This document shows, one piece after another, positions 1-54,801 of a DNA stretch of 54,801 nucleotides. Location of the stretch: assembly GCA_903838355.1 (NCBI GenBank), contig CAILYC010000021.1:1-54801 (forward strand). The letters are read 5' to 3'. The notes beneath the pieces were generated by a model. It was not told the DNA's origin, made no database searches, and saw only the letters and a program-made list of their open reading frames with translations. The DNA is from an uncultured Burkholderiales bacterium (GTDB lineage Bacteria > Pseudomonadota > Gammaproteobacteria > Burkholderiales > Burkholderiaceae_C). Position numbers and translations under genes: made by a program. Each line of letters starts with the position of its first letter. Position 1 is the stretch's first letter.

Positions 1-8
1 GAGTTGAT

Positions 9-149
9 TTAATCAATATTCTCAACTCCTAATTTTTTTAGTTCTTTATTTATTTTTTTAAGCTGAATACATGAATGTATAGCAACAACCAGCGAAAGTG
101 GAGAAATAATTAATACGCACTCTATCAAATATTTTGAAATTAAAAGCAT
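9..149 (-). CDS. Putative small membrane protein, 46 aa
   Basis: An open frame of 46 codons runs from ATG at 149 to a TAA at 11-9. The peptide starts MLLISKYLIECVLIISPLSL and continues with a hydrophobic run to about residue 24, which would make one membrane-spanning segment. A lysine- and leucine-rich, probably helical tail follows and ends in GVENID. It lies 42 nt downstream of the 158-aa gene on the same strand and shares its strong AT bias, so it could be the last gene of that cluster. No clear Shine-Dalgarno sequence precedes the ATG. I do not recognise a family. The orderly layout (membrane segment followed by a charged tail) argues for a real gene; the short length argues for caution. 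Confidence 0.42.
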   Translation of the reverse strand: MLLISKYLIECVLIISPLSLVVAIHSCIQLKKINKELKKLGVENID

Positions 150-191
150 TAGCTTATGTATAAGATTTATATAGGCTTATACCTTTTTGAA

Positions 192-668
192 TTAATTTGA
201 ACCCTTAAGCACATCCACTCCATAAACCTTTTTAATTTCTTCATAGCATTTTCCGTAGGAAATTGGTACCGGCTCTTTAGTGGTGCTTATACAAATTAAT
301 CTTAAAAGTTGAGGACCTTTAATTCCAAAGAAATGAATTTGATGAACTTTTGATTGATATAAGTCTACAGTTACCTTAATAATAGCTAATTTTAAGCCTT
401 CAACATTCACATAAACTGCGGACGAATCAACGCTTACAGACGGATTGATAACTCCCTCTGCTTTCATAATTGCTGTATTCTTATCTAATATTGTTTTTTT
501 GGTTTTTAATTCAATTGCTAACAACATTTCAGATGTCAATTCATTTTGAGTTAAACCACCTGCACTTTCACCTCCACTAAAAACAACTATGTCATTTTGC
601 TCAGCCGCACTTAGATTAGTTGAGAATATAAATACCAAAAATGATATGCATAATTTATAAAAATTCAT
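192..668 (-). CDS. Hypothetical exported protein, 158 aa
   Basis: The protein opens with a typical Sec signal peptide: MNFYK, then a hydrophobic core (LCISFLVFIFS), then TNLSAAEQ with a probable cleavage after the AA. Residues 23-158 would be a small periplasmic or secreted domain with alternating polar and hydrophobic segments. The two cysteines near the C-terminus (in LICIST and GKCYEE) could form a disulfide. I do not recognise the family. The gene follows the 118-aa membrane-protein gene by 6 nt, so the two are probably co-translated. Base composition is far more AT-rich than the chromosome to the right, and codon use is A/T-ending throughout, which suggests recent acquisition. Confidence 0.68.
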   Translation of the reverse strand: MNFYKLCISFLVFIFSTNLSAAEQNDIVVFSGGESAGGLTQNELTSEMLLAIELKTKKTILDKNTAIMKAEGVINPSVSVDSSAVYVNVEGLKLAIIKVTVDLYQSKVHQIHFFGIKGPQLLRLICISTTKEPVPISYGKCYEEIKKVYGVDVLKGSN

Positions 669-674
669 ATGTTT

Positions 675-1031
675 TTAATTTCTTTTCTTTCTTTTATTCC
701 ACCACGAGTATATTAAATATATCAAATAGACTGCAATGGCAATATAGCTAGGAGTTGTATTTGCCATTATTTTAGATACGGCTAAGCTAACTGTACCGAA
801 TATGAGCCAAAGTATTGTCCACAATGTATGTTTAATATTTTTCTCTGTTTTTATAACAATAGGTTCATCGTCTTTAGTGGGTATTTTCTGATTTTTATAT
901 CCATCCTCTTTTAGTATTTCTTCAATAGCTAGATGCGCTGATTCACTCAATTCTGAACCTAAAGATTTCAGTTGAATAAGATACTCAATATTATAGTTTT
1001 TATACTGCTCTTTATAATATTCTTTGTTCAT
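675..1031 (-). CDS. Hypothetical small membrane protein, 118 aa
   Basis: The start ATG at 1031 has an AGG six bases upstream. Residues 1-50 are charged and helical. The pattern YLIQLKSLGSELSESAHLAI followed by EEILKEDGY resembles the cytoplasmic head found in many small bacterial membrane proteins, in which a leucine/alanine heptad ends in a lysine- or glutamate-rich turn. Two hydrophobic stretches follow, around residues 69-87 (TLWTILWLIFGTVSLAVS) and 94-108 (YIAIAVYLIYLIYSW), and then a basic tail KKRKKRN-like end that should stay in the cytoplasm. No family is recognised. The gene precedes the exported 158-aa protein by 6 nt and probably forms one transcript with it. Composition is AT-rich like its neighbours. 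Confidence 0.66.
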   Translation of the reverse strand: MNKEYYKEQYKNYNIEYLIQLKSLGSELSESAHLAIEEILKEDGYKNQKIPTKDDEPIVIKTEKNIKHTLWTILWLIFGTVSLAVSKIMANTTPSYIAIAVYLIYLIYSWWNKRKKRN

Positions 1032-1249
1032 AAATTACCTCAATATCTTGTTTCTTCTTCGTTTACAGCACCAATGTCCTAAACTGTTTTCGCAGAACTT
1101 TTGGATACGCTATCCATTAAATCTTTGTTCTCTTGCTTAAATTACGTTCTATCCTTATATTTTTTCCAATTCACAAAACAAATCTAATGACTATTTATTT
1201 TTAGCCATTTTTATTCAGCGTTTACATATTTCAATTGTTTTAATCTAAT

Positions 1250-1558
1250 TTACTTGATATATGAAATATCAATCAGCTCGTATTTCACACTTTCAGTCAA
1301 TCTTGCCTCTCTAATCTTTCCTTTTTTGTAAGCTGAAAAAACATGTTCAGCCATCAAAGTACAGTATCTAGCTGACTTCACACCTTCTTCCGTTAGCCTT
1401 TTTGCTATTTTTTCATACGATAAATTATCTTTATCTCTCAGATCACAGATTCGCTCATAAAGCCATTGAGAATGACTTGAATATGCCATTTTATATAGTG
1501 CTTTAGTAGTAATTTTAACAAGTATTTCTAGATTCTTTGTACTACTAAAGATACTCAC
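1250..1558 (-). CDS. Small helix-turn-helix protein, recombinase-HTH-like
   Basis: Residues 31-75 contain RICDLRDKDNLSYEKIAKRL followed by TEEGVKSARY. This has the spacing of the helix-turn-helix found in the recombinase domain of serine recombinases and in small proteins that carry only that motif (family knowledge, not a search result). No catalytic resolvase domain is present, so it is unlikely to recombine DNA by itself. The frame extends up to a GTG at 1558, whose only upstream GGAG overlaps the glmS stop codon. A 10-bp inverted repeat (1501-1550) lies in the first 20 codons of that version. ATG at 1489 (MAYSSHSQW) is therefore an alternative start that would place the repeat in the leader. 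The gene is AT-rich and sits 8 nt downstream of glmS. Confidence 0.5.
   Translation of the reverse strand: MSIFSSTKNLEILVKITTKALYKMAYSSHSQWLYERICDLRDKDNLSYEKIAKRLTEEGVKSARYCTLMAEHVFSAYKKGKIREARLTESVKYELIDISYIK
1501..1550. repeat. Perfect 10-bp inverted repeat beside the glmS 3' end
   Basis: CTTTAGTAGT at 1501-1510 is mirrored exactly by ACTACTAAAG at 1541-1550, with 30 bp between. It begins 17 bp beyond the glmS stop codon, close to the point (about 25 bp after the stop) where Tn7 relatives insert. It could be an element end, an operator for the adjacent HTH protein, or a transcript hairpin. No T-tract follows, so an intrinsic terminator is less likely. Confidence 0.55.
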
Positions 1559-1566
1559 TTGCTGGA

Positions 1567-3570
1567 CTACTCCACTGTGACAGACTTTGCCAAGTTGCGT
1601 GGCTTGTCAACATCCGAGCCTCTTTTAAGAGCCGTGTGATAGGCCAACAATTGCAAGGGCACCACGTGCAAAAGAGGCGACAACTCGCCGTAATGCTCGG
1701 GCATGCGAATCACGTGCAAGCCCTCTTCGGACTGGATGTGCGTCCCCTGATCGGCCAACACGTACAGCACCCCACCCCTTGCTCTCACCTCTTGCATATT
1801 GCTCTTTAATTTTTCCAGCAAGACATCGTTGGGGGCGACCGTCACAATGGGCATGGCCTGGGTGACCAGAGCCAAAGGGCCGTGCTTCAATTCACCCGCA
1901 GGATAGGCCTCGGCATGGATGTAGCTGATCTCTTTGAGCTTCAAGGCCCCTTCAAGCGCAATCGGATAATGCAAGCCGCGCCCCAAAAACAGTGCATTTT
2001 CTTTTTTCGCGAAATCCTCGGCCCAAGACATCACCAAGGGCTCCAAAGCGAGCACCGCTTGCAAGGCTGCAGGCAAATGGCGCATGGCATACAAATGCCG
2101 GGCTTCTTCCTGGGCACTCAACCGATGCTTGACCTTGGCCAGCACCAGCGTCAATAAAAACAAGGCCGCCAACTGGGTGGTGAAGGCCTTGGTCGAGGCC
2201 ACCCCCACCTCAACACCGGCTCGGGTCACATAGGCCAAGGCGCACTCGCGCACCATCGCAGAAGACGCCACATTGCAAATGGTCAAGGTGTGGCGCATCC
2301 CTAAGCTTTGCGCATGTTTGAGGGCCGCCAAGGTGTCGGCCGTCTCGCCAGACTGAGAGATGCACACCACCAACGTCCTGGGGTCTGGCACCGAGTCGCG
2401 GTAGCGGTATTCACTGGCCACCTCCACACTGGTGGGCAACTGTGCGATGCTCTCGAGCCAATACTTGGCGGTGAGGCCACTGTAGTAACTGGTACCGCAC
2501 GCCAAAATGAGCACGCGGTCAGTTCCCGCAAATACCTCGCTTGCCAAAGCATGCGCTGGCGTCGAATTTGACGATGTTTGGCCGCCACCCTCCACACGGG
2601 GCGCATCAAACAAATCAGTGACGATGCCTTGAACGCCTTCCAAGGTGTCGGCGATGGCTTGTGGTTGCTCAAAAATTTCCTTTTGCATGTAATGCTGATA
2701 AGGGCCGAGTTGTGCGCCTTGCGAATAGGCTTGCATGGCGCGCACTTCGCGCTCGACACGCTGGCCTTGGGCATTCACGATGGCATAAGACGATGCGCTC
2801 AAATCCACCCGATCGCCTTCATTCAAGAACACAAACCCTGGGGTCACGCCCGCCAGCGCCATGGCATCGCTGGCCAAAAAGTATCCCGCAAACTTCGCTC
2901 GATCGCCTGATGGGCCATGACCTTGGCCACCGCTTTGACCACCCAAGCCCAGCACCAAAGGCGAGCCCTGCCTCGCGCCCACCAAACGACCCGGTTCCTG
3001 ATCACAAATGACTGCCAATGCATAGGCGCCTTTGAGCTCACTCAAAGCGGCCTCAAAGGCCTGCATCAAGTCGCCTGCATAGTGTGAATGGATGAGATGC
3101 GCCACGACTTCGGTGTCGGTTTGGCTCATGAAGACATAGCCCCCTTTCACCAACCGCGCTTTGATCGCTTCATAATTTTCAATGATGCCGTTGTGCACCA
3201 AGCCAATTTGAACTGACTTTTGAGATTCTTTGCCAAGCCCGTGTTGGGCCATGCTCACGGCTCGCGAACTGAAGTGCGGGTGTGCGTTGTGCACCAAGGG
3301 TGCTCCATGGGTGGCCCAGCGGGTGTGGGCAATGCCCAAGTGGCCTTGCAATGAGTTTTGCAAGGTGTCCCCAGAGACTTGCGCACTCAATTCGGCCACC
3401 CGCTGGGTACTTCTCGCGCGTTGCAAACCCGCAATTTGCCCCATTTGCGCATTGGGGCTGTAAACCGCCACGCCACACGAGTCGTAGCCACGGTACTCCA
3501 GTCGCTTCAGGCCCTCGACCAACACGGAGACGATATTCTGATTGGAAACCCCAGCCACAATCCCACACAT
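1567..3570 (-). CDS. glmS: Glutamine--fructose-6-phosphate aminotransferase (isomerizing)
   Basis: GlmS makes glucosamine-6-phosphate from fructose-6-phosphate and glutamine, the entry step to UDP-GlcNAc for peptidoglycan and LPS. The N-terminal class II glutaminase starts MCGIVAGVS, where Cys2 is the nucleophile. Two SIS sugar-isomerase domains follow, and the C-terminus is the invariant [15 protein letters not shown]. The ATG has AAGGAG upstream. At 667 aa it is about 55-60 residues longer than the usual 605-610. The extra length sits in low-complexity insertions around residues 208-225 (Gly/Gln-rich, [13 protein letters not shown]) and 323-345 (Gly/Ser/Thr-rich), in the glutaminase domain and the interdomain linker. 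The gene lies 60 nt after glmU, and the two are probably one operon. Confidence 0.97.
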
Positions 3571-3630
3571 GCCTACACTCCTTGATTGGTACTTCTTTGC
3601 TCAACGTCGCGCATAAAAGCTCGGCCGCAT

Positions 3631-5052
3631 TCAGCTTGATGCTTTATTGGTGGATTTTTTCTGGGGACGGCTCCAATGGGCAAGACTTATCGTCTTGGCA
3701 CGCGTGAGCGTCAATGCACCCGCTTGGGTGTTTTTGCTGATCACGGAGCCCGCCCCGACCGTCCCACCTTGGGCAATGGTGACAGGAGCCACCAACACCG
3801 AGTTCGAACCCACATGCACATCGTCTTCAATGACCGTTTTGTGCTTGTTGGCCCCGTCGTAGTTGGCGGTGATGCTGCCAGCGCCATAATTGACTCTATC
3901 GCCCAGCTGTGCGTCTCCCACGTAGGCCAAGTGGTTCGCTTTGGAACCCACACCCAGCGTTGAATTCTTGATCTCCACAAAGTTGCCAATGTGCACCTCC
4001 GCGCCAAGAACCGTACCGGCCCTGAGTCTGGCGTAGGGCCCCAACTGGGACGCCGCACCGACCGTGATCAAGGCGCTGACACTCTCGCCTTGAATGTGGG
4101 TAAAGGGCTTGACCACCACATCGGCACTCAGGTGCGCATTGGAGATCACACAATGGGCACCGATTTTGACACCGGCTTCGAGCACCACCCGGCCTTCAAA
4201 GACACAGCCCACATCGATCTCGACGTCCTCGCCGGCTTCTAGCTCACCCCTCACATCGATGCGGGCTGGATCGGCCAAGCGCACCCCCGCGCGCATCAAC
4301 CGTTGGGCCACTTTGCCTTGATAAGCTCGCTCCAACTGGGCCAATTGCTCAGGGTCATTGACCCCAGCGACCTCGGTGGGATCGGCGCATGCATGGGTGT
4401 GAACCTCCAGACCCTCGCCGACCGCCATGGCCACCAAATCGGTCAAATAATATTCTTCTTGCGCATTGTTGTTCTTTAAAGCAGACAGCCAACGGTGCAG
4501 GCGTGCATTGGGAATCACCATCACCCCCACATAGACCTCATCGATGAGGCGTTCCAGAGGAGTCGCATCTTTTTCTTCGACAATGCCCATCACGCGGTGA
4601 CCCTCCTCAGGGTGTCGCAAAATCCGGCCATAGCCTTTGGGGTTCGACATCTTCAAGGTGAGTAGTGTCAAATGCTCCCCAGCCGAGGCAGCCACCAAGT
4701 CTTGAAGTGTGGGCAAACCAATCAGGGGCACGTCACCCGACAGCACCAAGGTGCAACCCGCCAGGGTTAGAAGGGGGAGGTGCTGGGCTGCGGTTTGCAC
4801 AGCGTGACCCGTTCCCAACTGGGGCTCTTGGAGCGCAAACAACAACGACGGGTGCTGGGCCAATGCCGCTTGAACTTGTTGCGAGCCATGGCCCACCACC
4901 ACCACTTGGCGTCTGGCGCCCAAAGCCTGTGAGACTTTGATAACATGCTCAATCAAGGCGACGCCCCCCAAAGCATGCAAGACCTTGGGGATGCGACTCT
5001 TCATTCGAGTGCCTTTCCCAGCGGCCATGATCACGACATCCATCCCACCCAT
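3631..5052 (-). CDS. glmU: Bifunctional UDP-N-acetylglucosamine pyrophosphorylase / glucosamine-1-phosphate N-acetyltransferase
   Basis: GlmU acetylates GlcN-1-P and then transfers UMP to give UDP-GlcNAc in the cytoplasm. The N-terminal nucleotidyltransferase carries the signature MAAGKGTRMKSRIPKVLH (from about residue 9). The C-terminal half from about residue 260 is a left-handed beta helix of hexapeptide repeats, ending with the acetyl-CoA-binding loop around GAGSITANYDGANKHKT. ATG at 5052 is preferred over ATG at 5043 because AGGA lies 8 nt before it. Length (473 aa) is near normal (about 455). The gene precedes glmS on the same strand, so the two steps flanking GlcN-6-P are encoded together; GlmM is elsewhere. 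Confidence 0.97.
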   Translation of the reverse strand: MGGMDVVIMAAGKGTRMKSRIPKVLHALGGVALIEHVIKVSQALGARRQVVVVGHGSQQVQAALAQHPSLLFALQEPQLGTGHAVQTAAQHLPLLTLAGCTLVLSGDVPLIGLPTLQDLVAASAGEHLTLLTLKMSNPKGYGRILRHPEEGHRVMGIVEEKDATPLERLIDEVYVGVMVIPNARLHRWLSALKNNNAQEEYYLTDLVAMAVGEGLEVHTHACADPTEVAGVNDPEQLAQLERAYQGKVAQRLMRAGVRLADPARIDVRGELEAGEDVEIDVGCVFEGRVVLEAGVKIGAHCVISNAHLSADVVVKPFTHIQGESVSALITVGAASQLGPYARLRAGTVLGAEVHIGNFVEIKNSTLGVGSKANHLAYVGDAQLGDRVNYGAGSITANYDGANKHKTVIEDDVHVGSNSVLVAPVTIAQGGTVGAGSVISKNTQAGALTLTRAKTISLAHWSRPQKKSTNKASS

Positions 5053-5157
5053 TGTTTGTATCCTTTAATGAACCACGCCATTATCGACCCTCAAAGGGCC
5101 AGTTTGAACGGAATTAACACCCCTGGTGCTTTGGTTTGCCCCAACAAAGCTGCAGGC

Positions 5158-6087
5158 ATGGACTTGGGCAAATTCAAGCGCACGGCCTGGGTGGGACTCA
5201 TGGCCGTGATTTTATCGGGATGCAGTGTGGTGCAATCCCTCTACAACAATGCGCCGCAATTGGTGTACTGGTGGCTTGATGACTACGTCGACTTTCGTCA
5301 GGACCAAAAAGACTGGGTCAAAATTCGTTTGAGCGATTTGCTGGTCTGGCACCGCTCGAGCCAGTTGCCCATTTACCTCGAGCAAGTGAAAAAACTCACC
5401 GACCTGGCCCAAGGCGAGATCACGCCGGAAGTCGGCTGCGGCCTGGTGCAAACACTTTTGGACACCCAAAACGCCTGGCTCGATCAAATGAGCCCGCCTT
5501 TGAGCATTTTCTTGTCCAGCATGAGCCAGCGCCAGGTCCAGCACCTGCAAGAGGCTTTCGCGCGAAAAAACAAAGACTGGTCCAAAGAGTGGCTGGAGGT
5601 GAGCGACCAAGATCGACTGGCACACCAAGCCGACAAAGGCATTGAGCAGGCCCAAGACCTTTATGGCAAATTGAGCGCCTCGCAAAAAGGCGCTTTGCGC
5701 CAACTGGCCAAAGAATCGGGTTACGACGCGCAAAAAAGCCTGGGCCTGCGACATGCGCGTCAACAGCAGACCCTGCAAACCATCGAGCAGTTGAGACAGA
5801 TGGCCAAAACACCCGGCAAAGGCAGCTCTCTGGTGCAACCCAGCGACGCCCCACTCGCAGAACCTTACGCGCCGGCAGCTGTCGCTTTGGTGCGCGATGG
5901 GCTCGAGAAAATGCTGCAACCGCTAGACCCCGACTTGCGAGACTACAACACCCGGCGCTGGAACATGAACTGCCAGTCATCGAGCCGCTTTCATGCGCTC
6001 ACGACCCCAGAGCAGCGCCAGCATGCCAAACTCAGGCTCAAGCGCTACGCCCAGGATTTTCAGGCCTTGCTCGCCACCGCTCCTTAA
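5158..6087 (+). CDS. DUF6279-type lipoprotein
   Basis: Starting at ATG 5158, the protein has a short basic N-terminus and a lipoprotein signal peptide ending in ILSGC (Cys22). It should therefore be lipidated, and with serine next to the cysteine it would go to the outer membrane. The following stretch NNAPQLVYWWLDDYVDFRQD is the hallmark of the DUF6279 family of proteobacterial lipoproteins, whose function is unknown. The rest (309 aa in total) is alpha-helical, rich in Gln and Lys, with no catalytic motif I can recognise. The frame continues upstream to an ATG at 5068, but that would bury the signal peptide 30 residues inside. The gene is divergent from glmU, with about 105 nt between their starts. 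Confidence 0.8.
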   Translation: MDLGKFKRTAWVGLMAVILSGCSVVQSLYNNAPQLVYWWLDDYVDFRQDQKDWVKIRLSDLLVWHRSSQLPIYLEQVKKLTDLAQGEITPEVGCGLVQTLLDTQNAWLDQMSPPLSIFLSSMSQRQVQHLQEAFARKNKDWSKEWLEVSDQDRLAHQADKGIEQAQDLYGKLSASQKGALRQLAKESGYDAQKSLGLRHARQQQTLQTIEQLRQMAKTPGKGSSLVQPSDAPLAEPYAPAAVALVRDGLEKMLQPLDPDLRDYNTRRWNMNCQSSSRFHALTTPEQRQHAKLRLKRYAQDFQALLATAP

Positions 6088-6124
6088 AGATTGTTGATCG
6101 CACCTGAGCGCGCACAGGGTTGCC

Positions 6125-6730
6125 CTACAAAGGCCTGGGCGTTGGTGGTGCAATGGGCCAAACCACCCCGTTTTCGTTGAGCAGTGCATCAAGGGCCATA
6201 TCGTGCTCTTCGGGCTCAAAGTCCTCGATAAAACCTTGCGCAAAACCCACCCCCACCGTGAAAGGCCTGGGCTCCAAAGAGGCCAAGGTGCGGTCATAAA
6301 AACCACCCCCATAGCCGAGTCGGTAGCCGCCTGCGGCGTAACCCACGCAGGGTACAAAGAGCAAGGTGGGCACAATCATTTCGGTGTCCTTGGGCTTGGG
6401 GATGTTGTAGGCATCCTCTTGCATGGGGCAACCCGGGTACCACACGTGAAAACTCAAGGTTTTGGTCTCGGGATCGACCACCGGCAGCCCAATGCGACGG
6501 CGAAGCGGCTGGTCGAGCAGTTCCCCATCCTCTTTCCATCGATGCAAGGCCGGCAAAGGATCAAACTCCCCCTTGATGGGCCAATAAGCACCAATCACCG
6601 CCTCGTCTCGACCCAGCAGCCAAATGCGCATGACGCGCTGCAACTGCTCGGCGCGTTCGAGCCGATCGGGCAAGCGCATCCGCTCCTCCAAGAGTTGGTT
6701 GCGCAAGGCTTTTTTTGAGGCTTGGGTCAT
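6125..6730 (-). CDS. 5-formyltetrahydrofolate cyclo-ligase family protein
   Basis: The family makes 5,10-methenyl-THF from 5-formyl-THF at the cost of ATP. The N-terminus KKALRNQLLEERMRLP, the mid-region YWPIKGEFDPLPAL and the C-terminal segment VGYAAGGYRLGYGGGFYDRT (the ATP- and folate-binding loop) are all family features. ATG 6730 (MTQASKKALR) gives 201 aa, the usual size. Starting at 6838 would add 36 residues of no family character that overlap the divergent leader. It converges on the DUF6279 gene with a 37-nt gap. Together with metF and ahcY in this window it belongs to one-carbon metabolism. Confidence 0.9.
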   Translation of the reverse strand: MTQASKKALRNQLLEERMRLPDRLERAEQLQRVMRIWLLGRDEAVIGAYWPIKGEFDPLPALHRWKEDGELLDQPLRRRIGLPVVDPETKTLSFHVWYPGCPMQEDAYNIPKPKDTEMIVPTLLFVPCVGYAAGGYRLGYGGGFYDRTLASLEPRPFTVGVGFAQGFIEDFEPEEHDMALDALLNENGVVWPIAPPTPRPL

Positions 6731-6945
6731 GGTGATTTTCGGCTCCAACGGGCAACACTCGTCTCCAGGGCGTCCCAACCCCGATGGGGCAAGAACACTC
6801 AAAGTCAGGATCCCCAAAATCTGGCTCTCTTGGAACAAGTCCGCTCCAAGCTAAAAAAGCCAGCATTGGGATTTCAAGCTTCTGGCGTTATTATCAGGGA
6901 TACTTTGCGAGAAACAAGACTTCCATGATGAAAGAGAAAGGTCGC

Positions 6946-9504
6946 ATGCCGGTCTTTGGATCCCTCAACACCAAACCTGGCCGCGTTCATCCAAAAAACG
7001 CTCAACACGCCATTTTGGGGCTTTGCTTGGGGGCGATGAGCTTGTTCGCTCACGGCCAAGCTGCGCTCAACACCGCGCTGGTACCCCCAGGCCCGGCCAA
7101 TGACGCCGCACCTGCAAACCACAGCCAGCACCAGGGCAACAAAACGCACCACCCTGCACACCACAAACCGGCGCACCACCCGCAAGGCCAAGGTGGCGTC
7201 AAGAGCAAACTCAGCAAAGATGCCAAACAACCCATCAGCCCAGGGAGCGAAGCCGCGGCTGGGGCACCTGGGAAGCCTGGGAAGCTTGGGACAATGGGCG
7301 CAGTTGGCGCAGTTGGTGCAGTTGGTGGATTTGGAACGGCAACGCCAACAGAGGTCCCCGCCGCCAATTCACCCTCAACAGCCACTCCGGCCCAAGACCC
7401 CAGCCCAGCCGCCAACGGCCTGCCCTCGATCAACCGAGCCCAAGCCCTGGGCAGCCTGGTTTGGCCCGCGTCTGCTTATGCCGCCATCCCTTACGGCGCT
7501 CCTATGGCCAGCCCCCCTTCATGGAACAGCCTCTTGACTTACAGCACGAAGGGCACAAGCGCCAACAGTGACGGCGATGAACTCATTGTCGAGATGGAGC
7601 AAGCCTTCAAAAAAGGAGACACACGCACACTCTCCCGGCTTTTGCCACAGGTGAGCAAACACCCCTTGGAGCCTTGGGCCGCTTATTGGACACTGCGCGC
7701 AAGGCTTAACGAGGCGAGCGTTCAAGAGGTCAAAGATTTTTTGAGCCAATACGCCGGCACCTATGTTGAGGACCGTTTGAGAAATGATTGGCTCTTGCTC
7801 TTGGCCTCACGGCGCGACTGGACCACTTTTGCCGAACAATATCCAATGTTTCGCATGCGTGACGATCGCGAGCTGCAGTGCTATGGATTGATGGTGCAGT
7901 GGACGCAGTCCACGCCAACTGGCAAAACTGAGCTCGAGCCGATCATGAAATCCCTCTGGCTCAAGCAAAAAGAAGCCGACGACGGCTGCACGCAAGTCCT
8001 AGACCGCTTGTTCGATGCCAAACGCGTGAGTGCTCTGGAGATCTGGCAAAAGGCCTGGTGGGCGGCCTTCACCGGCAAGCAGCGCTTGGCGCACGACTTG
8101 ATCAACATCGCCCACGCCGACGGCTTGAATGGGCTCAAAGCCTTGTGGGGCCAGCCAGCCAAGTACTTGAAAGACCAATGGGCCGCGCCCAACAAAGCAC
8201 CCCAAGAATTGGTCGTCTTGGCGCTCGCCCGACTCGCCGGTACTGACCCCGCCCAGGCGGGTGACTTGTTGCAAATGCGCTGGGGACCCTACCTCACCAG
8301 CCAAGAGCGCCATTGGCTTTGGGGGGCCGCGGGCGTGCAAGCCGCCTTGCGTTTTGATCCTGAAGCGGTGCACTATTTCGAGCACGTGAGTGCTGAGGGT
8401 GACTTGAACGACGAGATGCTGGTGTGGTGGGCGCGTTTGGCCTTAAAAGCTCAACCGACACCGAACTGGAAGAGGGTCGAGCAATTGGTCGCCGCCATGG
8501 GGGAAGAAACCCGCAAAGACCCGGCTTGGATTTACTGGGGCGCCAAAGCGAGCTTGAATTTGCACACGAACAACGCCAAGCTCAAAGCCCAAGCCACCGC
8601 CCAACTCGAAGCCTTGGCCTCGGTGCGCGGGTTTTATGAGCAACTCTCTTTGGAAGACCTGGGGCACCAGATCACGCCATCGCCCAAACCACCCCACCCT
8701 CCCGCTGCAGAAATCAGTTGGGTCAATGCCCACCCTGGACTACAGCGGGCTTTGTACGCCATCAATTTGGGGCTTCAGTCCCAAGGCGCCAAAGAATGGA
8801 ACTACTCGACCACCTTGGTCAATGACCAAGGTGCGCCAGGTCGAATGAGCGACACTGAGCTCTTGGCCTCGGCCATGCTCGCTTTCAAACGCGAGGTGTT
8901 TGATCGCTGCATTTATAGTGCGGAGAAGACTCAAACACTTTGGGACGCCGACTATTTGTTTCCCACGCCCTTCAAAGAGTTGGTGGTGCCGGCCTCTATC
9001 AGCAATGGCATTGATCCGGCTTTTGTTTATGGCCTCATTCGCCAAGAGAGCCGCTTTGTCAAAAACGTGCGATCCGTGGTGGGGGCTTCGGGCCTCATGC
9101 AAGTCATGCCCAAGACCGCGATTTGGACCGCCAAAAAAATTGGCTTGAAGCCGTTCACCCCCACCATGCTCAAAGACAAAGAAGTCAATGTGGCGATCGG
9201 TACGGGCTACATGGGATTGGTGCTGCAAAGCCTAGACGGCTCGCCCGCCTTGGCCGCGGCTGCCTACAACGCTGGGCCGTCTCGCGCGCGCAGATGGCGT
9301 GAAACCGCCGGCAGCGAGGGCGCCATTTGGGTAGAAAACATTCCCTTCTCTGAAACGCGCGACTACGTCAAAAAGGTACTGAGCAACACCACCTTGTACG
9401 CTGGGGTCTTGACACAGCAGCCGCAGTCTCTCAAAGCCCATTTGAACAACATTGCCACCAATGCCAGTCCAGTCCTCACCCCGCTAGAGGCCGAGCTGCC
9501 TTGA
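6946..9504 (+). CDS. Soluble lytic murein transglycosylase (Slt70-like)
   Basis: The enzyme cleaves the MurNAc-GlcNAc bond of peptidoglycan in the periplasm, leaving 1,6-anhydroMurNAc, the substrate of AnmK (encoded at 22.2 kb). A signal peptide is visible (AILGLCLGAMSLFAHGQA). A low-complexity stretch of about 120 residues follows, with His/Gln/Pro/Gly-rich parts and a GAVGAVGAVGG tandem. After it come helical repeats like the Slt U-domain, and then a C-terminal SLT domain with catalytic Glu near residue 701 in RQESRF, then GASGLMQVMP and AAYNAGPSRARRW. I chose ATG 6946 because AAAGG lies just before it; ATG 6925 is possible. The length (852 aa) exceeds the E. coli enzyme (about 645 aa), mainly because of the N-terminal insertion. 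Confidence 0.9.
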   Translation: MPVFGSLNTKPGRVHPKNAQHAILGLCLGAMSLFAHGQAALNTALVPPGPANDAAPANHSQHQGNKTHHPAHHKPAHHPQGQGGVKSKLSKDAKQPISPGSEAAAGAPGKPGKLGTMGAVGAVGAVGGFGTATPTEVPAANSPSTATPAQDPSPAANGLPSINRAQALGSLVWPASAYAAIPYGAPMASPPSWNSLLTYSTKGTSANSDGDELIVEMEQAFKKGDTRTLSRLLPQVSKHPLEPWAAYWTLRARLNEASVQEVKDFLSQYAGTYVEDRLRNDWLLLLASRRDWTTFAEQYPMFRMRDDRELQCYGLMVQWTQSTPTGKTELEPIMKSLWLKQKEADDGCTQVLDRLFDAKRVSALEIWQKAWWAAFTGKQRLAHDLINIAHADGLNGLKALWGQPAKYLKDQWAAPNKAPQELVVLALARLAGTDPAQAGDLLQMRWGPYLTSQERHWLWGAAGVQAALRFDPEAVHYFEHVSAEGDLNDEMLVWWARLALKAQPTPNWKRVEQLVAAMGEETRKDPAWIYWGAKASLNLHTNNAKLKAQATAQLEALASVRGFYEQLSLEDLGHQITPSPKPPHPPAAEISWVNAHPGLQRALYAINLGLQSQGAKEWNYSTTLVNDQGAPGRMSDTELLASAMLAFKREVFDRCIYSAEKTQTLWDADYLFPTPFKELVVPASISNGIDPAFVYGLIRQESRFVKNVRSVVGASGLMQVMPKTAIWTAKKIGLKPFTPTMLKDKEVNVAIGTGYMGLVLQSLDGSPALAAAAYNAGPSRARRWRETAGSEGAIWVENIPFSETRDYVKKVLSNTTLYAGVLTQQPQSLKAHLNNIATNASPVLTPLEAELP

Positions 9505-9545
9505 GTTCGCGGCCTTGACGTTTAAAGCCACGTTAAATCAACCCA

Positions 9546-11471
9546 TCAAACCACCAATTCAGCAGGCTCATTTTGTTGCAGGGCCCACATCCCGGCATAG
9601 TGCCCCCCCAGGCTCAAGAGGTGCGCATGGCTGCCCCGCTCTATGATGTGGCCTTGCTGCAAAACCAAGATCTCATGGGCGTTCACGATGGTGGAGAGCC
9701 GGTGGGCAATCACCAAGGTGGTTTTGTTTTGGGCAACGCTTTTGAGCTCCTCTTGGATTTCCCGCTCGTTGGCGCTGTCGAGCGCGGAGGTGGCCTCATC
9801 AAAGATCAATATTTGCGGATTTTTGAGCAGCGTGCGGGCAATGGCCACGCGTTGCTTTTCACCGCCAGAGAGTTTGAGCCCCCGCTCGCCCACCATGGTC
9901 TGGTAGCCCAAGGGGGTGCTTTGGATGAAGTCATGGATGCGAGCGCTTTGCGCAGCCTGCCTCACCTCTTCCTCAGAGGCCTCTACCCGCCCATAGGCGA
10001 TGTTGTAGCGCACCGTGTCATTGAAGAGCACGGTGTCTTGGGGCACGATGCCAATGTGCGAGCGCAAACTCTCCTGGGTCAACTCGCGCAAATCGTGTCC
10101 ATTGACCTCGATGCGTCCGGACCCCACATCGTAAAAACGGTATAGTAAACGCGCCAATGTGGATTTGCCCGAGCCCGACTCGCCCACCACCGCCAAGGTC
10201 TGCCCGCAGGCAATCTCAAAACTGATGTTGTGCAAAATCTCACGGCTCGGTTCATAGGAAAAGCTCACCCGATCAAAGCGCACGGTGGGTGCTGAGTTCA
10301 ATTGCAAGGCTAGCGCCCGGTCTTGGTCAGCAACCTCTTTTTCTTTTTCCAAGAGCATAAACATGCGGTGCAAGTCGGTCAAACTTTGCTTGATTTCACG
10401 GTAAATGACACCCAAGAAATTGAGTGGAATGTAGAGCTGAATCATGAAGGCATTGATCATGACCAAGTCGCCCAAGGTGAGCCGCCCCTGTGCCACCCCC
10501 TGGGTGGCTCGCCAAAGCACACACACCAAGGCGATGGCAATGATGATTTGCTGCCCCATGTTGAGCAGGCTCAGCGACGTTTGTGCTTTCAATCGCGCCT
10601 GTCTTAACTTCACCAAACTCTCATCGTAGCGACGTGCCTCAAAGGCCTCGTTGTTGAAATACTTCACCGTCTCGTAATTGAGCAAGGAGTCAATCGCCCG
10701 CGTGTGTGCGGCGGAATCGAGCTCATTGACTTCGCGGCGAAAGTGCGTTCGCCACTCGGTGACCTTGACCGTGAATGTGATGTAGACCCCCAAGGCCACA
10801 AAGGTGATCAGGGCAAACCAAGCGTCGTAGCGGTAGGACAAGATCGCCAGAACCAAACTCACCTCGATCAGGGTCGGGATGATGCTATAAAGGGAGTAAG
10901 AGATGAGCGACTCAATGGCCCGCACACCCCGCTCAATGTCTCGGGTCATGCCCCCGGTTTGGCGCTCCAAGTGAAAACGCAGGCTCAGTCCATGCAAGTG
11001 CTCAAAGGTTTCGAGCGCAATTTGCCGGGCCGCGCCTTGCGTGGCCTTGGCAAAGACGAGTTCTCTGAGTTCGGTGAACACCGACACCGACAAGCGAAGC
11101 AGTCCATAGCCCAGCAGCAAGGCCAAGGGCACCACCAGTGGCCCGAGCAGCGGGTGCGGTGTCATTTGGTCGACCAGGTCTTTGAGCAGGAGGGGCACCC
11201 CCACATTGGCCACCTTGGCGCCAACCATGAAGACCAAGGCCAAGCCCACGCGGTATTTGTACTGCCACAAATAAGGCGCCAGCCGTTTGAGCGTGTGCGC
11301 GTCCGAGGGCTCAGGGGCCGAGGCGGTGCTCGCGCCTTTGGCTGCAGTGACGGGACTCGATGAGCGGTGTGGGCTCGGTGGTGTGGGTGGCGCAGGTGGC
11401 GTGGGTGGGCTGGGTTGAGCTAAGTGGCGCATGGTGAGACAATCGGGGAAGCCTTCTAAAGGAGGGAGCAT
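9546..11471 (-). CDS. ABC transporter with fused permease and ATPase, Atm1/HMT1 type
   Basis: This is a half-transporter that would work as a homodimer in the inner membrane. Residues 1-60 are Pro/Ser/Thr-rich low complexity (TPPAPPTPPSP). Six membrane helices span roughly 70-350. The nucleotide-binding domain has Walker A GESGSGKST near 428, signature LSGGEKQR near 533 and Walker B ILIFDEATSALD near 553. The stretches EVSLVLAILSYRYDAWFALI and NYETVKYFNNE are typical of the Atm1/HMT1 subgroup, which exports glutathione-linked iron-sulfur precursors or metals; the substrate here is inferred. Two starts are possible (ATG 11471 or 11432), neither with a good ribosome-binding site. It converges on the transglycosylase gene. 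Confidence 0.87.
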   Translation of the reverse strand: MLPPLEGFPDCLTMRHLAQPSPPTPPAPPTPPSPHRSSSPVTAAKGASTASAPEPSDAHTLKRLAPYLWQYKYRVGLALVFMVGAKVANVGVPLLLKDLVDQMTPHPLLGPLVVPLALLLGYGLLRLSVSVFTELRELVFAKATQGAARQIALETFEHLHGLSLRFHLERQTGGMTRDIERGVRAIESLISYSLYSIIPTLIEVSLVLAILSYRYDAWFALITFVALGVYITFTVKVTEWRTHFRREVNELDSAAHTRAIDSLLNYETVKYFNNEAFEARRYDESLVKLRQARLKAQTSLSLLNMGQQIIIAIALVCVLWRATQGVAQGRLTLGDLVMINAFMIQLYIPLNFLGVIYREIKQSLTDLHRMFMLLEKEKEVADQDRALALQLNSAPTVRFDRVSFSYEPSREILHNISFEIACGQTLAVVGESGSGKSTLARLLYRFYDVGSGRIEVNGHDLRELTQESLRSHIGIVPQDTVLFNDTVRYNIAYGRVEASEEEVRQAAQSARIHDFIQSTPLGYQTMVGERGLKLSGGEKQRVAIARTLLKNPQILIFDEATSALDSANEREIQEELKSVAQNKTTLVIAHRLSTIVNAHEILVLQQGHIIERGSHAHLLSLGGHYAGMWALQQNEPAELVV

Positions 11472-11697
11472 TGGGCCAAGTTGGCCGTGGACACGGCAAG
11501 AACCTGGAGTGACTGCGCTGGTCGATTCTTGTGGCCTTGGCGCCCAAGTCTACTCGCTCTTGAACGGCTCGCACGCGTTCGACACCCTCAGTTTCTGGTT
11601 CTTGCGCCTTGGATTTGGCCGCGACCCTTGCCTCGACTAGGACCTCTTGCCTTCAAAGTTGCATCAACGCCAGTCCCTCTTTCGTTCTCCAAAGACC

Positions 11698-12231
11698 ATG
11701 AATACCCACACGTTAAAAGCCACCTTGGCCGGCAAAAAGAGCGCCAGCACAACCCACCACACCCTCAAACGCCTGCCCGAAGACCAAGAATTGGTCATGC
11801 GCATCATCCCGATGCCCTCGGACTGCAATGTCAACGGTGACATCTTTGGGGGCTGGGTCATGGCGCAAGTCGATTTGGCCGGTGCTGTCATGGCTTGGCG
11901 AACGGTCAAGGGTCGCTTGGCAACCGTCGCGGTCAACGAGTTTGTGTTCAAGGAGCCGGTGACGCCCGGAGACTTGCTGAGCTTTTTCTCCAAGGTCGAG
12001 CGTTTGGGCAACACCTCGGTCACGGTCAGCGTGGAAGTGTTCTCTGAGAAATTGCACAACCAAGGCGAATACCGAAAAGTCACCCAGGCCAGCCTCACCT
12101 ATGTGGCGCTCGACGCCCGGGGCAAACCCGTCAAGATCAAGCGTGCAAAAGCCAAGGTAGCCAAAGTAGCCAAAGTAGCCAAAGAATCGCAAAAAGTCAA
12201 ACAAGCCAAGCCCACGCCATCCAAGCCCTAG
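11698..12231 (+). CDS. Hotdog-fold acyl-CoA thioesterase (YciA-like)
   Basis: The protein hydrolyses acyl-CoA thioesters in the cytoplasm, by homology. The conserved core is MRIIPMPSDCNVNGDIFGGW followed by VMAQVDLAGA, then VAVNEFVFKEPVTPGDLL and SVEVFSEK. The N-D-x-F-G-G-W segment is the hotdog active-site helix. ATG 11698 (MNTHTLKATL) gives 177 aa. The C-terminal tail from about residue 145 is a lysine/alanine/valine repeat (KAKVAKVAKVAK) encoded by a short tandem DNA repeat; it is not part of the fold and may be disordered. It is divergent from the ABC exporter and converges on the regulator gene at 12341. Confidence 0.87.
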   Translation: MNTHTLKATLAGKKSASTTHHTLKRLPEDQELVMRIIPMPSDCNVNGDIFGGWVMAQVDLAGAVMAWRTVKGRLATVAVNEFVFKEPVTPGDLLSFFSKVERLGNTSVTVSVEVFSEKLHNQGEYRKVTQASLTYVALDARGKPVKIKRAKAKVAKVAKVAKESQKVKQAKPTPSKP

Positions 12232-12340
12232 GCAGCCGAACGGGTGCCACATTGGCACTTCGAAAAGTCGGGCTTTCTTTGACCCAGGAAGGCCGCGAAA
12301 GCTTGGCCCCTAGGGCCCAAGCGCTTTACCGCAGCTGGCC

Positions 12341-12697
12341 TCAAACCTGGCCGGGACTCGCCATGCTTTCAGCGCTGGAGCTCACCGCCAAGTCGCATTC
12401 GGCCAAACGGCTCAGCGCCAGGGCTGTGGGTTTGACAAACTTCACCCGACCATCGTTCTGGCTGGGCTCTGTTTCCAGGAGTTTTTTGGAAATCAGTTGG
12501 GTCATGACATTGTGCAACGTGGCCTGGGAGGCAATTTGACTCAGCAAAATCAAGTCCAGAACCCGAAATTGTTCTTGTTCAATGTATTTTTTGACCACAA
12601 TGTCCAAAACCATCACTTCTTTGTCAGCGACTTTGTAGCGGAGGTTGATCTCTTTAATCGAATCGCAAATCGATAAATACGCGGAAATCTTAAGCAT
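12341..12697 (-). CDS. Small winged-helix regulator, MarR-like
   Basis: The central part, LDLILLSQIASQATLHNVMT followed by QLISKKLLETEPSQNDGR, reads as a MarR-type recognition helix and wing: a helix, a turn, a recognition helix, then the beta hairpin with a D-G-R tip. The 118-aa length is shorter than typical MarR proteins (about 140-150), and part of the N-terminal dimerisation helix may be missing. No ligand can be inferred. The upstream 140 bp are strikingly AT-rich with an AATATAAT-like -10 region, unlike most neighbours, so it may be an acquired regulator. There is no obvious regulated partner; the DUF2147 gene lies upstream on the same strand. Confidence 0.62.
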   Translation of the reverse strand: MLKISAYLSICDSIKEINLRYKVADKEVMVLDIVVKKYIEQEQFRVLDLILLSQIASQATLHNVMTQLISKKLLETEPSQNDGRVKFVKPTALALSRLAECDLAVSSSAESMASPGQV

Positions 12698-12839
12698 TTT
12701 TCAATACTAAAACATTTTTCGTATTATACCTACTGATTTAGAATCTAATTTTTATCATTAATAGCTATAAGTACTTCATTTTGATAGGCTGATTTCGCTT
12801 TTATTGATATTTATTAATACAAAATAATATAATGAAATT
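12698..12839 (-). promoter_or_regulatory. AT-rich promoter region of the winged-helix gene
   Basis: This 142-bp gap is one of the AT-richest stretches outside the left end. On the minus strand a perfect TATAAT (12728-12723) lies about 25 bases before the start codon, without a good -35 hexamer. The leader would be very short. The rest shows AT-runs only, compatible with silencing by a nucleoid protein. Confidence 0.4.
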
Positions 12840-13382
12840 TTAGTAAGTCTGGTGGCGAGTCCAGGTTTGCTGACGCCAAAAAATCCCCCAATGCGCTCGC
12901 ACCTGCAAAGTCCGTCCAGCGTCCATCAGCTTCAAACTCAACCGGTACTCTTGACCGTTTTCAGGGTCCAAAATAAAGGCTTGTTGCCAAGAACGGTTTT
13001 GCACATCCCACCGCCCCGAGCGTATGATCTCCAGCCCCAAGAGACTTTGGTTGTGACGATCCCCTGCACACAGCGTACAGCGCTCGTCGGGCTTGGCCTG
13101 TGGGTCCAGAATTTTTTCAATGCGCCCGCTCAAATGATCCCCCACCAAGCTCAATCGGACCCAGGCCATCGCCACTTCGGAGTCATCGTCCTTGGTGACC
13201 CACAAGCCCAACGCCATGGCATCGGGCCGCATCGCCTCGCGCTCTCGGTCTTGACGGTCTTGAACAGAGCGCGCCTGGGAGAGCGCCGCCGCGCTTGGGG
13301 TCGTCTCGTCAAACGCATGGGCATGGCGTGCGAACGCAGCCACGCTCGCCAGGGCCAGACTACAAAACCAGCGCAGACACAT
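12840..13382 (-). CDS. DUF2147 family exported protein
   Basis: From ATG 13382 the product begins with MCLRWFCSLALASVAAFARHAHA, a good signal peptide with cleavage after AHA. The mature part matches DUF2147: GLWVTKDDDSEVAMAWVRLS, then a GRIEKILDPQAKPDERCTLC segment with a C-x-x-C pair, GDRHNQSLLGLEIIRSG, and a C-terminal GRTLQVRAHWGIFWRQQTW. The family is a small beta-rich calycin-like periplasmic domain of unknown role. A longer start (ATG 13418) would add a 12-residue HLRTHLR repeat produced by a tandem DNA duplication. No Shine-Dalgarno decides between them. The gene is divergent from the histidine phosphatase. Confidence 0.75.
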   Translation of the reverse strand: MCLRWFCSLALASVAAFARHAHAFDETTPSAAALSQARSVQDRQDREREAMRPDAMALGLWVTKDDDSEVAMAWVRLSLVGDHLSGRIEKILDPQAKPDERCTLCAGDRHNQSLLGLEIIRSGRWDVQNRSWQQAFILDPENGQEYRLSLKLMDAGRTLQVRAHWGIFWRQQTWTRHQTY

Positions 13383-13529
13383 TCGAAGATGCGTTCGAAG
13401 ATGCGTTGGTCGGTGCATTCGAGGACACAATTGCAAACACAGAGACAGGCCTCGGGCTGCACTGCTTTTAACTTCTCCACCCCACAACGCTAAAATAAGC
13501 CCCAACTTCTTCACCAGAATCCCCTTTTT

Positions 13530-14177
13530 ATGAAACTCACCCGCATCATAGCCATTCGACACGGTGAAACCGATTGGAATGTGGACACCCGAATCCAGGG
13601 CCACTTGGACATTGAGCTCAATGACAAGGGCCGCTGGCAAGCCGAGCAACTCGGCCGCGCTTTGGCGCACGAGTCCATCGACGCCGTCTATTGCAGCGAC
13701 TTGTCACGGGCCCACGCCACCGCCCACACCTTGGCCCAGGCCCTGGGTCTCACCCCCACGGTGGTGCCTGCCCTCAGAGAGCGCCACTTTGGGCAATTCG
13801 AAGGCCTCAGCTGGCAAGAGTTGGAGGCGCAGTTCCCCGTCGATAGCCAAGCCTGGAAGTCGCGCGACCCCGTTTGGAGTCCCCCCAAAGGTGAGAGCTT
13901 GGCGCAACTGCGAGTGCGCATAGAGACGTGCATCGCGGACTTGGCCAAGCGCCATGCCGACCAACAAATCGCCGTGGTCACGCACGGGGGCGTCTTGGAT
14001 GTGCTTTACCGCGTCGCCACCCATCAATTTGACCCCAGTCCCCGCACTTGGGCCTTGGGCAACACCTACATCAATCGCCTCTTGTGGTCGAGTGAGGGCT
14101 TGCACCTGGTGGGCTGGGGCGACCACACCCATTTGGAGTTGCCCAGCACGCCCTCGGACTCACCCCACTTGGGCTGA
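13530..14177 (+). CDS. Histidine phosphatase family protein (phosphoglycerate-mutase-like)
   Basis: The N-terminus carries the RHG motif (IAIRHGETDWN) whose histidine is phosphorylated during catalysis. It is followed by the family residues RIQGHLDIELNDKGRWQA, the SDLSRAHATA helix, RERHFGQFEGLSWQE, and the second catalytic histidine in VVTHGGVLDVLYR. At 215 aa it fits the cofactor-independent GpmB/CobC-like branch, so it is a phosphatase rather than necessarily the glycolytic mutase; the substrate is unknown. The ATG follows a short AT-rich leader. It converges on ruvB across a gap filled with a 10-bp tandem repeat. Confidence 0.88.
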   Translation: MKLTRIIAIRHGETDWNVDTRIQGHLDIELNDKGRWQAEQLGRALAHESIDAVYCSDLSRAHATAHTLAQALGLTPTVVPALRERHFGQFEGLSWQELEAQFPVDSQAWKSRDPVWSPPKGESLAQLRVRIETCIADLAKRHADQQIAVVTHGGVLDVLYRVATHQFDPSPRTWALGNTYINRLLWSSEGLHLVGWGDHTHLELPSTPSDSPHLG

Positions 14178-14240
14178 GGTTTCAAATACGCTGAGGCTTG
14201 CGTGTGCCCCAGGGGCGGGGCGAGTTTTAAGTGGATTTAA

Positions 14241-14280
14241 GGGGTTTTAAGGGGTTTTAAGGGGTTTTAAGTTAAGGGGG
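14241..14280 (+). repeat. Tandem GGGGTTTTAA repeat with four G-runs
   Basis: Three perfect copies of GGGGTTTTAA (14241-14270) are followed by GTTAAGGGGG and preceded by two degenerate copies from 14221. The four G-runs on the plus strand (4, 4, 4 and 5 Gs) could fold into a G-quadruplex. It lies in the 131-bp gap between the convergent histidine phosphatase and ruvB genes, and could act as a transcription or replication pause site. Confidence 0.85.
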
Positions 14281-14308
14281 CGCTCGAACGACCCAACCCC
14301 CCACTCTG

Positions 14309-15436
14309 TCAAGACTTTGGCACCAAGGGTGGCGTCAGCCCCAAATGCAAATAAGCCGCGGCCGTGGCCACCCGACCTCTGGGGGTGCGTTGCAAATAGC
14401 CTTGTTGCAGCAAATAGGGCTCAATCACGTCTTCAATGGTGTCGCGCTCCTCACCGATGCTGGCCGCCATGTTGTCCAAACCCACAGGCCCGCCATCAAA
14501 GCGGTGAATCATCGTTTCCAAAAATCTGCGATCCATCAAGTCAAAACCCAATTGGTCCACATCCAGCATCTTTAAGGCAAGGTGCGCCATCTCCAGTGTA
14601 ATGACCCCATCGCCTTTGATTTGCGCATAATCGCGCACCCGGCGCAGCAGTCGGTTGGCAATGCGAGGCGTGCCCCTGGAGCGTCTGGCCATCTCAAGAC
14701 CCGCGTCCTCATGCATGCCCACAGCCATGAGGCTTGCCGATCGCATGACGATGCGCTGGAGCTCCTCGGCAGTGTAAAACTCAAGACGCGAGACAATCCC
14801 AAAGCGGTCTCTGAGCGGGTTGGTGAGCATGCCCGCGCGGGTTGTGGCCCCCACCAAGGTGAAGGGTTGCAAATCGAGTTTGATGCTTCTCGCCGCTGGC
14901 CCCTCACCGATCATGATGTCGATCTTGAAGTCTTCGAGAGCCGGGTAAAGAATCTCCTCCACCACCGGCGAGAGGCGGTGAATCTCATCAATGAAAAGCA
15001 CATCGCGGTTCTCTAAACTGGTGAGCAAAGCGGCGAGGTCTTTGGGCTTTTCGAGCACAGGGCCACTGGTTTGGCGCAGGTTAACACCGAGCTCGTAGGC
15101 GATGATTTGACTGAGCGTCGTTTTACCCAAGCCCGGTGGCCCAAAGAGAAGCACGTGGTCCAAGGATTCGCTTCGAGCGCGGGCGGCTTGGATGAAAATC
15201 TCCAATTGTTCTCGCACCTTGACCTGCCCGACGTAGTCGGCGAGCTTTTTGGGGCGCAAAGCGCGCTCCAAGGCCTCCTCGGGCGCAGACTGAGAGGCGG
15301 CATCGAAAAGACGCTCCTCGTTCAAACCTGCCGGACCACTCAAGCCACTCAAGCCATTTGGGTCATTCGGGCCCAGTCGAGTGCCGCGCTCAGACGGGCC
15401 GGGCAAAGCACTCAAGTCATCAATCTGTACGCTCAT
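14309..15436 (-). CDS. ruvB: Holliday junction branch-migration helicase RuvB
   Basis: RuvB is the hexameric AAA+ motor that drives branch migration on RuvA-bound Holliday junctions. Walker [10 protein letters not shown] lies near residues 97-105, Walker [10 protein letters not shown] near 146. The sensor region [18 protein letters not shown] and the C-terminal winged helix ([20 protein letters not shown], and [15 protein letters not shown]) are all present. At 375 aa it is about 35 residues longer than E. coli RuvB. The extra N-terminal part is disordered and contains an LSGLSG tandem. It follows ruvA by 46 nt on the same strand. No ruvC is adjacent. Confidence 0.97.
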
Positions 15437-15482
15437 GGATCACGCTCACCTTTTGTTTACCGCGGGTGCGAGTCCTCTGGAC

Positions 15483-16061
15483 CTACACCGACAAAGCCTT
15501 CAAGGCCCATTTGATACCCTCGCTCACACCGAGCCCAGGGGGCAAGTTGCGAAGTGCTTGACGCGCCTCGCGCTCGTTGTAGCCAAGCGCCATCAGGGCT
15601 TGCTCAACATCGTTGTCATGGCTCTCGCCCTGGCGCTGACCCGCCAAGGGCGTGAGACCTCCCAACATTTTGCCCTTCAACTCCAAGAGCAGCCTCTCGG
15701 CGGTTTTTTTGCCGATGCCGGGAATCTTCACCAGCATCCCCGCTTCTTGCGACACCACCGCTTGGCTCAAATCGTTCACACTCATGCCACTCAAAACGCC
15801 CAAGGCGGTGCGCGGGCCGACGCCCGAGATCTTGATCAACTGGCGGAAAGCGTCACGCTCCTCACCGCTCAAAAAACCAAATAAAATTTGCGCATCCTCC
15901 CTCACCACCATGTGCGTCAAGAGCGTCGTCTTTTCCCCTACACTGGGGAGCATGTAAAACGTGCTCATGGGCACCAAGACCTCATAGCCCACTCCGCCAC
16001 AATCCACCAAAATTTGGGGCGGAATTTTCTCCCCCAAGATTCCCGTTAATCGACCAATCAT
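15483..16061 (-). CDS. ruvA: Holliday junction DNA-binding protein RuvA
   Basis: RuvA tetramers hold the four-way junction for RuvB. ATG 16061 ([20 protein letters not shown]) is chosen because it matches the family N-terminus and has GGGAGAG about nine bases upstream; the frame extends to 16106 without family character. The order is the N-terminal OB fold, then two helix-hairpin-helix motifs ([20 protein letters not shown] and [20 protein letters not shown]), then a flexible acidic linker and the C-terminal RuvB-binding domain ([20 protein letters not shown]). Length is 192 aa, close to normal. It is divergent from phoH, with only 30 nt between the two start codons. Confidence 0.97.
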
Positions 16062-16091
16062 GTGTTCATCTCTCCCTCTAGGATTATCGAC

Positions 16092-17084
16092 TTGATTCTG
16101 ACCCACGACTTCATCCCGCTCAACAATTCTCGCCTCTCAAGGCTGTGTGGCCCCGTTCAGGCCCATTTGAAAACCCTGGAGTCGCACTTGGGGGTCAGCA
16201 TCACCCATCAAAATGGTCGCTTCAAGGTGAACGGCCCCAAAGCGCGTGCCGAGCAAACCCTGCTGATCTTACAAGCCCTCTATGAACAAGCCAGCAAGCC
16301 CATTGAGCCCTCTTTTATTTTATTGATGCTGCAGCAAAGTCAGCACACCGACACCTTGAGGGAAGGGCCCCAGGCGCTCCTCACCAAACGCGGCGATCTG
16401 CGCCCTCGCAGTCCAACCCAAGGCCATTACATGGACCGCATCCAAGCCCATGATGTCTCTTTTGGTGTGGGACCGGCGGGAACGGGCAAAACCTATTTGG
16501 CGGTTGCCATGGCCGTTGACGCCTTGGAGCGCCAAAGCGTGCAGAGAATCGTGCTCACCCGCCCTGCGGTCGAGGCCGGTGAAAAATTGGGGTTTTTACC
16601 CGGCGACCTCGGCCAAAAGGTCGATCCTTATTTGCGCCCCCTCTACGACGCCTTGTATGACTTGATGGGTTTTGAGCGCGTGCAAAAAGCGTTTGAGCGC
16701 CAGGCCTTGGAAGTGGCCCCCTTGGCCTTCATGCGGGGAAGAACCTTGAACCACTCCTTTGTGATTTTGGACGAGGCACAAAACACGACGCCGGAGCAAA
16801 TGAAAATGCTGCTCACGCGCTTGGGCGTGGGCTCCAAAGCGGTGATCACGGGGGATGTGAGTCAGATTGATTTGCCCAAAGCGCAGGCGAGCGGCTTGGT
16901 CGAGGCCCTCTCGGTGCTCAAGGGTGTCGAGGGCATCTCCTTCACCGCCTTCACCAGTGCCGATGTGGTGCGCCATCCTTTGGTCGCACGCATCGTTGAC
17001 GCGTACGATGCCCATTCAAATTCAACACCCCCCTCCAAACCAGCATCCAAGCCAGCACCCAAGAGTTTCCCCCGAAAAGCTTGA
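16092..17084 (+). CDS. phoH: PhoH family ATPase (YbeZ-like)
   Basis: PhoH/YbeZ is a cytoplasmic P-loop ATPase that partners the endonuclease YbeY in rRNA maturation. Walker [10 protein letters not shown] begins near residue 127, Walker B is FVILDEAQN, and the [17 protein letters not shown] and GDVSQIDLP motifs are conserved. The frame opens with GTG at 16062, but family members start at the segment equivalent to [20 protein letters not shown]. That points to TTG 16092, which has AGGA nine bases upstream. The C-terminal 20 residues are a Pro/Ser/Lys repeat ([11 protein letters not shown]). The gene is followed directly by ybeY. The miaB gene that often precedes phoH is missing; ruvA lies there instead, divergent. 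Confidence 0.94.
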
Positions 17085-17107
17085 CCGACTCGAGGAACAC
17101 CACACCC

Positions 17108-17716
17108 GTGCCCAAACCCATACTCGAAGCCATGCCCAAACGCTTGCCAGCAGGCTTGCCCCCCCTTCAGCTGTCTTTGCACTTCAGCCCAGAGCACAGC
17201 GCGCGGCTCGACCCCAAGCTCCACCAAGCCCTCGCTCGTCACCAGGTCAAGCGCGCACTCGGCCACGCCTTGCGTGCGGCGCTGCCGCACCCAAGCCAGC
17301 AGCACACCCAAGTCCCCAGCCTTGCCCTGCCCGCCCTCTTGGGGGTGCGTGTGGTGGGGGAGGACGAGGGGCTTGCGCTTAACCACGCCTACCGCAAACA
17401 AGCCCACGCCACCAATGTGCTCACCTTCCCCTACGGCTTGGCGCCGCAGATTTGGGCCGATGTGGTGCTGTGCGCGCCTGTGATCAAACGCGAAGCCCGC
17501 GCGATGGGCATTCGTCTTCAAGACCACTGCACCCATTTGCTCGTGCACGCTTCACTGCACGCCTTGGGTTTTGACCACGAGACCTCACGGCGTGAGGCCC
17601 AAGAGATGGAGGCGCTGGAGACGGTGATTTTGAATGGCCTGGGTGTGGCCGACCCTTATGCACGCGCCAAGACTGCCAACAAAAAGAGCGCCTTGCGGCC
17701 TAGGCGCAAGAAGTGA
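17108..17716 (+). CDS. ybeY: Endoribonuclease YbeY (16S rRNA maturation)
   Basis: YbeY is a zinc-dependent single-strand RNase needed for 16S rRNA 3' processing and ribosome quality control. The zinc site H-x3-H-x5-H is seen as LLVHASLHALGFDH, with ATNVLTFPYG upstream. An N-terminal stretch of about 60 residues before LPALLGVRVVGEDEGLALNH is variable and rich in Pro/His/Gln. The frame starts at TTG 17081, overlapping the phoH stop. GTG 17108, with GAGGAA eleven bases upstream, is my choice, and ATG 17132 is a third option. It is coupled to phoH. In related genomes corC and lnt follow immediately; here they lie 32 kb away on the other strand. Confidence 0.94.
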   Translation: MPKPILEAMPKRLPAGLPPLQLSLHFSPEHSARLDPKLHQALARHQVKRALGHALRAALPHPSQQHTQVPSLALPALLGVRVVGEDEGLALNHAYRKQAHATNVLTFPYGLAPQIWADVVLCAPVIKREARAMGIRLQDHCTHLLVHASLHALGFDHETSRREAQEMEALETVILNGLGVADPYARAKTANKKSALRPRRKK

Positions 17717-17807
17717 GGCGCAAGGCCAGAGGGGTGAGCGCAAAGCCACAAAGCAGCAAAAACTCCTTGTCGACTTCGATGACCCCAATCTCTAAGACTT
17801 TTAAGCG

Positions 17808-18845
17808 CTAGGGTTTGACGTCGCCCTCACCCTCACCCTCACTCGCGTGCGGTGAATGAGCGGGTTGCATCTCCTCAAAATGCGACTCAAAATGGGACTC
17901 CAAATGCGAGGGCAAGAGCTCAATGGTGGCCCTGAGCCCAGGCACCGCGTTCATGAGTTCGCGCTCCACATTGCCGCGCAAAGTGGCAGCACGACCGAGA
18001 CTCCAACTCTCGGGCATGTGCATGTGCAAACTGACATAGCGGCGCTGCCCCGCACGGCGGGTCGCCACATGGTCAAAGCGGATCACCTCACTGCGCTCAT
18101 TGTGATGGGCAAATTGATCCAACACGGCTTGAATTTGCGCTTGCACTTGCGGCTCCAAGGCCTCGTCCATGAGACCCTGCGAGGACTCCCATAGCAGACT
18201 CAGACCCTCTTTCAAAATCACCAAGGCCACCCCCAAGGCCACCACCGAGTCAAGCCAACCCCAACCGGTGAGGGCCACCAAGATCAAGCCCACCACCACC
18301 CCAGCTGAGGTCCAGACATCGGCCATCAAATGCTTGGAGTCGGCCATCAAGGCAATCGAGCGGTGTTCCTGGGCCACGGTTTTCATGATCCAAGACAAAA
18401 GACCATTGAGCGCTGAACTGAGCACCGATAGCGTCAAGCCCCAGCCCAAAAGCCCCACGGCCTGGGGGTGAAGCAAACGCTCCACGGCGGCCCAAACAAT
18501 CCCCAGCGCCGCCACCCCAATCAAGATCCCCTCAAAGCCAGAGGAAAAATACTCGGCTTTGTGATGCCCATAGGGGTGTTCCTCGTCGGCAGGGAGGCTG
18601 GCAAGCGTCACCATCATGAGCCCAAAGATGGCACTGGCCAAGTTGACCAAGGACTCCATCGCGTCCGACAACAATCCCACCGAGTCGGTGATCCACCACG
18701 CCCAGGTTTTCATGGCAATGGTGATGATGGCCACCACCACCGAGGCTCGCAACAGACCCTTGGGTGTGAACCATCTGGCACGAAACTGGATCCAATACGT
18801 CGTCAAATCAATCTTTCTTTGCGCAGGGTCATGGCTTTTGCACAA
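17808..18845 (-). CDS. Cation diffusion facilitator transporter (FieF/YiiP-like)
   Basis: This is an inner-membrane antiporter that exports divalent metals (zinc, iron or cadmium) in exchange for protons. Six hydrophobic segments are visible between about residues 33 and 215. The metal site is formed by D54 and D61 in TDSVGLLSDAMESLVN and by the H-x3-D of KHLMADVWTS. A cytoplasmic C-terminal domain follows, with VIRFDHVATRRAGQRRYVSL. The last 35 residues carry two tandem repeats (HLESHFESHFEE; SEGEGEGD) and are probably disordered. The frame opens with TTG at 18845; no upstream or nearby ATG fits the family N-terminus, so TTG is likely but unproven. It converges on ybeY with a 91-nt gap, one of the proposed inversion breakpoints. 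Confidence 0.9.
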   Translation of the reverse strand: MCKSHDPAQRKIDLTTYWIQFRARWFTPKGLLRASVVVAIITIAMKTWAWWITDSVGLLSDAMESLVNLASAIFGLMMVTLASLPADEEHPYGHHKAEYFSSGFEGILIGVAALGIVWAAVERLLHPQAVGLLGWGLTLSVLSSALNGLLSWIMKTVAQEHRSIALMADSKHLMADVWTSAGVVVGLILVALTGWGWLDSVVALGVALVILKEGLSLLWESSQGLMDEALEPQVQAQIQAVLDQFAHHNERSEVIRFDHVATRRAGQRRYVSLHMHMPESWSLGRAATLRGNVERELMNAVPGLRATIELLPSHLESHFESHFEEMQPAHSPHASEGEGEGDVKP

Positions 18846-18974
18846 CCCGGCTTTGCTTTGCGTTGGGACTTTGGAGAGTATGCATCCCGTGGGTCATGCT
18901 TTGATGACCTCTTGCCCAGCGCTGTTGCACGCTGTCGCACGTTTGCGAAAGTTGGCGCAAATTAGCAGTGCAGT

Positions 18975-20216
18975 TCACGACAGCGTCACCCTGGCAAATC
19001 GGCGCTTGCCCACTTGCAGCACCAAGACGCCCGCCTCGAGTTTCACCGCATGGTCTGAGACCAACTCACCGTTGATCTTCACGCCTTGGCCGGCGATCAA
19101 TCGGTTGGCTTCACCGACAGACGCGGCCAATCCCGCGGCCTTGATCATGGCCCCCACCCCAAGTGGTGCACCGCTCAACACCACCTCGGGCAAATTCTCG
19201 GGCACGCCGCCCTTGCTCCTCAGCGCAAAATCCTCTTGGGCCTGGGCCGCCGCCGCCGCACCATGAAAACGTTCGGTGATTTCCAGGGCCAACGCGTCTT
19301 TCACCACCTTTGGATTCAAACCCTGGGCCACCTCGCTGCGCAAGGCCTCGATCTGGGCCATGGTTTTAAAGCTGAGCAAGGGGTACCAACCCCACATCAA
19401 CTCGTCGCTGATGGACAGCACCTTGGAGAACATGCTGCTCGGGTCCTCGGTGATCCCAATGAAGTTGTTCTTGCTCTTGGACATCTTGTCCACGCCGTCC
19501 AAGCCCACCAACAAGGGCATGGTCAAGATGCACTGCGGCTCTTGTCCGTACTCTTGCTGCAGATGTCGACCCATCAAGAGGTTGAACTTTTGATCGGTGC
19601 CGCCGAGCTCCAAGTCGCTCTTCAAGGCGACGCTGTCATAGCCTTGCATCAAGGGGTACAAAAATTCATGCACGCTGATGGACTGGCCCGACTTGAATCT
19701 CTTGTTGAAGTCGTCACGCTCCATCATGCGCGCCACCGTGTAGCGAGCGGCGAGCTCAATCATCCCTCGCGCTCCCAGGGGATCACTCCACTCGCTGTTG
19801 TAGCGAATCTCGGTTTTTTCGGGGTCAAGCACCCGAGACGCCTGGGCGTAATAGGTTTTGGCATTGTCTTCAATTTGTGCTTTGGTCAAGGGCGGACGCG
19901 TCGTGTTGCGCCCCGACGGGTCTCCAATCATGGAGGTGAAGTCACCAATCAAAAAAATCACCTGGTGACCCAAGTCTTGGAGTTGGCGCATCTTGTTGAG
20001 CACCACCGTGTGGCCCAAGTGGATGTCGGCCGAGGTGGGGTCCAGGCCGAGCTTGATGCGAAGCGGCACGCCGGTGGCTTCAGAACGCACGAGCTTGTTC
20101 GTCCATTGTTCGATCGGAAGCAGCTCATCGCAGCCCTTCAAACTCACCTCCAAGGCGGCTTTCACGGCAGAACTCAAAGGGATGGGCGCAAGACTCGGGG
20201 GGGCGTTGTCGTTCAT
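18975..20216 (-). CDS. tyrS: Tyrosyl-tRNA synthetase
   Basis: This is a class I aminoacyl-tRNA synthetase that charges tRNA-Tyr. The HIGH box appears as DIHLGHTVVLNK, the KMSKS loop as VDKMSKSKNN. The segment IFLIGDFTSMIGDPSGRNTT marks the TyrRS type common in proteobacteria of this group. The C-terminal S4-like RNA-binding domain reads ANRLIAGQGVKINGELVSDH. Length is normal (413 aa). Position and N-terminus support ATG 20216, yet the bases before it carry no Shine-Dalgarno: a run of nine Cs (plus-strand G9 at 20222-20230) occupies that place. A further C7 run lies in codons 5-7. It is divergent from the M23 peptidase. Confidence 0.97.
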   Translation of the reverse strand: MNDNAPPSLAPIPLSSAVKAALEVSLKGCDELLPIEQWTNKLVRSEATGVPLRIKLGLDPTSADIHLGHTVVLNKMRQLQDLGHQVIFLIGDFTSMIGDPSGRNTTRPPLTKAQIEDNAKTYYAQASRVLDPEKTEIRYNSEWSDPLGARGMIELAARYTVARMMERDDFNKRFKSGQSISVHEFLYPLMQGYDSVALKSDLELGGTDQKFNLLMGRHLQQEYGQEPQCILTMPLLVGLDGVDKMSKSKNNFIGITEDPSSMFSKVLSISDELMWGWYPLLSFKTMAQIEALRSEVAQGLNPKVVKDALALEITERFHGAAAAAQAQEDFALRSKGGVPENLPEVVLSGAPLGVGAMIKAAGLAASVGEANRLIAGQGVKINGELVSDHAVKLEAGVLVLQVGKRRFARVTLS

Positions 20217-20221
20217 GGAAT

Positions 20222-20230
20222 GGGGGGGGG
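20222..20230. repeat. G9/C9 homopolymer upstream of tyrS
   Basis: Nine consecutive Gs on the plus strand put a C9 run 5 bases before the tyrS ATG, exactly where a ribosome-binding site would be expected. Such runs are prone to slipped-strand length change. Confidence 0.8.
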
Positions 20231-20305
20231 CGAAAAAATGGGACTACAAAAAAATGTGTTCGAAAATGAGGCGGGCGGGGGCGGCCAGCAAAGGACCTTG
20301 CAAAA

Positions 20306-20332
20306 GCCAAAAAAGCCAAAAAAGCCAAAAAA
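20306..20332. repeat. Three tandem copies of GCCAAAAAA
   Basis: A 9-bp unit is repeated three times without mismatch in the 456-bp gap between the divergent tyrS and M23 peptidase genes. Apart from this, the G9 run and the palindrome at 20415, the gap shows no gene I can support. Confidence 0.85.
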
Positions 20333-20414
20333 CATGCGCTGGCCAAAACAAAGAAGACCAAAATCCGCGGGTTTTAACGTGAAAAGGGCCCGGATCCCAA
20401 GCCCCGAGCCGTAA

Positions 20415-20436
20415 CACCGTAACACGGTGCTATACT
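20415..20436 (+). promoter_or_regulatory. Palindrome next to a -10-like hexamer
   Basis: CACCGT-AAC-ACGGTG (20415-20429) is a perfect 6-bp inverted repeat with a 3-bp centre, immediately followed by TATACT (20431-20436). No recognisable -35 hexamer is placed correctly. It could be an operator overlapping the promoter of the M23 peptidase gene; that transcript would have a leader of about 230 nt. Confidence 0.3.
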
Positions 20437-20672
20437 GCAAAACTCTTATTGGCTCAGTCAAGCCCTTATTTTATCCCTTTGCGACTCACCCTACACTCCT
20501 GCAGAGCTTGACGCCCGTGTTTTTCTAGAGTGCCCTGTCCCGTGGCTGTGGTTCTTTCTGGCTTGAATGGCCTTTGAGACCCAGGACCCCTTACCCTGGG
20601 GTCGACAACGCTTTTTTATGGATCCGCACCTTGGGGCCTTTGGCGCCAAGGGACACTTCGGTTTTTTTGATC

Positions 20673-22145
20673 ATGTGGCTCTTACTTAAACAGTCCGCCT
20701 TGCAATCGATGCACTGGGGACTCGACCAAATCGAACGATTGCGCCGCGGCGAGCGAGCAACCCTCTCCCTCCTCTTGCAAGCCCTGTTGGCACTTTGGGT
20801 CGTGGGTGCGGGCGCCTCCTATGCCTTGGTCAGTCTGGGCCCCGATGCCGCCCTCCTTGCTCCACATACCCTCAGGCTGGACCTCAACTGGGCACAATTG
20901 CAAGCCCTGGCCCCGGCGGGGGCCGACAACCTCAACTTGGTCAACTCACCCCAAACCATGCTCGAAGGCAGCCCCCAAGACGCGCAAGAGCCCTTCAAAA
21001 ATACCGGCCCAAACGCTGCCCGTGCTGGCCTAGGGCTTTACCGCACCGACTGGTCTCGAAGCAACGACAGCGCTCAAAGCCTCCTCACCCGACTTGACGT
21101 GCGCGACCCCAAAGCGCGTGAGTTCATCGCCAGCAACCCGCTCGCGCGCGCCAATCTTCTGGGCAAAGCGCAGCGTTTGGTGAGCGTCAACACCAATGCC
21201 CAGCACGAACTCGAGGAGATCGTGGTGCGTTGGGCCCACGACTCGGACCGCTCGTTTAGTCGCTTGGTGATCCACAAAACCCCCAGCGGCTTCTCCGCCA
21301 AAATCGACGTCGCCCCGCTCGAGGTGTCGACCCAAATCGCAGCGGCCACCATTCAGAGCTCGTTTTACCAAGCCACCGATGCGGCCCATATCCCGGACCG
21401 CCTGGCCAACCAGATGGTGGAGATCTTCTCGGGCGACATCGATTTTCACCGCTCGCTCAGAAAAGGCGACCACTTCACCCTCCTTTATGAGACCTTGACC
21501 GCAGACGGCGAGCCCCTCCAAACCGCCCGGGTCTTGAGCGCCGAGTTCGTCAACCGCGGCAAGCCCTACCGAGCGATCTGGTTCAATTCGGGCGAGACCG
21601 CCACCTCGGGCTACTACACCATGGAGGGGCTGACCTTAAAGCGCCTGTATCTGGCCGCTCCCCTGGCGTTTTCTCGCATCACCAGCGGTTTTAAGATGCG
21701 TTTTCACCCCATTTTGCAAGAGTGGAAAGCCCATTTGGGGGTGGATTACGCCGCCCCCGCGGGTACGCCCGTGCGCACCGTGGCCAATGGCGTGGTGGAC
21801 TTTGCGGGTGTGCAAAATGGCTATGGCAATGTGATCTTGATCAAACACCCGCAAGGCACGACCACGGTCTATGCCCACTTGTCGCAAATCGGCGTGCGCA
21901 AAGGCCAATCGGTCGAGCAAGGCGAGAGAATTGGCGCAGTGGGCCAAACCGGCTGGGCAACGGGTCCGCATTTGCACTTTGAGTTCCGTGTCAACGGCCA
22001 GTACCAAGACCCCGAACGCATGGCCCGGCAAAACGCACCCATTCCCTTGGCCACTGAACTCAAACCCGCCTTTGAGCGCCAGGCCTTGCAAGCGCGAAAC
22101 GTGCTCCAAGAGACCTCCGTCTTGGAAACCGTGGACATTGATTGA
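20673..22145 (+). CDS. M23 family peptidoglycan metallopeptidase
   Basis: The protein has an N-terminal cytoplasmic piece, one membrane segment (LLQALLALWVVGAGASYALV) and a large periplasmic part, so it is anchored in the inner membrane. The C-terminal LytM/M23 domain shows the zinc ligands H-x-G-x-D in KAHLGVDYAAPAGTPV and H-x-H in GPHLHFEFR, with NVILIKHPQGTTTVYAHLSQ between. A LysM/OapA-like region precedes it (FSGDIDFHRSLRKGDHFTLL). The likely role is cutting peptide cross-links during growth or division. The frame runs from TTG 20574, but ATG 20673 (MWLLLKQSAL) is the first conventional start and gives 490 aa. anmK follows after 33 nt. Confidence 0.9.
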   Translation: MWLLLKQSALQSMHWGLDQIERLRRGERATLSLLLQALLALWVVGAGASYALVSLGPDAALLAPHTLRLDLNWAQLQALAPAGADNLNLVNSPQTMLEGSPQDAQEPFKNTGPNAARAGLGLYRTDWSRSNDSAQSLLTRLDVRDPKAREFIASNPLARANLLGKAQRLVSVNTNAQHELEEIVVRWAHDSDRSFSRLVIHKTPSGFSAKIDVAPLEVSTQIAAATIQSSFYQATDAAHIPDRLANQMVEIFSGDIDFHRSLRKGDHFTLLYETLTADGEPLQTARVLSAEFVNRGKPYRAIWFNSGETATSGYYTMEGLTLKRLYLAAPLAFSRITSGFKMRFHPILQEWKAHLGVDYAAPAGTPVRTVANGVVDFAGVQNGYGNVILIKHPQGTTTVYAHLSQIGVRKGQSVEQGERIGAVGQTGWATGPHLHFEFRVNGQYQDPERMARQNAPIPLATELKPAFERQALQARNVLQETSVLETVDID

Positions 22146-22178
22146 GCGCCAACGGCCCCTATTGACCCAGCCTTCCTC

Positions 22179-23363
22179 ATGAGGCCAACTCCCCCCAATG
22201 CTCTTTATATTGGCTTGATGTCGGGGACCTCGATGGACGGCGTGGACGCCGTCTTGGTCGATCTTTCCCGAGGGTTTGAGGCCCGAGCTGAACACTTTGT
22301 CTCCTACCCTGCGGCGCTCAAAGCCACCCTCTTGGCCTTGAACACCCCTGGCGCCAACGAGTTGCACACCAGCGCCCTGGCCGCCAACGAGGTCGCCCGC
22401 CTCTACGCCCAAGCGGTCAATGCCTTGCTCAGTGAGGTCTGCCTCAAGCCCAGTGACATCACTGCGCTTGGGGCCCATGGCCAGACCGTGCGCCACCAAC
22501 CTGGCCGGCACGACTCAGAGGGCTACACCACACAACTCTTGAACGCGGCGCTTTTGTGCGAGCTGACCGACATCGACGTGGCCTATGACTTTCGCGCCCG
22601 CGATGTCGCCGCACAAGGCCAAGGCGCCCCCTTGGTGCCGGCTTTTCACGACGCTTTGTTCGCCCAAGAGCAAGGTGGCGTGGCGGTTTTGAATTTGGGC
22701 GGCATCAGCAACCTCAGTTGGCTCCCACCCCTGTCACAAGGCGTCAAGCGCAGGCTCCTGGGGTTTGATTGTGGGCCAGCCAATGTATTGATGGACGCTT
22801 GGGTGCAAGAGCACACCGGCGCCCCCTTTGACCGGGGTGGCCTTTGGGCCGCCCAAGGCCAGCTTCATCGAGGTTTGCTAGAAACCCTCCTCGCCCATCC
22901 CTATTTCCAATTGCCCCCACCCAAAAGCACTGGGCGCGACCTCTTTCACCGAGCCTGGCTTGAGGCCCAATTGGAGCAGTGTTTTGGGCTGGAGAACCCA
23001 GCACTCACGCCGAGCGCCCAAGATATCCAAGCCACCTTGCTTGAGCTCACCGCTCGCACGTGTGTGCAGGCTTTGGCCCGCACCCCCCCACCGGGTGCAG
23101 TCGTGCAGTCGCTCATCGTGTGTGGTGGAGGCGCCAACAACCACACCCTCTTGGCGCGTTTGGCCGATCTCTGCGCCGAGGACCCGGTCTTGGCACACAC
23201 CCAAGTGAAGAGTTCAGCGCAGTTGGGAATTGGCGTGCATTTGATCGAAGCCTTGGCCTTTGCCTGGTTAGCGTACAAAAGAGTGCGGCTTGAATGCGCC
23301 AATGCACCCAGTGTCACGGGTGCTTTAGGGCCCCGGGTTTTGGGCTCCCTCGTCAAAGCCTGA
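22179..23363 (+). CDS. anmK: Anhydro-N-acetylmuramic acid kinase
   Basis: AnmK opens and phosphorylates 1,6-anhydroMurNAc from cell-wall turnover to MurNAc-6-phosphate in the cytoplasm. The N-terminal phosphate loop YIGLMSGTSMDGVDAVLV is diagnostic. ALGAHGQTVRHQPG, YDFRARDVAAQGQGAPLVPA, NLGGISNLSWLP and LIVCGGGANNHTLLARL follow in family order. Length (394 aa) is slightly above normal. The gene lies just after the M23 peptidase, a common pairing in Burkholderiales, and complements the lytic transglycosylase at 6.9 kb, which makes its substrate. Confidence 0.96.
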   Translation: MRPTPPNALYIGLMSGTSMDGVDAVLVDLSRGFEARAEHFVSYPAALKATLLALNTPGANELHTSALAANEVARLYAQAVNALLSEVCLKPSDITALGAHGQTVRHQPGRHDSEGYTTQLLNAALLCELTDIDVAYDFRARDVAAQGQGAPLVPAFHDALFAQEQGGVAVLNLGGISNLSWLPPLSQGVKRRLLGFDCGPANVLMDAWVQEHTGAPFDRGGLWAAQGQLHRGLLETLLAHPYFQLPPPKSTGRDLFHRAWLEAQLEQCFGLENPALTPSAQDIQATLLELTARTCVQALARTPPPGAVVQSLIVCGGGANNHTLLARLADLCAEDPVLAHTQVKSSAQLGIGVHLIEALAFAWLAYKRVRLECANAPSVTGALGPRVLGSLVKA

Positions 23364-23443
23364 GGGTTGAGCGTGGTTCTTGACAACCCAAGTAGGTCAA
23401 GCGTGTGCCGCAGTCTGTCGCTGGGTTTCAATCAAGAACTGCA

Positions 23444-23470
23444 ATGGAGTTAATGGGGTTAATGGGGTTA
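23444..23470. repeat. Three 9-bp tandem units (ATGGGGTTA)
   Basis: ATGGAGTTA, ATGGGGTTA and ATGGGGTTA follow one another directly, with one base difference in the first copy. Confidence 0.85.
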
Positions 23471-23721
23471 ATGCCATTCTTTGGCATTCCATGCCGTGTT
23501 GTAGCGGCCAGGCCATTGACGCGTGCGACTCGATACGCAATCGCACAGACGCTCTGGGTTGGCATCCCGCATCCCAAGTTGAATGCTGGCGGTGGACGTT
23601 GAGATGAGTCCTAGGCCCAGGCCTTGCTCTTGAGGCTGAGGTCTGATTTTATTTCTAATTGTGGGCCTCGATGGAGGACACCGTTAAAGCGTTGGTTGAC
23701 CAAAAGCACCGTCCAAAGGAA

Positions 23722-23740
23722 AGTGGTCAGTGGTCAGTGG
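23722..23740. repeat. AGTGGTC tandem, 2.7 copies
   Basis: Seven-base units AGTGGTC are repeated head to tail 19 bp before the erpA stop codon. Confidence 0.8.
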
Positions 23741-23758
23741 ACAACTCGATCGAGAGGA

Positions 23759-24124
23759 TCAAACTGAAAACGACGATCCGCAGCCACACGTCGTGGTGGC
23801 ATTGGGGTTTTTGATGACGAACTGAGCGCCCTGCAGGTCTTCTTTGTAATCGATCTCTGCACCCAAGAGGTACTGGTAAGACATGGCATCGATCAACAAG
23901 GACACGCCATTTTTGGTCATGGTGGTGTCGTCTTCGTTGGTGATTTCATCAAAGGTGAAACCATACTGAAAACCCGAGCAGCCCCCGCCTTGGACAAACA
24001 CGCGCAACTTCAGGGATGGATTGCCCTCTTCTGCAATCAAATCGGCCACTTTGGCCGCCGCACTGTCGGTGAAGACGATGGGCTCGGGCATGGTGGTTTC
24101 AATGTTTTCGGCAACTGCGCTCAT
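23759..24124 (-). CDS. erpA: Iron-sulfur cluster insertion protein ErpA
   Basis: ErpA is an A-type carrier that delivers [4Fe-4S] or [2Fe-2S] clusters to apoproteins. The three cluster-binding cysteines are present: C49 in [12 protein letters not shown], and C113 and C115 in [11 protein letters not shown]. The order [25 protein letters not shown] and IDYKEDLQG is typical of this branch. An AAGGGG ribosome-binding site lies eight bases before the ATG. Length is 121 aa, normal. It lies downstream of the rplM-rpsI operon but is separated from it by terminators, so it must have its own promoter in 24125-24240. Confidence 0.95.
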
Positions 24125-24252
24125 AGCATCCCCTTCAGGTCAATTCAAATCAAAAAGTTCATCTTTTACAGGTGCATCCTAACAAATTATGCCCAACATC
24201 ACCGATCAAATGGTTTTTCCCGCTGAACTTGTGTGGTGATTTAACCCAAAAA

Positions 24253-24269
24253 CCCTGATCAAATCAGGG
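24253..24269 (-). terminator. Second terminator-like hairpin after rpsI
   Basis: CCCTGA-TCAAA-TCAGGG forms a six-pair stem. Read on the minus strand it is followed by TTTTTGGG. It lies behind the stronger terminator at 24313 and could act as a backup. Confidence 0.45.
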
Positions 24270-24312
24270 ACTTGCCCAACCTCTCCACCACCCAACCAGG
24301 TCAAATCCAGGC

Positions 24313-24349
24313 AAAAAAAAGTGCCAAGCCCCGTGTAAGAGTTTGGCAC
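24313..24349 (-). terminator. Intrinsic terminator of rplM-rpsI
   Basis: On the minus strand GTGCCAA pairs with TTGGCAC across a 15-base loop and is followed at once by eight Ts (plus-strand A8 at 24313-24320). It lies 31 bases after the rpsI stop codon. Confidence 0.85.
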
Positions 24350-24379
24350 CTGGCTGAAACGCCTCGTGGGCGACTGGGA

Positions 24380-24772
24380 TCAGCGTTTGGAGAACTGTTT
24401 CCTGCGACGTGCACCGTGCAAGCCGACCTTTTTACGCTCGACCTCACGCGCGTCGCGCGTGACGTAACCCGCAGCAGACAGCACAGGCTTCAAGCTTGCA
24501 TCGTAGTCAATCAAAGCACGGGTGATGCCATGGCGCACCGCGCCGGCTTGGCCCGACTCACCACCACCGTGGAGATTGACTTGAATGTCAAAATTCTCCA
24601 CATGCTGGGTCAAGACCAAGGGTTGCTTGGAGATCATGATCGAGGTTTGACGGCCGAAGTACTCGGCGATGTCTTTGCCGTTGATCGTGATTTTGCCCGA
24701 TCCTTTTTTGAGGAAAACCCGAGCGACAGAGGACTTGCGGCGTCCCGTGCCATTGTTCCATTCACCAATCAT
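24380..24772 (-). CDS. rpsI: 30S ribosomal protein S9
   Basis: S9 sits in the head of the small subunit, with its C-terminal tail reaching the P-site tRNA. The product begins [20 protein letters not shown] and ends in the conserved [14 protein letters not shown]. The middle part [20 protein letters not shown] and the [19 protein letters not shown] loop are typical. AGGAG lies nine bases before the ATG. rplM ends one base upstream, so the two are translated from one message, as in most bacteria. Length is 130 aa, normal. Confidence 0.98.
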
Positions 24773-24773
24773 G

Positions 24774-25211
24774 TCAGGCTCCTTTGAGGGTTAGCGCTTT
24801 GGGTTGTTGAGCACTGTGGGGATGCTCGGCGCCCCCATAGACCTTGAGTTTTTTGATCATGGCGTAGCCCAAAGGACCTTTGGGCAGCATGCCCTTGACC
24901 GCTTTTTCAAGCGCACGACCAGGGTGCTTGGCTTGCATATCGCGGAAATTGGTGGAGTAAATACCGCCCGGGTAGCCCGAGTGACGGTAATACATTTTGT
25001 CCAAGGCCTTGTTGCCCGTGACACGCAATTTGGAAGCGTTGATGACGACTATGAAGTCGCCGGTATCGACGTGAGGCGTATAAATGGCCTTGTGTTTGCC
25101 GCGTAAACGGAGTGCAGCTTCGCTGGCAACACGTCCGAGCACCAAATCGGTGGCGTCAATCACAAACCACTCGTGCACCACGTCAGCGGGTTTTGCGCTG
25201 AAAGTAGACAT
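24774..25211 (-). CDS. rplM: 50S ribosomal protein L13
   Basis: L13 is an early-assembling protein of the large subunit. ATG 25211 ([20 protein letters not shown]) is chosen because AGGAAA lies eight bases upstream and the size (145 aa) is normal. The frame extends 14 codons further but without homology. Conserved parts are [46 protein letters not shown] and [20 protein letters not shown]. It is first gene of the rplM-rpsI operon, with a consensus promoter about 130 bases upstream and a structured leader. Confidence 0.98.
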
Positions 25212-25283
25212 GGAAAATTTCCTAGAGTTGGGTTTGTTGGATCCTTTTGCCACGGTCGGCGTTCTTCTGACGAGAACCTCTTA

Positions 25284-25307
25284 GGTGGTGAATTGTTTCA
25301 CTCCACC
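25284..25307 (-). promoter_or_regulatory. Hairpin in the rplM leader
   Basis: On the minus strand GGTG..GTGAA pairs with TTCAC.CACC around a short loop within the approximately 120-nt leader of rplM. A second weaker hairpin (GTTCT/AGAA..AAC) lies between it and the ribosome-binding site. It could be a binding site for autogenous control, which is inferred only. Confidence 0.4.
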
Positions 25308-25337
25308 GCGGGATACCTAAACGCTGCAGAGCCCTCC

Positions 25338-25367
25338 ATTATACGATGGCCGTGAGCGTTTGGGCAA
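25338..25367 (-). promoter_or_regulatory. Sigma-70 promoter of rplM-rpsI
   Basis: On the minus strand TTGCCC (25367-25362) is followed after 18 bases by a perfect TATAAT (25343-25338). Transcription would begin near 25331, giving a leader of about 120 nt before rplM. Confidence 0.75.
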
Positions 25368-25490
25368 GTTTTGGGCTGGAGCAGGACCCGTGTCTGGCTT
25401 CTCGCGGCCACACAGACCCACACCTTCAATCCAAAAACGTTGTTTTCCAACACCTTTTGGACCCGACTTAGGGGTTACCATCGCTTCCCT

Positions 25491-26396
25491 ATGTTCAGTT
25501 ATCGTCACGCCTACCATGCCGGCAACCATGCCGACGTCTTAAAGCACAGTGTGCTCATCTCCATTGTCAAGTACATGACAGAAAAGCCCGTGCCCTTGTC
25601 CGTCATCGACAGCCACGCGGGCGCCGGTCTTTATCGCCTCGACAGCCAAGCCCTGGCGCTGAGCGGCGAAGCGGGGGAAGGCATTGAGCAGTTTTTAAAA
25701 GACCCCCGTCCTTTGAGCAGCACCTTGCTCAAAGACTATGTCGAGACACTCACGGCCTTTAACACCGGCAAAAAAACCACGCTGTACCCGGGCTCACCCT
25801 TCATCATCCAGCATTATTTGAACGCGAGCGACCGCTTGAAGCTCTTTGAGCTGCACCCCACCGACACCCGACTCTTGGAGCAGCACGTCGCCCAATTGCG
25901 CGCCGCGCGCCAAGTGGCGGTCCTGCGCGAAGACGGGTTTGAGGGGATGAAGAAATTTCTGCCGCCAAAAAGCAGGCGTGGCTTGGTCCTCATGGACCCG
26001 AGCTACGAAATCAAATCCGACTACGCCAAAGTGGCCCTGAGCATCCAGGACTGTTTGCGCCGCTTTGAGACCGGCACCTACATCGTCTGGTACCCCCTCA
26101 TTGCAAGAGCACATGCCCACGATTTGCCCAAGCGCCTCAAAACCCTGGCCCAACAAGCCCGCCGCCCTTGGCTGCACCTGTCTTTGATCGTGAAATCGAG
26201 CAAATTCACGACGCTACCGGGTCAACTCGTTGACGTGATGGATCGTCAAAAACGACCTGGCTTGCCCGGGTCTGGGCTTTTTGTGATCAACCCCCCCTAC
26301 ACCTTGGCGGGTTTGGCCAAGGAGGCCATGCCCGAATTGCTCGAACGCTTGGGGCAAGACGATCACGCCAATTTCGTCATCGACTCGGGCGGCTGA
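25491..26396 (+). CDS. rlmJ: 23S rRNA (adenine(2030)-N(6))-methyltransferase RlmJ
   Basis: RlmJ methylates A2030 of 23S rRNA. The N-terminus MFSYRHAYHAGNHADVLKHS is diagnostic and fixes the start at ATG 25491; the frame extends further upstream without homology and across the rplM promoter. The SAM-binding part includes VIDSHAGAGLYRLDS. The catalytic motif is DPSYE (LVLMDPSYEIKSDY), where the N6-adenine methylase consensus is DPPY; a serine at this place also occurs in relatives. The gene is 301 aa, slightly longer than E. coli RlmJ, and is divergent from rplM. It converges on metF. Confidence 0.93.
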   Translation: MFSYRHAYHAGNHADVLKHSVLISIVKYMTEKPVPLSVIDSHAGAGLYRLDSQALALSGEAGEGIEQFLKDPRPLSSTLLKDYVETLTAFNTGKKTTLYPGSPFIIQHYLNASDRLKLFELHPTDTRLLEQHVAQLRAARQVAVLREDGFEGMKKFLPPKSRRGLVLMDPSYEIKSDYAKVALSIQDCLRRFETGTYIVWYPLIARAHAHDLPKRLKTLAQQARRPWLHLSLIVKSSKFTTLPGQLVDVMDRQKRPGLPGSGLFVINPPYTLAGLAKEAMPELLERLGQDDHANFVIDSGG

Positions 26397-26415
26397 AGAC
26401 CACCTCTGGGTGCTC

Positions 26416-26432
26416 TGAGCGCACAACGCTCA
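26416..26432. terminator. Short hairpin between convergent rlmJ and metF
   Basis: TGAGCG-CACAA-CGCTCA is a perfect six-pair hairpin in the 90-bp convergent gap. No T-run follows on either strand, so terminator function is uncertain. Confidence 0.35.
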
Positions 26433-26486
26433 CCTCAGTGAACTCACCCCATGGTCAAAGCGAGAGACCTGGCGCGGCCCATTGGG

Positions 26487-27335
26487 TCACCGCCAGCCCA
26501 AATGGTCACAGATGCCCAAAATGGCCTCGCTTTGGTTGAGGCTGTAAAAATGGATGCCCGGCACCCCTGCGCGCTGCAACTCCTCACACAATCGCGTCAT
26601 GACCTCGAGCCCAAAGGCCTTGATCGAGACTTGATCGTCACCGTAAGACTCCAGGCGTTGGCGTATCCAACGCGGCACCTCAGCGCCACAAGCGTCTGAG
26701 AAACGCAGCAGTTGCGAGGAGTTGGTGATGGGCATGAGACCGGGCACGATGGGGATATGAACAGAGTGAGCGCTCACATCTTCCACGAACCTGAAGTAGG
26801 CCTGGGCGCTGAAAAAATACTGGGTGATGGCAGAGTTCGCCCCAGCTTTGACTTTTTCCACAAAGGCCCGCAAATCTGCTGGGTAGGAGCGCGCTTGGGG
26901 ATGGGTCTCGGGGTAAGCCGCCACTTCGACGTGGAACCGCCCGGGAAACTCGCGCACCACAAAGGCCACCAAGTCTTTGGCGTAAGTGAACTCACCGTTC
27001 GAACCATAGCCGCTGGGCAAGTCCCCCCTCAAGGCCACAATGCGGTGCACGCCCATGGCGGCCAAGCGCGTCAAGTGCTCGCGCGCCGTCGCCGCGGTGG
27101 CCCCAACACAAGAATAATGCGCCACCCCCACATGGCCCTCGTTGATGATGTCCTGAACGGCCCTCAAGGTGCCTTCTTGGGTCGAGCCGCCCGCACCAAA
27201 GGTCACGGAACAAAACTCAGGATTCAAGGTGTAGAGCTCTTGGCGAACCGCCCTCAAGCGCTCCACCCCCTGGGGGGTCTTGGGCGGAAAAAACTCAATG
27301 CTCAATGCGGGTTTGGCGGTGCTGGGGTGTGTCAT
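26487..27335 (-). CDS. metF: 5,10-methylenetetrahydrofolate reductase
   Basis: MetF is an FAD enzyme that reduces methylene-THF to 5-methyl-THF, the methyl donor for methionine synthesis. The N-terminus LSIEFFPPKTPQGVERL is typical. It is followed by FCSVTFGAGGSTQEGT, HYSCVGATAATAREHL, RIVALRGDLPSGYG, VEVAAYPETHPQAR and the FAD/folate-contacting GANSAITQYFF. ATG 27335 (MTHPSTAKPAL) gives 282 aa, normal length. It lies downstream of ahcY on the same strand, 380 bp away. The two enzymes act in the same methyl cycle, and the riboswitch upstream of ahcY might also influence metF if transcription reads through. Confidence 0.96.
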   Translation of the reverse strand: MTHPSTAKPALSIEFFPPKTPQGVERLRAVRQELYTLNPEFCSVTFGAGGSTQEGTLRAVQDIINEGHVGVAHYSCVGATAATAREHLTRLAAMGVHRIVALRGDLPSGYGSNGEFTYAKDLVAFVVREFPGRFHVEVAAYPETHPQARSYPADLRAFVEKVKAGANSAITQYFFSAQAYFRFVEDVSAHSVHIPIVPGLMPITNSSQLLRFSDACGAEVPRWIRQRLESYGDDQVSIKAFGLEVMTRLCEELQRAGVPGIHFYSLNQSEAILGICDHLGWR

Positions 27336-27715
27336 GTGGGTGTCGATTGGGTTGGCAGCGGGCCAGGCAGAGACAAGCAGAGACAGGCCGACTTGGCCCA
27401 TCCCAGCTCATCGCTGGGGCATCTCAAGCGTTGTGGCCAAGCGCTGTGGGGCCACGCCAAGGATCCTAGACCCAGGGCCCAGGACCCAAGCTCTTGGCAA
27501 CGAGGCCGAGAGGGCACTGGGCAACTGGGCACGGGCCGCAGGACACGGGCCCAAGAGGGTCCTGGCGTGGAACTCAAGGCGGCGAAGACAACGCTTTGTG
27601 GGCGCTGACCTTCGCCTGATGGCGCAACATGGCGCAACATGTCACCTCTTGGCGCCTCTTGGCGCCTCTTGGTCATTCATTGCGTTTTTTGCGCACCACG
27701 GGCAGACCCAAGGGG
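27336..27715. other. 380-bp gap between ahcY and metF with tandem repeats
   Basis: No gene is supported. The gap contains AAGCAGAGACA-like duplications near 27366-27388 and, close to the ahcY stop, two 10-bp arrays: ATGGCGCAAC twice at 27619-27638 and CCTCTTGGCG about 2.8 times at 27645-27672. The GC-rich purine-poor text looks like decayed or expanded non-coding DNA. Confidence 0.6.
27619..27672. repeat. Two adjacent 10-bp tandem repeats
   Basis: ATGGCGCAAC is present twice head to tail and, 6 bp later, CCTCTTGGCG nearly three times. Both units are one helical turn long. Confidence 0.85.
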
Positions 27716-29149
27716 TCAATAGCGGTAAGTATCGGGCTTGTACGGTCCCGACTTGTTCACCCCGATGTAGGACGCTTGCATGTCACTCAATTGTGTCAAC
27801 ATGGCGCCCACCTTCATCAAATGCAGTCGGGCCACTTTCTCATCCAAGTGCTTGGGCAAGACATAGACCTGGCCTGACTCATAACGCTCGGGGTGGGTGA
27901 AGAGTTCAATTTGCGCAATCGTTTGATTGGCAAAGGAGGAGCTCATCACAAAGCTCGGGTGTCCCGTGCCACAGCCCAAATTCACCAAGCGGCCTTTGGC
28001 CAGCATGATGATGCGCTTGCCGCCTGGCAACAAAATATGGTCCACTTGCGGCTTGATTTCTTCCCAGGTGTAGGCTTCCATCGCGGCAATGTCAATCTCA
28101 TTGTCAAAGTGACCAATGTTGCAAACGATGGCCTGGTCTTTCATGGCCAGCATGTGCTCATGCGTGATCACGTGCTTGTTGCCGGTCGCCGTCACAAAGA
28201 TATCGGCCTTGTCGGCCGCGTACTCCATGGTCACCACTTTGTAGCCTTCCATGGCCGCTTGAAGGGCGTTGATGGGGTCGATCTCGGTCACCCAAACTTG
28301 GGCGCTCAGTGCGCGCAAGGCCTGGGCTGAACCCTTGCCCACATCGCCATAGCCGGCCACAACGGCCACTTTGCCTGCAATCATCACATCGGTGGCGCGC
28401 TTGATACCGTCGACCAAGGACTCGCGGCAGCCGTACAAATTGTCAAACTTGCTCTTGGTCACCGAGTCGTTCACATTGATCGCACGGAACATCAAGCTGC
28501 CGTCGTTCGACATCTCTTTCAAGCGGTGCACGCCAGTGGTGGTCTCTTCGGTGACGCCAATGATTTCCGCGCCTTTTCTACTGTACCAGGTGGGATCTTG
28601 CGCCAATTTGACTTGGATCGCCGCGTACAAACAGGTCTCTTCTTCGCTGGTGGGGTTGCTCAGGAGCGACGCATCGCTCTCGGCTCTCTTGCCCAAGTGC
28701 ATGAGCAGTGTGGCGTCGCCACCATCGTCCAAAATCATATTGGGGCCTTCGCCAGGGGCATGGGCAGCGGCAAACTCAAAGATGCGGTGGGTGTAGTCCC
28801 AATATTCCGTGAGGTTCTCGCCTTTTTTAGCAAAAACCGGGGTGCCTGCAACGGCAATGGCCGCCGCAGCGTGGTCTTGGGTGGAGTAAATGTTGCACGA
28901 CGCCCAACGCACCTGTGCGCCCAAAGCTTGCAAGGTCTCGATCAACACCGCCGTTTGGATGGTCATGTGCAATGAGCCAGTGATGCGAGCGCCCTTCAAG
29001 GGCTTGGATTGGGCGAACTCTTGGCGGATGGCCATCAAACCGGGCATTTCGGTTTCGGCGATTTTGATTTCTTTGCGGCCCCAATCGGCCAAGGATAAAT
29101 CGGCCACCCAATAATCGGTGGTGTGCAGGGGCTTGATCGCAGCGTTCAT
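27716..29149 (-). CDS. ahcY: Adenosylhomocysteinase (SAH hydrolase)
   Basis: AhcY splits S-adenosylhomocysteine into adenosine and homocysteine, which relieves product inhibition of methyltransferases. The start [20 protein letters not shown] is at ATG 29149, with GGAG nine bases upstream. Conserved parts are [20 protein letters not shown], the NAD-binding Rossmann loop [39 protein letters not shown], and the C-terminal [20 protein letters not shown] with final [10 protein letters not shown], which reaches into the neighbouring subunit. Length is 477 aa, usual for the proteobacterial form with its insertion. Expression should be controlled by the SAH riboswitch at 29221-29340. Confidence 0.97.
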
Positions 29150-29179
29150 GTCTTGATACTCCAATGAGAAGGGTTAAGA

Positions 29180-29219
29180 CCACTGCGCAGCTCGGGATCA
29201 CCTCACCAACTCGCAGTGG
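29180..29219 (-). promoter_or_regulatory. Hairpin between SAH aptamer and ahcY start (likely expression platform)
   Basis: CCACTGCG (29180-29187) and CGCAGTGG (29212-29219) form a perfect eight-pair stem. Its loop contains GGTGAG, which can alternatively pair with CTCACC at the 3' end of the aptamer. Ligand binding could thus shift the folding near the ribosome-binding site or affect transcript elongation. The switching mechanism is inferred. Confidence 0.5.
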
Positions 29220-29220
29220 G

Positions 29221-29340
29221 TGAGCGCCGTTGATGATGGGATCAACCGAGCCTCATTTTTAGCGGGTCTTCAAGGACGCCTTGTAGGATAACTACAGGGC
29301 CCTTTGAAGCATCCACAAAAACTGCATCGCTCCTCGGTCG
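29221..29340 (-). promoter_or_regulatory. SAH riboswitch aptamer upstream of ahcY
   Basis: Read on the minus strand, the conserved elements of the S-adenosylhomocysteine riboswitch appear in order. GACCGAGGAGCGATGCAG lies near 29339-29322, GAGGCTCGG at about 29254-29246, a small GTTGAT/ATCAAC hairpin follows, and GGCGCTCA ends it at 29221. P1 is formed by GACCGAG with CTCGGTT, and the pseudoknot by GAGCG with CGCTC. The insertion between the first and second blocks is longer than in the minimal Ralstonia aptamer, but this arm is variable. In the known class SAH binding turns expression of recycling genes on. Confidence 0.88.
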
Positions 29341-29346
29341 CTCAGG

Positions 29347-29375
29347 ATTCTAACCAAACTTCAAGACGATCGCAA
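29347..29375 (-). promoter_or_regulatory. Sigma-70 promoter of the riboswitch-ahcY transcript
   Basis: On the minus strand TTGCGA (29375-29370), a 17-base spacer and TAGAAT (29352-29347) are placed so that transcription starts at about 29340, the first base of the aptamer. The positional fit supports both calls. Confidence 0.65.
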
Positions 29376-29504
29376 AGACCCGCCGCCAAAAAGACCTTTT
29401 GAACGCCAAAAGAGGTTGCCTGAGCGCATCAGCAAGGCTTGAGGGCCACGTGGCTCTAAAATAGACCCTTTTACTGCCTCCCCCCCTTCCTTGAGAATTT
29501 GGAC

Positions 29505-31145
29505 ATGCAAAACGGCCCCTTAACCGATGAAGTCAAGCGTCGCCGCACCTTTGCCATCATCTCCCACCCCGATGCGGGCAAAACCACGCTCACCGAAAAG
29601 CTCCTGCTATTTTCAGGTGCCATCCAAATTGCCGGATCGGTCAAAGCGCGCAAAGCCACCCGCCACGCCACGAGTGACTGGATGGAGATTGAAAAGCAGC
29701 GCGGCATCTCGGTGGCCTCCTCGGTCATGCAAATGCTCTACCGTGAGCATGTGATCAATTTGCTTGACACCCCAGGCCACAAAGATTTCTCCGAAGACAC
29801 CTACCGCGTGCTCACCGCCGTTGACTCGGCCCTCATGGTGATCGACGCCGCCAACGGGGTGGAGGCGCAAACGAGGCGCCTGATCGAGGTCTGTCGACAA
29901 AGAAACACCCCCATCATCACCTTTGTCAACAAGATGGACCGCGAAGTACGCGACCCCTTGGACATCTTGGACGAGGTCGAGGGAGAACTCGGCATGCCCT
30001 GCGTGCCAATGACCTGGCCGGTGGGCCAAGGCAAAACCTTTGGCGGCATCATGGACTTGAATGCCCACAGCATGAAAGTGTTCGAGTCTGGCTCTGAGAG
30101 ACGCCCGCAAGACTTTGAAACCATGCCACTCGATCACCCCGAGGCCTTGATCGCACGGTTTGGACAGGAGTACACCACGGCACTTGATGGCATGGAACTC
30201 GCCCGCGGGGCGTCTCCGAGTTTTGACCGAGAAGCGTTTTTGGCGGGCCTTCAAACCCCGGTGTTTTTCGGCTCGGGCGTGAACAATTTTGGTGTGATGG
30301 AGGTGCTCGACGCCTTGGTCGATTTGGCCCCGGCACCCAAGTCCCGCATCAGCTCCTTGAACGCCAAGGGACAAGCCGAGCTCACCGCAATCGAGCCCGA
30401 TCAAAGCGACTTCTCTGGGGTTGTCTTCAAAGTCCAAGCCAATATGGACCCCTCTCACCGCGACCGCATCGCCTTTGTGCGGGTGGCCTCGGGGCGCTAC
30501 ACGCCGGGCATGAAACTCAAAGTGCAACGCACCATGAAGGAGCTCAGACCCACCTCGGTCGTCACCTTTTTGAGTCAACGCAGAGAGGCCGTGCAAGAGG
30601 CCTATGCCGGCGACATCATTGGCTTTACCACCCATGGTGGCGTGCAACTGGGCGACACCATCACCGACGGACTCACCGCGCAGTTCACCGGTTTGCCGTT
30701 TTTTGCGCCCGAGCTCTTCATGACCGTGGTGCTCAAAAACCCGCTTCGCACCAAGCAGCTGCAAACAGGGCTGGCCCAACTCGGTGAAGAAGGGGCCATC
30801 CAGGTGTTTCGCCCCGAGATGGGTGGCTTGATGCTCTTGGGTGCCGTGGGACAGTTGCAGTTCGAGGTGGTACAGCACCGATTGAAGGCCGAATACGACT
30901 GCGATGTGCGCCTGGAGTCTTGCCCGTACACAGGGGCGCGCTGGATCACCGCCAAGACCGCATCAGAGCTCAAAGAGTTCGTCAACGCCTACCCCGCGCG
31001 CATGGCCAGCGACGCGGCCAACGCCTTGGCCTATTTGTGCACCTCGCCCTATGATGTGAGACTGGCCCAAGAGCGTTTCCCCGACATTCGGTTTCATCCG
31101 CTCAGAGAGCACGCCGGCTTGGCGCTGCAAAGCGCCCAGTCCTGA
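29505..31145 (+). CDS. prfC: Peptide chain release factor 3
   Basis: RF3 is a GTPase that removes RF1/RF2 from the ribosome after termination. Motifs are G1 SHPDAGKTTLTEK (residues 20-32), the switch segment SDWMEIEKQRGISVASSV, G3 DTPGHKDFSEDTYR and G4 FVNKMDRE. The domain II/III parts GVVFKVQANMDPSHRDRIAF and GAVGQLQFEVVQHRLKAEY follow. I take ATG 29505 (MQNGPLTDEVKRRRTF), although an in-frame TTG lies two codons earlier. At 546 aa it is slightly longer than E. coli RF3 (529 aa). It is divergent from ahcY and converges on uvrA. Confidence 0.96.
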   Translation: MQNGPLTDEVKRRRTFAIISHPDAGKTTLTEKLLLFSGAIQIAGSVKARKATRHATSDWMEIEKQRGISVASSVMQMLYREHVINLLDTPGHKDFSEDTYRVLTAVDSALMVIDAANGVEAQTRRLIEVCRQRNTPIITFVNKMDREVRDPLDILDEVEGELGMPCVPMTWPVGQGKTFGGIMDLNAHSMKVFESGSERRPQDFETMPLDHPEALIARFGQEYTTALDGMELARGASPSFDREAFLAGLQTPVFFGSGVNNFGVMEVLDALVDLAPAPKSRISSLNAKGQAELTAIEPDQSDFSGVVFKVQANMDPSHRDRIAFVRVASGRYTPGMKLKVQRTMKELRPTSVVTFLSQRREAVQEAYAGDIIGFTTHGGVQLGDTITDGLTAQFTGLPFFAPELFMTVVLKNPLRTKQLQTGLAQLGEEGAIQVFRPEMGGLMLLGAVGQLQFEVVQHRLKAEYDCDVRLESCPYTGARWITAKTASELKEFVNAYPARMASDAANALAYLCTSPYDVRLAQERFPDIRFHPLREHAGLALQSAQS

Positions 31146-31175
31146 AGACTGCGGCAAAGCGCACTGCTCGTATGG

Positions 31176-31193
31176 CACGCCATCAGGCGTGCG
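31176..31193. terminator. Stable hairpin between convergent prfC and uvrA
   Basis: GCACGCC-ATCA-GGCGTGC is a perfect seven-pair GC-rich hairpin 31 bp after the prfC stop codon. No T-run follows, so it may act as a pause or RNA-stabilising element rather than a full intrinsic terminator. Confidence 0.5.
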
Positions 31194-31227
31194 ACCCGGA
31201 CCCCTGGCTCATTCGTCAACCGACCCC

Positions 31228-34200
31228 TCAGCGCGCCAGCACAGACTGCAAGGCCACCCCCGTGTGGGTGCGCCGCTTGACCAAGGTCTCGGGTGTGCCC
31301 GCGGCCACCAAATGGCCCCCGCCTTGTCCGCCCTCGGGTCCCAAGTCCAGCACCCAGTCGGCCTCGGCAATCACATCCAAATCGTGCTCAATCACAATCA
31401 CACTGTGGCCCGCGTCCACCAAGCGGTGCAGCACGCGGATGAGTTTGTCCACGTCCGACATGTGCAGGCCCACCGTCGGCTCATCGAGCACATACAAGGT
31501 GTGGGGCACTTTGTAGCCGCGTTTGCCGACATCGTCGCGCACTTTGCTCAGCTCCGTCACCAACTTGATGCGCTGCGCCTCCCCGCCACTCAGGGTGGGG
31601 GACGGCTGCCCTAGCGTCAAATACCCCAGCCCCACGTCTTTCAAAAGCGACAAAGGGTGGGCAATCACGGGTGTGCTGGCAAAGAAGTCCACGGCCTCGT
31701 CGACTTGCATTTGCAGCACCTCTCCGATGGTTTTGCCCCTCCACGTCACGCCAAGGGTCTCGGCGTTGAATCGTGCGCCTTTGCAGACCTCACACAGAAC
31801 CTTCACATCGGGCAAAAAACTCATCTCAATGGTGCGCATGCCTTGGCCTTCGCAGCCGTGGCAGCGGCCTTCACCCGTGTTGAAGCTGAAACGCGCCGGC
31901 CCATAGCCGCGCGCTTGGGCCTCCAAGGTTTGCGCAAACATCTTTCGAATCGTGTCCCAAAAACCGATGTAAGTGGCAGGACAACTCCGCGGCGTTTTGC
32001 CAATGGGCGTTTGATCCACCTCCAATACCCGGTCAAGCTGCTCCCAGCCCAAGACCTCCTCGCAGCCCAACCACCGCGAGGGGGCTTTTCTTGCCGATAG
32101 GGCTTGGGCGACGTTGGCGAGCAAAATATCGCGCGCCAAGGTCGACTTGCCCGAGCCCGACACCCCCGTCACCGCCACCAAGCGCTTCAAGGGGAAGTCC
32201 ACGGTCACAGTCTTCAAGTTGTGCAAACTCGCGCCGAGAACTCGCAAAGCACCGGACGGCGTCAAGGGCGACAAGGGTGTCAAGGGCAGCGAGATGGACG
32301 GCTTGATGGTCGCTTTGATGGACGCTTTGATGGAAGCCTTTATCGACGGCTGAATGGACAAATGCTCAACACCACGGCGCATTTGCAAGGGGTGGCGCAT
32401 GGCATCGCGCAAATAGCGCCCCGTCACCGACTCGCTTTGGTCCATCAAATCTTGCACACTGCCTTGTGCGACCAAGTGCCCCCCCCTCTTGCCCGCGCCC
32501 GGTCCAATGTCAATCAAATGGTCGGCGCGGCGCATCGTCTCTTCATCGTGCTCGACCACCACCAAGGTGTTGCCCTTTTCACAAAGAAGCGTCAACGCGT
32601 TCAACAGCATTTGGTTGTCGCGGGCATGAAGGCCGATGGTGGGCTCATCGAGCACGTAGCACACGCCTTGTAAGTGACTGCCCAGTTGGGCGGCCAAGCG
32701 GATGCGCTGCGACTCGCCACCGCTCAGGGTCGGCGCACCTCGCTCAAGCGTTAAATAGCCAAGCCCCACTTGGTCCAAAAACTCCAGCCTCAAAGCAATC
32801 TCCGAGACCAAGTCGCGGGCAATGAGATCTTGTCGACCCACCAGCTTCAAGGCCTTGACCCAGGCATGCAATGCTTGCACACTCCATTGCGCCAAGGCCG
32901 TGATGGCCTGACCCTCAAAGCGAACATTGCGCGCCAGCGCATTCAAGCGAGACCCCTCACAGGTGGGACAGGGGAGCTCCTCGAACTCGTCAAGGGTCGG
33001 TTCGGCAAAGGTTTGCTCGCGCCCTTTTTGTGAGGCATCTTGGGTGGTGTCGTCCAGGATCGCTCGCTGCTTGGCATTGAGCTTGACACCGGTGCCCACA
33101 CAGCTCGGGCACCAGCCGTGCTTGGAGTTGTAGGAGAAAAGCCTCGGATCGAGCTCGCTGTAAGAGGTGGCACAAACGGGACAAGCGCGCCGGGTGGAGT
33201 AGACCTGCAGCGACCCTATCCCAGCCGTTTTGGTGCCCAACATCATGGCCGTGGACAAGCCTTTGAGTGGGGTCAAGACATGCACCACGCCTTTGCCGTG
33301 CTCAAGAGCGAGCATCACCGCTTGGCGCAGGATCTCTTCTTGCGCCACGTCCACGGTGAGACTCAAGACGGGCAGCTCCACGATGTGCTCTTTGAAGCGG
33401 TCCAGGCGGGGAAATTTTTGCGTGGGCAAAAACTCACCATCCACCCGCAAATGGGTGTAGCCCTTGTTGCGCGCCCAATCGGCCAAATCGGTGTAGAGGC
33501 CTTTTCGGTTGATGACCAAGGGGCTCAAAATACCGATCTCTTGGCCCTTAAAGCGGGTGATGAGTTGCGCGCAAATGCTTTGCACGCTTTGGGGCATGAC
33601 CGCTTGACCATCGTGCACACAGTGCTGCACACCCAACTTCACATACAGCAGGCGCAAAAAATGCCACACCTCGGTGGTGGTGCCCACCGTGCTTTTTCTG
33701 CCCCCGCGCGAGAGCCGCTGCTCAATCGCAACGGTGGGCGGGATGCCATAAACCGCGTCGACCTCGGGGCGCGCTGCGGGCTGCACAATGCTCCTGGCGT
33801 ACGCATTCAAACTCTCCAAATAACGGCGCTGTCCCTCGTTGAACAAAATATCAAAGGCCAAGGTCGATTTGCCCGAACCCGACACCCCGGTCACCACATT
33901 GAAGCGTCCTCTGGGGATATTGACGCTCAGGTTTTTGAGGTTGTGCTCTTTGGCATTGATGATTTGGATCTCACCCGAGTGCAGACTGGGGAGTCGTGCA
34001 CGCGTGCTCTCGCCTTGGCCGAGCAGACCCAAAATGCCTTGGAGACCCGCGGCTGCACCATGACCACCCTCGGGCGACAAAGCGCCCAGGTTTTGGTCAT
34101 AACTTCTGAGCGCTTGCGCGGTGTGAGAGCTTGGGTGCAACTTGATGTCGTCGGGCGAGCCTTGGGCCACCAAAAAGCCACCGGCCTCCCCCCCCTCAGG

Positions 34201-37125
34201 CCCCAAATCAATCACCCAGTCACTCGAGCGAACCACATCCAAGTTGTGTTCAATGAGGACGATCGAGGCCCCAGAGTCAATGAGTTTGCGCATGGCACGC
34301 ATGAGCTTGGCGATGTCGTCAAAATGCAGCCCTGTGGTGGGCTCATCAAACAAAAACAGGGAGCCTTTTTTGGCAACGGCTTGTCTCATCTGCGCGCGCG
34401 CCTTGGCCGCTTGTGCCAAGTGCCCCGCGAGCTTCAAGCGCTGCGATTCGCCACCACTCAAGGTCGGCACCGGTTGGCCGAGCTTCACGTATTCGAGACC
34501 CACGTCCACAATGGGCTGGAGCGCGCGAATGACATCGGGGTCATGGCGAAAGAGGCTCGCGGCTTGGCTCACGGTCAACTCGAGCACATCGGCAACCGAC
34601 ATGCCCATCGCAGCCGCTTGGGGCAGCGCGCGCTCGAGCTTGACCTCTAATATTTCTTGGCGATAGCGTGCCCCTTGGCAGTCTTGGCACCTCAAGTAGA
34701 CATCGCTCAAGAATTGCATCTCAATGTGCTCAAAGCCAGAACCCCCGCAGGTCGGGCATCTTCCGTCGCCGTGGTTGAAACTGAACTTGGAGGCGGTGTA
34801 GCCACGCTCACGCGCCAAGGGGGTGGTGGCGAACAATTCCCGGATGGCATCCCAAGCCCCGACATAACTCACGGGGTTGGAGCGTGCTGTTTTGCCAATG
34901 GGCGACTGGTCGACAAAAACCACATCGCTCAAATAATCCGCCCCCAAGATTCGGTCATGCTCACCGGGCGACTCGGTGCTTTGGCCAAAATAGCGCAGCA
35001 AAGCCGGCGCCAAAATATCTTGGATGAGGGTGGATTTGCCCGAACCCGAGACCCCGGTGACACTGACCAATCGGTGCAGGGGAAACTCAATGGTGAGGTC
35101 CTTCAAGTTGTGCTCGCGCGCGCCTTCGATGATCAAGCGCGGTGTCGCGTCTTGCACCAAGCGCTTGAGTCCGAGCCCCACTTGCTTTCGAGCTCCAAGA
35201 TATTGACCCGTGAGGGTGTCGGTTTTGGCCAGGTCGGCGAGGCTGCCGTCAAAGACAATTTGCCCACCGCCCTCGCCTGGACCGGGCCCCATGTCAATGA
35301 TGCGATCTGCACAAAACATCACCAAGGGGTCGTGCTCAACCACCACCAAGGTGTTGCCTGCGTCTCTCAAATTGAGCATGGCGCGGTTGATGCGCCCCAT
35401 GTCGGTGGGGTGCAAACCGATGCTGGGCTCGTCGAGCACAAACAAAGTGTTGACCAAGGAAGTTCCGAGTGCGGTGGTCAAGTTGATGCGCTGCACTTCG
35501 CCGCCACTCAAGGTGCGGCTTTGCCGGTCCAAGTTGAGGTAGCCGATGCCGACGTCGACCAGGTATTTCAAGCGAGAACAAATTTCCCCCAGCAGCAAAT
35601 CCATGGCCTGCGCTTGCGCGCTTTGCGACTGCTCTGCAGTGAGCCTCGCTTGCTCAGCTTGCAGGCTGTCAAAAAACACTTTCATGCGCGCAATCGGCAA
35701 ACGCATCAAATCGTGCAACGACAGCCCCGGCATCGTGTCCAATTGCTCAGCTTGCCAATTCACCCCACTGGGCATGAAGCGCGCAATGCCACCAAGAGCC
35801 GCCTGGGCCTGTTCAAGGTTGCCGATGCGCCAGAGCAAGCTTTGCGTCTGAAGGCGCGCGCCCTCACAACTCGTGCAACGCGTGTAGCTGCGGTATTTGG
35901 AGAGCAAGACGCGGATGTGCATCTTGTAGGCCTTGGTCTCCAAGTACTCAAAGAAACGGTCTATGCCGTACCACTGCTGCTTCCATTTGCCATTCCACTC
36001 AGGAGAGCCTTTGATCACCCAGTCGCGCTGCACGGCGGTGAGTTGGTACCAAGGGGTGTCTCTGGGAATGCCGGCTTTCTCGGCAAAGCGCATCAAATCA
36101 ATTTGCTGCTCGGCCCAAGCCGGGGTTTGAATGGTCTTGATGGCCCCGCCCCTGAGGGTCAGCTTGTCATTGGGCACCACCAGGCCATAATCCACCCCAA
36201 TGATGCGACCAAAGCCGCGGCACTTCTCACAAGCGCCCAAGGCCGAGTTGAACGAGAACAAGGACGGGGTGGGCTCAAGATAGCTGAGGTCACTTTGCGG
36301 GCAATGCAAACCGCTGGAGAACTGCAGCACTTGCGGGGCAGGCAGATCTTCTGGGGCTTGATTTTGGAATTCATGCTGCTCTTGCTGCTCTTGCTGCTGT
36401 TGCTGCTCTTGTTGCCGTTGAGGCAAGACGTAGATGGCCACACGCCCATTGCCACGTTTGAGAGCCGTCTCCAGCGCTTCGACCACGCGGGACTTCTCCA
36501 CCGAACCCAAGCGAAAACGGTCGGCCACCACATCGAGCACTTTGCGCGCTCCGGTGGGGGTGGCCCTTTGCCGGGTGGCTTGAACTTTGGTGAACCCCGA
36601 TGCACTCAGCCACTGCTCGACTTCTGCATCTGAAATGGCCGCAGGCAACTCCACGGCAAAGGTGACCACCAAGCGCGGGTCTTGTGCGCCGAGTTGGGTC
36701 TGCAAGTCTGCCAGCAAGGTCTCGGCGCTGTGGCGCTTGACCTCAAGCGCCGTTTGGCGGTCAAAGAGCCGGCCCAAGCGTGCAAAGAGCAACTTCAAAT
36801 GGTCGTTGAGCTCTGTCATGGTGCCCACGGTGGAGCGTGAACTGCGCACCGGATTGGATTGATCAATGGCAATGGCCGGGGGCACGCCTTCGACCTGGTC
36901 AACCTGCGGGCGGTCCATGCGGTCCATGAACTGGCGCGCGTATGCGCTGAAGGTCTCCACATAGCGGCGTTGGCCTTCGGCGTACAAGGTATCAAACACC
37001 AAACTTGACTTGCCCGATCCGGAGGGGCCCGTCACCACGGTGAGGTCACCGGTCTTGATGTCCAAATTCAAATTCTTCAAGTTGTGCTCTCGAGCACCTC
37101 GAATGCGAATCAAACCTTGCGTCAT
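31228..37125 (-). CDS. uvrA: Tandem-fused excinuclease ABC subunit A, four ATPase heads
   Basis: UvrA finds bulky DNA lesions and loads UvrB. This 1965-aa protein is about twice the usual size because two complete UvrA modules are fused. Walker A motifs lie near residues 33 (GPSGSGKSS), 690, 1080 and 1654 (each GVSGSGKST). ABC signatures are [16 protein letters not shown] (twice) and LSGGEAQR, and several CxxC zinc modules are visible ([48 protein letters not shown]). One chain could form the two-module unit that normally needs a dimer. A Gln-rich run at about 234-251 and an [11 protein letters not shown] linker at about 1590-1622 are coded by short DNA tandems. Similar long forms are known from Burkholderiales and Chlamydia. 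No LexA box is obvious upstream. Confidence 0.95.
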
Positions 37126-37402
37126 GTCATCTCACGGTCGTTGGGGGTGATCAAAAAAAGGGCCTCACTCTTTGGCCGAGCTTAGGCTGAGCTTTGGGAA
37201 AGTCCACATGGCATTTTGCGCTTTTGCTGCAAAAGCCCCTCTGATCGCCGTCATGCGCGATCAAAAGGACACCATCGGGGTGGTAATTTATTGTAGAGGC
37301 AGGCCAAGGCAAAGCGATGAATCCCTGCATTATCCCTCCCACGCCAAGGATGAGTCCTTGCCGCACGAGGCCAAGATCTGATCGCTTGAGCTCACCCACA
37401 AG
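37126..37402. other. Leader/promoter region of uvrA
   Basis: No gene is supported here. The region holds a GATCGC-N8-GCGATC inverted repeat near 37240-37262 and, on the minus strand, a TACAAT hexamer (37295-37290) without a convincing -35 box. No CTGT-N8-ACAG SOS operator was seen. Confidence 0.5.
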
Positions 37403-37445
37403 CAAAACCCCCTGGGGTCTCGCGATCCGCAGGGGGCTGGTTTTG
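37403..37445. terminator. Bidirectional terminator downstream of the MFS permease gene
   Basis: CAAAACCCCCTG (37403-37414) and CAGGGGG plus GGTTTTG (37430-37445) form a GC-rich stem bounded by A4 on the left and T4 on the right. It lies about 60 bases after the stop codon of the permease gene on the minus strand. Confidence 0.7.
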
Positions 37446-37503
37446 TGCAGTGACGGGCCCAGCTTTGTCAAACGCGCAGGGCGAGTCAAAAGCCTAGGAC
37501 TGT

Positions 37504-39171
37504 TCAGTCATCGGCATAAATGTCCACGTCCTTGGTTTCTTTGACAAAGATCATCCCAATGACGAAGCAGACGCCAGCGACAATGACGGGGTACCAAAGT
37601 CCACTGTACATATCACCGGTTTGCGCCACGATGGCAAAAGCGGTGGTGGGCAGCAAGCCGCCGAACCAACCGTTGCCAATGTGATAGGGCAAGGACATAG
37701 AGGTGTAGCGAATGCGTGTGGGGAACATCTCCACCAACATCGCCGCAATCGGACCATAGACCATGGTCACCAAAATCACCAAATAGGTGAGGATGATGGT
37801 CATGGTGACCTTGTCCATTTTGGCGGGGTCGGCTTTGGGCGGGTAGCCCGCATCTTTCAAGGCCGCACCCAAGGCTTTCTTGAACTCGGTAACCTTCTTC
37901 ACGCTGTCTTCGTCAAATTTGAAATTGACAACATTGGCACTGGGCGCCTCGATCTCCACTGTGCCCACCGTCACTTTGGTCGGTGTACCGGCTGGGGCCA
38001 ACTCGTTGGCGTAGCTCACCGAGTTTTGAGCCAAATAGCGCTTGGCCACATCGCACGAGCTCTTGAAGTCGATTTCACGGGCAATGGGACTGCCTTGGAA
38101 GGAGCACTGTGCGGGGTCTTGGGTGACCACCACCTTGGCCGAGGCTTGCGCCGCGGCCAAATCGGGATTGGCCGCTTTGGTGAGGGCTTGAAACACGGGA
38201 AAGTAAGTGAGGACGGCCAACAGCATGCCGAGCATGATGATGGGCTTTCTGCCGATCTTGTCAGACAAGGCGCCAAACACCACGAAGAAAGGGGTGCCGA
38301 TGAGCAAAGCAGCCGCGATCAACAAATTGGCCGTGGTGGCGTCCACCTTCAAGGTCTGGGTCAAGAAAAAGAGCGCGTAAAACTGTCCTGAGTACCACAC
38401 CACCGCTTGGCCTGCGGTCAAACCGAACAACGCCAAAATCACGATCTTGAGGTTTTTCCACTCGCCAAAAGACTCGGCCAAAGGCGCTTTGGAGGTTTTG
38501 CCCTCGGCTTTCATCTTTTGAAAGGCGGGGGACTCGTTCATGGACAAACGGATGTAGACCGAAGTCGCCAACAACAAAATCGACACGATGAAAGGAACGC
38601 GCCAGCCCCAGGCAGCAAAGTCCGCCTCCGGCATGGCGCTTCGGGTTCCCAAAATCACCAACAAGGATAAAAAGAGACCCAAGGTTGCGGTGGTCTGAAT
38701 CCAAGAGGTGAAAACGCCGCGGTGTCCATGCGGCGCATGCTCAGCCACGTAGGTCGCGGCGCCGCCGTACTCGCCACCCAGGGCCAAGCCCTGCAAGAGT
38801 CGCAAGGCAATCAAAATGACCGGCGCGGCCACCCCAATGCTGGCATAACTCGGCAGCACCCCGACGATGAAGGTGGATGAACCCATGATCAGGATGGTCA
38901 CCAAGAATGTGTATTTGCGACCGATCATGTCGCCCAATCGGCCAAAGAAAATGGCACCAAAGGGTCGAACCAAAAAGCCCGCGGCAAAGGCGAGCAAGGC
39001 AAAAATAAACGCCGCCTGGGGGTCAAGTCCACTGAAAAACTGCTTGGCGATGATGGCCGCAAGTGAGCCGTACAAATAGAAGTCGTACCATTCAAACACA
39101 GTGCCCAAAGAAGACGCAAAAACGACCTTCTTCTCTTCTGATGTCATGGTGTGCGGTGCATGTGCAGCCAT
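37504..39171 (-). CDS. MFS transporter of the metabolite:H+ symporter (MHS) family
   Basis: This is an inner-membrane secondary transporter of the ProP/KgtP/ShiA kind, with about 12 hydrophobic segments. Family marks are SLGTVFEWYDFYLYGSLAAI at the start, FGRLGDMIGRKYTF (loop 2-3), RLLQGLALGGEYGGAATYV and FGALSDKIGRKPII. About 100 hydrophilic residues (from AANPDLAAAQASAKVV to the segment before TMTIILTYLVILVTMVYGPI) are inserted in the second half and should face the periplasm; a C..C pair there could be bridged. Substrate is unknown, perhaps an organic acid. ATG 39171 (MAAHAPHTMT) has AGGAGA nine bases upstream; 555 aa. Confidence 0.9.
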   Translation of the reverse strand: MAAHAPHTMTSEEKKVVFASSLGTVFEWYDFYLYGSLAAIIAKQFFSGLDPQAAFIFALLAFAAGFLVRPFGAIFFGRLGDMIGRKYTFLVTILIMGSSTFIVGVLPSYASIGVAAPVILIALRLLQGLALGGEYGGAATYVAEHAPHGHRGVFTSWIQTTATLGLFLSLLVILGTRSAMPEADFAAWGWRVPFIVSILLLATSVYIRLSMNESPAFQKMKAEGKTSKAPLAESFGEWKNLKIVILALFGLTAGQAVVWYSGQFYALFFLTQTLKVDATTANLLIAAALLIGTPFFVVFGALSDKIGRKPIIMLGMLLAVLTYFPVFQALTKAANPDLAAAQASAKVVVTQDPAQCSFQGSPIAREIDFKSSCDVAKRYLAQNSVSYANELAPAGTPTKVTVGTVEIEAPSANVVNFKFDEDSVKKVTEFKKALGAALKDAGYPPKADPAKMDKVTMTIILTYLVILVTMVYGPIAAMLVEMFPTRIRYTSMSLPYHIGNGWFGGLLPTTAFAIVAQTGDMYSGLWYPVIVAGVCFVIGMIFVKETKDVDIYADD

Positions 39172-39475
39172 AGATGTTGTCTCCTGAAAAGTTATTGCTG
39201 GGTTGATCTGCGCGTCAAAACAGCCATGCACTAATGCCATGAAACTCCAATTTTGCGCTGTTTCCAATATCACGGAATACGCTGACACGAAACTTACATA
39301 TTAAGCAATGTCGTGCCAGTTTTTAGATTTTTGTCAATAAAAGGTTCGCTTTTTACTCGGTATTTTCCCTAGTTTATAAAAATGCAGGGTATTTTTGCCC
39401 GGCCCTCAGGTGTATGCCGTTTGCCCTCCCCAAAGGCGCGTTGGCCACGCCGCCACAGGTCCACACCACGGGCAC
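39172..39475 (-). promoter_or_regulatory. AT-rich control region of the MFS permease gene
   Basis: This 304-bp gap is more AT-rich than its surroundings and holds no supported gene. On the minus strand it contains TTGACA (39337-39332) without a matching -10 at normal distance. Overlapping downstream is TGGCACGACATTGCT (39318-39304), which resembles a sigma-54 -24/-12 element but with 9 instead of 10 bases between GG and GC. Confidence 0.4.
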
Positions 39476-39718
39476 TCAAGTCGGCAATCGATCCAATAGT
39501 GTTTGCCAAACTTGGCGTTTGACCCCTGGGGTCGAGCGGCTCCAACGCGCAATTTCTTCAAGGCTGCGGTAGCAGCCCAAGCACAGACCCGTGCTCGCGT
39601 CCATGTCACAAACAGCGATGCAAGGCGACACCACGAAGTCCGAGTCCTCCCCCGCCTCCAAGACCAGCGCCGACTTGTCGCGAAGCCTCTCAATGCGCAC
39701 CCTTTGCTCGTCGCTCAT
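39476..39718 (-). CDS. DUF1289 domain protein, 80 aa
   Basis: The core SPCIAVCDMDASTGLCLGCY followed by RSLEEIARWS is the DUF1289 signature, in which four cysteines (C-x3-C, then C-x2-C) probably bind a metal. The function is unknown; such proteins are small and cytoplasmic. ATG 39718 overlaps the stop codon of the HAD phosphatase gene (ATGA), so the two are translationally coupled. The frame extends upstream to 39796 but that part lies inside the HAD gene. Length 80 aa is usual for the family. Confidence 0.85.
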   Translation of the reverse strand: MSDEQRVRIERLRDKSALVLEAGEDSDFVVSPCIAVCDMDASTGLCLGCYRSLEEIARWSRSTPGVKRQVWQTLLDRLPT

Positions 39719-40386
39719 AGGCACCACGCCGTGACCTCGGCCATCGAGCCAAACACCTTTTGCGCACCGGCTGCGCGCAAGTTCTCCACGGTGCACACGC
39801 CGTGCTCCTGCCCCCGCGCCAAATAGGCCCAGACGGCCAAGCCCGCCGAACTCGCCGCTTGCACACCAGACGGGGTGTCCTCAATGGCCACACATTGCTG
39901 AGCAGGCACCTCCAAGGCTTGGAGCGCGGCCCAGTAAACGTCTGGGGCGGGTTTGGTCTTGGCGACCTCGTGCCCCGAAAAGATTCGCCCCTCAAAACAC
40001 GCGGTCAAACCCACGAGATCGAGTTGCATCTCCACTTTGCCCCGGTCTGCCCCTGAAACGCAGGCCAGCCTGTTGGGGTAATGGGCATGCAAGGTTTTCA
40101 CCACGTCGCAGGCGTGCTCAATGGCCTGAAGCTCACTTCGAAGGGCCTCGTCACGGTGGTGGCGAAAGTCCTGCAGCCAGGCTTGCCCAATCTCGACGCC
40201 GGTTTCCTGGGCGATTCGGGCCTTTTGATCCTTGACCGCACGGCCCATGAAAAGGAACTCACATTCGGTCAAACTCAAATCCCAGCCGAGTTCACGCAAA
40301 CAGCGCTGGAGCACTCGGTGGGTGATGGGCTCGCTGTCGACCAGCACACCATCACAATCGAAGAAGAGGGCCGCAAAAGCTGTCAT
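39715..40386 (-). CDS. HAD-superfamily phosphatase (phosphoglycolate / beta-phosphoglucomutase type)
   Basis: The N-terminal motif FFDCDGVLVDSEPITHRVL has the catalytic aspartate pair (D-x-D). Motif II is the S in ACVSGADRGKVE, motif III the K in VAKTKPAPDVYWAALQAL, and motif IV AIEDTPSGVQAASSAG. An alpha-helical cap lies between motif I and II. Substrate cannot be read from the sequence. ATG 40386 gives 223 aa; a TTG at 40410 is a less likely start. It follows the carbonic anhydrase gene by 10 nt and overlaps DUF1289 by 4 nt. If the substrate is 2-phosphoglycolate, the link to carbonic anhydrase would make sense, but this is only a guess. Confidence 0.88.
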   Translation of the reverse strand: MTAFAALFFDCDGVLVDSEPITHRVLQRCLRELGWDLSLTECEFLFMGRAVKDQKARIAQETGVEIGQAWLQDFRHHRDEALRSELQAIEHACDVVKTLHAHYPNRLACVSGADRGKVEMQLDLVGLTACFEGRIFSGHEVAKTKPAPDVYWAALQALEVPAQQCVAIEDTPSGVQAASSAGLAVWAYLARGQEHGVCTVENLRAAGAQKVFGSMAEVTAWCL

Positions 40387-40396
40387 GCCGTACCGA

Positions 40397-41107
40397 CTAA
40401 GCGAGGTCAAAAGGTGGTTTTGATGAGGGCTGTTGTGGCGAGGTCAGATCCGAGTCAGTCACCTGGGGGTAGCGCTGGTAGGCCCGCGTCAATGCCGGGC
40501 TCAACTGCTCGGGCGCATTGACGCTCACCTCCAAGTCTTTCAAAAGACCATCCTTCAAGCCATAAATCCAGCCGTGCACGCTGATCGCTTGCCCTCGACG
40601 CCAAGCGTCTTGCATGACATTGGACTCGGCCACATTGCCCACTTGTTCAATCACATTCATCTCACACATGGCGTCTTCCAAGGCATGCTCATGCAAATGG
40701 TCGAGCCGCTTTCGGTGGCGAAAGCGCACATCCTTCACGTGTCTGAGCCAGTTGTCGGCCAAACCAATGCGGGCCCCACGGGTGGCGGCCAACACGCCTG
40801 AGCAGCCGTAATGTCCCACCACCATGATGTGCTCCACCTTCAATTGCTCAACGGCAAACTGGATTACCGACAAAGCATTCAAATCCGAGTGCACCACCAC
40901 ATTGGCGACATTGCGGTGCACAAACACCTCGCCTGGGTCGAGTCCCGTGATCTCGTTGGCCGGCACACGAGAGTCCGAGCAACCGATCCACAAGTATTTG
41001 GGGCTTTGTTGTTGCGCCAAGTGCTGAAAAAATCCAGGGCGCAAGGCCTCCATCTTGAGCGCCCAGGTGCGGTTGTTGTCCAGAAGTTGTTGCAGTGCAG
41101 AGGTCAT
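40397..41107 (-). CDS. can: Beta-class carbonic anhydrase
   Basis: The enzyme interconverts CO2 and bicarbonate in the cytoplasm and supplies bicarbonate for carboxylation. Zinc ligands C43, H99 and C102 and the D45-R47 dyad are seen in WIGCSDSRVP and MVVGHYGCSGV. VFVHRNVANVVVHSDLNAL is also typical. The last 25 residues after YQRYPQ are a variable, Ser/Pro-rich tail. Length is 236 aa. It is the first gene of a three-gene operon with the HAD phosphatase and DUF1289. There is no strong ribosome-binding site. Confidence 0.95.
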   Translation of the reverse strand: MTSALQQLLDNNRTWALKMEALRPGFFQHLAQQQSPKYLWIGCSDSRVPANEITGLDPGEVFVHRNVANVVVHSDLNALSVIQFAVEQLKVEHIMVVGHYGCSGVLAATRGARIGLADNWLRHVKDVRFRHRKRLDHLHEHALEDAMCEMNVIEQVGNVAESNVMQDAWRRGQAISVHGWIYGLKDGLLKDLEVSVNAPEQLSPALTRAYQRYPQVTDSDLTSPQQPSSKPPFDLA

Positions 41108-41258
41108 GAATGGGGGAAAGCGGGGTGCGCTGAAAAATTCAAGGTCGGGCTGTCAAGTTTACCGGTTTTGCTTGAATGCTCTGCGCGCGGGCCCCATCAA
41201 CCTCACGATCCCTGCGTGATTGGCAGATTGACCCAGGCATCCAAACCGCGAGGCCCCT

Positions 41259-41348
41259 CACCACATCCTCACCACATCCTTACCACACCCTTTTACAACC
41301 CATACCCCCATTTCCCTTTTTCCCTTTTTCCCTCTTTGCCCTCTTTGT
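41259..41348. repeat. Pyrimidine-rich tandem repeats upstream of carbonic anhydrase
   Basis: About three copies of CACCACATCCT (41259-41290, one imperfect) are followed by TTTCCCTT-type 8-bp units (41311-41348) up to the stop codon of the DUF45 gene. The array fills most of the 241-bp gap between the two genes. Confidence 0.75.
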
Positions 41349-42656
41349 TCAGGTTTGCCTCAGCGCCTGCCACGCTTGCCAATTGGGCATGGGCGTTTTT
41401 TGGAGCAAGGCTCGCCGCGACTCATAGTCGGGCATCACGCGCGCCACCACCGCCCAAAACTCAGGGCTGTGATTCATGTGCAAGAAGTGACTCAACTCGT
41501 GCACCACCACATAGTCCAAGAGGACCATCGGCACATGGGCCAATTGGCGATTAAAGGCAAGCACGCCGCGGGCATTGGCGCTCCCCCACCGAGTGGCCGC
41601 TCGGCTGAGTTTGATCTGCGACCAACTCACCCCCACCATCGAGGAAAAATGTTGGACCCGGGACTCGATGATGGCCAACAAGACGCTGGACAACCAGGCA
41701 TGAATCCAATCGACCAACAGACATTTGTGCCGATCAGGGAGGTCTTCAATCAACACCACCGCGCCCCCCGAGCCTGACCCTGATTCTGAGCCCGAGCCCG
41801 AGCCCGAGCCCGAATCCGAATCCGAATCCGAATCCGAACTCGAACTCGAACTCGAACTCGAATTCAAACTCCAGGGCAAAACCAACCGCAGCGTAGGACC
41901 TGTGCCATCGGCTTGCCAAGAAAACGGCGAACTCGCTTCGCGCTCAAGCCACCAAGCTGGCGCCGCCTCTGTCCATTGCCCTTGACGCATGACCCACAAG
42001 CGCGCCTTGTCCAAGCTTTGCCGACTCTGCTGCCCAAGCGCGCGCCTGGCTTGGCCTTGAACAGCGTGAACACCGTGAACACCTTGATCGCCCTCGGTGC
42101 TGAGCACCACCTCCATGGGCACGCCGAGCAAAGGCAACACCAGGGGCGAGCTCAGGGGCAGCGCCCGGGCCGAGAGCTCAAGCTGTCTTGTGCGCATGAG
42201 TTTCAATTGACACAATATCCAACTTTGCTTTTCTGTCAAAGCGTCCAAGATTTGCGCCACACTGACCCACCTCGGGGCAGACACCTCGAGTCCCTTGGGG
42301 CCCACCACCATGCCGATGGTTTTTCGCGAACTTCGCTTGAGCCAGTAATGAACGCGAGCGTCGGACCACTCCAAGGTGCGGTTGGCGCTTGGGTGAACAT
42401 ATTCAAGGCGTTCAAGAGCCCTTTGCGGCCGAACAAGAGCGCCAGCGAAGGGCTGCTCGACGCGGCTCGGAGTTGGGTTGGGGGCAGCAGTCTTGGAGGC
42501 GACCGGTGCTGGAACAAGTGCTGGAACAAGTTCAGGCACAGGCTCAGGCACACACTCAGGTACACACTCAGGTGTAGGCTCAAGTGCAGACCCAGTCTTT
42601 AGAGGACTCGCCGTCAAAAAATCAAATGCCATTTGAACGTAGCCACCCAACCCCAT
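41349..42656 (-). CDS. DUF45/YgjP-like zinc metallopeptidase with repeat insertions
   Basis: The HExxH motif lies near residues 386-390 in VVVHELSHFLHMNHSPEFWA, the form typical of YgjP-like (DUF45) proteins. WSQIKLSRAATRWGSANARG and LAFNRQLAHVPMVLLDYVV precede it, and the third ligand region follows. At 435 aa it is well above the usual 230-300. The extra length comes from a Pro/Glu/Val repeat near residues 26-50 (ECVPECVPEPVPELV) and from a Ser/Asp/Gly repeat near 263-298 (SSSSSDSDSDSDSGSGSG) coded by 6-bp DNA units. ATG 42656 has GGTGGA seven bases upstream; 42632 is possible. It ends the corC-lnt-glyQS-gmhB-plsC cluster. Confidence 0.85.
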   Translation of the reverse strand: MGLGGYVQMAFDFLTASPLKTGSALEPTPECVPECVPEPVPELVPALVPAPVASKTAAPNPTPSRVEQPFAGALVRPQRALERLEYVHPSANRTLEWSDARVHYWLKRSSRKTIGMVVGPKGLEVSAPRWVSVAQILDALTEKQSWILCQLKLMRTRQLELSARALPLSSPLVLPLLGVPMEVVLSTEGDQGVHGVHAVQGQARRALGQQSRQSLDKARLWVMRQGQWTEAAPAWWLEREASSPFSWQADGTGPTLRLVLPWSLNSSSSSSSSSDSDSDSDSGSGSGSGSESGSGSGGAVVLIEDLPDRHKCLLVDWIHAWLSSVLLAIIESRVQHFSSMVGVSWSQIKLSRAATRWGSANARGVLAFNRQLAHVPMVLLDYVVVHELSHFLHMNHSPEFWAVVARVMPDYESRRALLQKTPMPNWQAWQALRQT

Positions 42657-42758
42657 TGCGTATCCACCCTTCTATTTGACCCCCACCGCCCAATACCGTT
42701 TAAGTCGAAGACACTGCACGCAAACCGCTTGGGCAGCACCCGCGTGTCACGCAAGCCT

Positions 42759-43520
42759 CTATGGCTCACCTTTGACATAGGCCTCAGGATCCAATCGCTG
42801 CATTTCCCGCTCGATCCAGTCCTGAACCTCGAGCATCAAGTCTTGCGCACTTCGCCCCACACTCGAGATCGGTGGCCCCATGGAGACCTCCACAAGGCCG
42901 GGGATTTTCACAAAAGCACGCCGCGGCCAACACCGTCCTGAGGTCACCGCCACCGGCACCACATAGGCCTGCGTCTCAATCGCCAAGCGAGCACCGCCGA
43001 GCTTATAAGACCCCACCTCACCTCGAGGGGTGCGGGTGCCTTCTGGAAACATGATGACCCATACACCGCGGGCCAACAAATCACGACCTTGACTCACCAC
43101 CTTGGCAAAGGCACGAGCACGGTCAGCGCGATCAATGTGGATCATGTCGAGTCGACCTATGGACCAACCGAAAAAGGGAATGGCAAGCAGCTCTTTTTTA
43201 AAAACATAGGCCAGCGGCTTGGGCATGATGGCGGGCATCAACAAAGTCTCGTAGGCCGATTGATGTTTCATGAGCAAAACGACGGGCACGTCCCCAAGGG
43301 CCAACACCCGCTCCAGACCCTGCAACCGGTAACGCACCCCACAAAACCATTGCGCCGCATCGACACTGCTTTTGAGCCAAGCCCGGGCCCATGGATAAAG
43401 TCGCACCTTGGAGGCGCCCAAGCCCCCAAGCACCACGATGGCGAGTGAATAGGGCACCACCGTGACCCCCATCCAGAGCAAGTGCACACAGGAGCGAAGA
43501 AAATAAAAGCCGCGTCTCAT
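42759..43520 (-). CDS. plsC: 1-acyl-sn-glycerol-3-phosphate acyltransferase
   Basis: PlsC adds the second acyl chain to make phosphatidic acid at the inner membrane. There is an N-terminal hydrophobic segment (VHLLWMGVTVVPYSLAIVVL). The catalytic box, usually HX4D, reads HQSAYE (H86 to E91), a form also found in other Burkholderiales. The second box is FPEGTRTPRGEVGSYKLGGA. ATG 43520 overlaps the gmhB stop (ATGA), which fixes the start and gives 253 aa; the longer frame to 43589 lies inside gmhB. Confidence 0.92.
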   Translation of the reverse strand: MRRGFYFLRSCVHLLWMGVTVVPYSLAIVVLGGLGASKVRLYPWARAWLKSSVDAAQWFCGVRYRLQGLERVLALGDVPVVLLMKHQSAYETLLMPAIMPKPLAYVFKKELLAIPFFGWSIGRLDMIHIDRADRARAFAKVVSQGRDLLARGVWVIMFPEGTRTPRGEVGSYKLGGARLAIETQAYVVPVAVTSGRCWPRRAFVKIPGLVEVSMGPPISSVGRSAQDLMLEVQDWIEREMQRLDPEAYVKGEP

Positions 43521-44119
43521 GGCGAAACCCGCAATGCGCGCTCGCTCAAGGTTTTTTGGGAAGCATTTTCCCCCTCGTTCAGTAGCCACTCAGAAAACGC
43601 AAACAAATCTGCATGGACACGGGTGTTCTTGGGGAAATCGGGTGTGAGCGATTGGGTCCGAAACGGCTCACCTTTTCCGGTGAGAACCAAGTGCGGCATG
43701 CAACCCACCAGCGCCCCCGCTTGCAAGTCCCGCAAGGAGTCCCCCACCGTGTGCACAGCCTTGAGGTCGACACCGGTGCGTCTGGCAATTTGCTCAAAAA
43801 GCCCCGAGAGCGGTTTTCTGCAATCGCACCGATCGTCGTTGGTGTGCGGACAAAAGAAGATGGCCTCCACCCGAGCGCCTTCTTGCGCCAAGAGGTGATT
43901 CATCTTGTCGTGCATGGCGTTCAAGGTGGCCACATCAAAAAGCCCTCGGCCCAAGCCCGATTGGTTTGACGCCACCACCACGCGCCAACCCGCATGGTTC
44001 ATCTTCGCGATGGCTTCCAAGGCGCGCGGTAAGGGGCGCCACTCGTCGGGGGATTTCACATAATCGTCGCGATCTTCATTGATCGTGCCGTCGCGGTCCA
44101 AGATGATCAGTTTGGTCAT
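43517..44119 (-). CDS. gmhB: D-glycero-beta-D-manno-heptose-1,7-bisphosphate 7-phosphatase
   Basis: GmhB removes the 7-phosphate in ADP-heptose synthesis for the LPS core. The HAD motif LDRDGTINED has nucleophile D8 and acid D10. The zinc loop typical of GmhB is present as CPHTNDDRCDC (C90, H92, C98, C100), followed by RKPLSGLFEQIA and TVGDSLRDLQAG. Length is 200 aa. It lies 85 nt after glyS and overlaps plsC by 4 nt. In Burkholderiales this position between glyS and plsC is conserved. Confidence 0.94.
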   Translation of the reverse strand: MTKLIILDRDGTINEDRDDYVKSPDEWRPLPRALEAIAKMNHAGWRVVVASNQSGLGRGLFDVATLNAMHDKMNHLLAQEGARVEAIFFCPHTNDDRCDCRKPLSGLFEQIARRTGVDLKAVHTVGDSLRDLQAGALVGCMPHLVLTGKGEPFRTQSLTPDFPKNTRVHADLFAFSEWLLNEGENASQKTLSERALRVSP

Positions 44120-44204
44120 GGGGTGGTCTCAAGTCATGAAGCCGTGAAGAAACTCAAATTCAAGCGGCCGCGCATCTTTGAATGCTCCTTCAATGGTTTT
44201 CAAT

Positions 44205-46379
44205 TCAAGCCAAACGCGACAAATCGGCCACCCGGTTCATGGCGGTGTAGAGTTCACGCAAGAGGGCCAAGCGGTTGTCTCGCAATGCCGGGTCTGGCGC
44301 GTTGACCATGACGTGCTCAAAGAAACGGTCCACCGGAACCTTGAGCTCGGCCAGGCTTGCCAGCGAGGGCGCATACTGGCCCTGCTCAAACAAGGCCTGG
44401 GAGCGCGCGAGGCTCACGGCCATGGCGTCAAAGAGCGCGCGCTCGGCCTCCTCTTGGAACAAGGCCACTTGCAGCGTCAACGCGGTGGGCAGAGTGGATT
44501 TTTTCAATATATTGCCGATGCGTTTGTTTGCCCCCGCCAGCGCACTCGCTTCGGGCATCAAGGCAAACTGTTTGACAGCTTCAAGGCGTTTGTCGACATC
44601 GTCGAGCCGGTCAAAGCTCAAGGACAAAACCGCATCAATTTGTGCGCTGCTCAATCCTGCGTCTTTGAAGACACCCGTGAGCCTCTCGCCCACAAACGCC
44701 AGCAACTGGGCCATCGACTCGCCCCAGTTCAAGGCCAGCGTAGTGCCATCAAACACCGATTGGGCTTGTTGCAGCAAGGTGCTCAGCGACAGATTCAAGC
44801 CATTGGCCATGAGCAAACGGATCACCCCGAGAGCTTGGCGGCGCAAAGCATACGGATCCTTGTCGCCCGTGGGCTGCTGGCCAATGCCAAAAAGACCAAC
44901 CAAGACCTCGAGCTTGTCGGCCAAGGCCAAAATTTGACCGACCCGATCTCGGGGCAAATCATCCCCTGCAAAACGCGGCTTGTAGTGGTCCTCAATGGCC
45001 TGGGCCACACTCAAAGCATAGCCGTCGTGCAAAGCGTAATAGTTCCCCATGGTGCCTTGGAGCTCAGGGAACTCGCCCACCATGTCGGTGAGCAAATCGA
45101 CCTTGGCCACCCGCGCGGCCTCGTTCACCCAAGTGCGCTGCTCGGCAGTGATGACGCCCGCCGCCGTCAAGTCTCGTGCGATCAAATCGGCCAAGGCACA
45201 CACCCGCAAACTGCGCTCGGCCTGGGTGCCCAGTTTTTGGTGATACACCACTTGACCCAATGCGGGCACGCGCGAGAGCAAGGTTTTTTTCTGATCTTGT
45301 TTGAAAAAGAACTGCGCATCGGCCAAACGCGGTCTGACCACACGCTCATTGCCTTCAATCACGGCGCTGGCATCCATGGGAGAGATGTTGCTCACCACCA
45401 AAAAATGGTGGCTCAGTTGGCCACGCTTGTCCATCAAGGGAAAATATTTTTGATTGGCCTTCATGGTCAAAATCAAGCACTGTGGCGGGACACTCAAAAA
45501 CTCGGGGTCAAATTGGCAGGCCAAGACGTTGGGGTGCTCCACCAATGCGCAAACTTCGTCAAGCAACGCCTCATCCTCCAACACACTCAAGGACGCTGCG
45601 AGACTGTGGGCCACACTTTTTAACTGGTGGCGTATCGATTCGCGCCGAGCCTCAAAACTGGCCATGACGCGGCCCTCTTGGAGAAGCACCGCCTCATAGT
45701 CGCCCGGTTTGGCGATGGTCAAACTGGGCTTTAAAGCCTCAAACCTGTGCCCCTGGGTGTGGTTCGTGGCGTGCAGACCGAGTGCGCTCAGGGCCAAGAC
45801 CTCGGTGCCATAAAGCGCCAAGAGCCCGTGCACGGGTCGCACAAAATGCACACTGCTCCAGCCTGGCAAGGCGCAATCGCGGTGCAACTGGTAACTCATG
45901 AGCTTGGGGATGGGGAGGGCTTTCAAACTGTCATTCAACGCTTTTTGCGCCCCCTCGGCAAGAGAGACACCCGCTTGCTGGGTCTTGGCCCACAAATTGA
46001 CTTGTTTGCCGTCCTCTATTCGCACCAAGTCTGAGCCCTTCAAATGGGACAAACCCAGCGCTGTGAGCTTCTTGGTCAAGGCCGGCGTCGGCTCACCTGC
46101 CGCGTCCAAGCCCACCGCCAAGGGCATTAACTTTTGTTCAAGTGCTTTGTCGCTGGCTTGGGCGCGCACACCGTGCACGCGCACGGCCAAACGCCTTGGC
46201 GTGGCAAAGCCTTCAAAACGCGCATCTGCGAGCGTGAGTCCCTGACTCACCAAGCCATCAAAGAGTCCTTTGGCAAATGCCTCGCCCAAAGTCTTCAAGG
46301 CCTTGGGAGGCAACTCTTCGGCCAAGATTTCGATGAGCAGGTCTTGCCCGACTTCGGCGCTATTGAGGGTGGTGCTCAT
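44205..46379 (-). CDS. glyS: Glycyl-tRNA synthetase beta subunit
   Basis: GlyS is the tRNA-binding subunit of the heterotetrameric bacterial GlyRS. Family parts include [20 protein letters not shown] at the start, [34 protein letters not shown] and [13 protein letters not shown]. Further in are [20 protein letters not shown], the HD-like [32 protein letters not shown] and the C-terminal anticodon-binding part ending [13 protein letters not shown] 46379 ([10 protein letters not shown]) overlaps the glyQ stop (ATGA); 724 aa is slightly longer than the E. coli subunit (689 aa). Confidence 0.97.
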
Positions 46380-47287
46380 GCTTGCACCGCCTTTGGCGGC
46401 ATCGCGGCCACCCAATCGGGGGGGGCCATGGGAAAGCCCAAACGCTCGCGACTCTCAAGATAACTTTGAGCGACCGATTTGGCCAAATTGCGAATGCGCG
46501 TGATGTAGCCTGCACGCTCGGTCACACTGATGCTGCCTCTGGCGTCGAGCAAATTAAAGGTGTGCGCGGCTTTGAGGACTTGCTCATAGGCAGGCAGCGC
46601 CAACTGCTCGGTCATCAAATGAAGCGCTTGTTTTTCGTGGGCGTTGAAGGCCTGAAACAAAAAGGCCTGGTCGCTGTGCTCAAAGTTGTAGGCCGATTGT
46701 TCTTTTTCATTTTGCAAATACACGTCACCATAACTCAAACCCTGGGTCCACACCAGGTCATAGACATTGTCCACGCCTTGCAAATACATCGCCAAACGCT
46801 CCAATCCATAGGTGATCTCACCCGTGATCGGCTGACAGTTGACGCCACCGACTTGTTGAAAATAAGTGAACTGCGTCACCTCCATGCCGTTTAACCAAAC
46901 CTCCCAACCCAGCCCCCAGGCGCCCAAGGTGGGGTTCTCCCAATCGTCTTCGACAAAACGGATGTCATTGCGCTTCAAATCAAACCCCAAGGCCACCAAG
47001 GAGCCCAAATACAAATCCAAAATATTTTCAGGCGCGGGCTTCAAGACCACTTGGTATTGGTAGTAATGCTGCAGCCGATTGGGATTTTCGCCATAGCGTC
47101 CATCCTTGGGGCGGCGAGAGGGCTGAACGTAGGCCGCACGCCAAGGCTCTGGCCCCAAGGCACGCAAAAACGTGGCGGTGTGTGAGGTGCCCGCCCCCAC
47201 TTCCATGTCGTAGGGCTGCAGCAAAGCGCAGCCGTGCTCGGCCCAATACGTCTGAAGCGTCAAAATGATTTGTTGAAAATGAAGCAT
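46376..47287 (-). CDS. glyQ: Glycyl-tRNA synthetase alpha subunit
   Basis: GlyQ is the catalytic subunit that activates glycine. The N-terminus [20 protein letters not shown] and the class II motifs in [40 protein letters not shown] and [20 protein letters not shown] are invariant family features. Length is 303 aa, normal. It overlaps glyS by 4 bp. A 250-bp gap with a GAGCT array separates it from lnt upstream, so glyQS may be transcribed separately or by read-through. Confidence 0.98.
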
Positions 47288-47445
47288 CTCGTCTTTGGCG
47301 TGTTAATGGTGGGTAAAAAAGCTCTGCAAAGGACCGACCCCAGATTTCAGCGTCGCTCGCCCATGGTGAGTGGGGGGTGAGCGAGGGGCACCTATGAGCA
47401 CCAAGAGGCTGGACCACAGACCCAGGTGTGTCAATTTTAACCGCT

Positions 47446-47499
47446 GAGCTGAGCTGAGCTGAGCTGAGCTGAGCTGAGCTGGGCTGAGCTGGGCTGGGC
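47446..47499. repeat. GAGCT pentanucleotide array between lnt and glyQ
   Basis: Seven perfect GAGCT units (47446-47480) are followed by GGGCT, GAGCT, GGGCT and a partial unit. It begins 38 bp beyond the lnt stop codon. AGCT is its own complement, so many alternative short hairpins are possible in the transcript upstream of glyQ. Confidence 0.9.
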
Positions 47500-47537
47500 A
47501 AGGCCGGCTGAGGAGGACCCCAACACCTTGATGGCCC

Positions 47538-49124
47538 TCAGCGGCTTGGCCGGGTGTGGCCACGCCAAGCCAGCAAGAGCAAAGCGCCCAAAGCGCCCAG
47601 CCACACAGGCCACAAGCCAAAGCGACCCGCCCACCAGGCAAAAAACGTCACGCCCTCGTGCACCCCAGAGACTCGCGTCGTCAAAATGCCTTGCGTAAAA
47701 CTCGGCAAACTCGCCAGCACGCGGGCGTTTTCATCGATGACCATGGTCGCCCCCGCATTGGTCGATCTGAGCATCGGGCGGTGCAACTCCAAGGTGCGCA
47801 TGCGAGCTATTTGAATGTGTTGATCGATCACCACAGTGTCGCCAAACCAGGCGATGTTGCTCATGTTGACCAAGAGGGTGGGCGCCGTGTTTTCTTGCAC
47901 AAAACGCTTGGCCAACTCTTCACCAAACAAATCTTCATAGCAAATATTGGGGGCGATGCGCTCACCCATGACAGACCATGAGGCCTCAAGCGTGTCACCA
48001 TGGCGGAAAAACCCCAAAGGGTTGCTCAGCTGATCGGTAAACCACTTGAACATGGGTGGCACAAACTCCCCAAAAGGCACCAAATGCGATTTGTCATAGC
48101 GGTACACGTCTCGGGCGCTCTCCCCCACCCCCACGGCCGAATTGGTGTAGCCCTGGCCATCAAGGAGTGGCATGCCAATCAAGGCCATGCGGTGCTGGGC
48201 CAAAAGAAGCGTGACCAGACTGGGGAAAAATTGGCCCGCATAGGCTTGCGGCGGTTTGGCAAAGGCCGTCTCCGGCGTGATCACCAAATCGCTCGAGGAG
48301 CGGGCAATTTGATCACGGTACCAAACGCCGCCGTCTTCGCGCGCGTGGATCAGTTGGCTGTCTTGCGGCACATTGCCTTGCAGCAAGCTCACACTCAGGC
48401 CTCGCTCGGGTATTGGGCGGGGAGTGGGTTGATCGGTCCTTGTCACAGGCCACCCGAGCAGGCTCAGGAGCATGGCCAGCGCCAAAACACCGGCCAATGC
48501 CTTGTGGCCTTTGCGCGTGTGCGTGGCCAGGAGCACACACCCCATGGCCAAGCTCGCACTCACCCACCCGAGTGTATAAACACCACCCCAAGCGGCGAGT
48601 TGCCCCAGCCACGTGTCGGTGTGCGCATAGCCCGAGGATCCCCAAGGAAAACCGGTGAACCACACCCCTCGGGCCAGCTCAGACAAGGTCCAAGAAGCAC
48701 CAAATCCAAGAGCGAGCAAGAAGGTGCGAGTCCAAGCGCTTTGGGTCACTTTCTCCTTTCCCCCATTCACCAAGAAGGCATACAAGGCAGCAAAGCCCGC
48801 CCAATAAAGCGCCAAACCCCCACAAAGGACAGCCAGCCCAAACACGGACAAAACAATCGGCATCTCGCCATAGACGTGCAAGGCGATGAAGAGCCACCAC
48901 ACCGTGGCCAAGAGCGCCGTGCATTGAAACACAAAGGCAAAACCCGCCACTCGCTTGATGCTGCCCAAGGATTGGATCACACCGGTGGCCAACACCAGCA
49001 TGGCGCACCACTGCAAAGCACCGCTGGGGCCCAGGTGATGGGGCAAACCCATGGAGAGCGCTTGCATGACACCACCGACAACCCCCAGCAGCGGCCCAAC
49101 CCAAGGCCCGCGAGAGCGACTCAT
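47538..49124 (-). CDS. lnt: Apolipoprotein N-acyltransferase
   Basis: Lnt completes lipoprotein maturation by N-acylating the lipidated cysteine in the inner membrane. The N-terminal third is strongly hydrophobic with several membrane segments. The nitrilase-like periplasmic domain has the catalytic Glu in VITPETAFAKP, the Lys in YDKSHLVPFGEFVP and the Cys in PNICYEDLFGEE. Those three residues form the triad. A final membrane segment (FFAWWAGRFGLWPVWLGALG) ends the protein. ATG 49124 overlaps the corC stop (ATGA); 528 aa. Confidence 0.95.
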   Translation of the reverse strand: MSRSRGPWVGPLLGVVGGVMQALSMGLPHHLGPSGALQWCAMLVLATGVIQSLGSIKRVAGFAFVFQCTALLATVWWLFIALHVYGEMPIVLSVFGLAVLCGGLALYWAGFAALYAFLVNGGKEKVTQSAWTRTFLLALGFGASWTLSELARGVWFTGFPWGSSGYAHTDTWLGQLAAWGGVYTLGWVSASLAMGCVLLATHTRKGHKALAGVLALAMLLSLLGWPVTRTDQPTPRPIPERGLSVSLLQGNVPQDSQLIHAREDGGVWYRDQIARSSSDLVITPETAFAKPPQAYAGQFFPSLVTLLLAQHRMALIGMPLLDGQGYTNSAVGVGESARDVYRYDKSHLVPFGEFVPPMFKWFTDQLSNPLGFFRHGDTLEASWSVMGERIAPNICYEDLFGEELAKRFVQENTAPTLLVNMSNIAWFGDTVVIDQHIQIARMRTLELHRPMLRSTNAGATMVIDENARVLASLPSFTQGILTTRVSGVHEGVTFFAWWAGRFGLWPVWLGALGALLLLAWRGHTRPSR

Positions 49125-49993
49125 ACCGTTGTGTCTTTCGGCAAAGCCTTGACCTTGAACCACTTGACCGCGCCCGCGCGGGTGTGCATCACCTCAAAAC
49201 GCAAGCCCATGAGCATATGGCTCTCGCCCTTGGTGGGCACATGGCCCATTTCATGCGCGACCCAGCCTCCGATGGTCTCGAAGGACTGCGCTTCTCCTTG
49301 GGGCTCGTTGACCAAACCAAAAGCCTGAAGAACGCGTGCAATACTCGTGTTGCCCGCGATGCGATAGGTTTGCTCACCCAGGCCAAAAATGTCGCCAGCC
49401 TCTTCGTCGGTGTCAAACTCGTCCTCAATGTCGCCAACAATTTGCTCGAGCACATCTTCGATGGTGAGCAAACCCGCGACCCGCCCAAATTCATCGATCA
49501 CCACGGCCAAGTGGTTGCGATTGACCCGAAAGTCTTTGAGCAACTCGAGCAGACCTTTGCTTTGGGGCACCATCACCACGGGTCTGAGCAAGGCGCGCAG
49601 GTTCAAATTGGGCGAGCGCTGACGTTTGAGCAAATCTTTGGAGAGCAATATACCGATGATGTGATCACGCTCGGTCTCGTACACGGGATAGCGCGAGTGG
49701 GCAATGTCGATGACTTCGTTGAGAATTTGCTCTAGAGGATCTTCAATGTTGATCATGTCCATGCGAGCCGCTGAGATCATCACATCATTGGCCGTCAAAT
49801 CGGCGATCTTCAACACCCCTTCAATCATTTGACGCGATTCGCTTCGAATGATTTTGTTGTTCTGGGCCTGAGCGAGCAACTGCAGTACATCTTGCAGCCC
49901 CTCAGGGGTGCGGTGAAAGGGGGCGGCAAGAAAACGCCCGAGCCGAGAAAACCAACTCAATGGGGGTGAAACGTAAGACTGCTGGGTCGCCAT
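49121..49993 (-). CDS. corC: CorC/HlyC family protein with paired CBS domains
   Basis: The order is a short N-terminal part, two CBS domains (about residues 65-190, including SRYPVYETERDHIIGILLSK and LAVVIDEFGRVAGLLTIEDV) and a C-terminal CorC_HlyC (transporter-associated) domain with YRIAGNTSIARVLQAFGL and FETIGGWVAHEMGHVPTKGE. In enterobacteria CorC (YbeX) is linked to magnesium/cobalt efflux and ribosome homeostasis. It normally follows ybeY; here ybeY is 32 kb away on the opposite strand. The bases before the ATG lack a Shine-Dalgarno sequence and form a hairpin. Confidence 0.94.
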   Translation of the reverse strand: MATQQSYVSPPLSWFSRLGRFLAAPFHRTPEGLQDVLQLLAQAQNNKIIRSESRQMIEGVLKIADLTANDVMISAARMDMINIEDPLEQILNEVIDIAHSRYPVYETERDHIIGILLSKDLLKRQRSPNLNLRALLRPVVMVPQSKGLLELLKDFRVNRNHLAVVIDEFGRVAGLLTIEDVLEQIVGDIEDEFDTDEEAGDIFGLGEQTYRIAGNTSIARVLQAFGLVNEPQGEAQSFETIGGWVAHEMGHVPTKGESHMLMGLRFEVMHTRAGAVKWFKVKALPKDTTV

Positions 49994-49998
49994 GGTGC

Positions 49999-50015
49999 AA
50001 GGGCCGAACGCCCTT
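49999..50015 (-). promoter_or_regulatory. Hairpin at the corC translation start
   Basis: AAGGGC-CGAAC-GCCCTT is a perfect six-pair hairpin that ends five bases before the corC ATG on the minus strand. It occupies the place of the ribosome-binding site, and any AAGGG available for 16S pairing lies inside the stem. Confidence 0.5.
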
Positions 50016-50122
50016 AGGGTGTGAAACTGTAAACCCCTAGCATAGCCGATTTGCGTGACGCACCCGTTGTCCCAAGCGTGAGGCGCGCGCAGCTCGCTCT
50101 CGCTTCAAGACCCGCCCGTCGC

Positions 50123-50869
50123 TCAGGCTTGTCTGACGCGTTGCTCACTCGCGCTGTGCCAAAAGCGCTGCACTTGGGCACTGCTGGCATAAAAGGCTTT
50201 GCCATAACAAGAGGAGACCCACTGGGCCCACTGGCTCAAGAAGTCTTTTTGGGGCAGCACCACGGTGGCTTGGGTTTCTGAGCCCCTTCTCTCCAAGGTG
50301 GCACCATGGGACTTGACAATATGGATCATGGAGGCGTTTTCGGTGAGGGCCTGGATGAACAAACGGTGAACATTGGCGTTTCTGGCCAAGACACAGGCAT
50401 GCCGAAAGAGTCGCTTGCCCAGACCGCGCCCTCGCCACGGGGAGACAACAGAGCCACCCCATTCGGCGCAGTCCTGTGCGGGCGCCTCCCTTGCCGTCTC
50501 AAAAGCCTTGGCCTCCTTCAATGCATGGGGCAAAGCCAAATGCGACAAGGCAAGGAGTTCTTTGGCCTCATTGAAAATCCCTGACATCACGTCGCGTTGA
50601 AAATCGATGCTGCCCACATATTGGGCAATTTGCTCATCGTGCGCGATGTAGCCAAAGCGCAAATAGCGGTCGGCCTCGTTGAGTTGGAGCAAGTGTGCCA
50701 ACACTTGTGGGCGGTGCTTTTCAGTCAAGTCCAAAATCGGCCACTGCATCTCCCCTAGCCCCAAGTCCAGCACCTCAAAGGTCTGCAGCCAAGACTGGGC
50801 TGGCCATTGCACCGCCAACGGTGAAACACCGGCGTCTTGGCCTAAAGGAGAGGACTTCAACATGGTCAT
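50123..50869 (-). CDS. GNAT family acetyltransferase
   Basis: The acetyl-CoA-binding motif is SVVSPWRGRGLGKRLFRHA, equivalent to the R/Q-x-x-G-x-G/A loop of GNAT enzymes. It is followed by VHRLFIQALTENASMIHIVK and SHGATLE, typical of the motif B region. The N-terminal part (QVLAHLLQLNEADRYLRFGY) is also found in GNAT proteins that act on small molecules or proteins. Substrate is unknown. ATG 50869 lies two codons before another ATG, and neither has a clear ribosome-binding site. It is divergent from the acyl-CoA ligase gene. Confidence 0.82.
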   Translation of the reverse strand: MTMLKSSPLGQDAGVSPLAVQWPAQSWLQTFEVLDLGLGEMQWPILDLTEKHRPQVLAHLLQLNEADRYLRFGYIAHDEQIAQYVGSIDFQRDVMSGIFNEAKELLALSHLALPHALKEAKAFETAREAPAQDCAEWGGSVVSPWRGRGLGKRLFRHACVLARNANVHRLFIQALTENASMIHIVKSHGATLERRGSETQATVVLPQKDFLSQWAQWVSSCYGKAFYASSAQVQRFWHSASEQRVRQA

Positions 50870-51210
50870 GCAACCATCATAAGGGTTTTCCCTAGTTTTG
50901 TCTTTGACCGCAGGCTTTCCTCATGGTTTTTGTGTTGCTTTCAGTGCACCATGGCCTCAGCAAGCCAAGGGCTCGCCGGAATTGGGCTCGCTTTTGGGGG
51001 GCTTCAACTCTTTACAATCCAAGCGTTCAGGTGCGGACAAGCGAGCTGCTTATTTCAAACATCGGCCATGTTTTTGCGGGCAACAGCCAGACGCCCCAGG
51101 CCCCAAGCTTGTTGATTTCTTGCCCTACTGCTGCTCAATGATTGCGTTTTTTTGTCCTTCTCTTTCCCTTTTTGTTGTCTTTTTGTTGCCCCTTTTGTTG
51201 GAGTTATTTT
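50870..51210. other. 341-bp divergent gap between GNAT and acyl-CoA ligase genes
   Basis: No gene is supported. Plus-strand TACAAT near 51012 could be a -10 hexamer for the ligase, without a good -35. The last 70 bp are T-rich on the plus strand and end in GGAG, the ribosome-binding site of the ligase. Confidence 0.5.
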
Positions 51211-52923
51211 TTGGACAAACCTTGGATCTACCATTACCCTTCAGCCGTTCCGCTCACCATTGAGCCTGGCGCTTATGCCTCCATGGTCGAGTTGCTGGAG
51301 CAGTCTTTTAAAAAGCATGCCGATTTGACGTTTTCATACTGCATGGGGGTGAGGCAAAGCTACCGAGACCTTGACGAGCAGTCCCAAGCCTTTGCCGCTT
51401 GGCTGCAAAGTTTGGGGCTCCCCCTTGGCACACGGGTGGGCCTTATGCTGCCCAACTTGCCCCAGTTTCCTGTGGTGATGTGCGGGGTTTTGCGAGCAGG
51501 CATGGTTTGCGTCAACATCAATCCCTTGTACACCGCCTCCGAACTCGAGCACCAACTCACCGACTCCGGATGCGAGGTGCTGGTCATATTGGAGAACTTT
51601 GCGCACACTTTGGAGCGCGTTGTCTCTCGCACCGCGCTCAAAGCGGTGGTGATGACTGCGCTTGGCGACTTGCTCGGGGCGTGGAAGGGCACTTGGCTGT
51701 CTTTTGCCGTGAAACACTTGGCGCGCAAGGTTCCCAAACATTCACTTGGCCCCAATGCCCTTGCTGATCAGCCCTGGGACCACCCGGGTCAACAAGCCCT
51801 GATTGATTTCTCTGCGGTCCTTCGCTCAGGCGCCAAGTTGAGTTTTAAACCCGTGAGACTTGGCCACGAAGACACTGCTTTTTTGCAGTACACCGGCGGC
51901 ACAACGGGCCTGTCCAAAGGTGCGATTTTGAGCCATGGCAACATCATCAGTGCCACTTTGCAAGCCCATGCCTGGTTCATGCCGGCCCTGGCCAAAGCCG
52001 GGTCGCCCCAATCCATCAATGGCATCGCGGCTTTGCCGCTGTACCACATCTTCGCCCTCACTTTTTGTTTTTTAAGCATACAACTCGGCTCCCATCTGAC
52101 CCTGATTCCCAACCCGAGAGACATCAAAAAATTCATCCAAGTTCTGGCTCAACGGCCGTTCCACATTTTGCCAGGGGTCAACACCCTCTTCAATGCCTTG
52201 ATGCAGCACCCCGATTTCAAAACCCTCGATTTTTCTAGTCTGTGTTTAACCCAGGCCGGCGGCATGGCCGCGTCTGAGCATACCGCGCAGGCTTGGTACG
52301 CGGTGACTGGCAGCGTCATGATCGAAGGCTGGGGCATGACCGAGTCCTGTGCCGTGGGCACCAACAACGACGTCTTGAACACGGCCTTCACGGGAGACAT
52401 TGGTCTGCCCCTGTCGAGCATAGAGGTCGTCATCAAAGACGATGAGGGCCACACCTTGGGGGCCGATACTTTGGGTGAAATTTGCATCAAAGGGCCCAAT
52501 GTGATGCGCGGCTATTTTGAGCAGCCCGTGGAAAATGCACAGGCTTTCACGAAAGATGGGTTTTTGCGCACCGGTGACTTGGGCTCTCAAAACGCCCAGG
52601 GCAAAACTCGCATAGTCGACCGCAAAAAAGACATGATCTTGGTCAGTGGCTTTAATGTTTACCCCAGTGAAATAGAGGCTGCTGCATCCAACTGCCCTGG
52701 CGTTTTGGAGTGCGCCGCCATCGGCCTTGAAAACGAACTACAGGGGGAGTCGGTCAAGCTCTACGTGGTCAAAGACAGCCACCACCCGCACTTGACTGAG
52801 CAAGACGTACTGGCCTACTGCAAAGAACATTTAACCGCCTACAAAATCCCCAAATCCATTGAGTTTCGCGACTCTTTGCCCAAAACCAATGTTGGCAAAG
52901 TGTTGCGCCGCGCTTTGCGCTAA
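51211..52923 (+). CDS. fadD: Long-chain acyl-CoA synthetase (FadD-like AMP-forming ligase)
   Basis: The enzyme activates fatty acids to acyl-CoA for beta-oxidation or lipid synthesis. ANL-superfamily motifs are YTGGTTGLSKGAILSHGN (P-loop), GWGMTESCAVGTNND, LRTGDLG, DRKKDMILVSGFNVYPSEIE, and the catalytic lysine in NVGKVLRR. The frame extends to ATG 51142, but that version begins with a phenylalanine-rich stretch. TTG 51211 follows GGAG by seven bases and gives MDKPWIYHYPSAVPLTIEPG, which lines up with the FadD N-terminus. I therefore take TTG as the start (570 aa). The stop codon abuts a 14-bp tandem array. Confidence 0.92.
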   Translation: MDKPWIYHYPSAVPLTIEPGAYASMVELLEQSFKKHADLTFSYCMGVRQSYRDLDEQSQAFAAWLQSLGLPLGTRVGLMLPNLPQFPVVMCGVLRAGMVCVNINPLYTASELEHQLTDSGCEVLVILENFAHTLERVVSRTALKAVVMTALGDLLGAWKGTWLSFAVKHLARKVPKHSLGPNALADQPWDHPGQQALIDFSAVLRSGAKLSFKPVRLGHEDTAFLQYTGGTTGLSKGAILSHGNIISATLQAHAWFMPALAKAGSPQSINGIAALPLYHIFALTFCFLSIQLGSHLTLIPNPRDIKKFIQVLAQRPFHILPGVNTLFNALMQHPDFKTLDFSSLCLTQAGGMAASEHTAQAWYAVTGSVMIEGWGMTESCAVGTNNDVLNTAFTGDIGLPLSSIEVVIKDDEGHTLGADTLGEICIKGPNVMRGYFEQPVENAQAFTKDGFLRTGDLGSQNAQGKTRIVDRKKDMILVSGFNVYPSEIEAAASNCPGVLECAAIGLENELQGESVKLYVVKDSHHPHLTEQDVLAYCKEHLTAYKIPKSIEFRDSLPKTNVGKVLRRALR

Positions 52924-53000
52924 GATACTTTATCGTAGATACTTTATCGTAGATGCTTTATCGAAGATGCTTTATCGAAGATGCTTTATCGTAGATGCTT
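52923..53000. repeat. 14-bp tandem array (AGATRCTTTATCGW), 5.6 copies
   Basis: Units start at 52923, 52937, 52951, 52965 and 52979, with a partial unit at 52993. The variants alternate at two positions (ATAC/ATGC and CGT/CGA), so the array evolved in at least two steps. It starts on the last base of the fadD stop codon and ends 90 bp before the MBL-fold gene. Confidence 0.92.
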
Positions 53001-53090
53001 GCCCTAGTTTGCTTGCGCCAATGGCGTTGCATAAAGTGGCTTGGATGAAACACTCCACGTTTTGATGAATTTTTTATAAAGCCTCAACCC

Positions 53091-54008
53091 TTGACACCCA
53101 AAGATCTACCGCAAGATTTGGTTTTTTTTGAGCGAGGATGGTTGAGCTCCAACACGGTGTTGTTGCGGGGCGATGATCCGGTCGTCATTGACTCTGGCCA
53201 CACCTCGCACGCCAAGCTTCTTGCAAGCTTGATTCAACATCGGTTGGGACCACAGGCACCCACGAAACTGATCAACACGCATTTGCACAGCGATCACTGC
53301 GGCGGCAATGCCCATCTTCTTGACATCTGGCCTCAACTCGACACATGGGTCCCTCAGCGTGTGTTGAACGCCACAAATATGTGGGACGAGCACCGACTCA
53401 CCTTCGCCGATTTGGGTCAACACTGCCCACGCTTTAAAGCACAGTCCCCATTGGAGGCAGGCCAAACCCTCCTCTTGAACAAACGCGTATGGGAAATACA
53501 CGATGGCCCGGGCCACGATGCCGACAGTGTGTTGTTATTTGCCCCCCATGAGCGCATCCTCATCAGTGCAGACGCTTTGTGGGAAAACGGTTTTGGGGTG
53601 TTGTTTGATGCGTTGCAGAACTTGTCCGGCTTTGATCAACAAGAAAAAACCTTGGATTTGATCGAGTCCCTCAATCCACAATGGGTCTTGCCGGGACACG
53701 GGGGTCCCTTTAATGATATAAAAAGCGCCATCACCAGGGCCAGAGGGCGGCTTGCGCATTGGCGTCACGAGCCCCAATCACATGCACAACATGCAGCCCA
53801 CGTGCTCATCAAGTTTCATCTCATGGTCCGCCAGAGCATCGCCGTCGCGCATTTACTGCAATGGGCCCAAGAGGTGCGACTTTTACAGCGCATTCACCAA
53901 GATTTTCACGGCGAAGACACCTTTGACACCTGGTTCATGCACCGCATTGAATCCTTGTGCTTAAAAAAAGCATTGCGCATGAAGCAGGGTCACGTCATCG
54001 ATGTTTGA
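53091..54008 (+). CDS. Metallo-beta-lactamase-fold hydrolase
   Basis: The zinc motif H-x-H-x-D-H is at residues 64-69 (NTHLHSDHCGG). Other ligands are in IHDGPGHDADSVLLF, the ISADALWENGFG aspartate and the VLPGHGGPF histidine, so the dinuclear site is complete. Typical members are glyoxalase-II-like or RNase-Z-like hydrolases with unknown small-molecule substrates. The C-terminal 80 residues form a helical extension. No ATG is available at the N-terminus; an in-frame stop lies upstream at 53046, so TTG 53091 is the probable start (DLPQDLVFFERGWLSSN fits relatives). Confidence 0.85.
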   Translation: MTPKDLPQDLVFFERGWLSSNTVLLRGDDPVVIDSGHTSHAKLLASLIQHRLGPQAPTKLINTHLHSDHCGGNAHLLDIWPQLDTWVPQRVLNATNMWDEHRLTFADLGQHCPRFKAQSPLEAGQTLLLNKRVWEIHDGPGHDADSVLLFAPHERILISADALWENGFGVLFDALQNLSGFDQQEKTLDLIESLNPQWVLPGHGGPFNDIKSAITRARGRLAHWRHEPQSHAQHAAHVLIKFHLMVRQSIAVAHLLQWAQEVRLLQRIHQDFHGEDTFDTWFMHRIESLCLKKALRMKQGHVIDV

Positions 54009-54100
54009 ACAGAAGAAATTCTGAAACACTCCTGAAACCTTGCAACCCGGCGACAATCCTATACACCAAAGAACAATCCGTCTTTTCGATCGCCCAACAA

Positions 54101-54132
54101 AAAACCCCCAGACTTTTGGGCTGGGGGTTTTT
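54101..54132. terminator. Bidirectional terminator between MBL-fold gene and 5S rRNA
   Basis: AAAACCCCCAG (54101-54111) and CTGGGGGTTTT (54121-54131) form a strong stem with flanking A and T runs. It can end the rrn operon on the minus strand and the hydrolase transcript on the plus strand. Confidence 0.9.
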
Positions 54133-54144
54133 CTGGCTATAAAA

Positions 54145-54258
54145 GCCTGACGATGTCCTACTTTCACACGGGAACCCGCACTATCATCGGCGCTAAAGCG
54201 TTTCACGGTCCTGTTCGGGATGGGAAGGAGTGGTACCACTTTGCTATGGTCATCAGGC
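54145..54258 (-). rRNA. rrf: 5S ribosomal RNA
   Basis: On the minus strand the sequence reads CCTGATGACCATAGCAAAGT, then CCACTCCTTCCCATCCCGAA CAGGACCGTGAAAC, GCCGATGATAGTGCGGG, and TCCCGTGTGAAAGTAGG near the 3' end, matching betaproteobacterial 5S rRNA. The two ends pair (GCCTGA with TCAGGC) as helix I. The gene is complete, about 114 nt. No tRNA lies in the 117-bp spacer to 23S. Confidence 0.95.
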
Positions 54259-54375
54259 ATAACTTTGACTTGTATTGAAGAAACTTCAACACAAAGAATT
54301 CATAGAGCAAATCAGCTTCATCATTTTTGAATGCGTCACTTGGCATAACAACCTGATCTAACGATCAAAGTTATA

Positions 54376-54801
<426 letters not shown>

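Follow-up and report, generated by a model that had tools for sequence, protein, structure and literature searches.

A long-standing separation of ybeY from corC in the phoH-ybeY-corC-lnt gene cluster of Comamonadaceae-type Burkholderiales

In Salmonella, the genes ybeZ (phoH), ybeY, ybeX (corC) and lnt form one operon with an extra start site between ybeY and corC, as described in PMC12421838. The window examined here, a stretch of 54,801 nucleotides from an uncultured bacterium of the Burkholderiales (GCA_903838355.1, contig CAILYC010000021.1), shares this enterobacterial gene set. Unlike the operon, however, the window is cut exactly at the point of that start site. The phoH-ybeY and corC-lnt genes are not adjacent on one strand but stand as two facing halves, 32 kb apart and each internally intact. 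This raises the question of when, and by what kind of event, the two halves were parted.

The first half lies on the plus strand and comprises phoH (16062..17084, PF02562, E 1.8e-95) and ybeY (17081..17716, PF02130, E 6.4e-22). The minus-strand ruvA ORF (15483..16106, start probably at 16061; Pfam RuvA_N/RuvA_C) is positioned head to head with phoH. The second half runs on the minus strand from corC (49121..49993, PF03471 and CBS) through lnt (47538..49163, PF00795 and PF20154), glyQ (46376..47287, PF02091, E 1.1e-148), glyS (44205..46415, PF02092), a gmhB-like HAD phosphatase (43517..44119, PF13242/PF00702) and a plsC-like acyltransferase (42759..43589, PF01553) to a YgjP-like metallopeptidase (41349..42656, PF01863). 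The ORFs, strands and Pfam families agree with a sequence-only reading that placed the end of phoH-ybeY at 17716 and the start of the corC run at 49993. The name gmhB comes from that reading and suits the location of the gene. The gene that the same reading labelled DUF45 is the YgjP-like peptidase gene.

The short intergenic gaps proposed as the two cuts are real according to the ORF layout, and occupy 17717..17807 on the ybeY side and 49994..50122 on the corC side. The first gap is followed by a CDF cation-efflux gene (17808..18845, minus strand, PF01545), the next gene after ybeY in the window's lineage. The second gap adjoins a GNAT acetyltransferase gene (50123..50869, minus strand, PF00583), which lies upstream of corC in that lineage. 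Beyond the CDF gene is the tyrS-M23-anmK block, led by tyrS (18975..20216, minus strand, PF00579) with the M23 peptidase gene and anmK on the plus strand (20574..23363, PF01551 and PF03702). The remaining interval between the halves (25371..41107) holds, by Pfam, rlmJ, metF, ahcY, prfC, a long uvrA and the genes of an MFS protein, a HAD hydrolase and a carbonic anhydrase, in an order identical to that of the relative G036.

It had been claimed that the collinear phoH-ybeY-corC-lnt-glyQS order is ancestral, and the comparison across the order bears this out. Outside the window's family, ybeY and glyQ are collinear within 10 kb in 28 of the 39 pairs located on one contig. Among the 80 named loci, 18 are collinear (including Methylotenera, Dechloromonas, Massilia, Noviherbaspirillum and Polynucleobacter), 34 are split and 28 are not scorable. 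Relative to the miaB-phoH-ybeY-corC-lnt-glyQ-glyS-gmhB-plsC run of Betaproteobacteria such as Massilia, Noviherbaspirillum and Methylobacillus, the window retains the inner order of both halves but lacks miaB at phoH and has ybeY separated from corC. In 10/10 outgroup loci, miaB stands before phoH, or before ybeY if phoH went undetected. It was not found in the 50 ybeY loci of the window's family, nor in the collinear family loci G181, G109 and L115, the last of which has only 1.5 kb upstream. In many split genomes, and also in the collinear G181, ruvA directly precedes phoH as in the window.

Reversing positions 17717-50122 on paper joins corC back to ybeY, and both cuts fall in short gaps. 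This had suggested a recent inversion of approximately 32 kb in this genome or species. Within the genus, however, the split is convergent in all 17 genomes that carry ybeY and glyQ on one contig, the window's own included, and none of these same-contig pairs is collinear. The two genes are 26.5-59.0 kb apart, with 28.8 kb in the window. Among 20 fetched loci of the 71 ybeY loci of the genus, none has corC within ~1.5 kb downstream of ybeY. G036 keeps the gene order and strands of the window from msbA to mbl, junction genes included, at 48-96% identity, and both window junctions are present in G081 too. Since the split is common to the genus genomes checked, it is an old and ordinary change of gene order rather than a new 32-kb inversion; G036 and G081 refute the latter, which is extremely improbable.

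The inverted match GCTAGGGTTT/AAACCCCTAGC, which had been taken for a scar of the breakpoints, needs one gap, begins on the last base of the intergenic gap and lies for the remainder inside the coding end of the CDF gene. An equally good match occurs in 121/300 shuffles and in 121/297 random pairs, and the scar reading was rejected as being at chance level. The source of the window is a 72-contig genome bin with a completeness of 87.6%, in which two contigs could have been misjoined. Such an assembly or binning artefact is refuted by further genus assemblies with this convergent split, among them the one-contig genomes G027 and G029, and by the identical order of G036; its probability is negligible. 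The comparison of gene order with relatives, proposed by the sequence-only reading as its own check, thus overturns the age given to the event and its restriction to this genome. It leaves standing that the split is derived and that the two halves face each other, ybeY towards corC, as an inversion would leave them.

The split extends beyond the genus and is shared by almost every same-contig pair sampled from the family. In the other genera of the family, 2/46 such pairs are collinear within 10 kb. Convergent pairs within 200 kb number 18 of the 46, with ybeY-glyQ intervals of 45.5-195 kb, versus 6 divergent pairs; in the same-strand pairs, glyQ is the upstream gene in 4 and ybeY in 8. It is highly probable that the window represents an old, fixed gene order, produced in a Comamonadaceae-type lineage by a rearrangement with the geometry of an inversion and reshaped afterwards. 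The facing geometry of the halves points to an inversion as one step. A transposition of phoH-ybeY as a small unit, with the corC half in place and the facing orientation due to chance, would suit the loss of the former neighbours of phoH-ybeY on either side (miaB and corC). However, G181 has ruvA and phoH joined even though its ybeY-corC junction is intact, and convergence in 17/17 pairs of the genus, together with the orientation counts above, tells against chance. Such a transposition is improbable.

Evidence on the number of steps comes from the nine collinear genomes. The block between the two gaps had been named as the inverted unit, but none of the nine carries the whole 32-kb block un-inverted. 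Only the remote G209 fits, for the tyrS-anmK part and without the middle genes. In G209, ybeY, corC, lnt, glyQ, glyS, gmhB, plsC and ygjP lie on the plus strand and are followed by u24, anmK and M23 on the minus strand and tyrS on the plus strand. Its tyrS-M23-anmK-u24 block, found 40 kb downstream from ybeY, is oriented as a single inversion would require. Combined with the facing halves of the genus, this favours an old one-step inversion of ~40 kb from a G209-like order in a Comamonadaceae-type ancestor, with the CDF, GNAT and middle genes as later arrivals. Against it, G209 falls outside Oxalobacteraceae and clusters with the rows of Methylophilaceae. In that genome, ahcY and the carbonic anhydrase gene are megabases away, and the surroundings of tyrS gave no match to GNAT, CDF or metallo-beta-lactamase.

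The G209 arrangement is also absent from the nearer collinear genomes. Among the remaining eight collinear genomes, G216 has tyrS at a distance of 22 kb and pointing the opposite way; the others have it 0.2-2.7 Mb away or on a different contig. In G109, a GNAT relative lies ~1 kb from u24 instead of adjoining a CDF gene, and G181 is similar with a weaker relative. The G109 protein is 41% identical to the GNAT of the window, a value similar to those of copies that neighbour corC in other genera (39-47%); the GNAT tree is dominated by long branches and served for this likeness only. No CDF-GNAT adjacency was seen in the stretches read of the collinear genomes, where the contig of G181 stops 22.5 kb past the carbonic anhydrase gene, itself located past ygjP on the same strand. 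The one-step inversion is unlikely. More than one rearrangement is probable, given that the nearer collinear relatives have the tyrS block in another place.

The junction genes themselves are not universal. In G036, G081, G033, G051 and G025, the first match to a window gene beyond ybeY is the CDF gene. Its cluster is found no more than 6 kb downstream from ybeY in 18/59 clustered genomes, and within ~1.5 kb of ybeY in none of 20 ybeY loci of the genus. The GNAT cluster is found upstream of glyQ/corC in 24/59 clustered genomes, and GNAT stands immediately before corC in 18 of the 34 named split loci. A second type of split junction (type B, Sphaerotilaceae-type) has hemB after ybeY and cobW-dksA before corC. 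There is no overlap between these genes and those of the Comamonadaceae-type junctions (type A).

The two junction types could go back to one split, in an ancestor shared by types A and B, followed by different local rearrangements. This is somewhat less likely than not. A clade uniting all split rows is not rejected by the AU test on the careful 32-row tree (p = 0.155); in the quick 70-row tree, the one-clade constraint was 110.7 log units better (p = 0.907). The corC proteins of split genomes are also closer to that of the window (49-60% identity) than the corC of G181 is (43%). On the other side, trees built on seven proteins make the collinear G181 the sister of type A with 98/98 support, a placement of limited certainty, and the collinear rows form one side of a branch in only 3% of bootstrap trees. 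These seven-gene trees took the place of an earlier two-gene tree (86/93 rows) that mixed Sphaerotilaceae with Oxalobacteraceae. In the corC tree, the family rows, G181 among them, all lie beyond a long branch away from the outgroups; the tree does not fix the place of G181 among those rows. Besides the lack of shared junction genes, the geometry differs by hand count: 6/11 type B same-contig genomes have the halves on the same strand within 200 kb with ybeY upstream, whereas 13/24 of type A are convergent at that distance and the other 11/24 are not. The reading of two or more breaks of the ybeY-corC bond in sister clades is evenly poised. The routes would differ, with a rearrangement of inversion geometry in type A and a block between same-strand halves in type B.

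The proposed course of events begins with a miaB-phoH-ybeY-corC-lnt-glyQ-glyS-gmhB-plsC-ygjP run in the ancestor of the order. The miaB gene would have been separated from phoH close to the root of the window's family. Later, in a Comamonadaceae-type ancestor, the run would have been cut between ybeY and corC, with an inversion as one step of a rearrangement that probably took more than one. The corC-lnt-glyQS half would then have faced phoH-ybeY across a block starting with CDF-tyrS-M23-anmK, with GNAT upstream of corC. The interval may have been lengthened and shortened afterwards through ordinary gain and loss. The break could have been tolerated because the halves have different tasks, ribosome maturation and the envelope, and because corC may have its own start site.

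The general process of operon splitting and gene-order drift in prokaryotes, through inversion, gain and loss, is the subject of PMC12190745. The window belongs to the same kind, as an old and fixed rearrangement with a varying interval. Among the matches listed for the literature on the ybeY-ybeX-lnt operon and on Comamonadaceae gene order, none names this ybeY/corC split. As a rearrangement of this genome the split has little significance; its value is comparative, as a break present across a clade in an operon commonly assumed to be conserved, and as a warning that what seems a broken order in comparison with a textbook operon may be how a lineage normally arranges its genes. If two independent breaks hold, the ribosome-maturation and envelope halves would separate easily at corC's own start site, and the clades would offer a small natural test of the need for co-expression of PhoH-YbeY and CorC-Lnt.

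The sequence-only reading also had the inversion move two operons away from a shared promoter. Consensus scans of 49800-50250 and 17600-17900, which speak neither for nor against this, returned no sigma-70-like promoter. Terminator-like sites exceed shuffled sequence in both regions, with 2 vs 0.6 in the former and 3 vs 0.4 in the latter. Two overlapping minus-strand terminator-like sites are situated in the end of ybeY, where transcription of the CDF gene would stop.

Open reading frames and family matches bear out the genes and coordinates that the sequence-only reading had given for the two junctions. The window is the entire contig C21; the genome bin it comes from has 72 contigs and is 87.6% complete. 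On the plus strand, phoH (16062-17084) is followed by ybeY (17081-17716), and a gap of 91 bases then leads to a cation-efflux gene (CDF) on the opposite strand. corC (49121-49993, minus strand) lies at the far end of the window with lnt, glyQ, glyS, a gmhB-like phosphatase, a plsC-like acyltransferase and a YgjP-like peptidase, and an acetyltransferase gene (GNAT) stands past the 129-base gap beyond corC. The phoH-ybeY half and the corC-lnt-glyQS half are each internally intact. ruvA and phoH lie head to head with hardly any space between them (16059-16106, where the mechanical starts overlap); this almost touching pair also occurs in the family genome G181 and in many genomes with the window's junction type.

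The separation of the two halves is not an event of this genome; it is old and common to the lineage. The genus search covered 84 genomes, with a YbeY match in 71, a GlyQ match in 76 and both on one contig in 17, the window included. All 17 pairs are convergent, with the halves facing each other across a ybeY-glyQ gap of 26.5 to 59.0 kb (28.8 kb in the window), and the collinear order was found in none of them. Within about 1.5 kb downstream of ybeY, neither corC nor CDF was found in the 20 genus loci fetched out of the 71. Six relatives were read through (G036, G081, G033, G051, G025 and G027), and in all six ybeY is followed by CDF-tyrS-M23-anmK. From the far side, the corC cluster runs back toward ybeY in five of these and the lnt cluster in G033, where no corC match was found, though lnt and GNAT are present. 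GNAT precedes corC in G036, G081, G051 and G027; no GNAT match was found in G025. The relative most like the window, G036, matches it in the position and strand of every gene from msbA through mbl. The comparison with close relatives that had been proposed as a check thus returns a shared split order and contradicts an inversion in this genome.

An imperfect inverted match had also been reported at the breakpoints. Only the first base of GCTAGGGTTT belongs to the gap, as the gap's final base; the rest falls in the CDF coding end, and the partner carries one additional C. When the two junction stretches are aligned locally, the score is 8, a value that 121 of 300 shuffled pairs equal or beat and that 121 of 297 pairs of stretches drawn at random from the window also reach. 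As a breakpoint scar, the match is therefore rejected as chance.

The collinear order, with ybeY, corC and the glyQS half on one strand, is ancestral, as the sequence-only reading had held. Both ybeY and glyQ sit on a single contig in 39 of 58 genomes from other families of the order; of these, 28 show the collinear order within 10 kb, five keep it at 16 to 697 kb and six have another geometry. ybeY adjoins corC (or lnt where corC was not found) in 18 of 80 named genome contigs read around glyQ, including Methylotenera, Dechloromonas, Massilia, Noviherbaspirillum and Polynucleobacter. The others comprise 34 split contigs, 19 where neither corC nor lnt lies in reach and nine whose length is too short for scoring. 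Since Gallionella and Nitrosospira are among the 34, further splits exist outside the window's family. All ten outgroup loci given a MiaB query have miaB ahead of phoH, or ahead of ybeY in those without a detected phoH.

The family sample comprised 110 genomes from 109 genera, with YbeY in all 110 and GlyQ in 107. Outside the genus, 46 have both genes on one contig, with distances taken in linear coordinates even where chromosomes are circular. Twenty are convergent (18 within 200 kb), eight divergent, nine have glyQ upstream on the same strand and nine have ybeY upstream on the same strand, only G109 and G181 of the last within 10 kb. The stretches round both genes were read in 50 of the 110, and the clustering of ORFs took in these 50 and nine others, 59 genomes in all. 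Two junction types emerged. In type A, that of the window, CDF lies within 6 kb after ybeY (18/59) and GNAT upstream of corC (24/59), with both in 13; in type B, hemB follows ybeY (15/59) and cobW-dksA precedes corC (19/59, by marker ORF cluster), with both in 15. CDF never occurs with the cobW mark, nor hemB with GNAT (each 0/59). These counts depend on the clustering, as direct matching finds CDF at a greater distance in a few others (e.g., G086 and G183). Of the 34 named split loci, 18 have GNAT ahead of corC: those of Limnohabitans, Ramlibacter, Hydrogenophaga, Rhodoferax, Polaromonas and Simplicispira, all Comamonadaceae, and loci that are Comamonadaceae without a genus, labelled Burkholderiaceae (one) or unclassed. 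None of the six Sphaerotilaceae loci has it there. On this basis, A is called the Comamonadaceae type and B the Sphaerotilaceae type.

Type B genomes carry a histidine kinase and a LuxR-type response regulator between ruvA and phoH (e.g., locus L194 of G111). Of the 59 genomes, 21 have the kinase cluster at this place, with G120 and G186 as the two type A cases among them; upstream of phoH, G109 and locus L115 have a response-regulator match as well. A further order is seen in G092 (contig C59, L164), with glyS-glyQ beside ruvB-ruvA and phoH-ybeY within 9 kb, and neither lnt nor corC matched in the stretch from glyQ to ruvB.

A 70-row tree of PhoH, YbeY, Lnt, GlyQ, GlyS, GmhB and PlsC contains two large clades: the first has 34 rows, 29 of type A plus five split rows lacking either mark, and the second has 20, 19 of type B plus one unmarked. 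G109, G121 and L115, in which lnt directly follows ybeY with no corC match between, form a clade outside both. Collinear G181 stands beside type A. A careful tree of 32 of these rows, with unmarked G099 counted with A, has the same grouping and unites G181 with type A at 98/98. This placement favours two separate breaks of the ybeY-corC bond, as judged from protein trees. A single clade of all split rows, at odds with G181 grouping with type A, is not rejected by the AU test on the careful tree (p 0.155). For the quick 70-row tree, holding the split rows together improved the score by 110.7 log units (p 0.907), so the quick search had missed the best tree. CorC of the window's family, G181 included, sits on a very long branch from most outgroups (1.26 changes per column), through either rapid change or a replacement before G181 diverged.

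The opposed orientation of the two halves is consistent with an inversion step, and the proposed type of event is plausibly right; the event itself is old and lineage-wide, with no fixed length and no visible scar. G181 has ruvA-phoH joined, ybeY-corC-lnt-glyQS intact and carbonic anhydrase downstream on the same strand, and such an order would represent the state before the inversion step. The block between the window's two gaps, whose reversal was said to restore the ancestral order, was not found as a unit in any of nine collinear genomes. tyrS lies 22 kb from ybeY in G216, 40 kb in G209, 211 kb in G240, 422 kb in G195, 0.9 Mb in G109, 1.8 Mb in G232 and 2.7 Mb in G221 (linear coordinates), and on another contig in G181 and G204. 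G209 (L156, L157, L290) speaks for a single inversion: downstream of ygjP it has u24(-), the gene at the anmK end of the block, anmK(-), M23(-) and tyrS(+), exactly as these genes would be arranged if the window's interval were turned round. However, G209 is a remote relative with none of the middle genes at this place and no CDF or GNAT match near tyrS, and in G216 the block is close but the opposite way round. In G109, a relative of GNAT with 41% identity to the window's copy is found about 1 kb away from u24, and G181 likewise has a weaker one (37%) near u24, whereas a single inversion would place it beside CDF. For these reasons we think several steps more likely than one. A metallo-beta-lactamase-fold gene is also near the u24 end in G109 (C4; L280-L283 cover G181 C2 and G109 C4); in the window's lineage, genes of these two kinds lie beyond corC.

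For the Salmonella operon, PMC12421838 describes start sites both before ybeZ and between ybeY and corC, and the latter would make a cut between these two genes cheap. By extension from Salmonella, corC may have its own start site in Comamonadaceae too. Consensus scans found no promoter-like site at the window junctions. The gene order is ordinary, and the mildly interesting point is whether the ybeY-corC bond broke twice.

The window's proteins evolve fast relative to most family rows, with an end branch of 0.81 in the seven-protein 70-row tree. Its uvrA (31228-37125, minus strand) encodes a protein of 1,965 aa, roughly double the length typical of UvrA, over which several ATPase matches are spread, and a uvrA match of 5.7-6.0 kb is kept in the six genus relatives.
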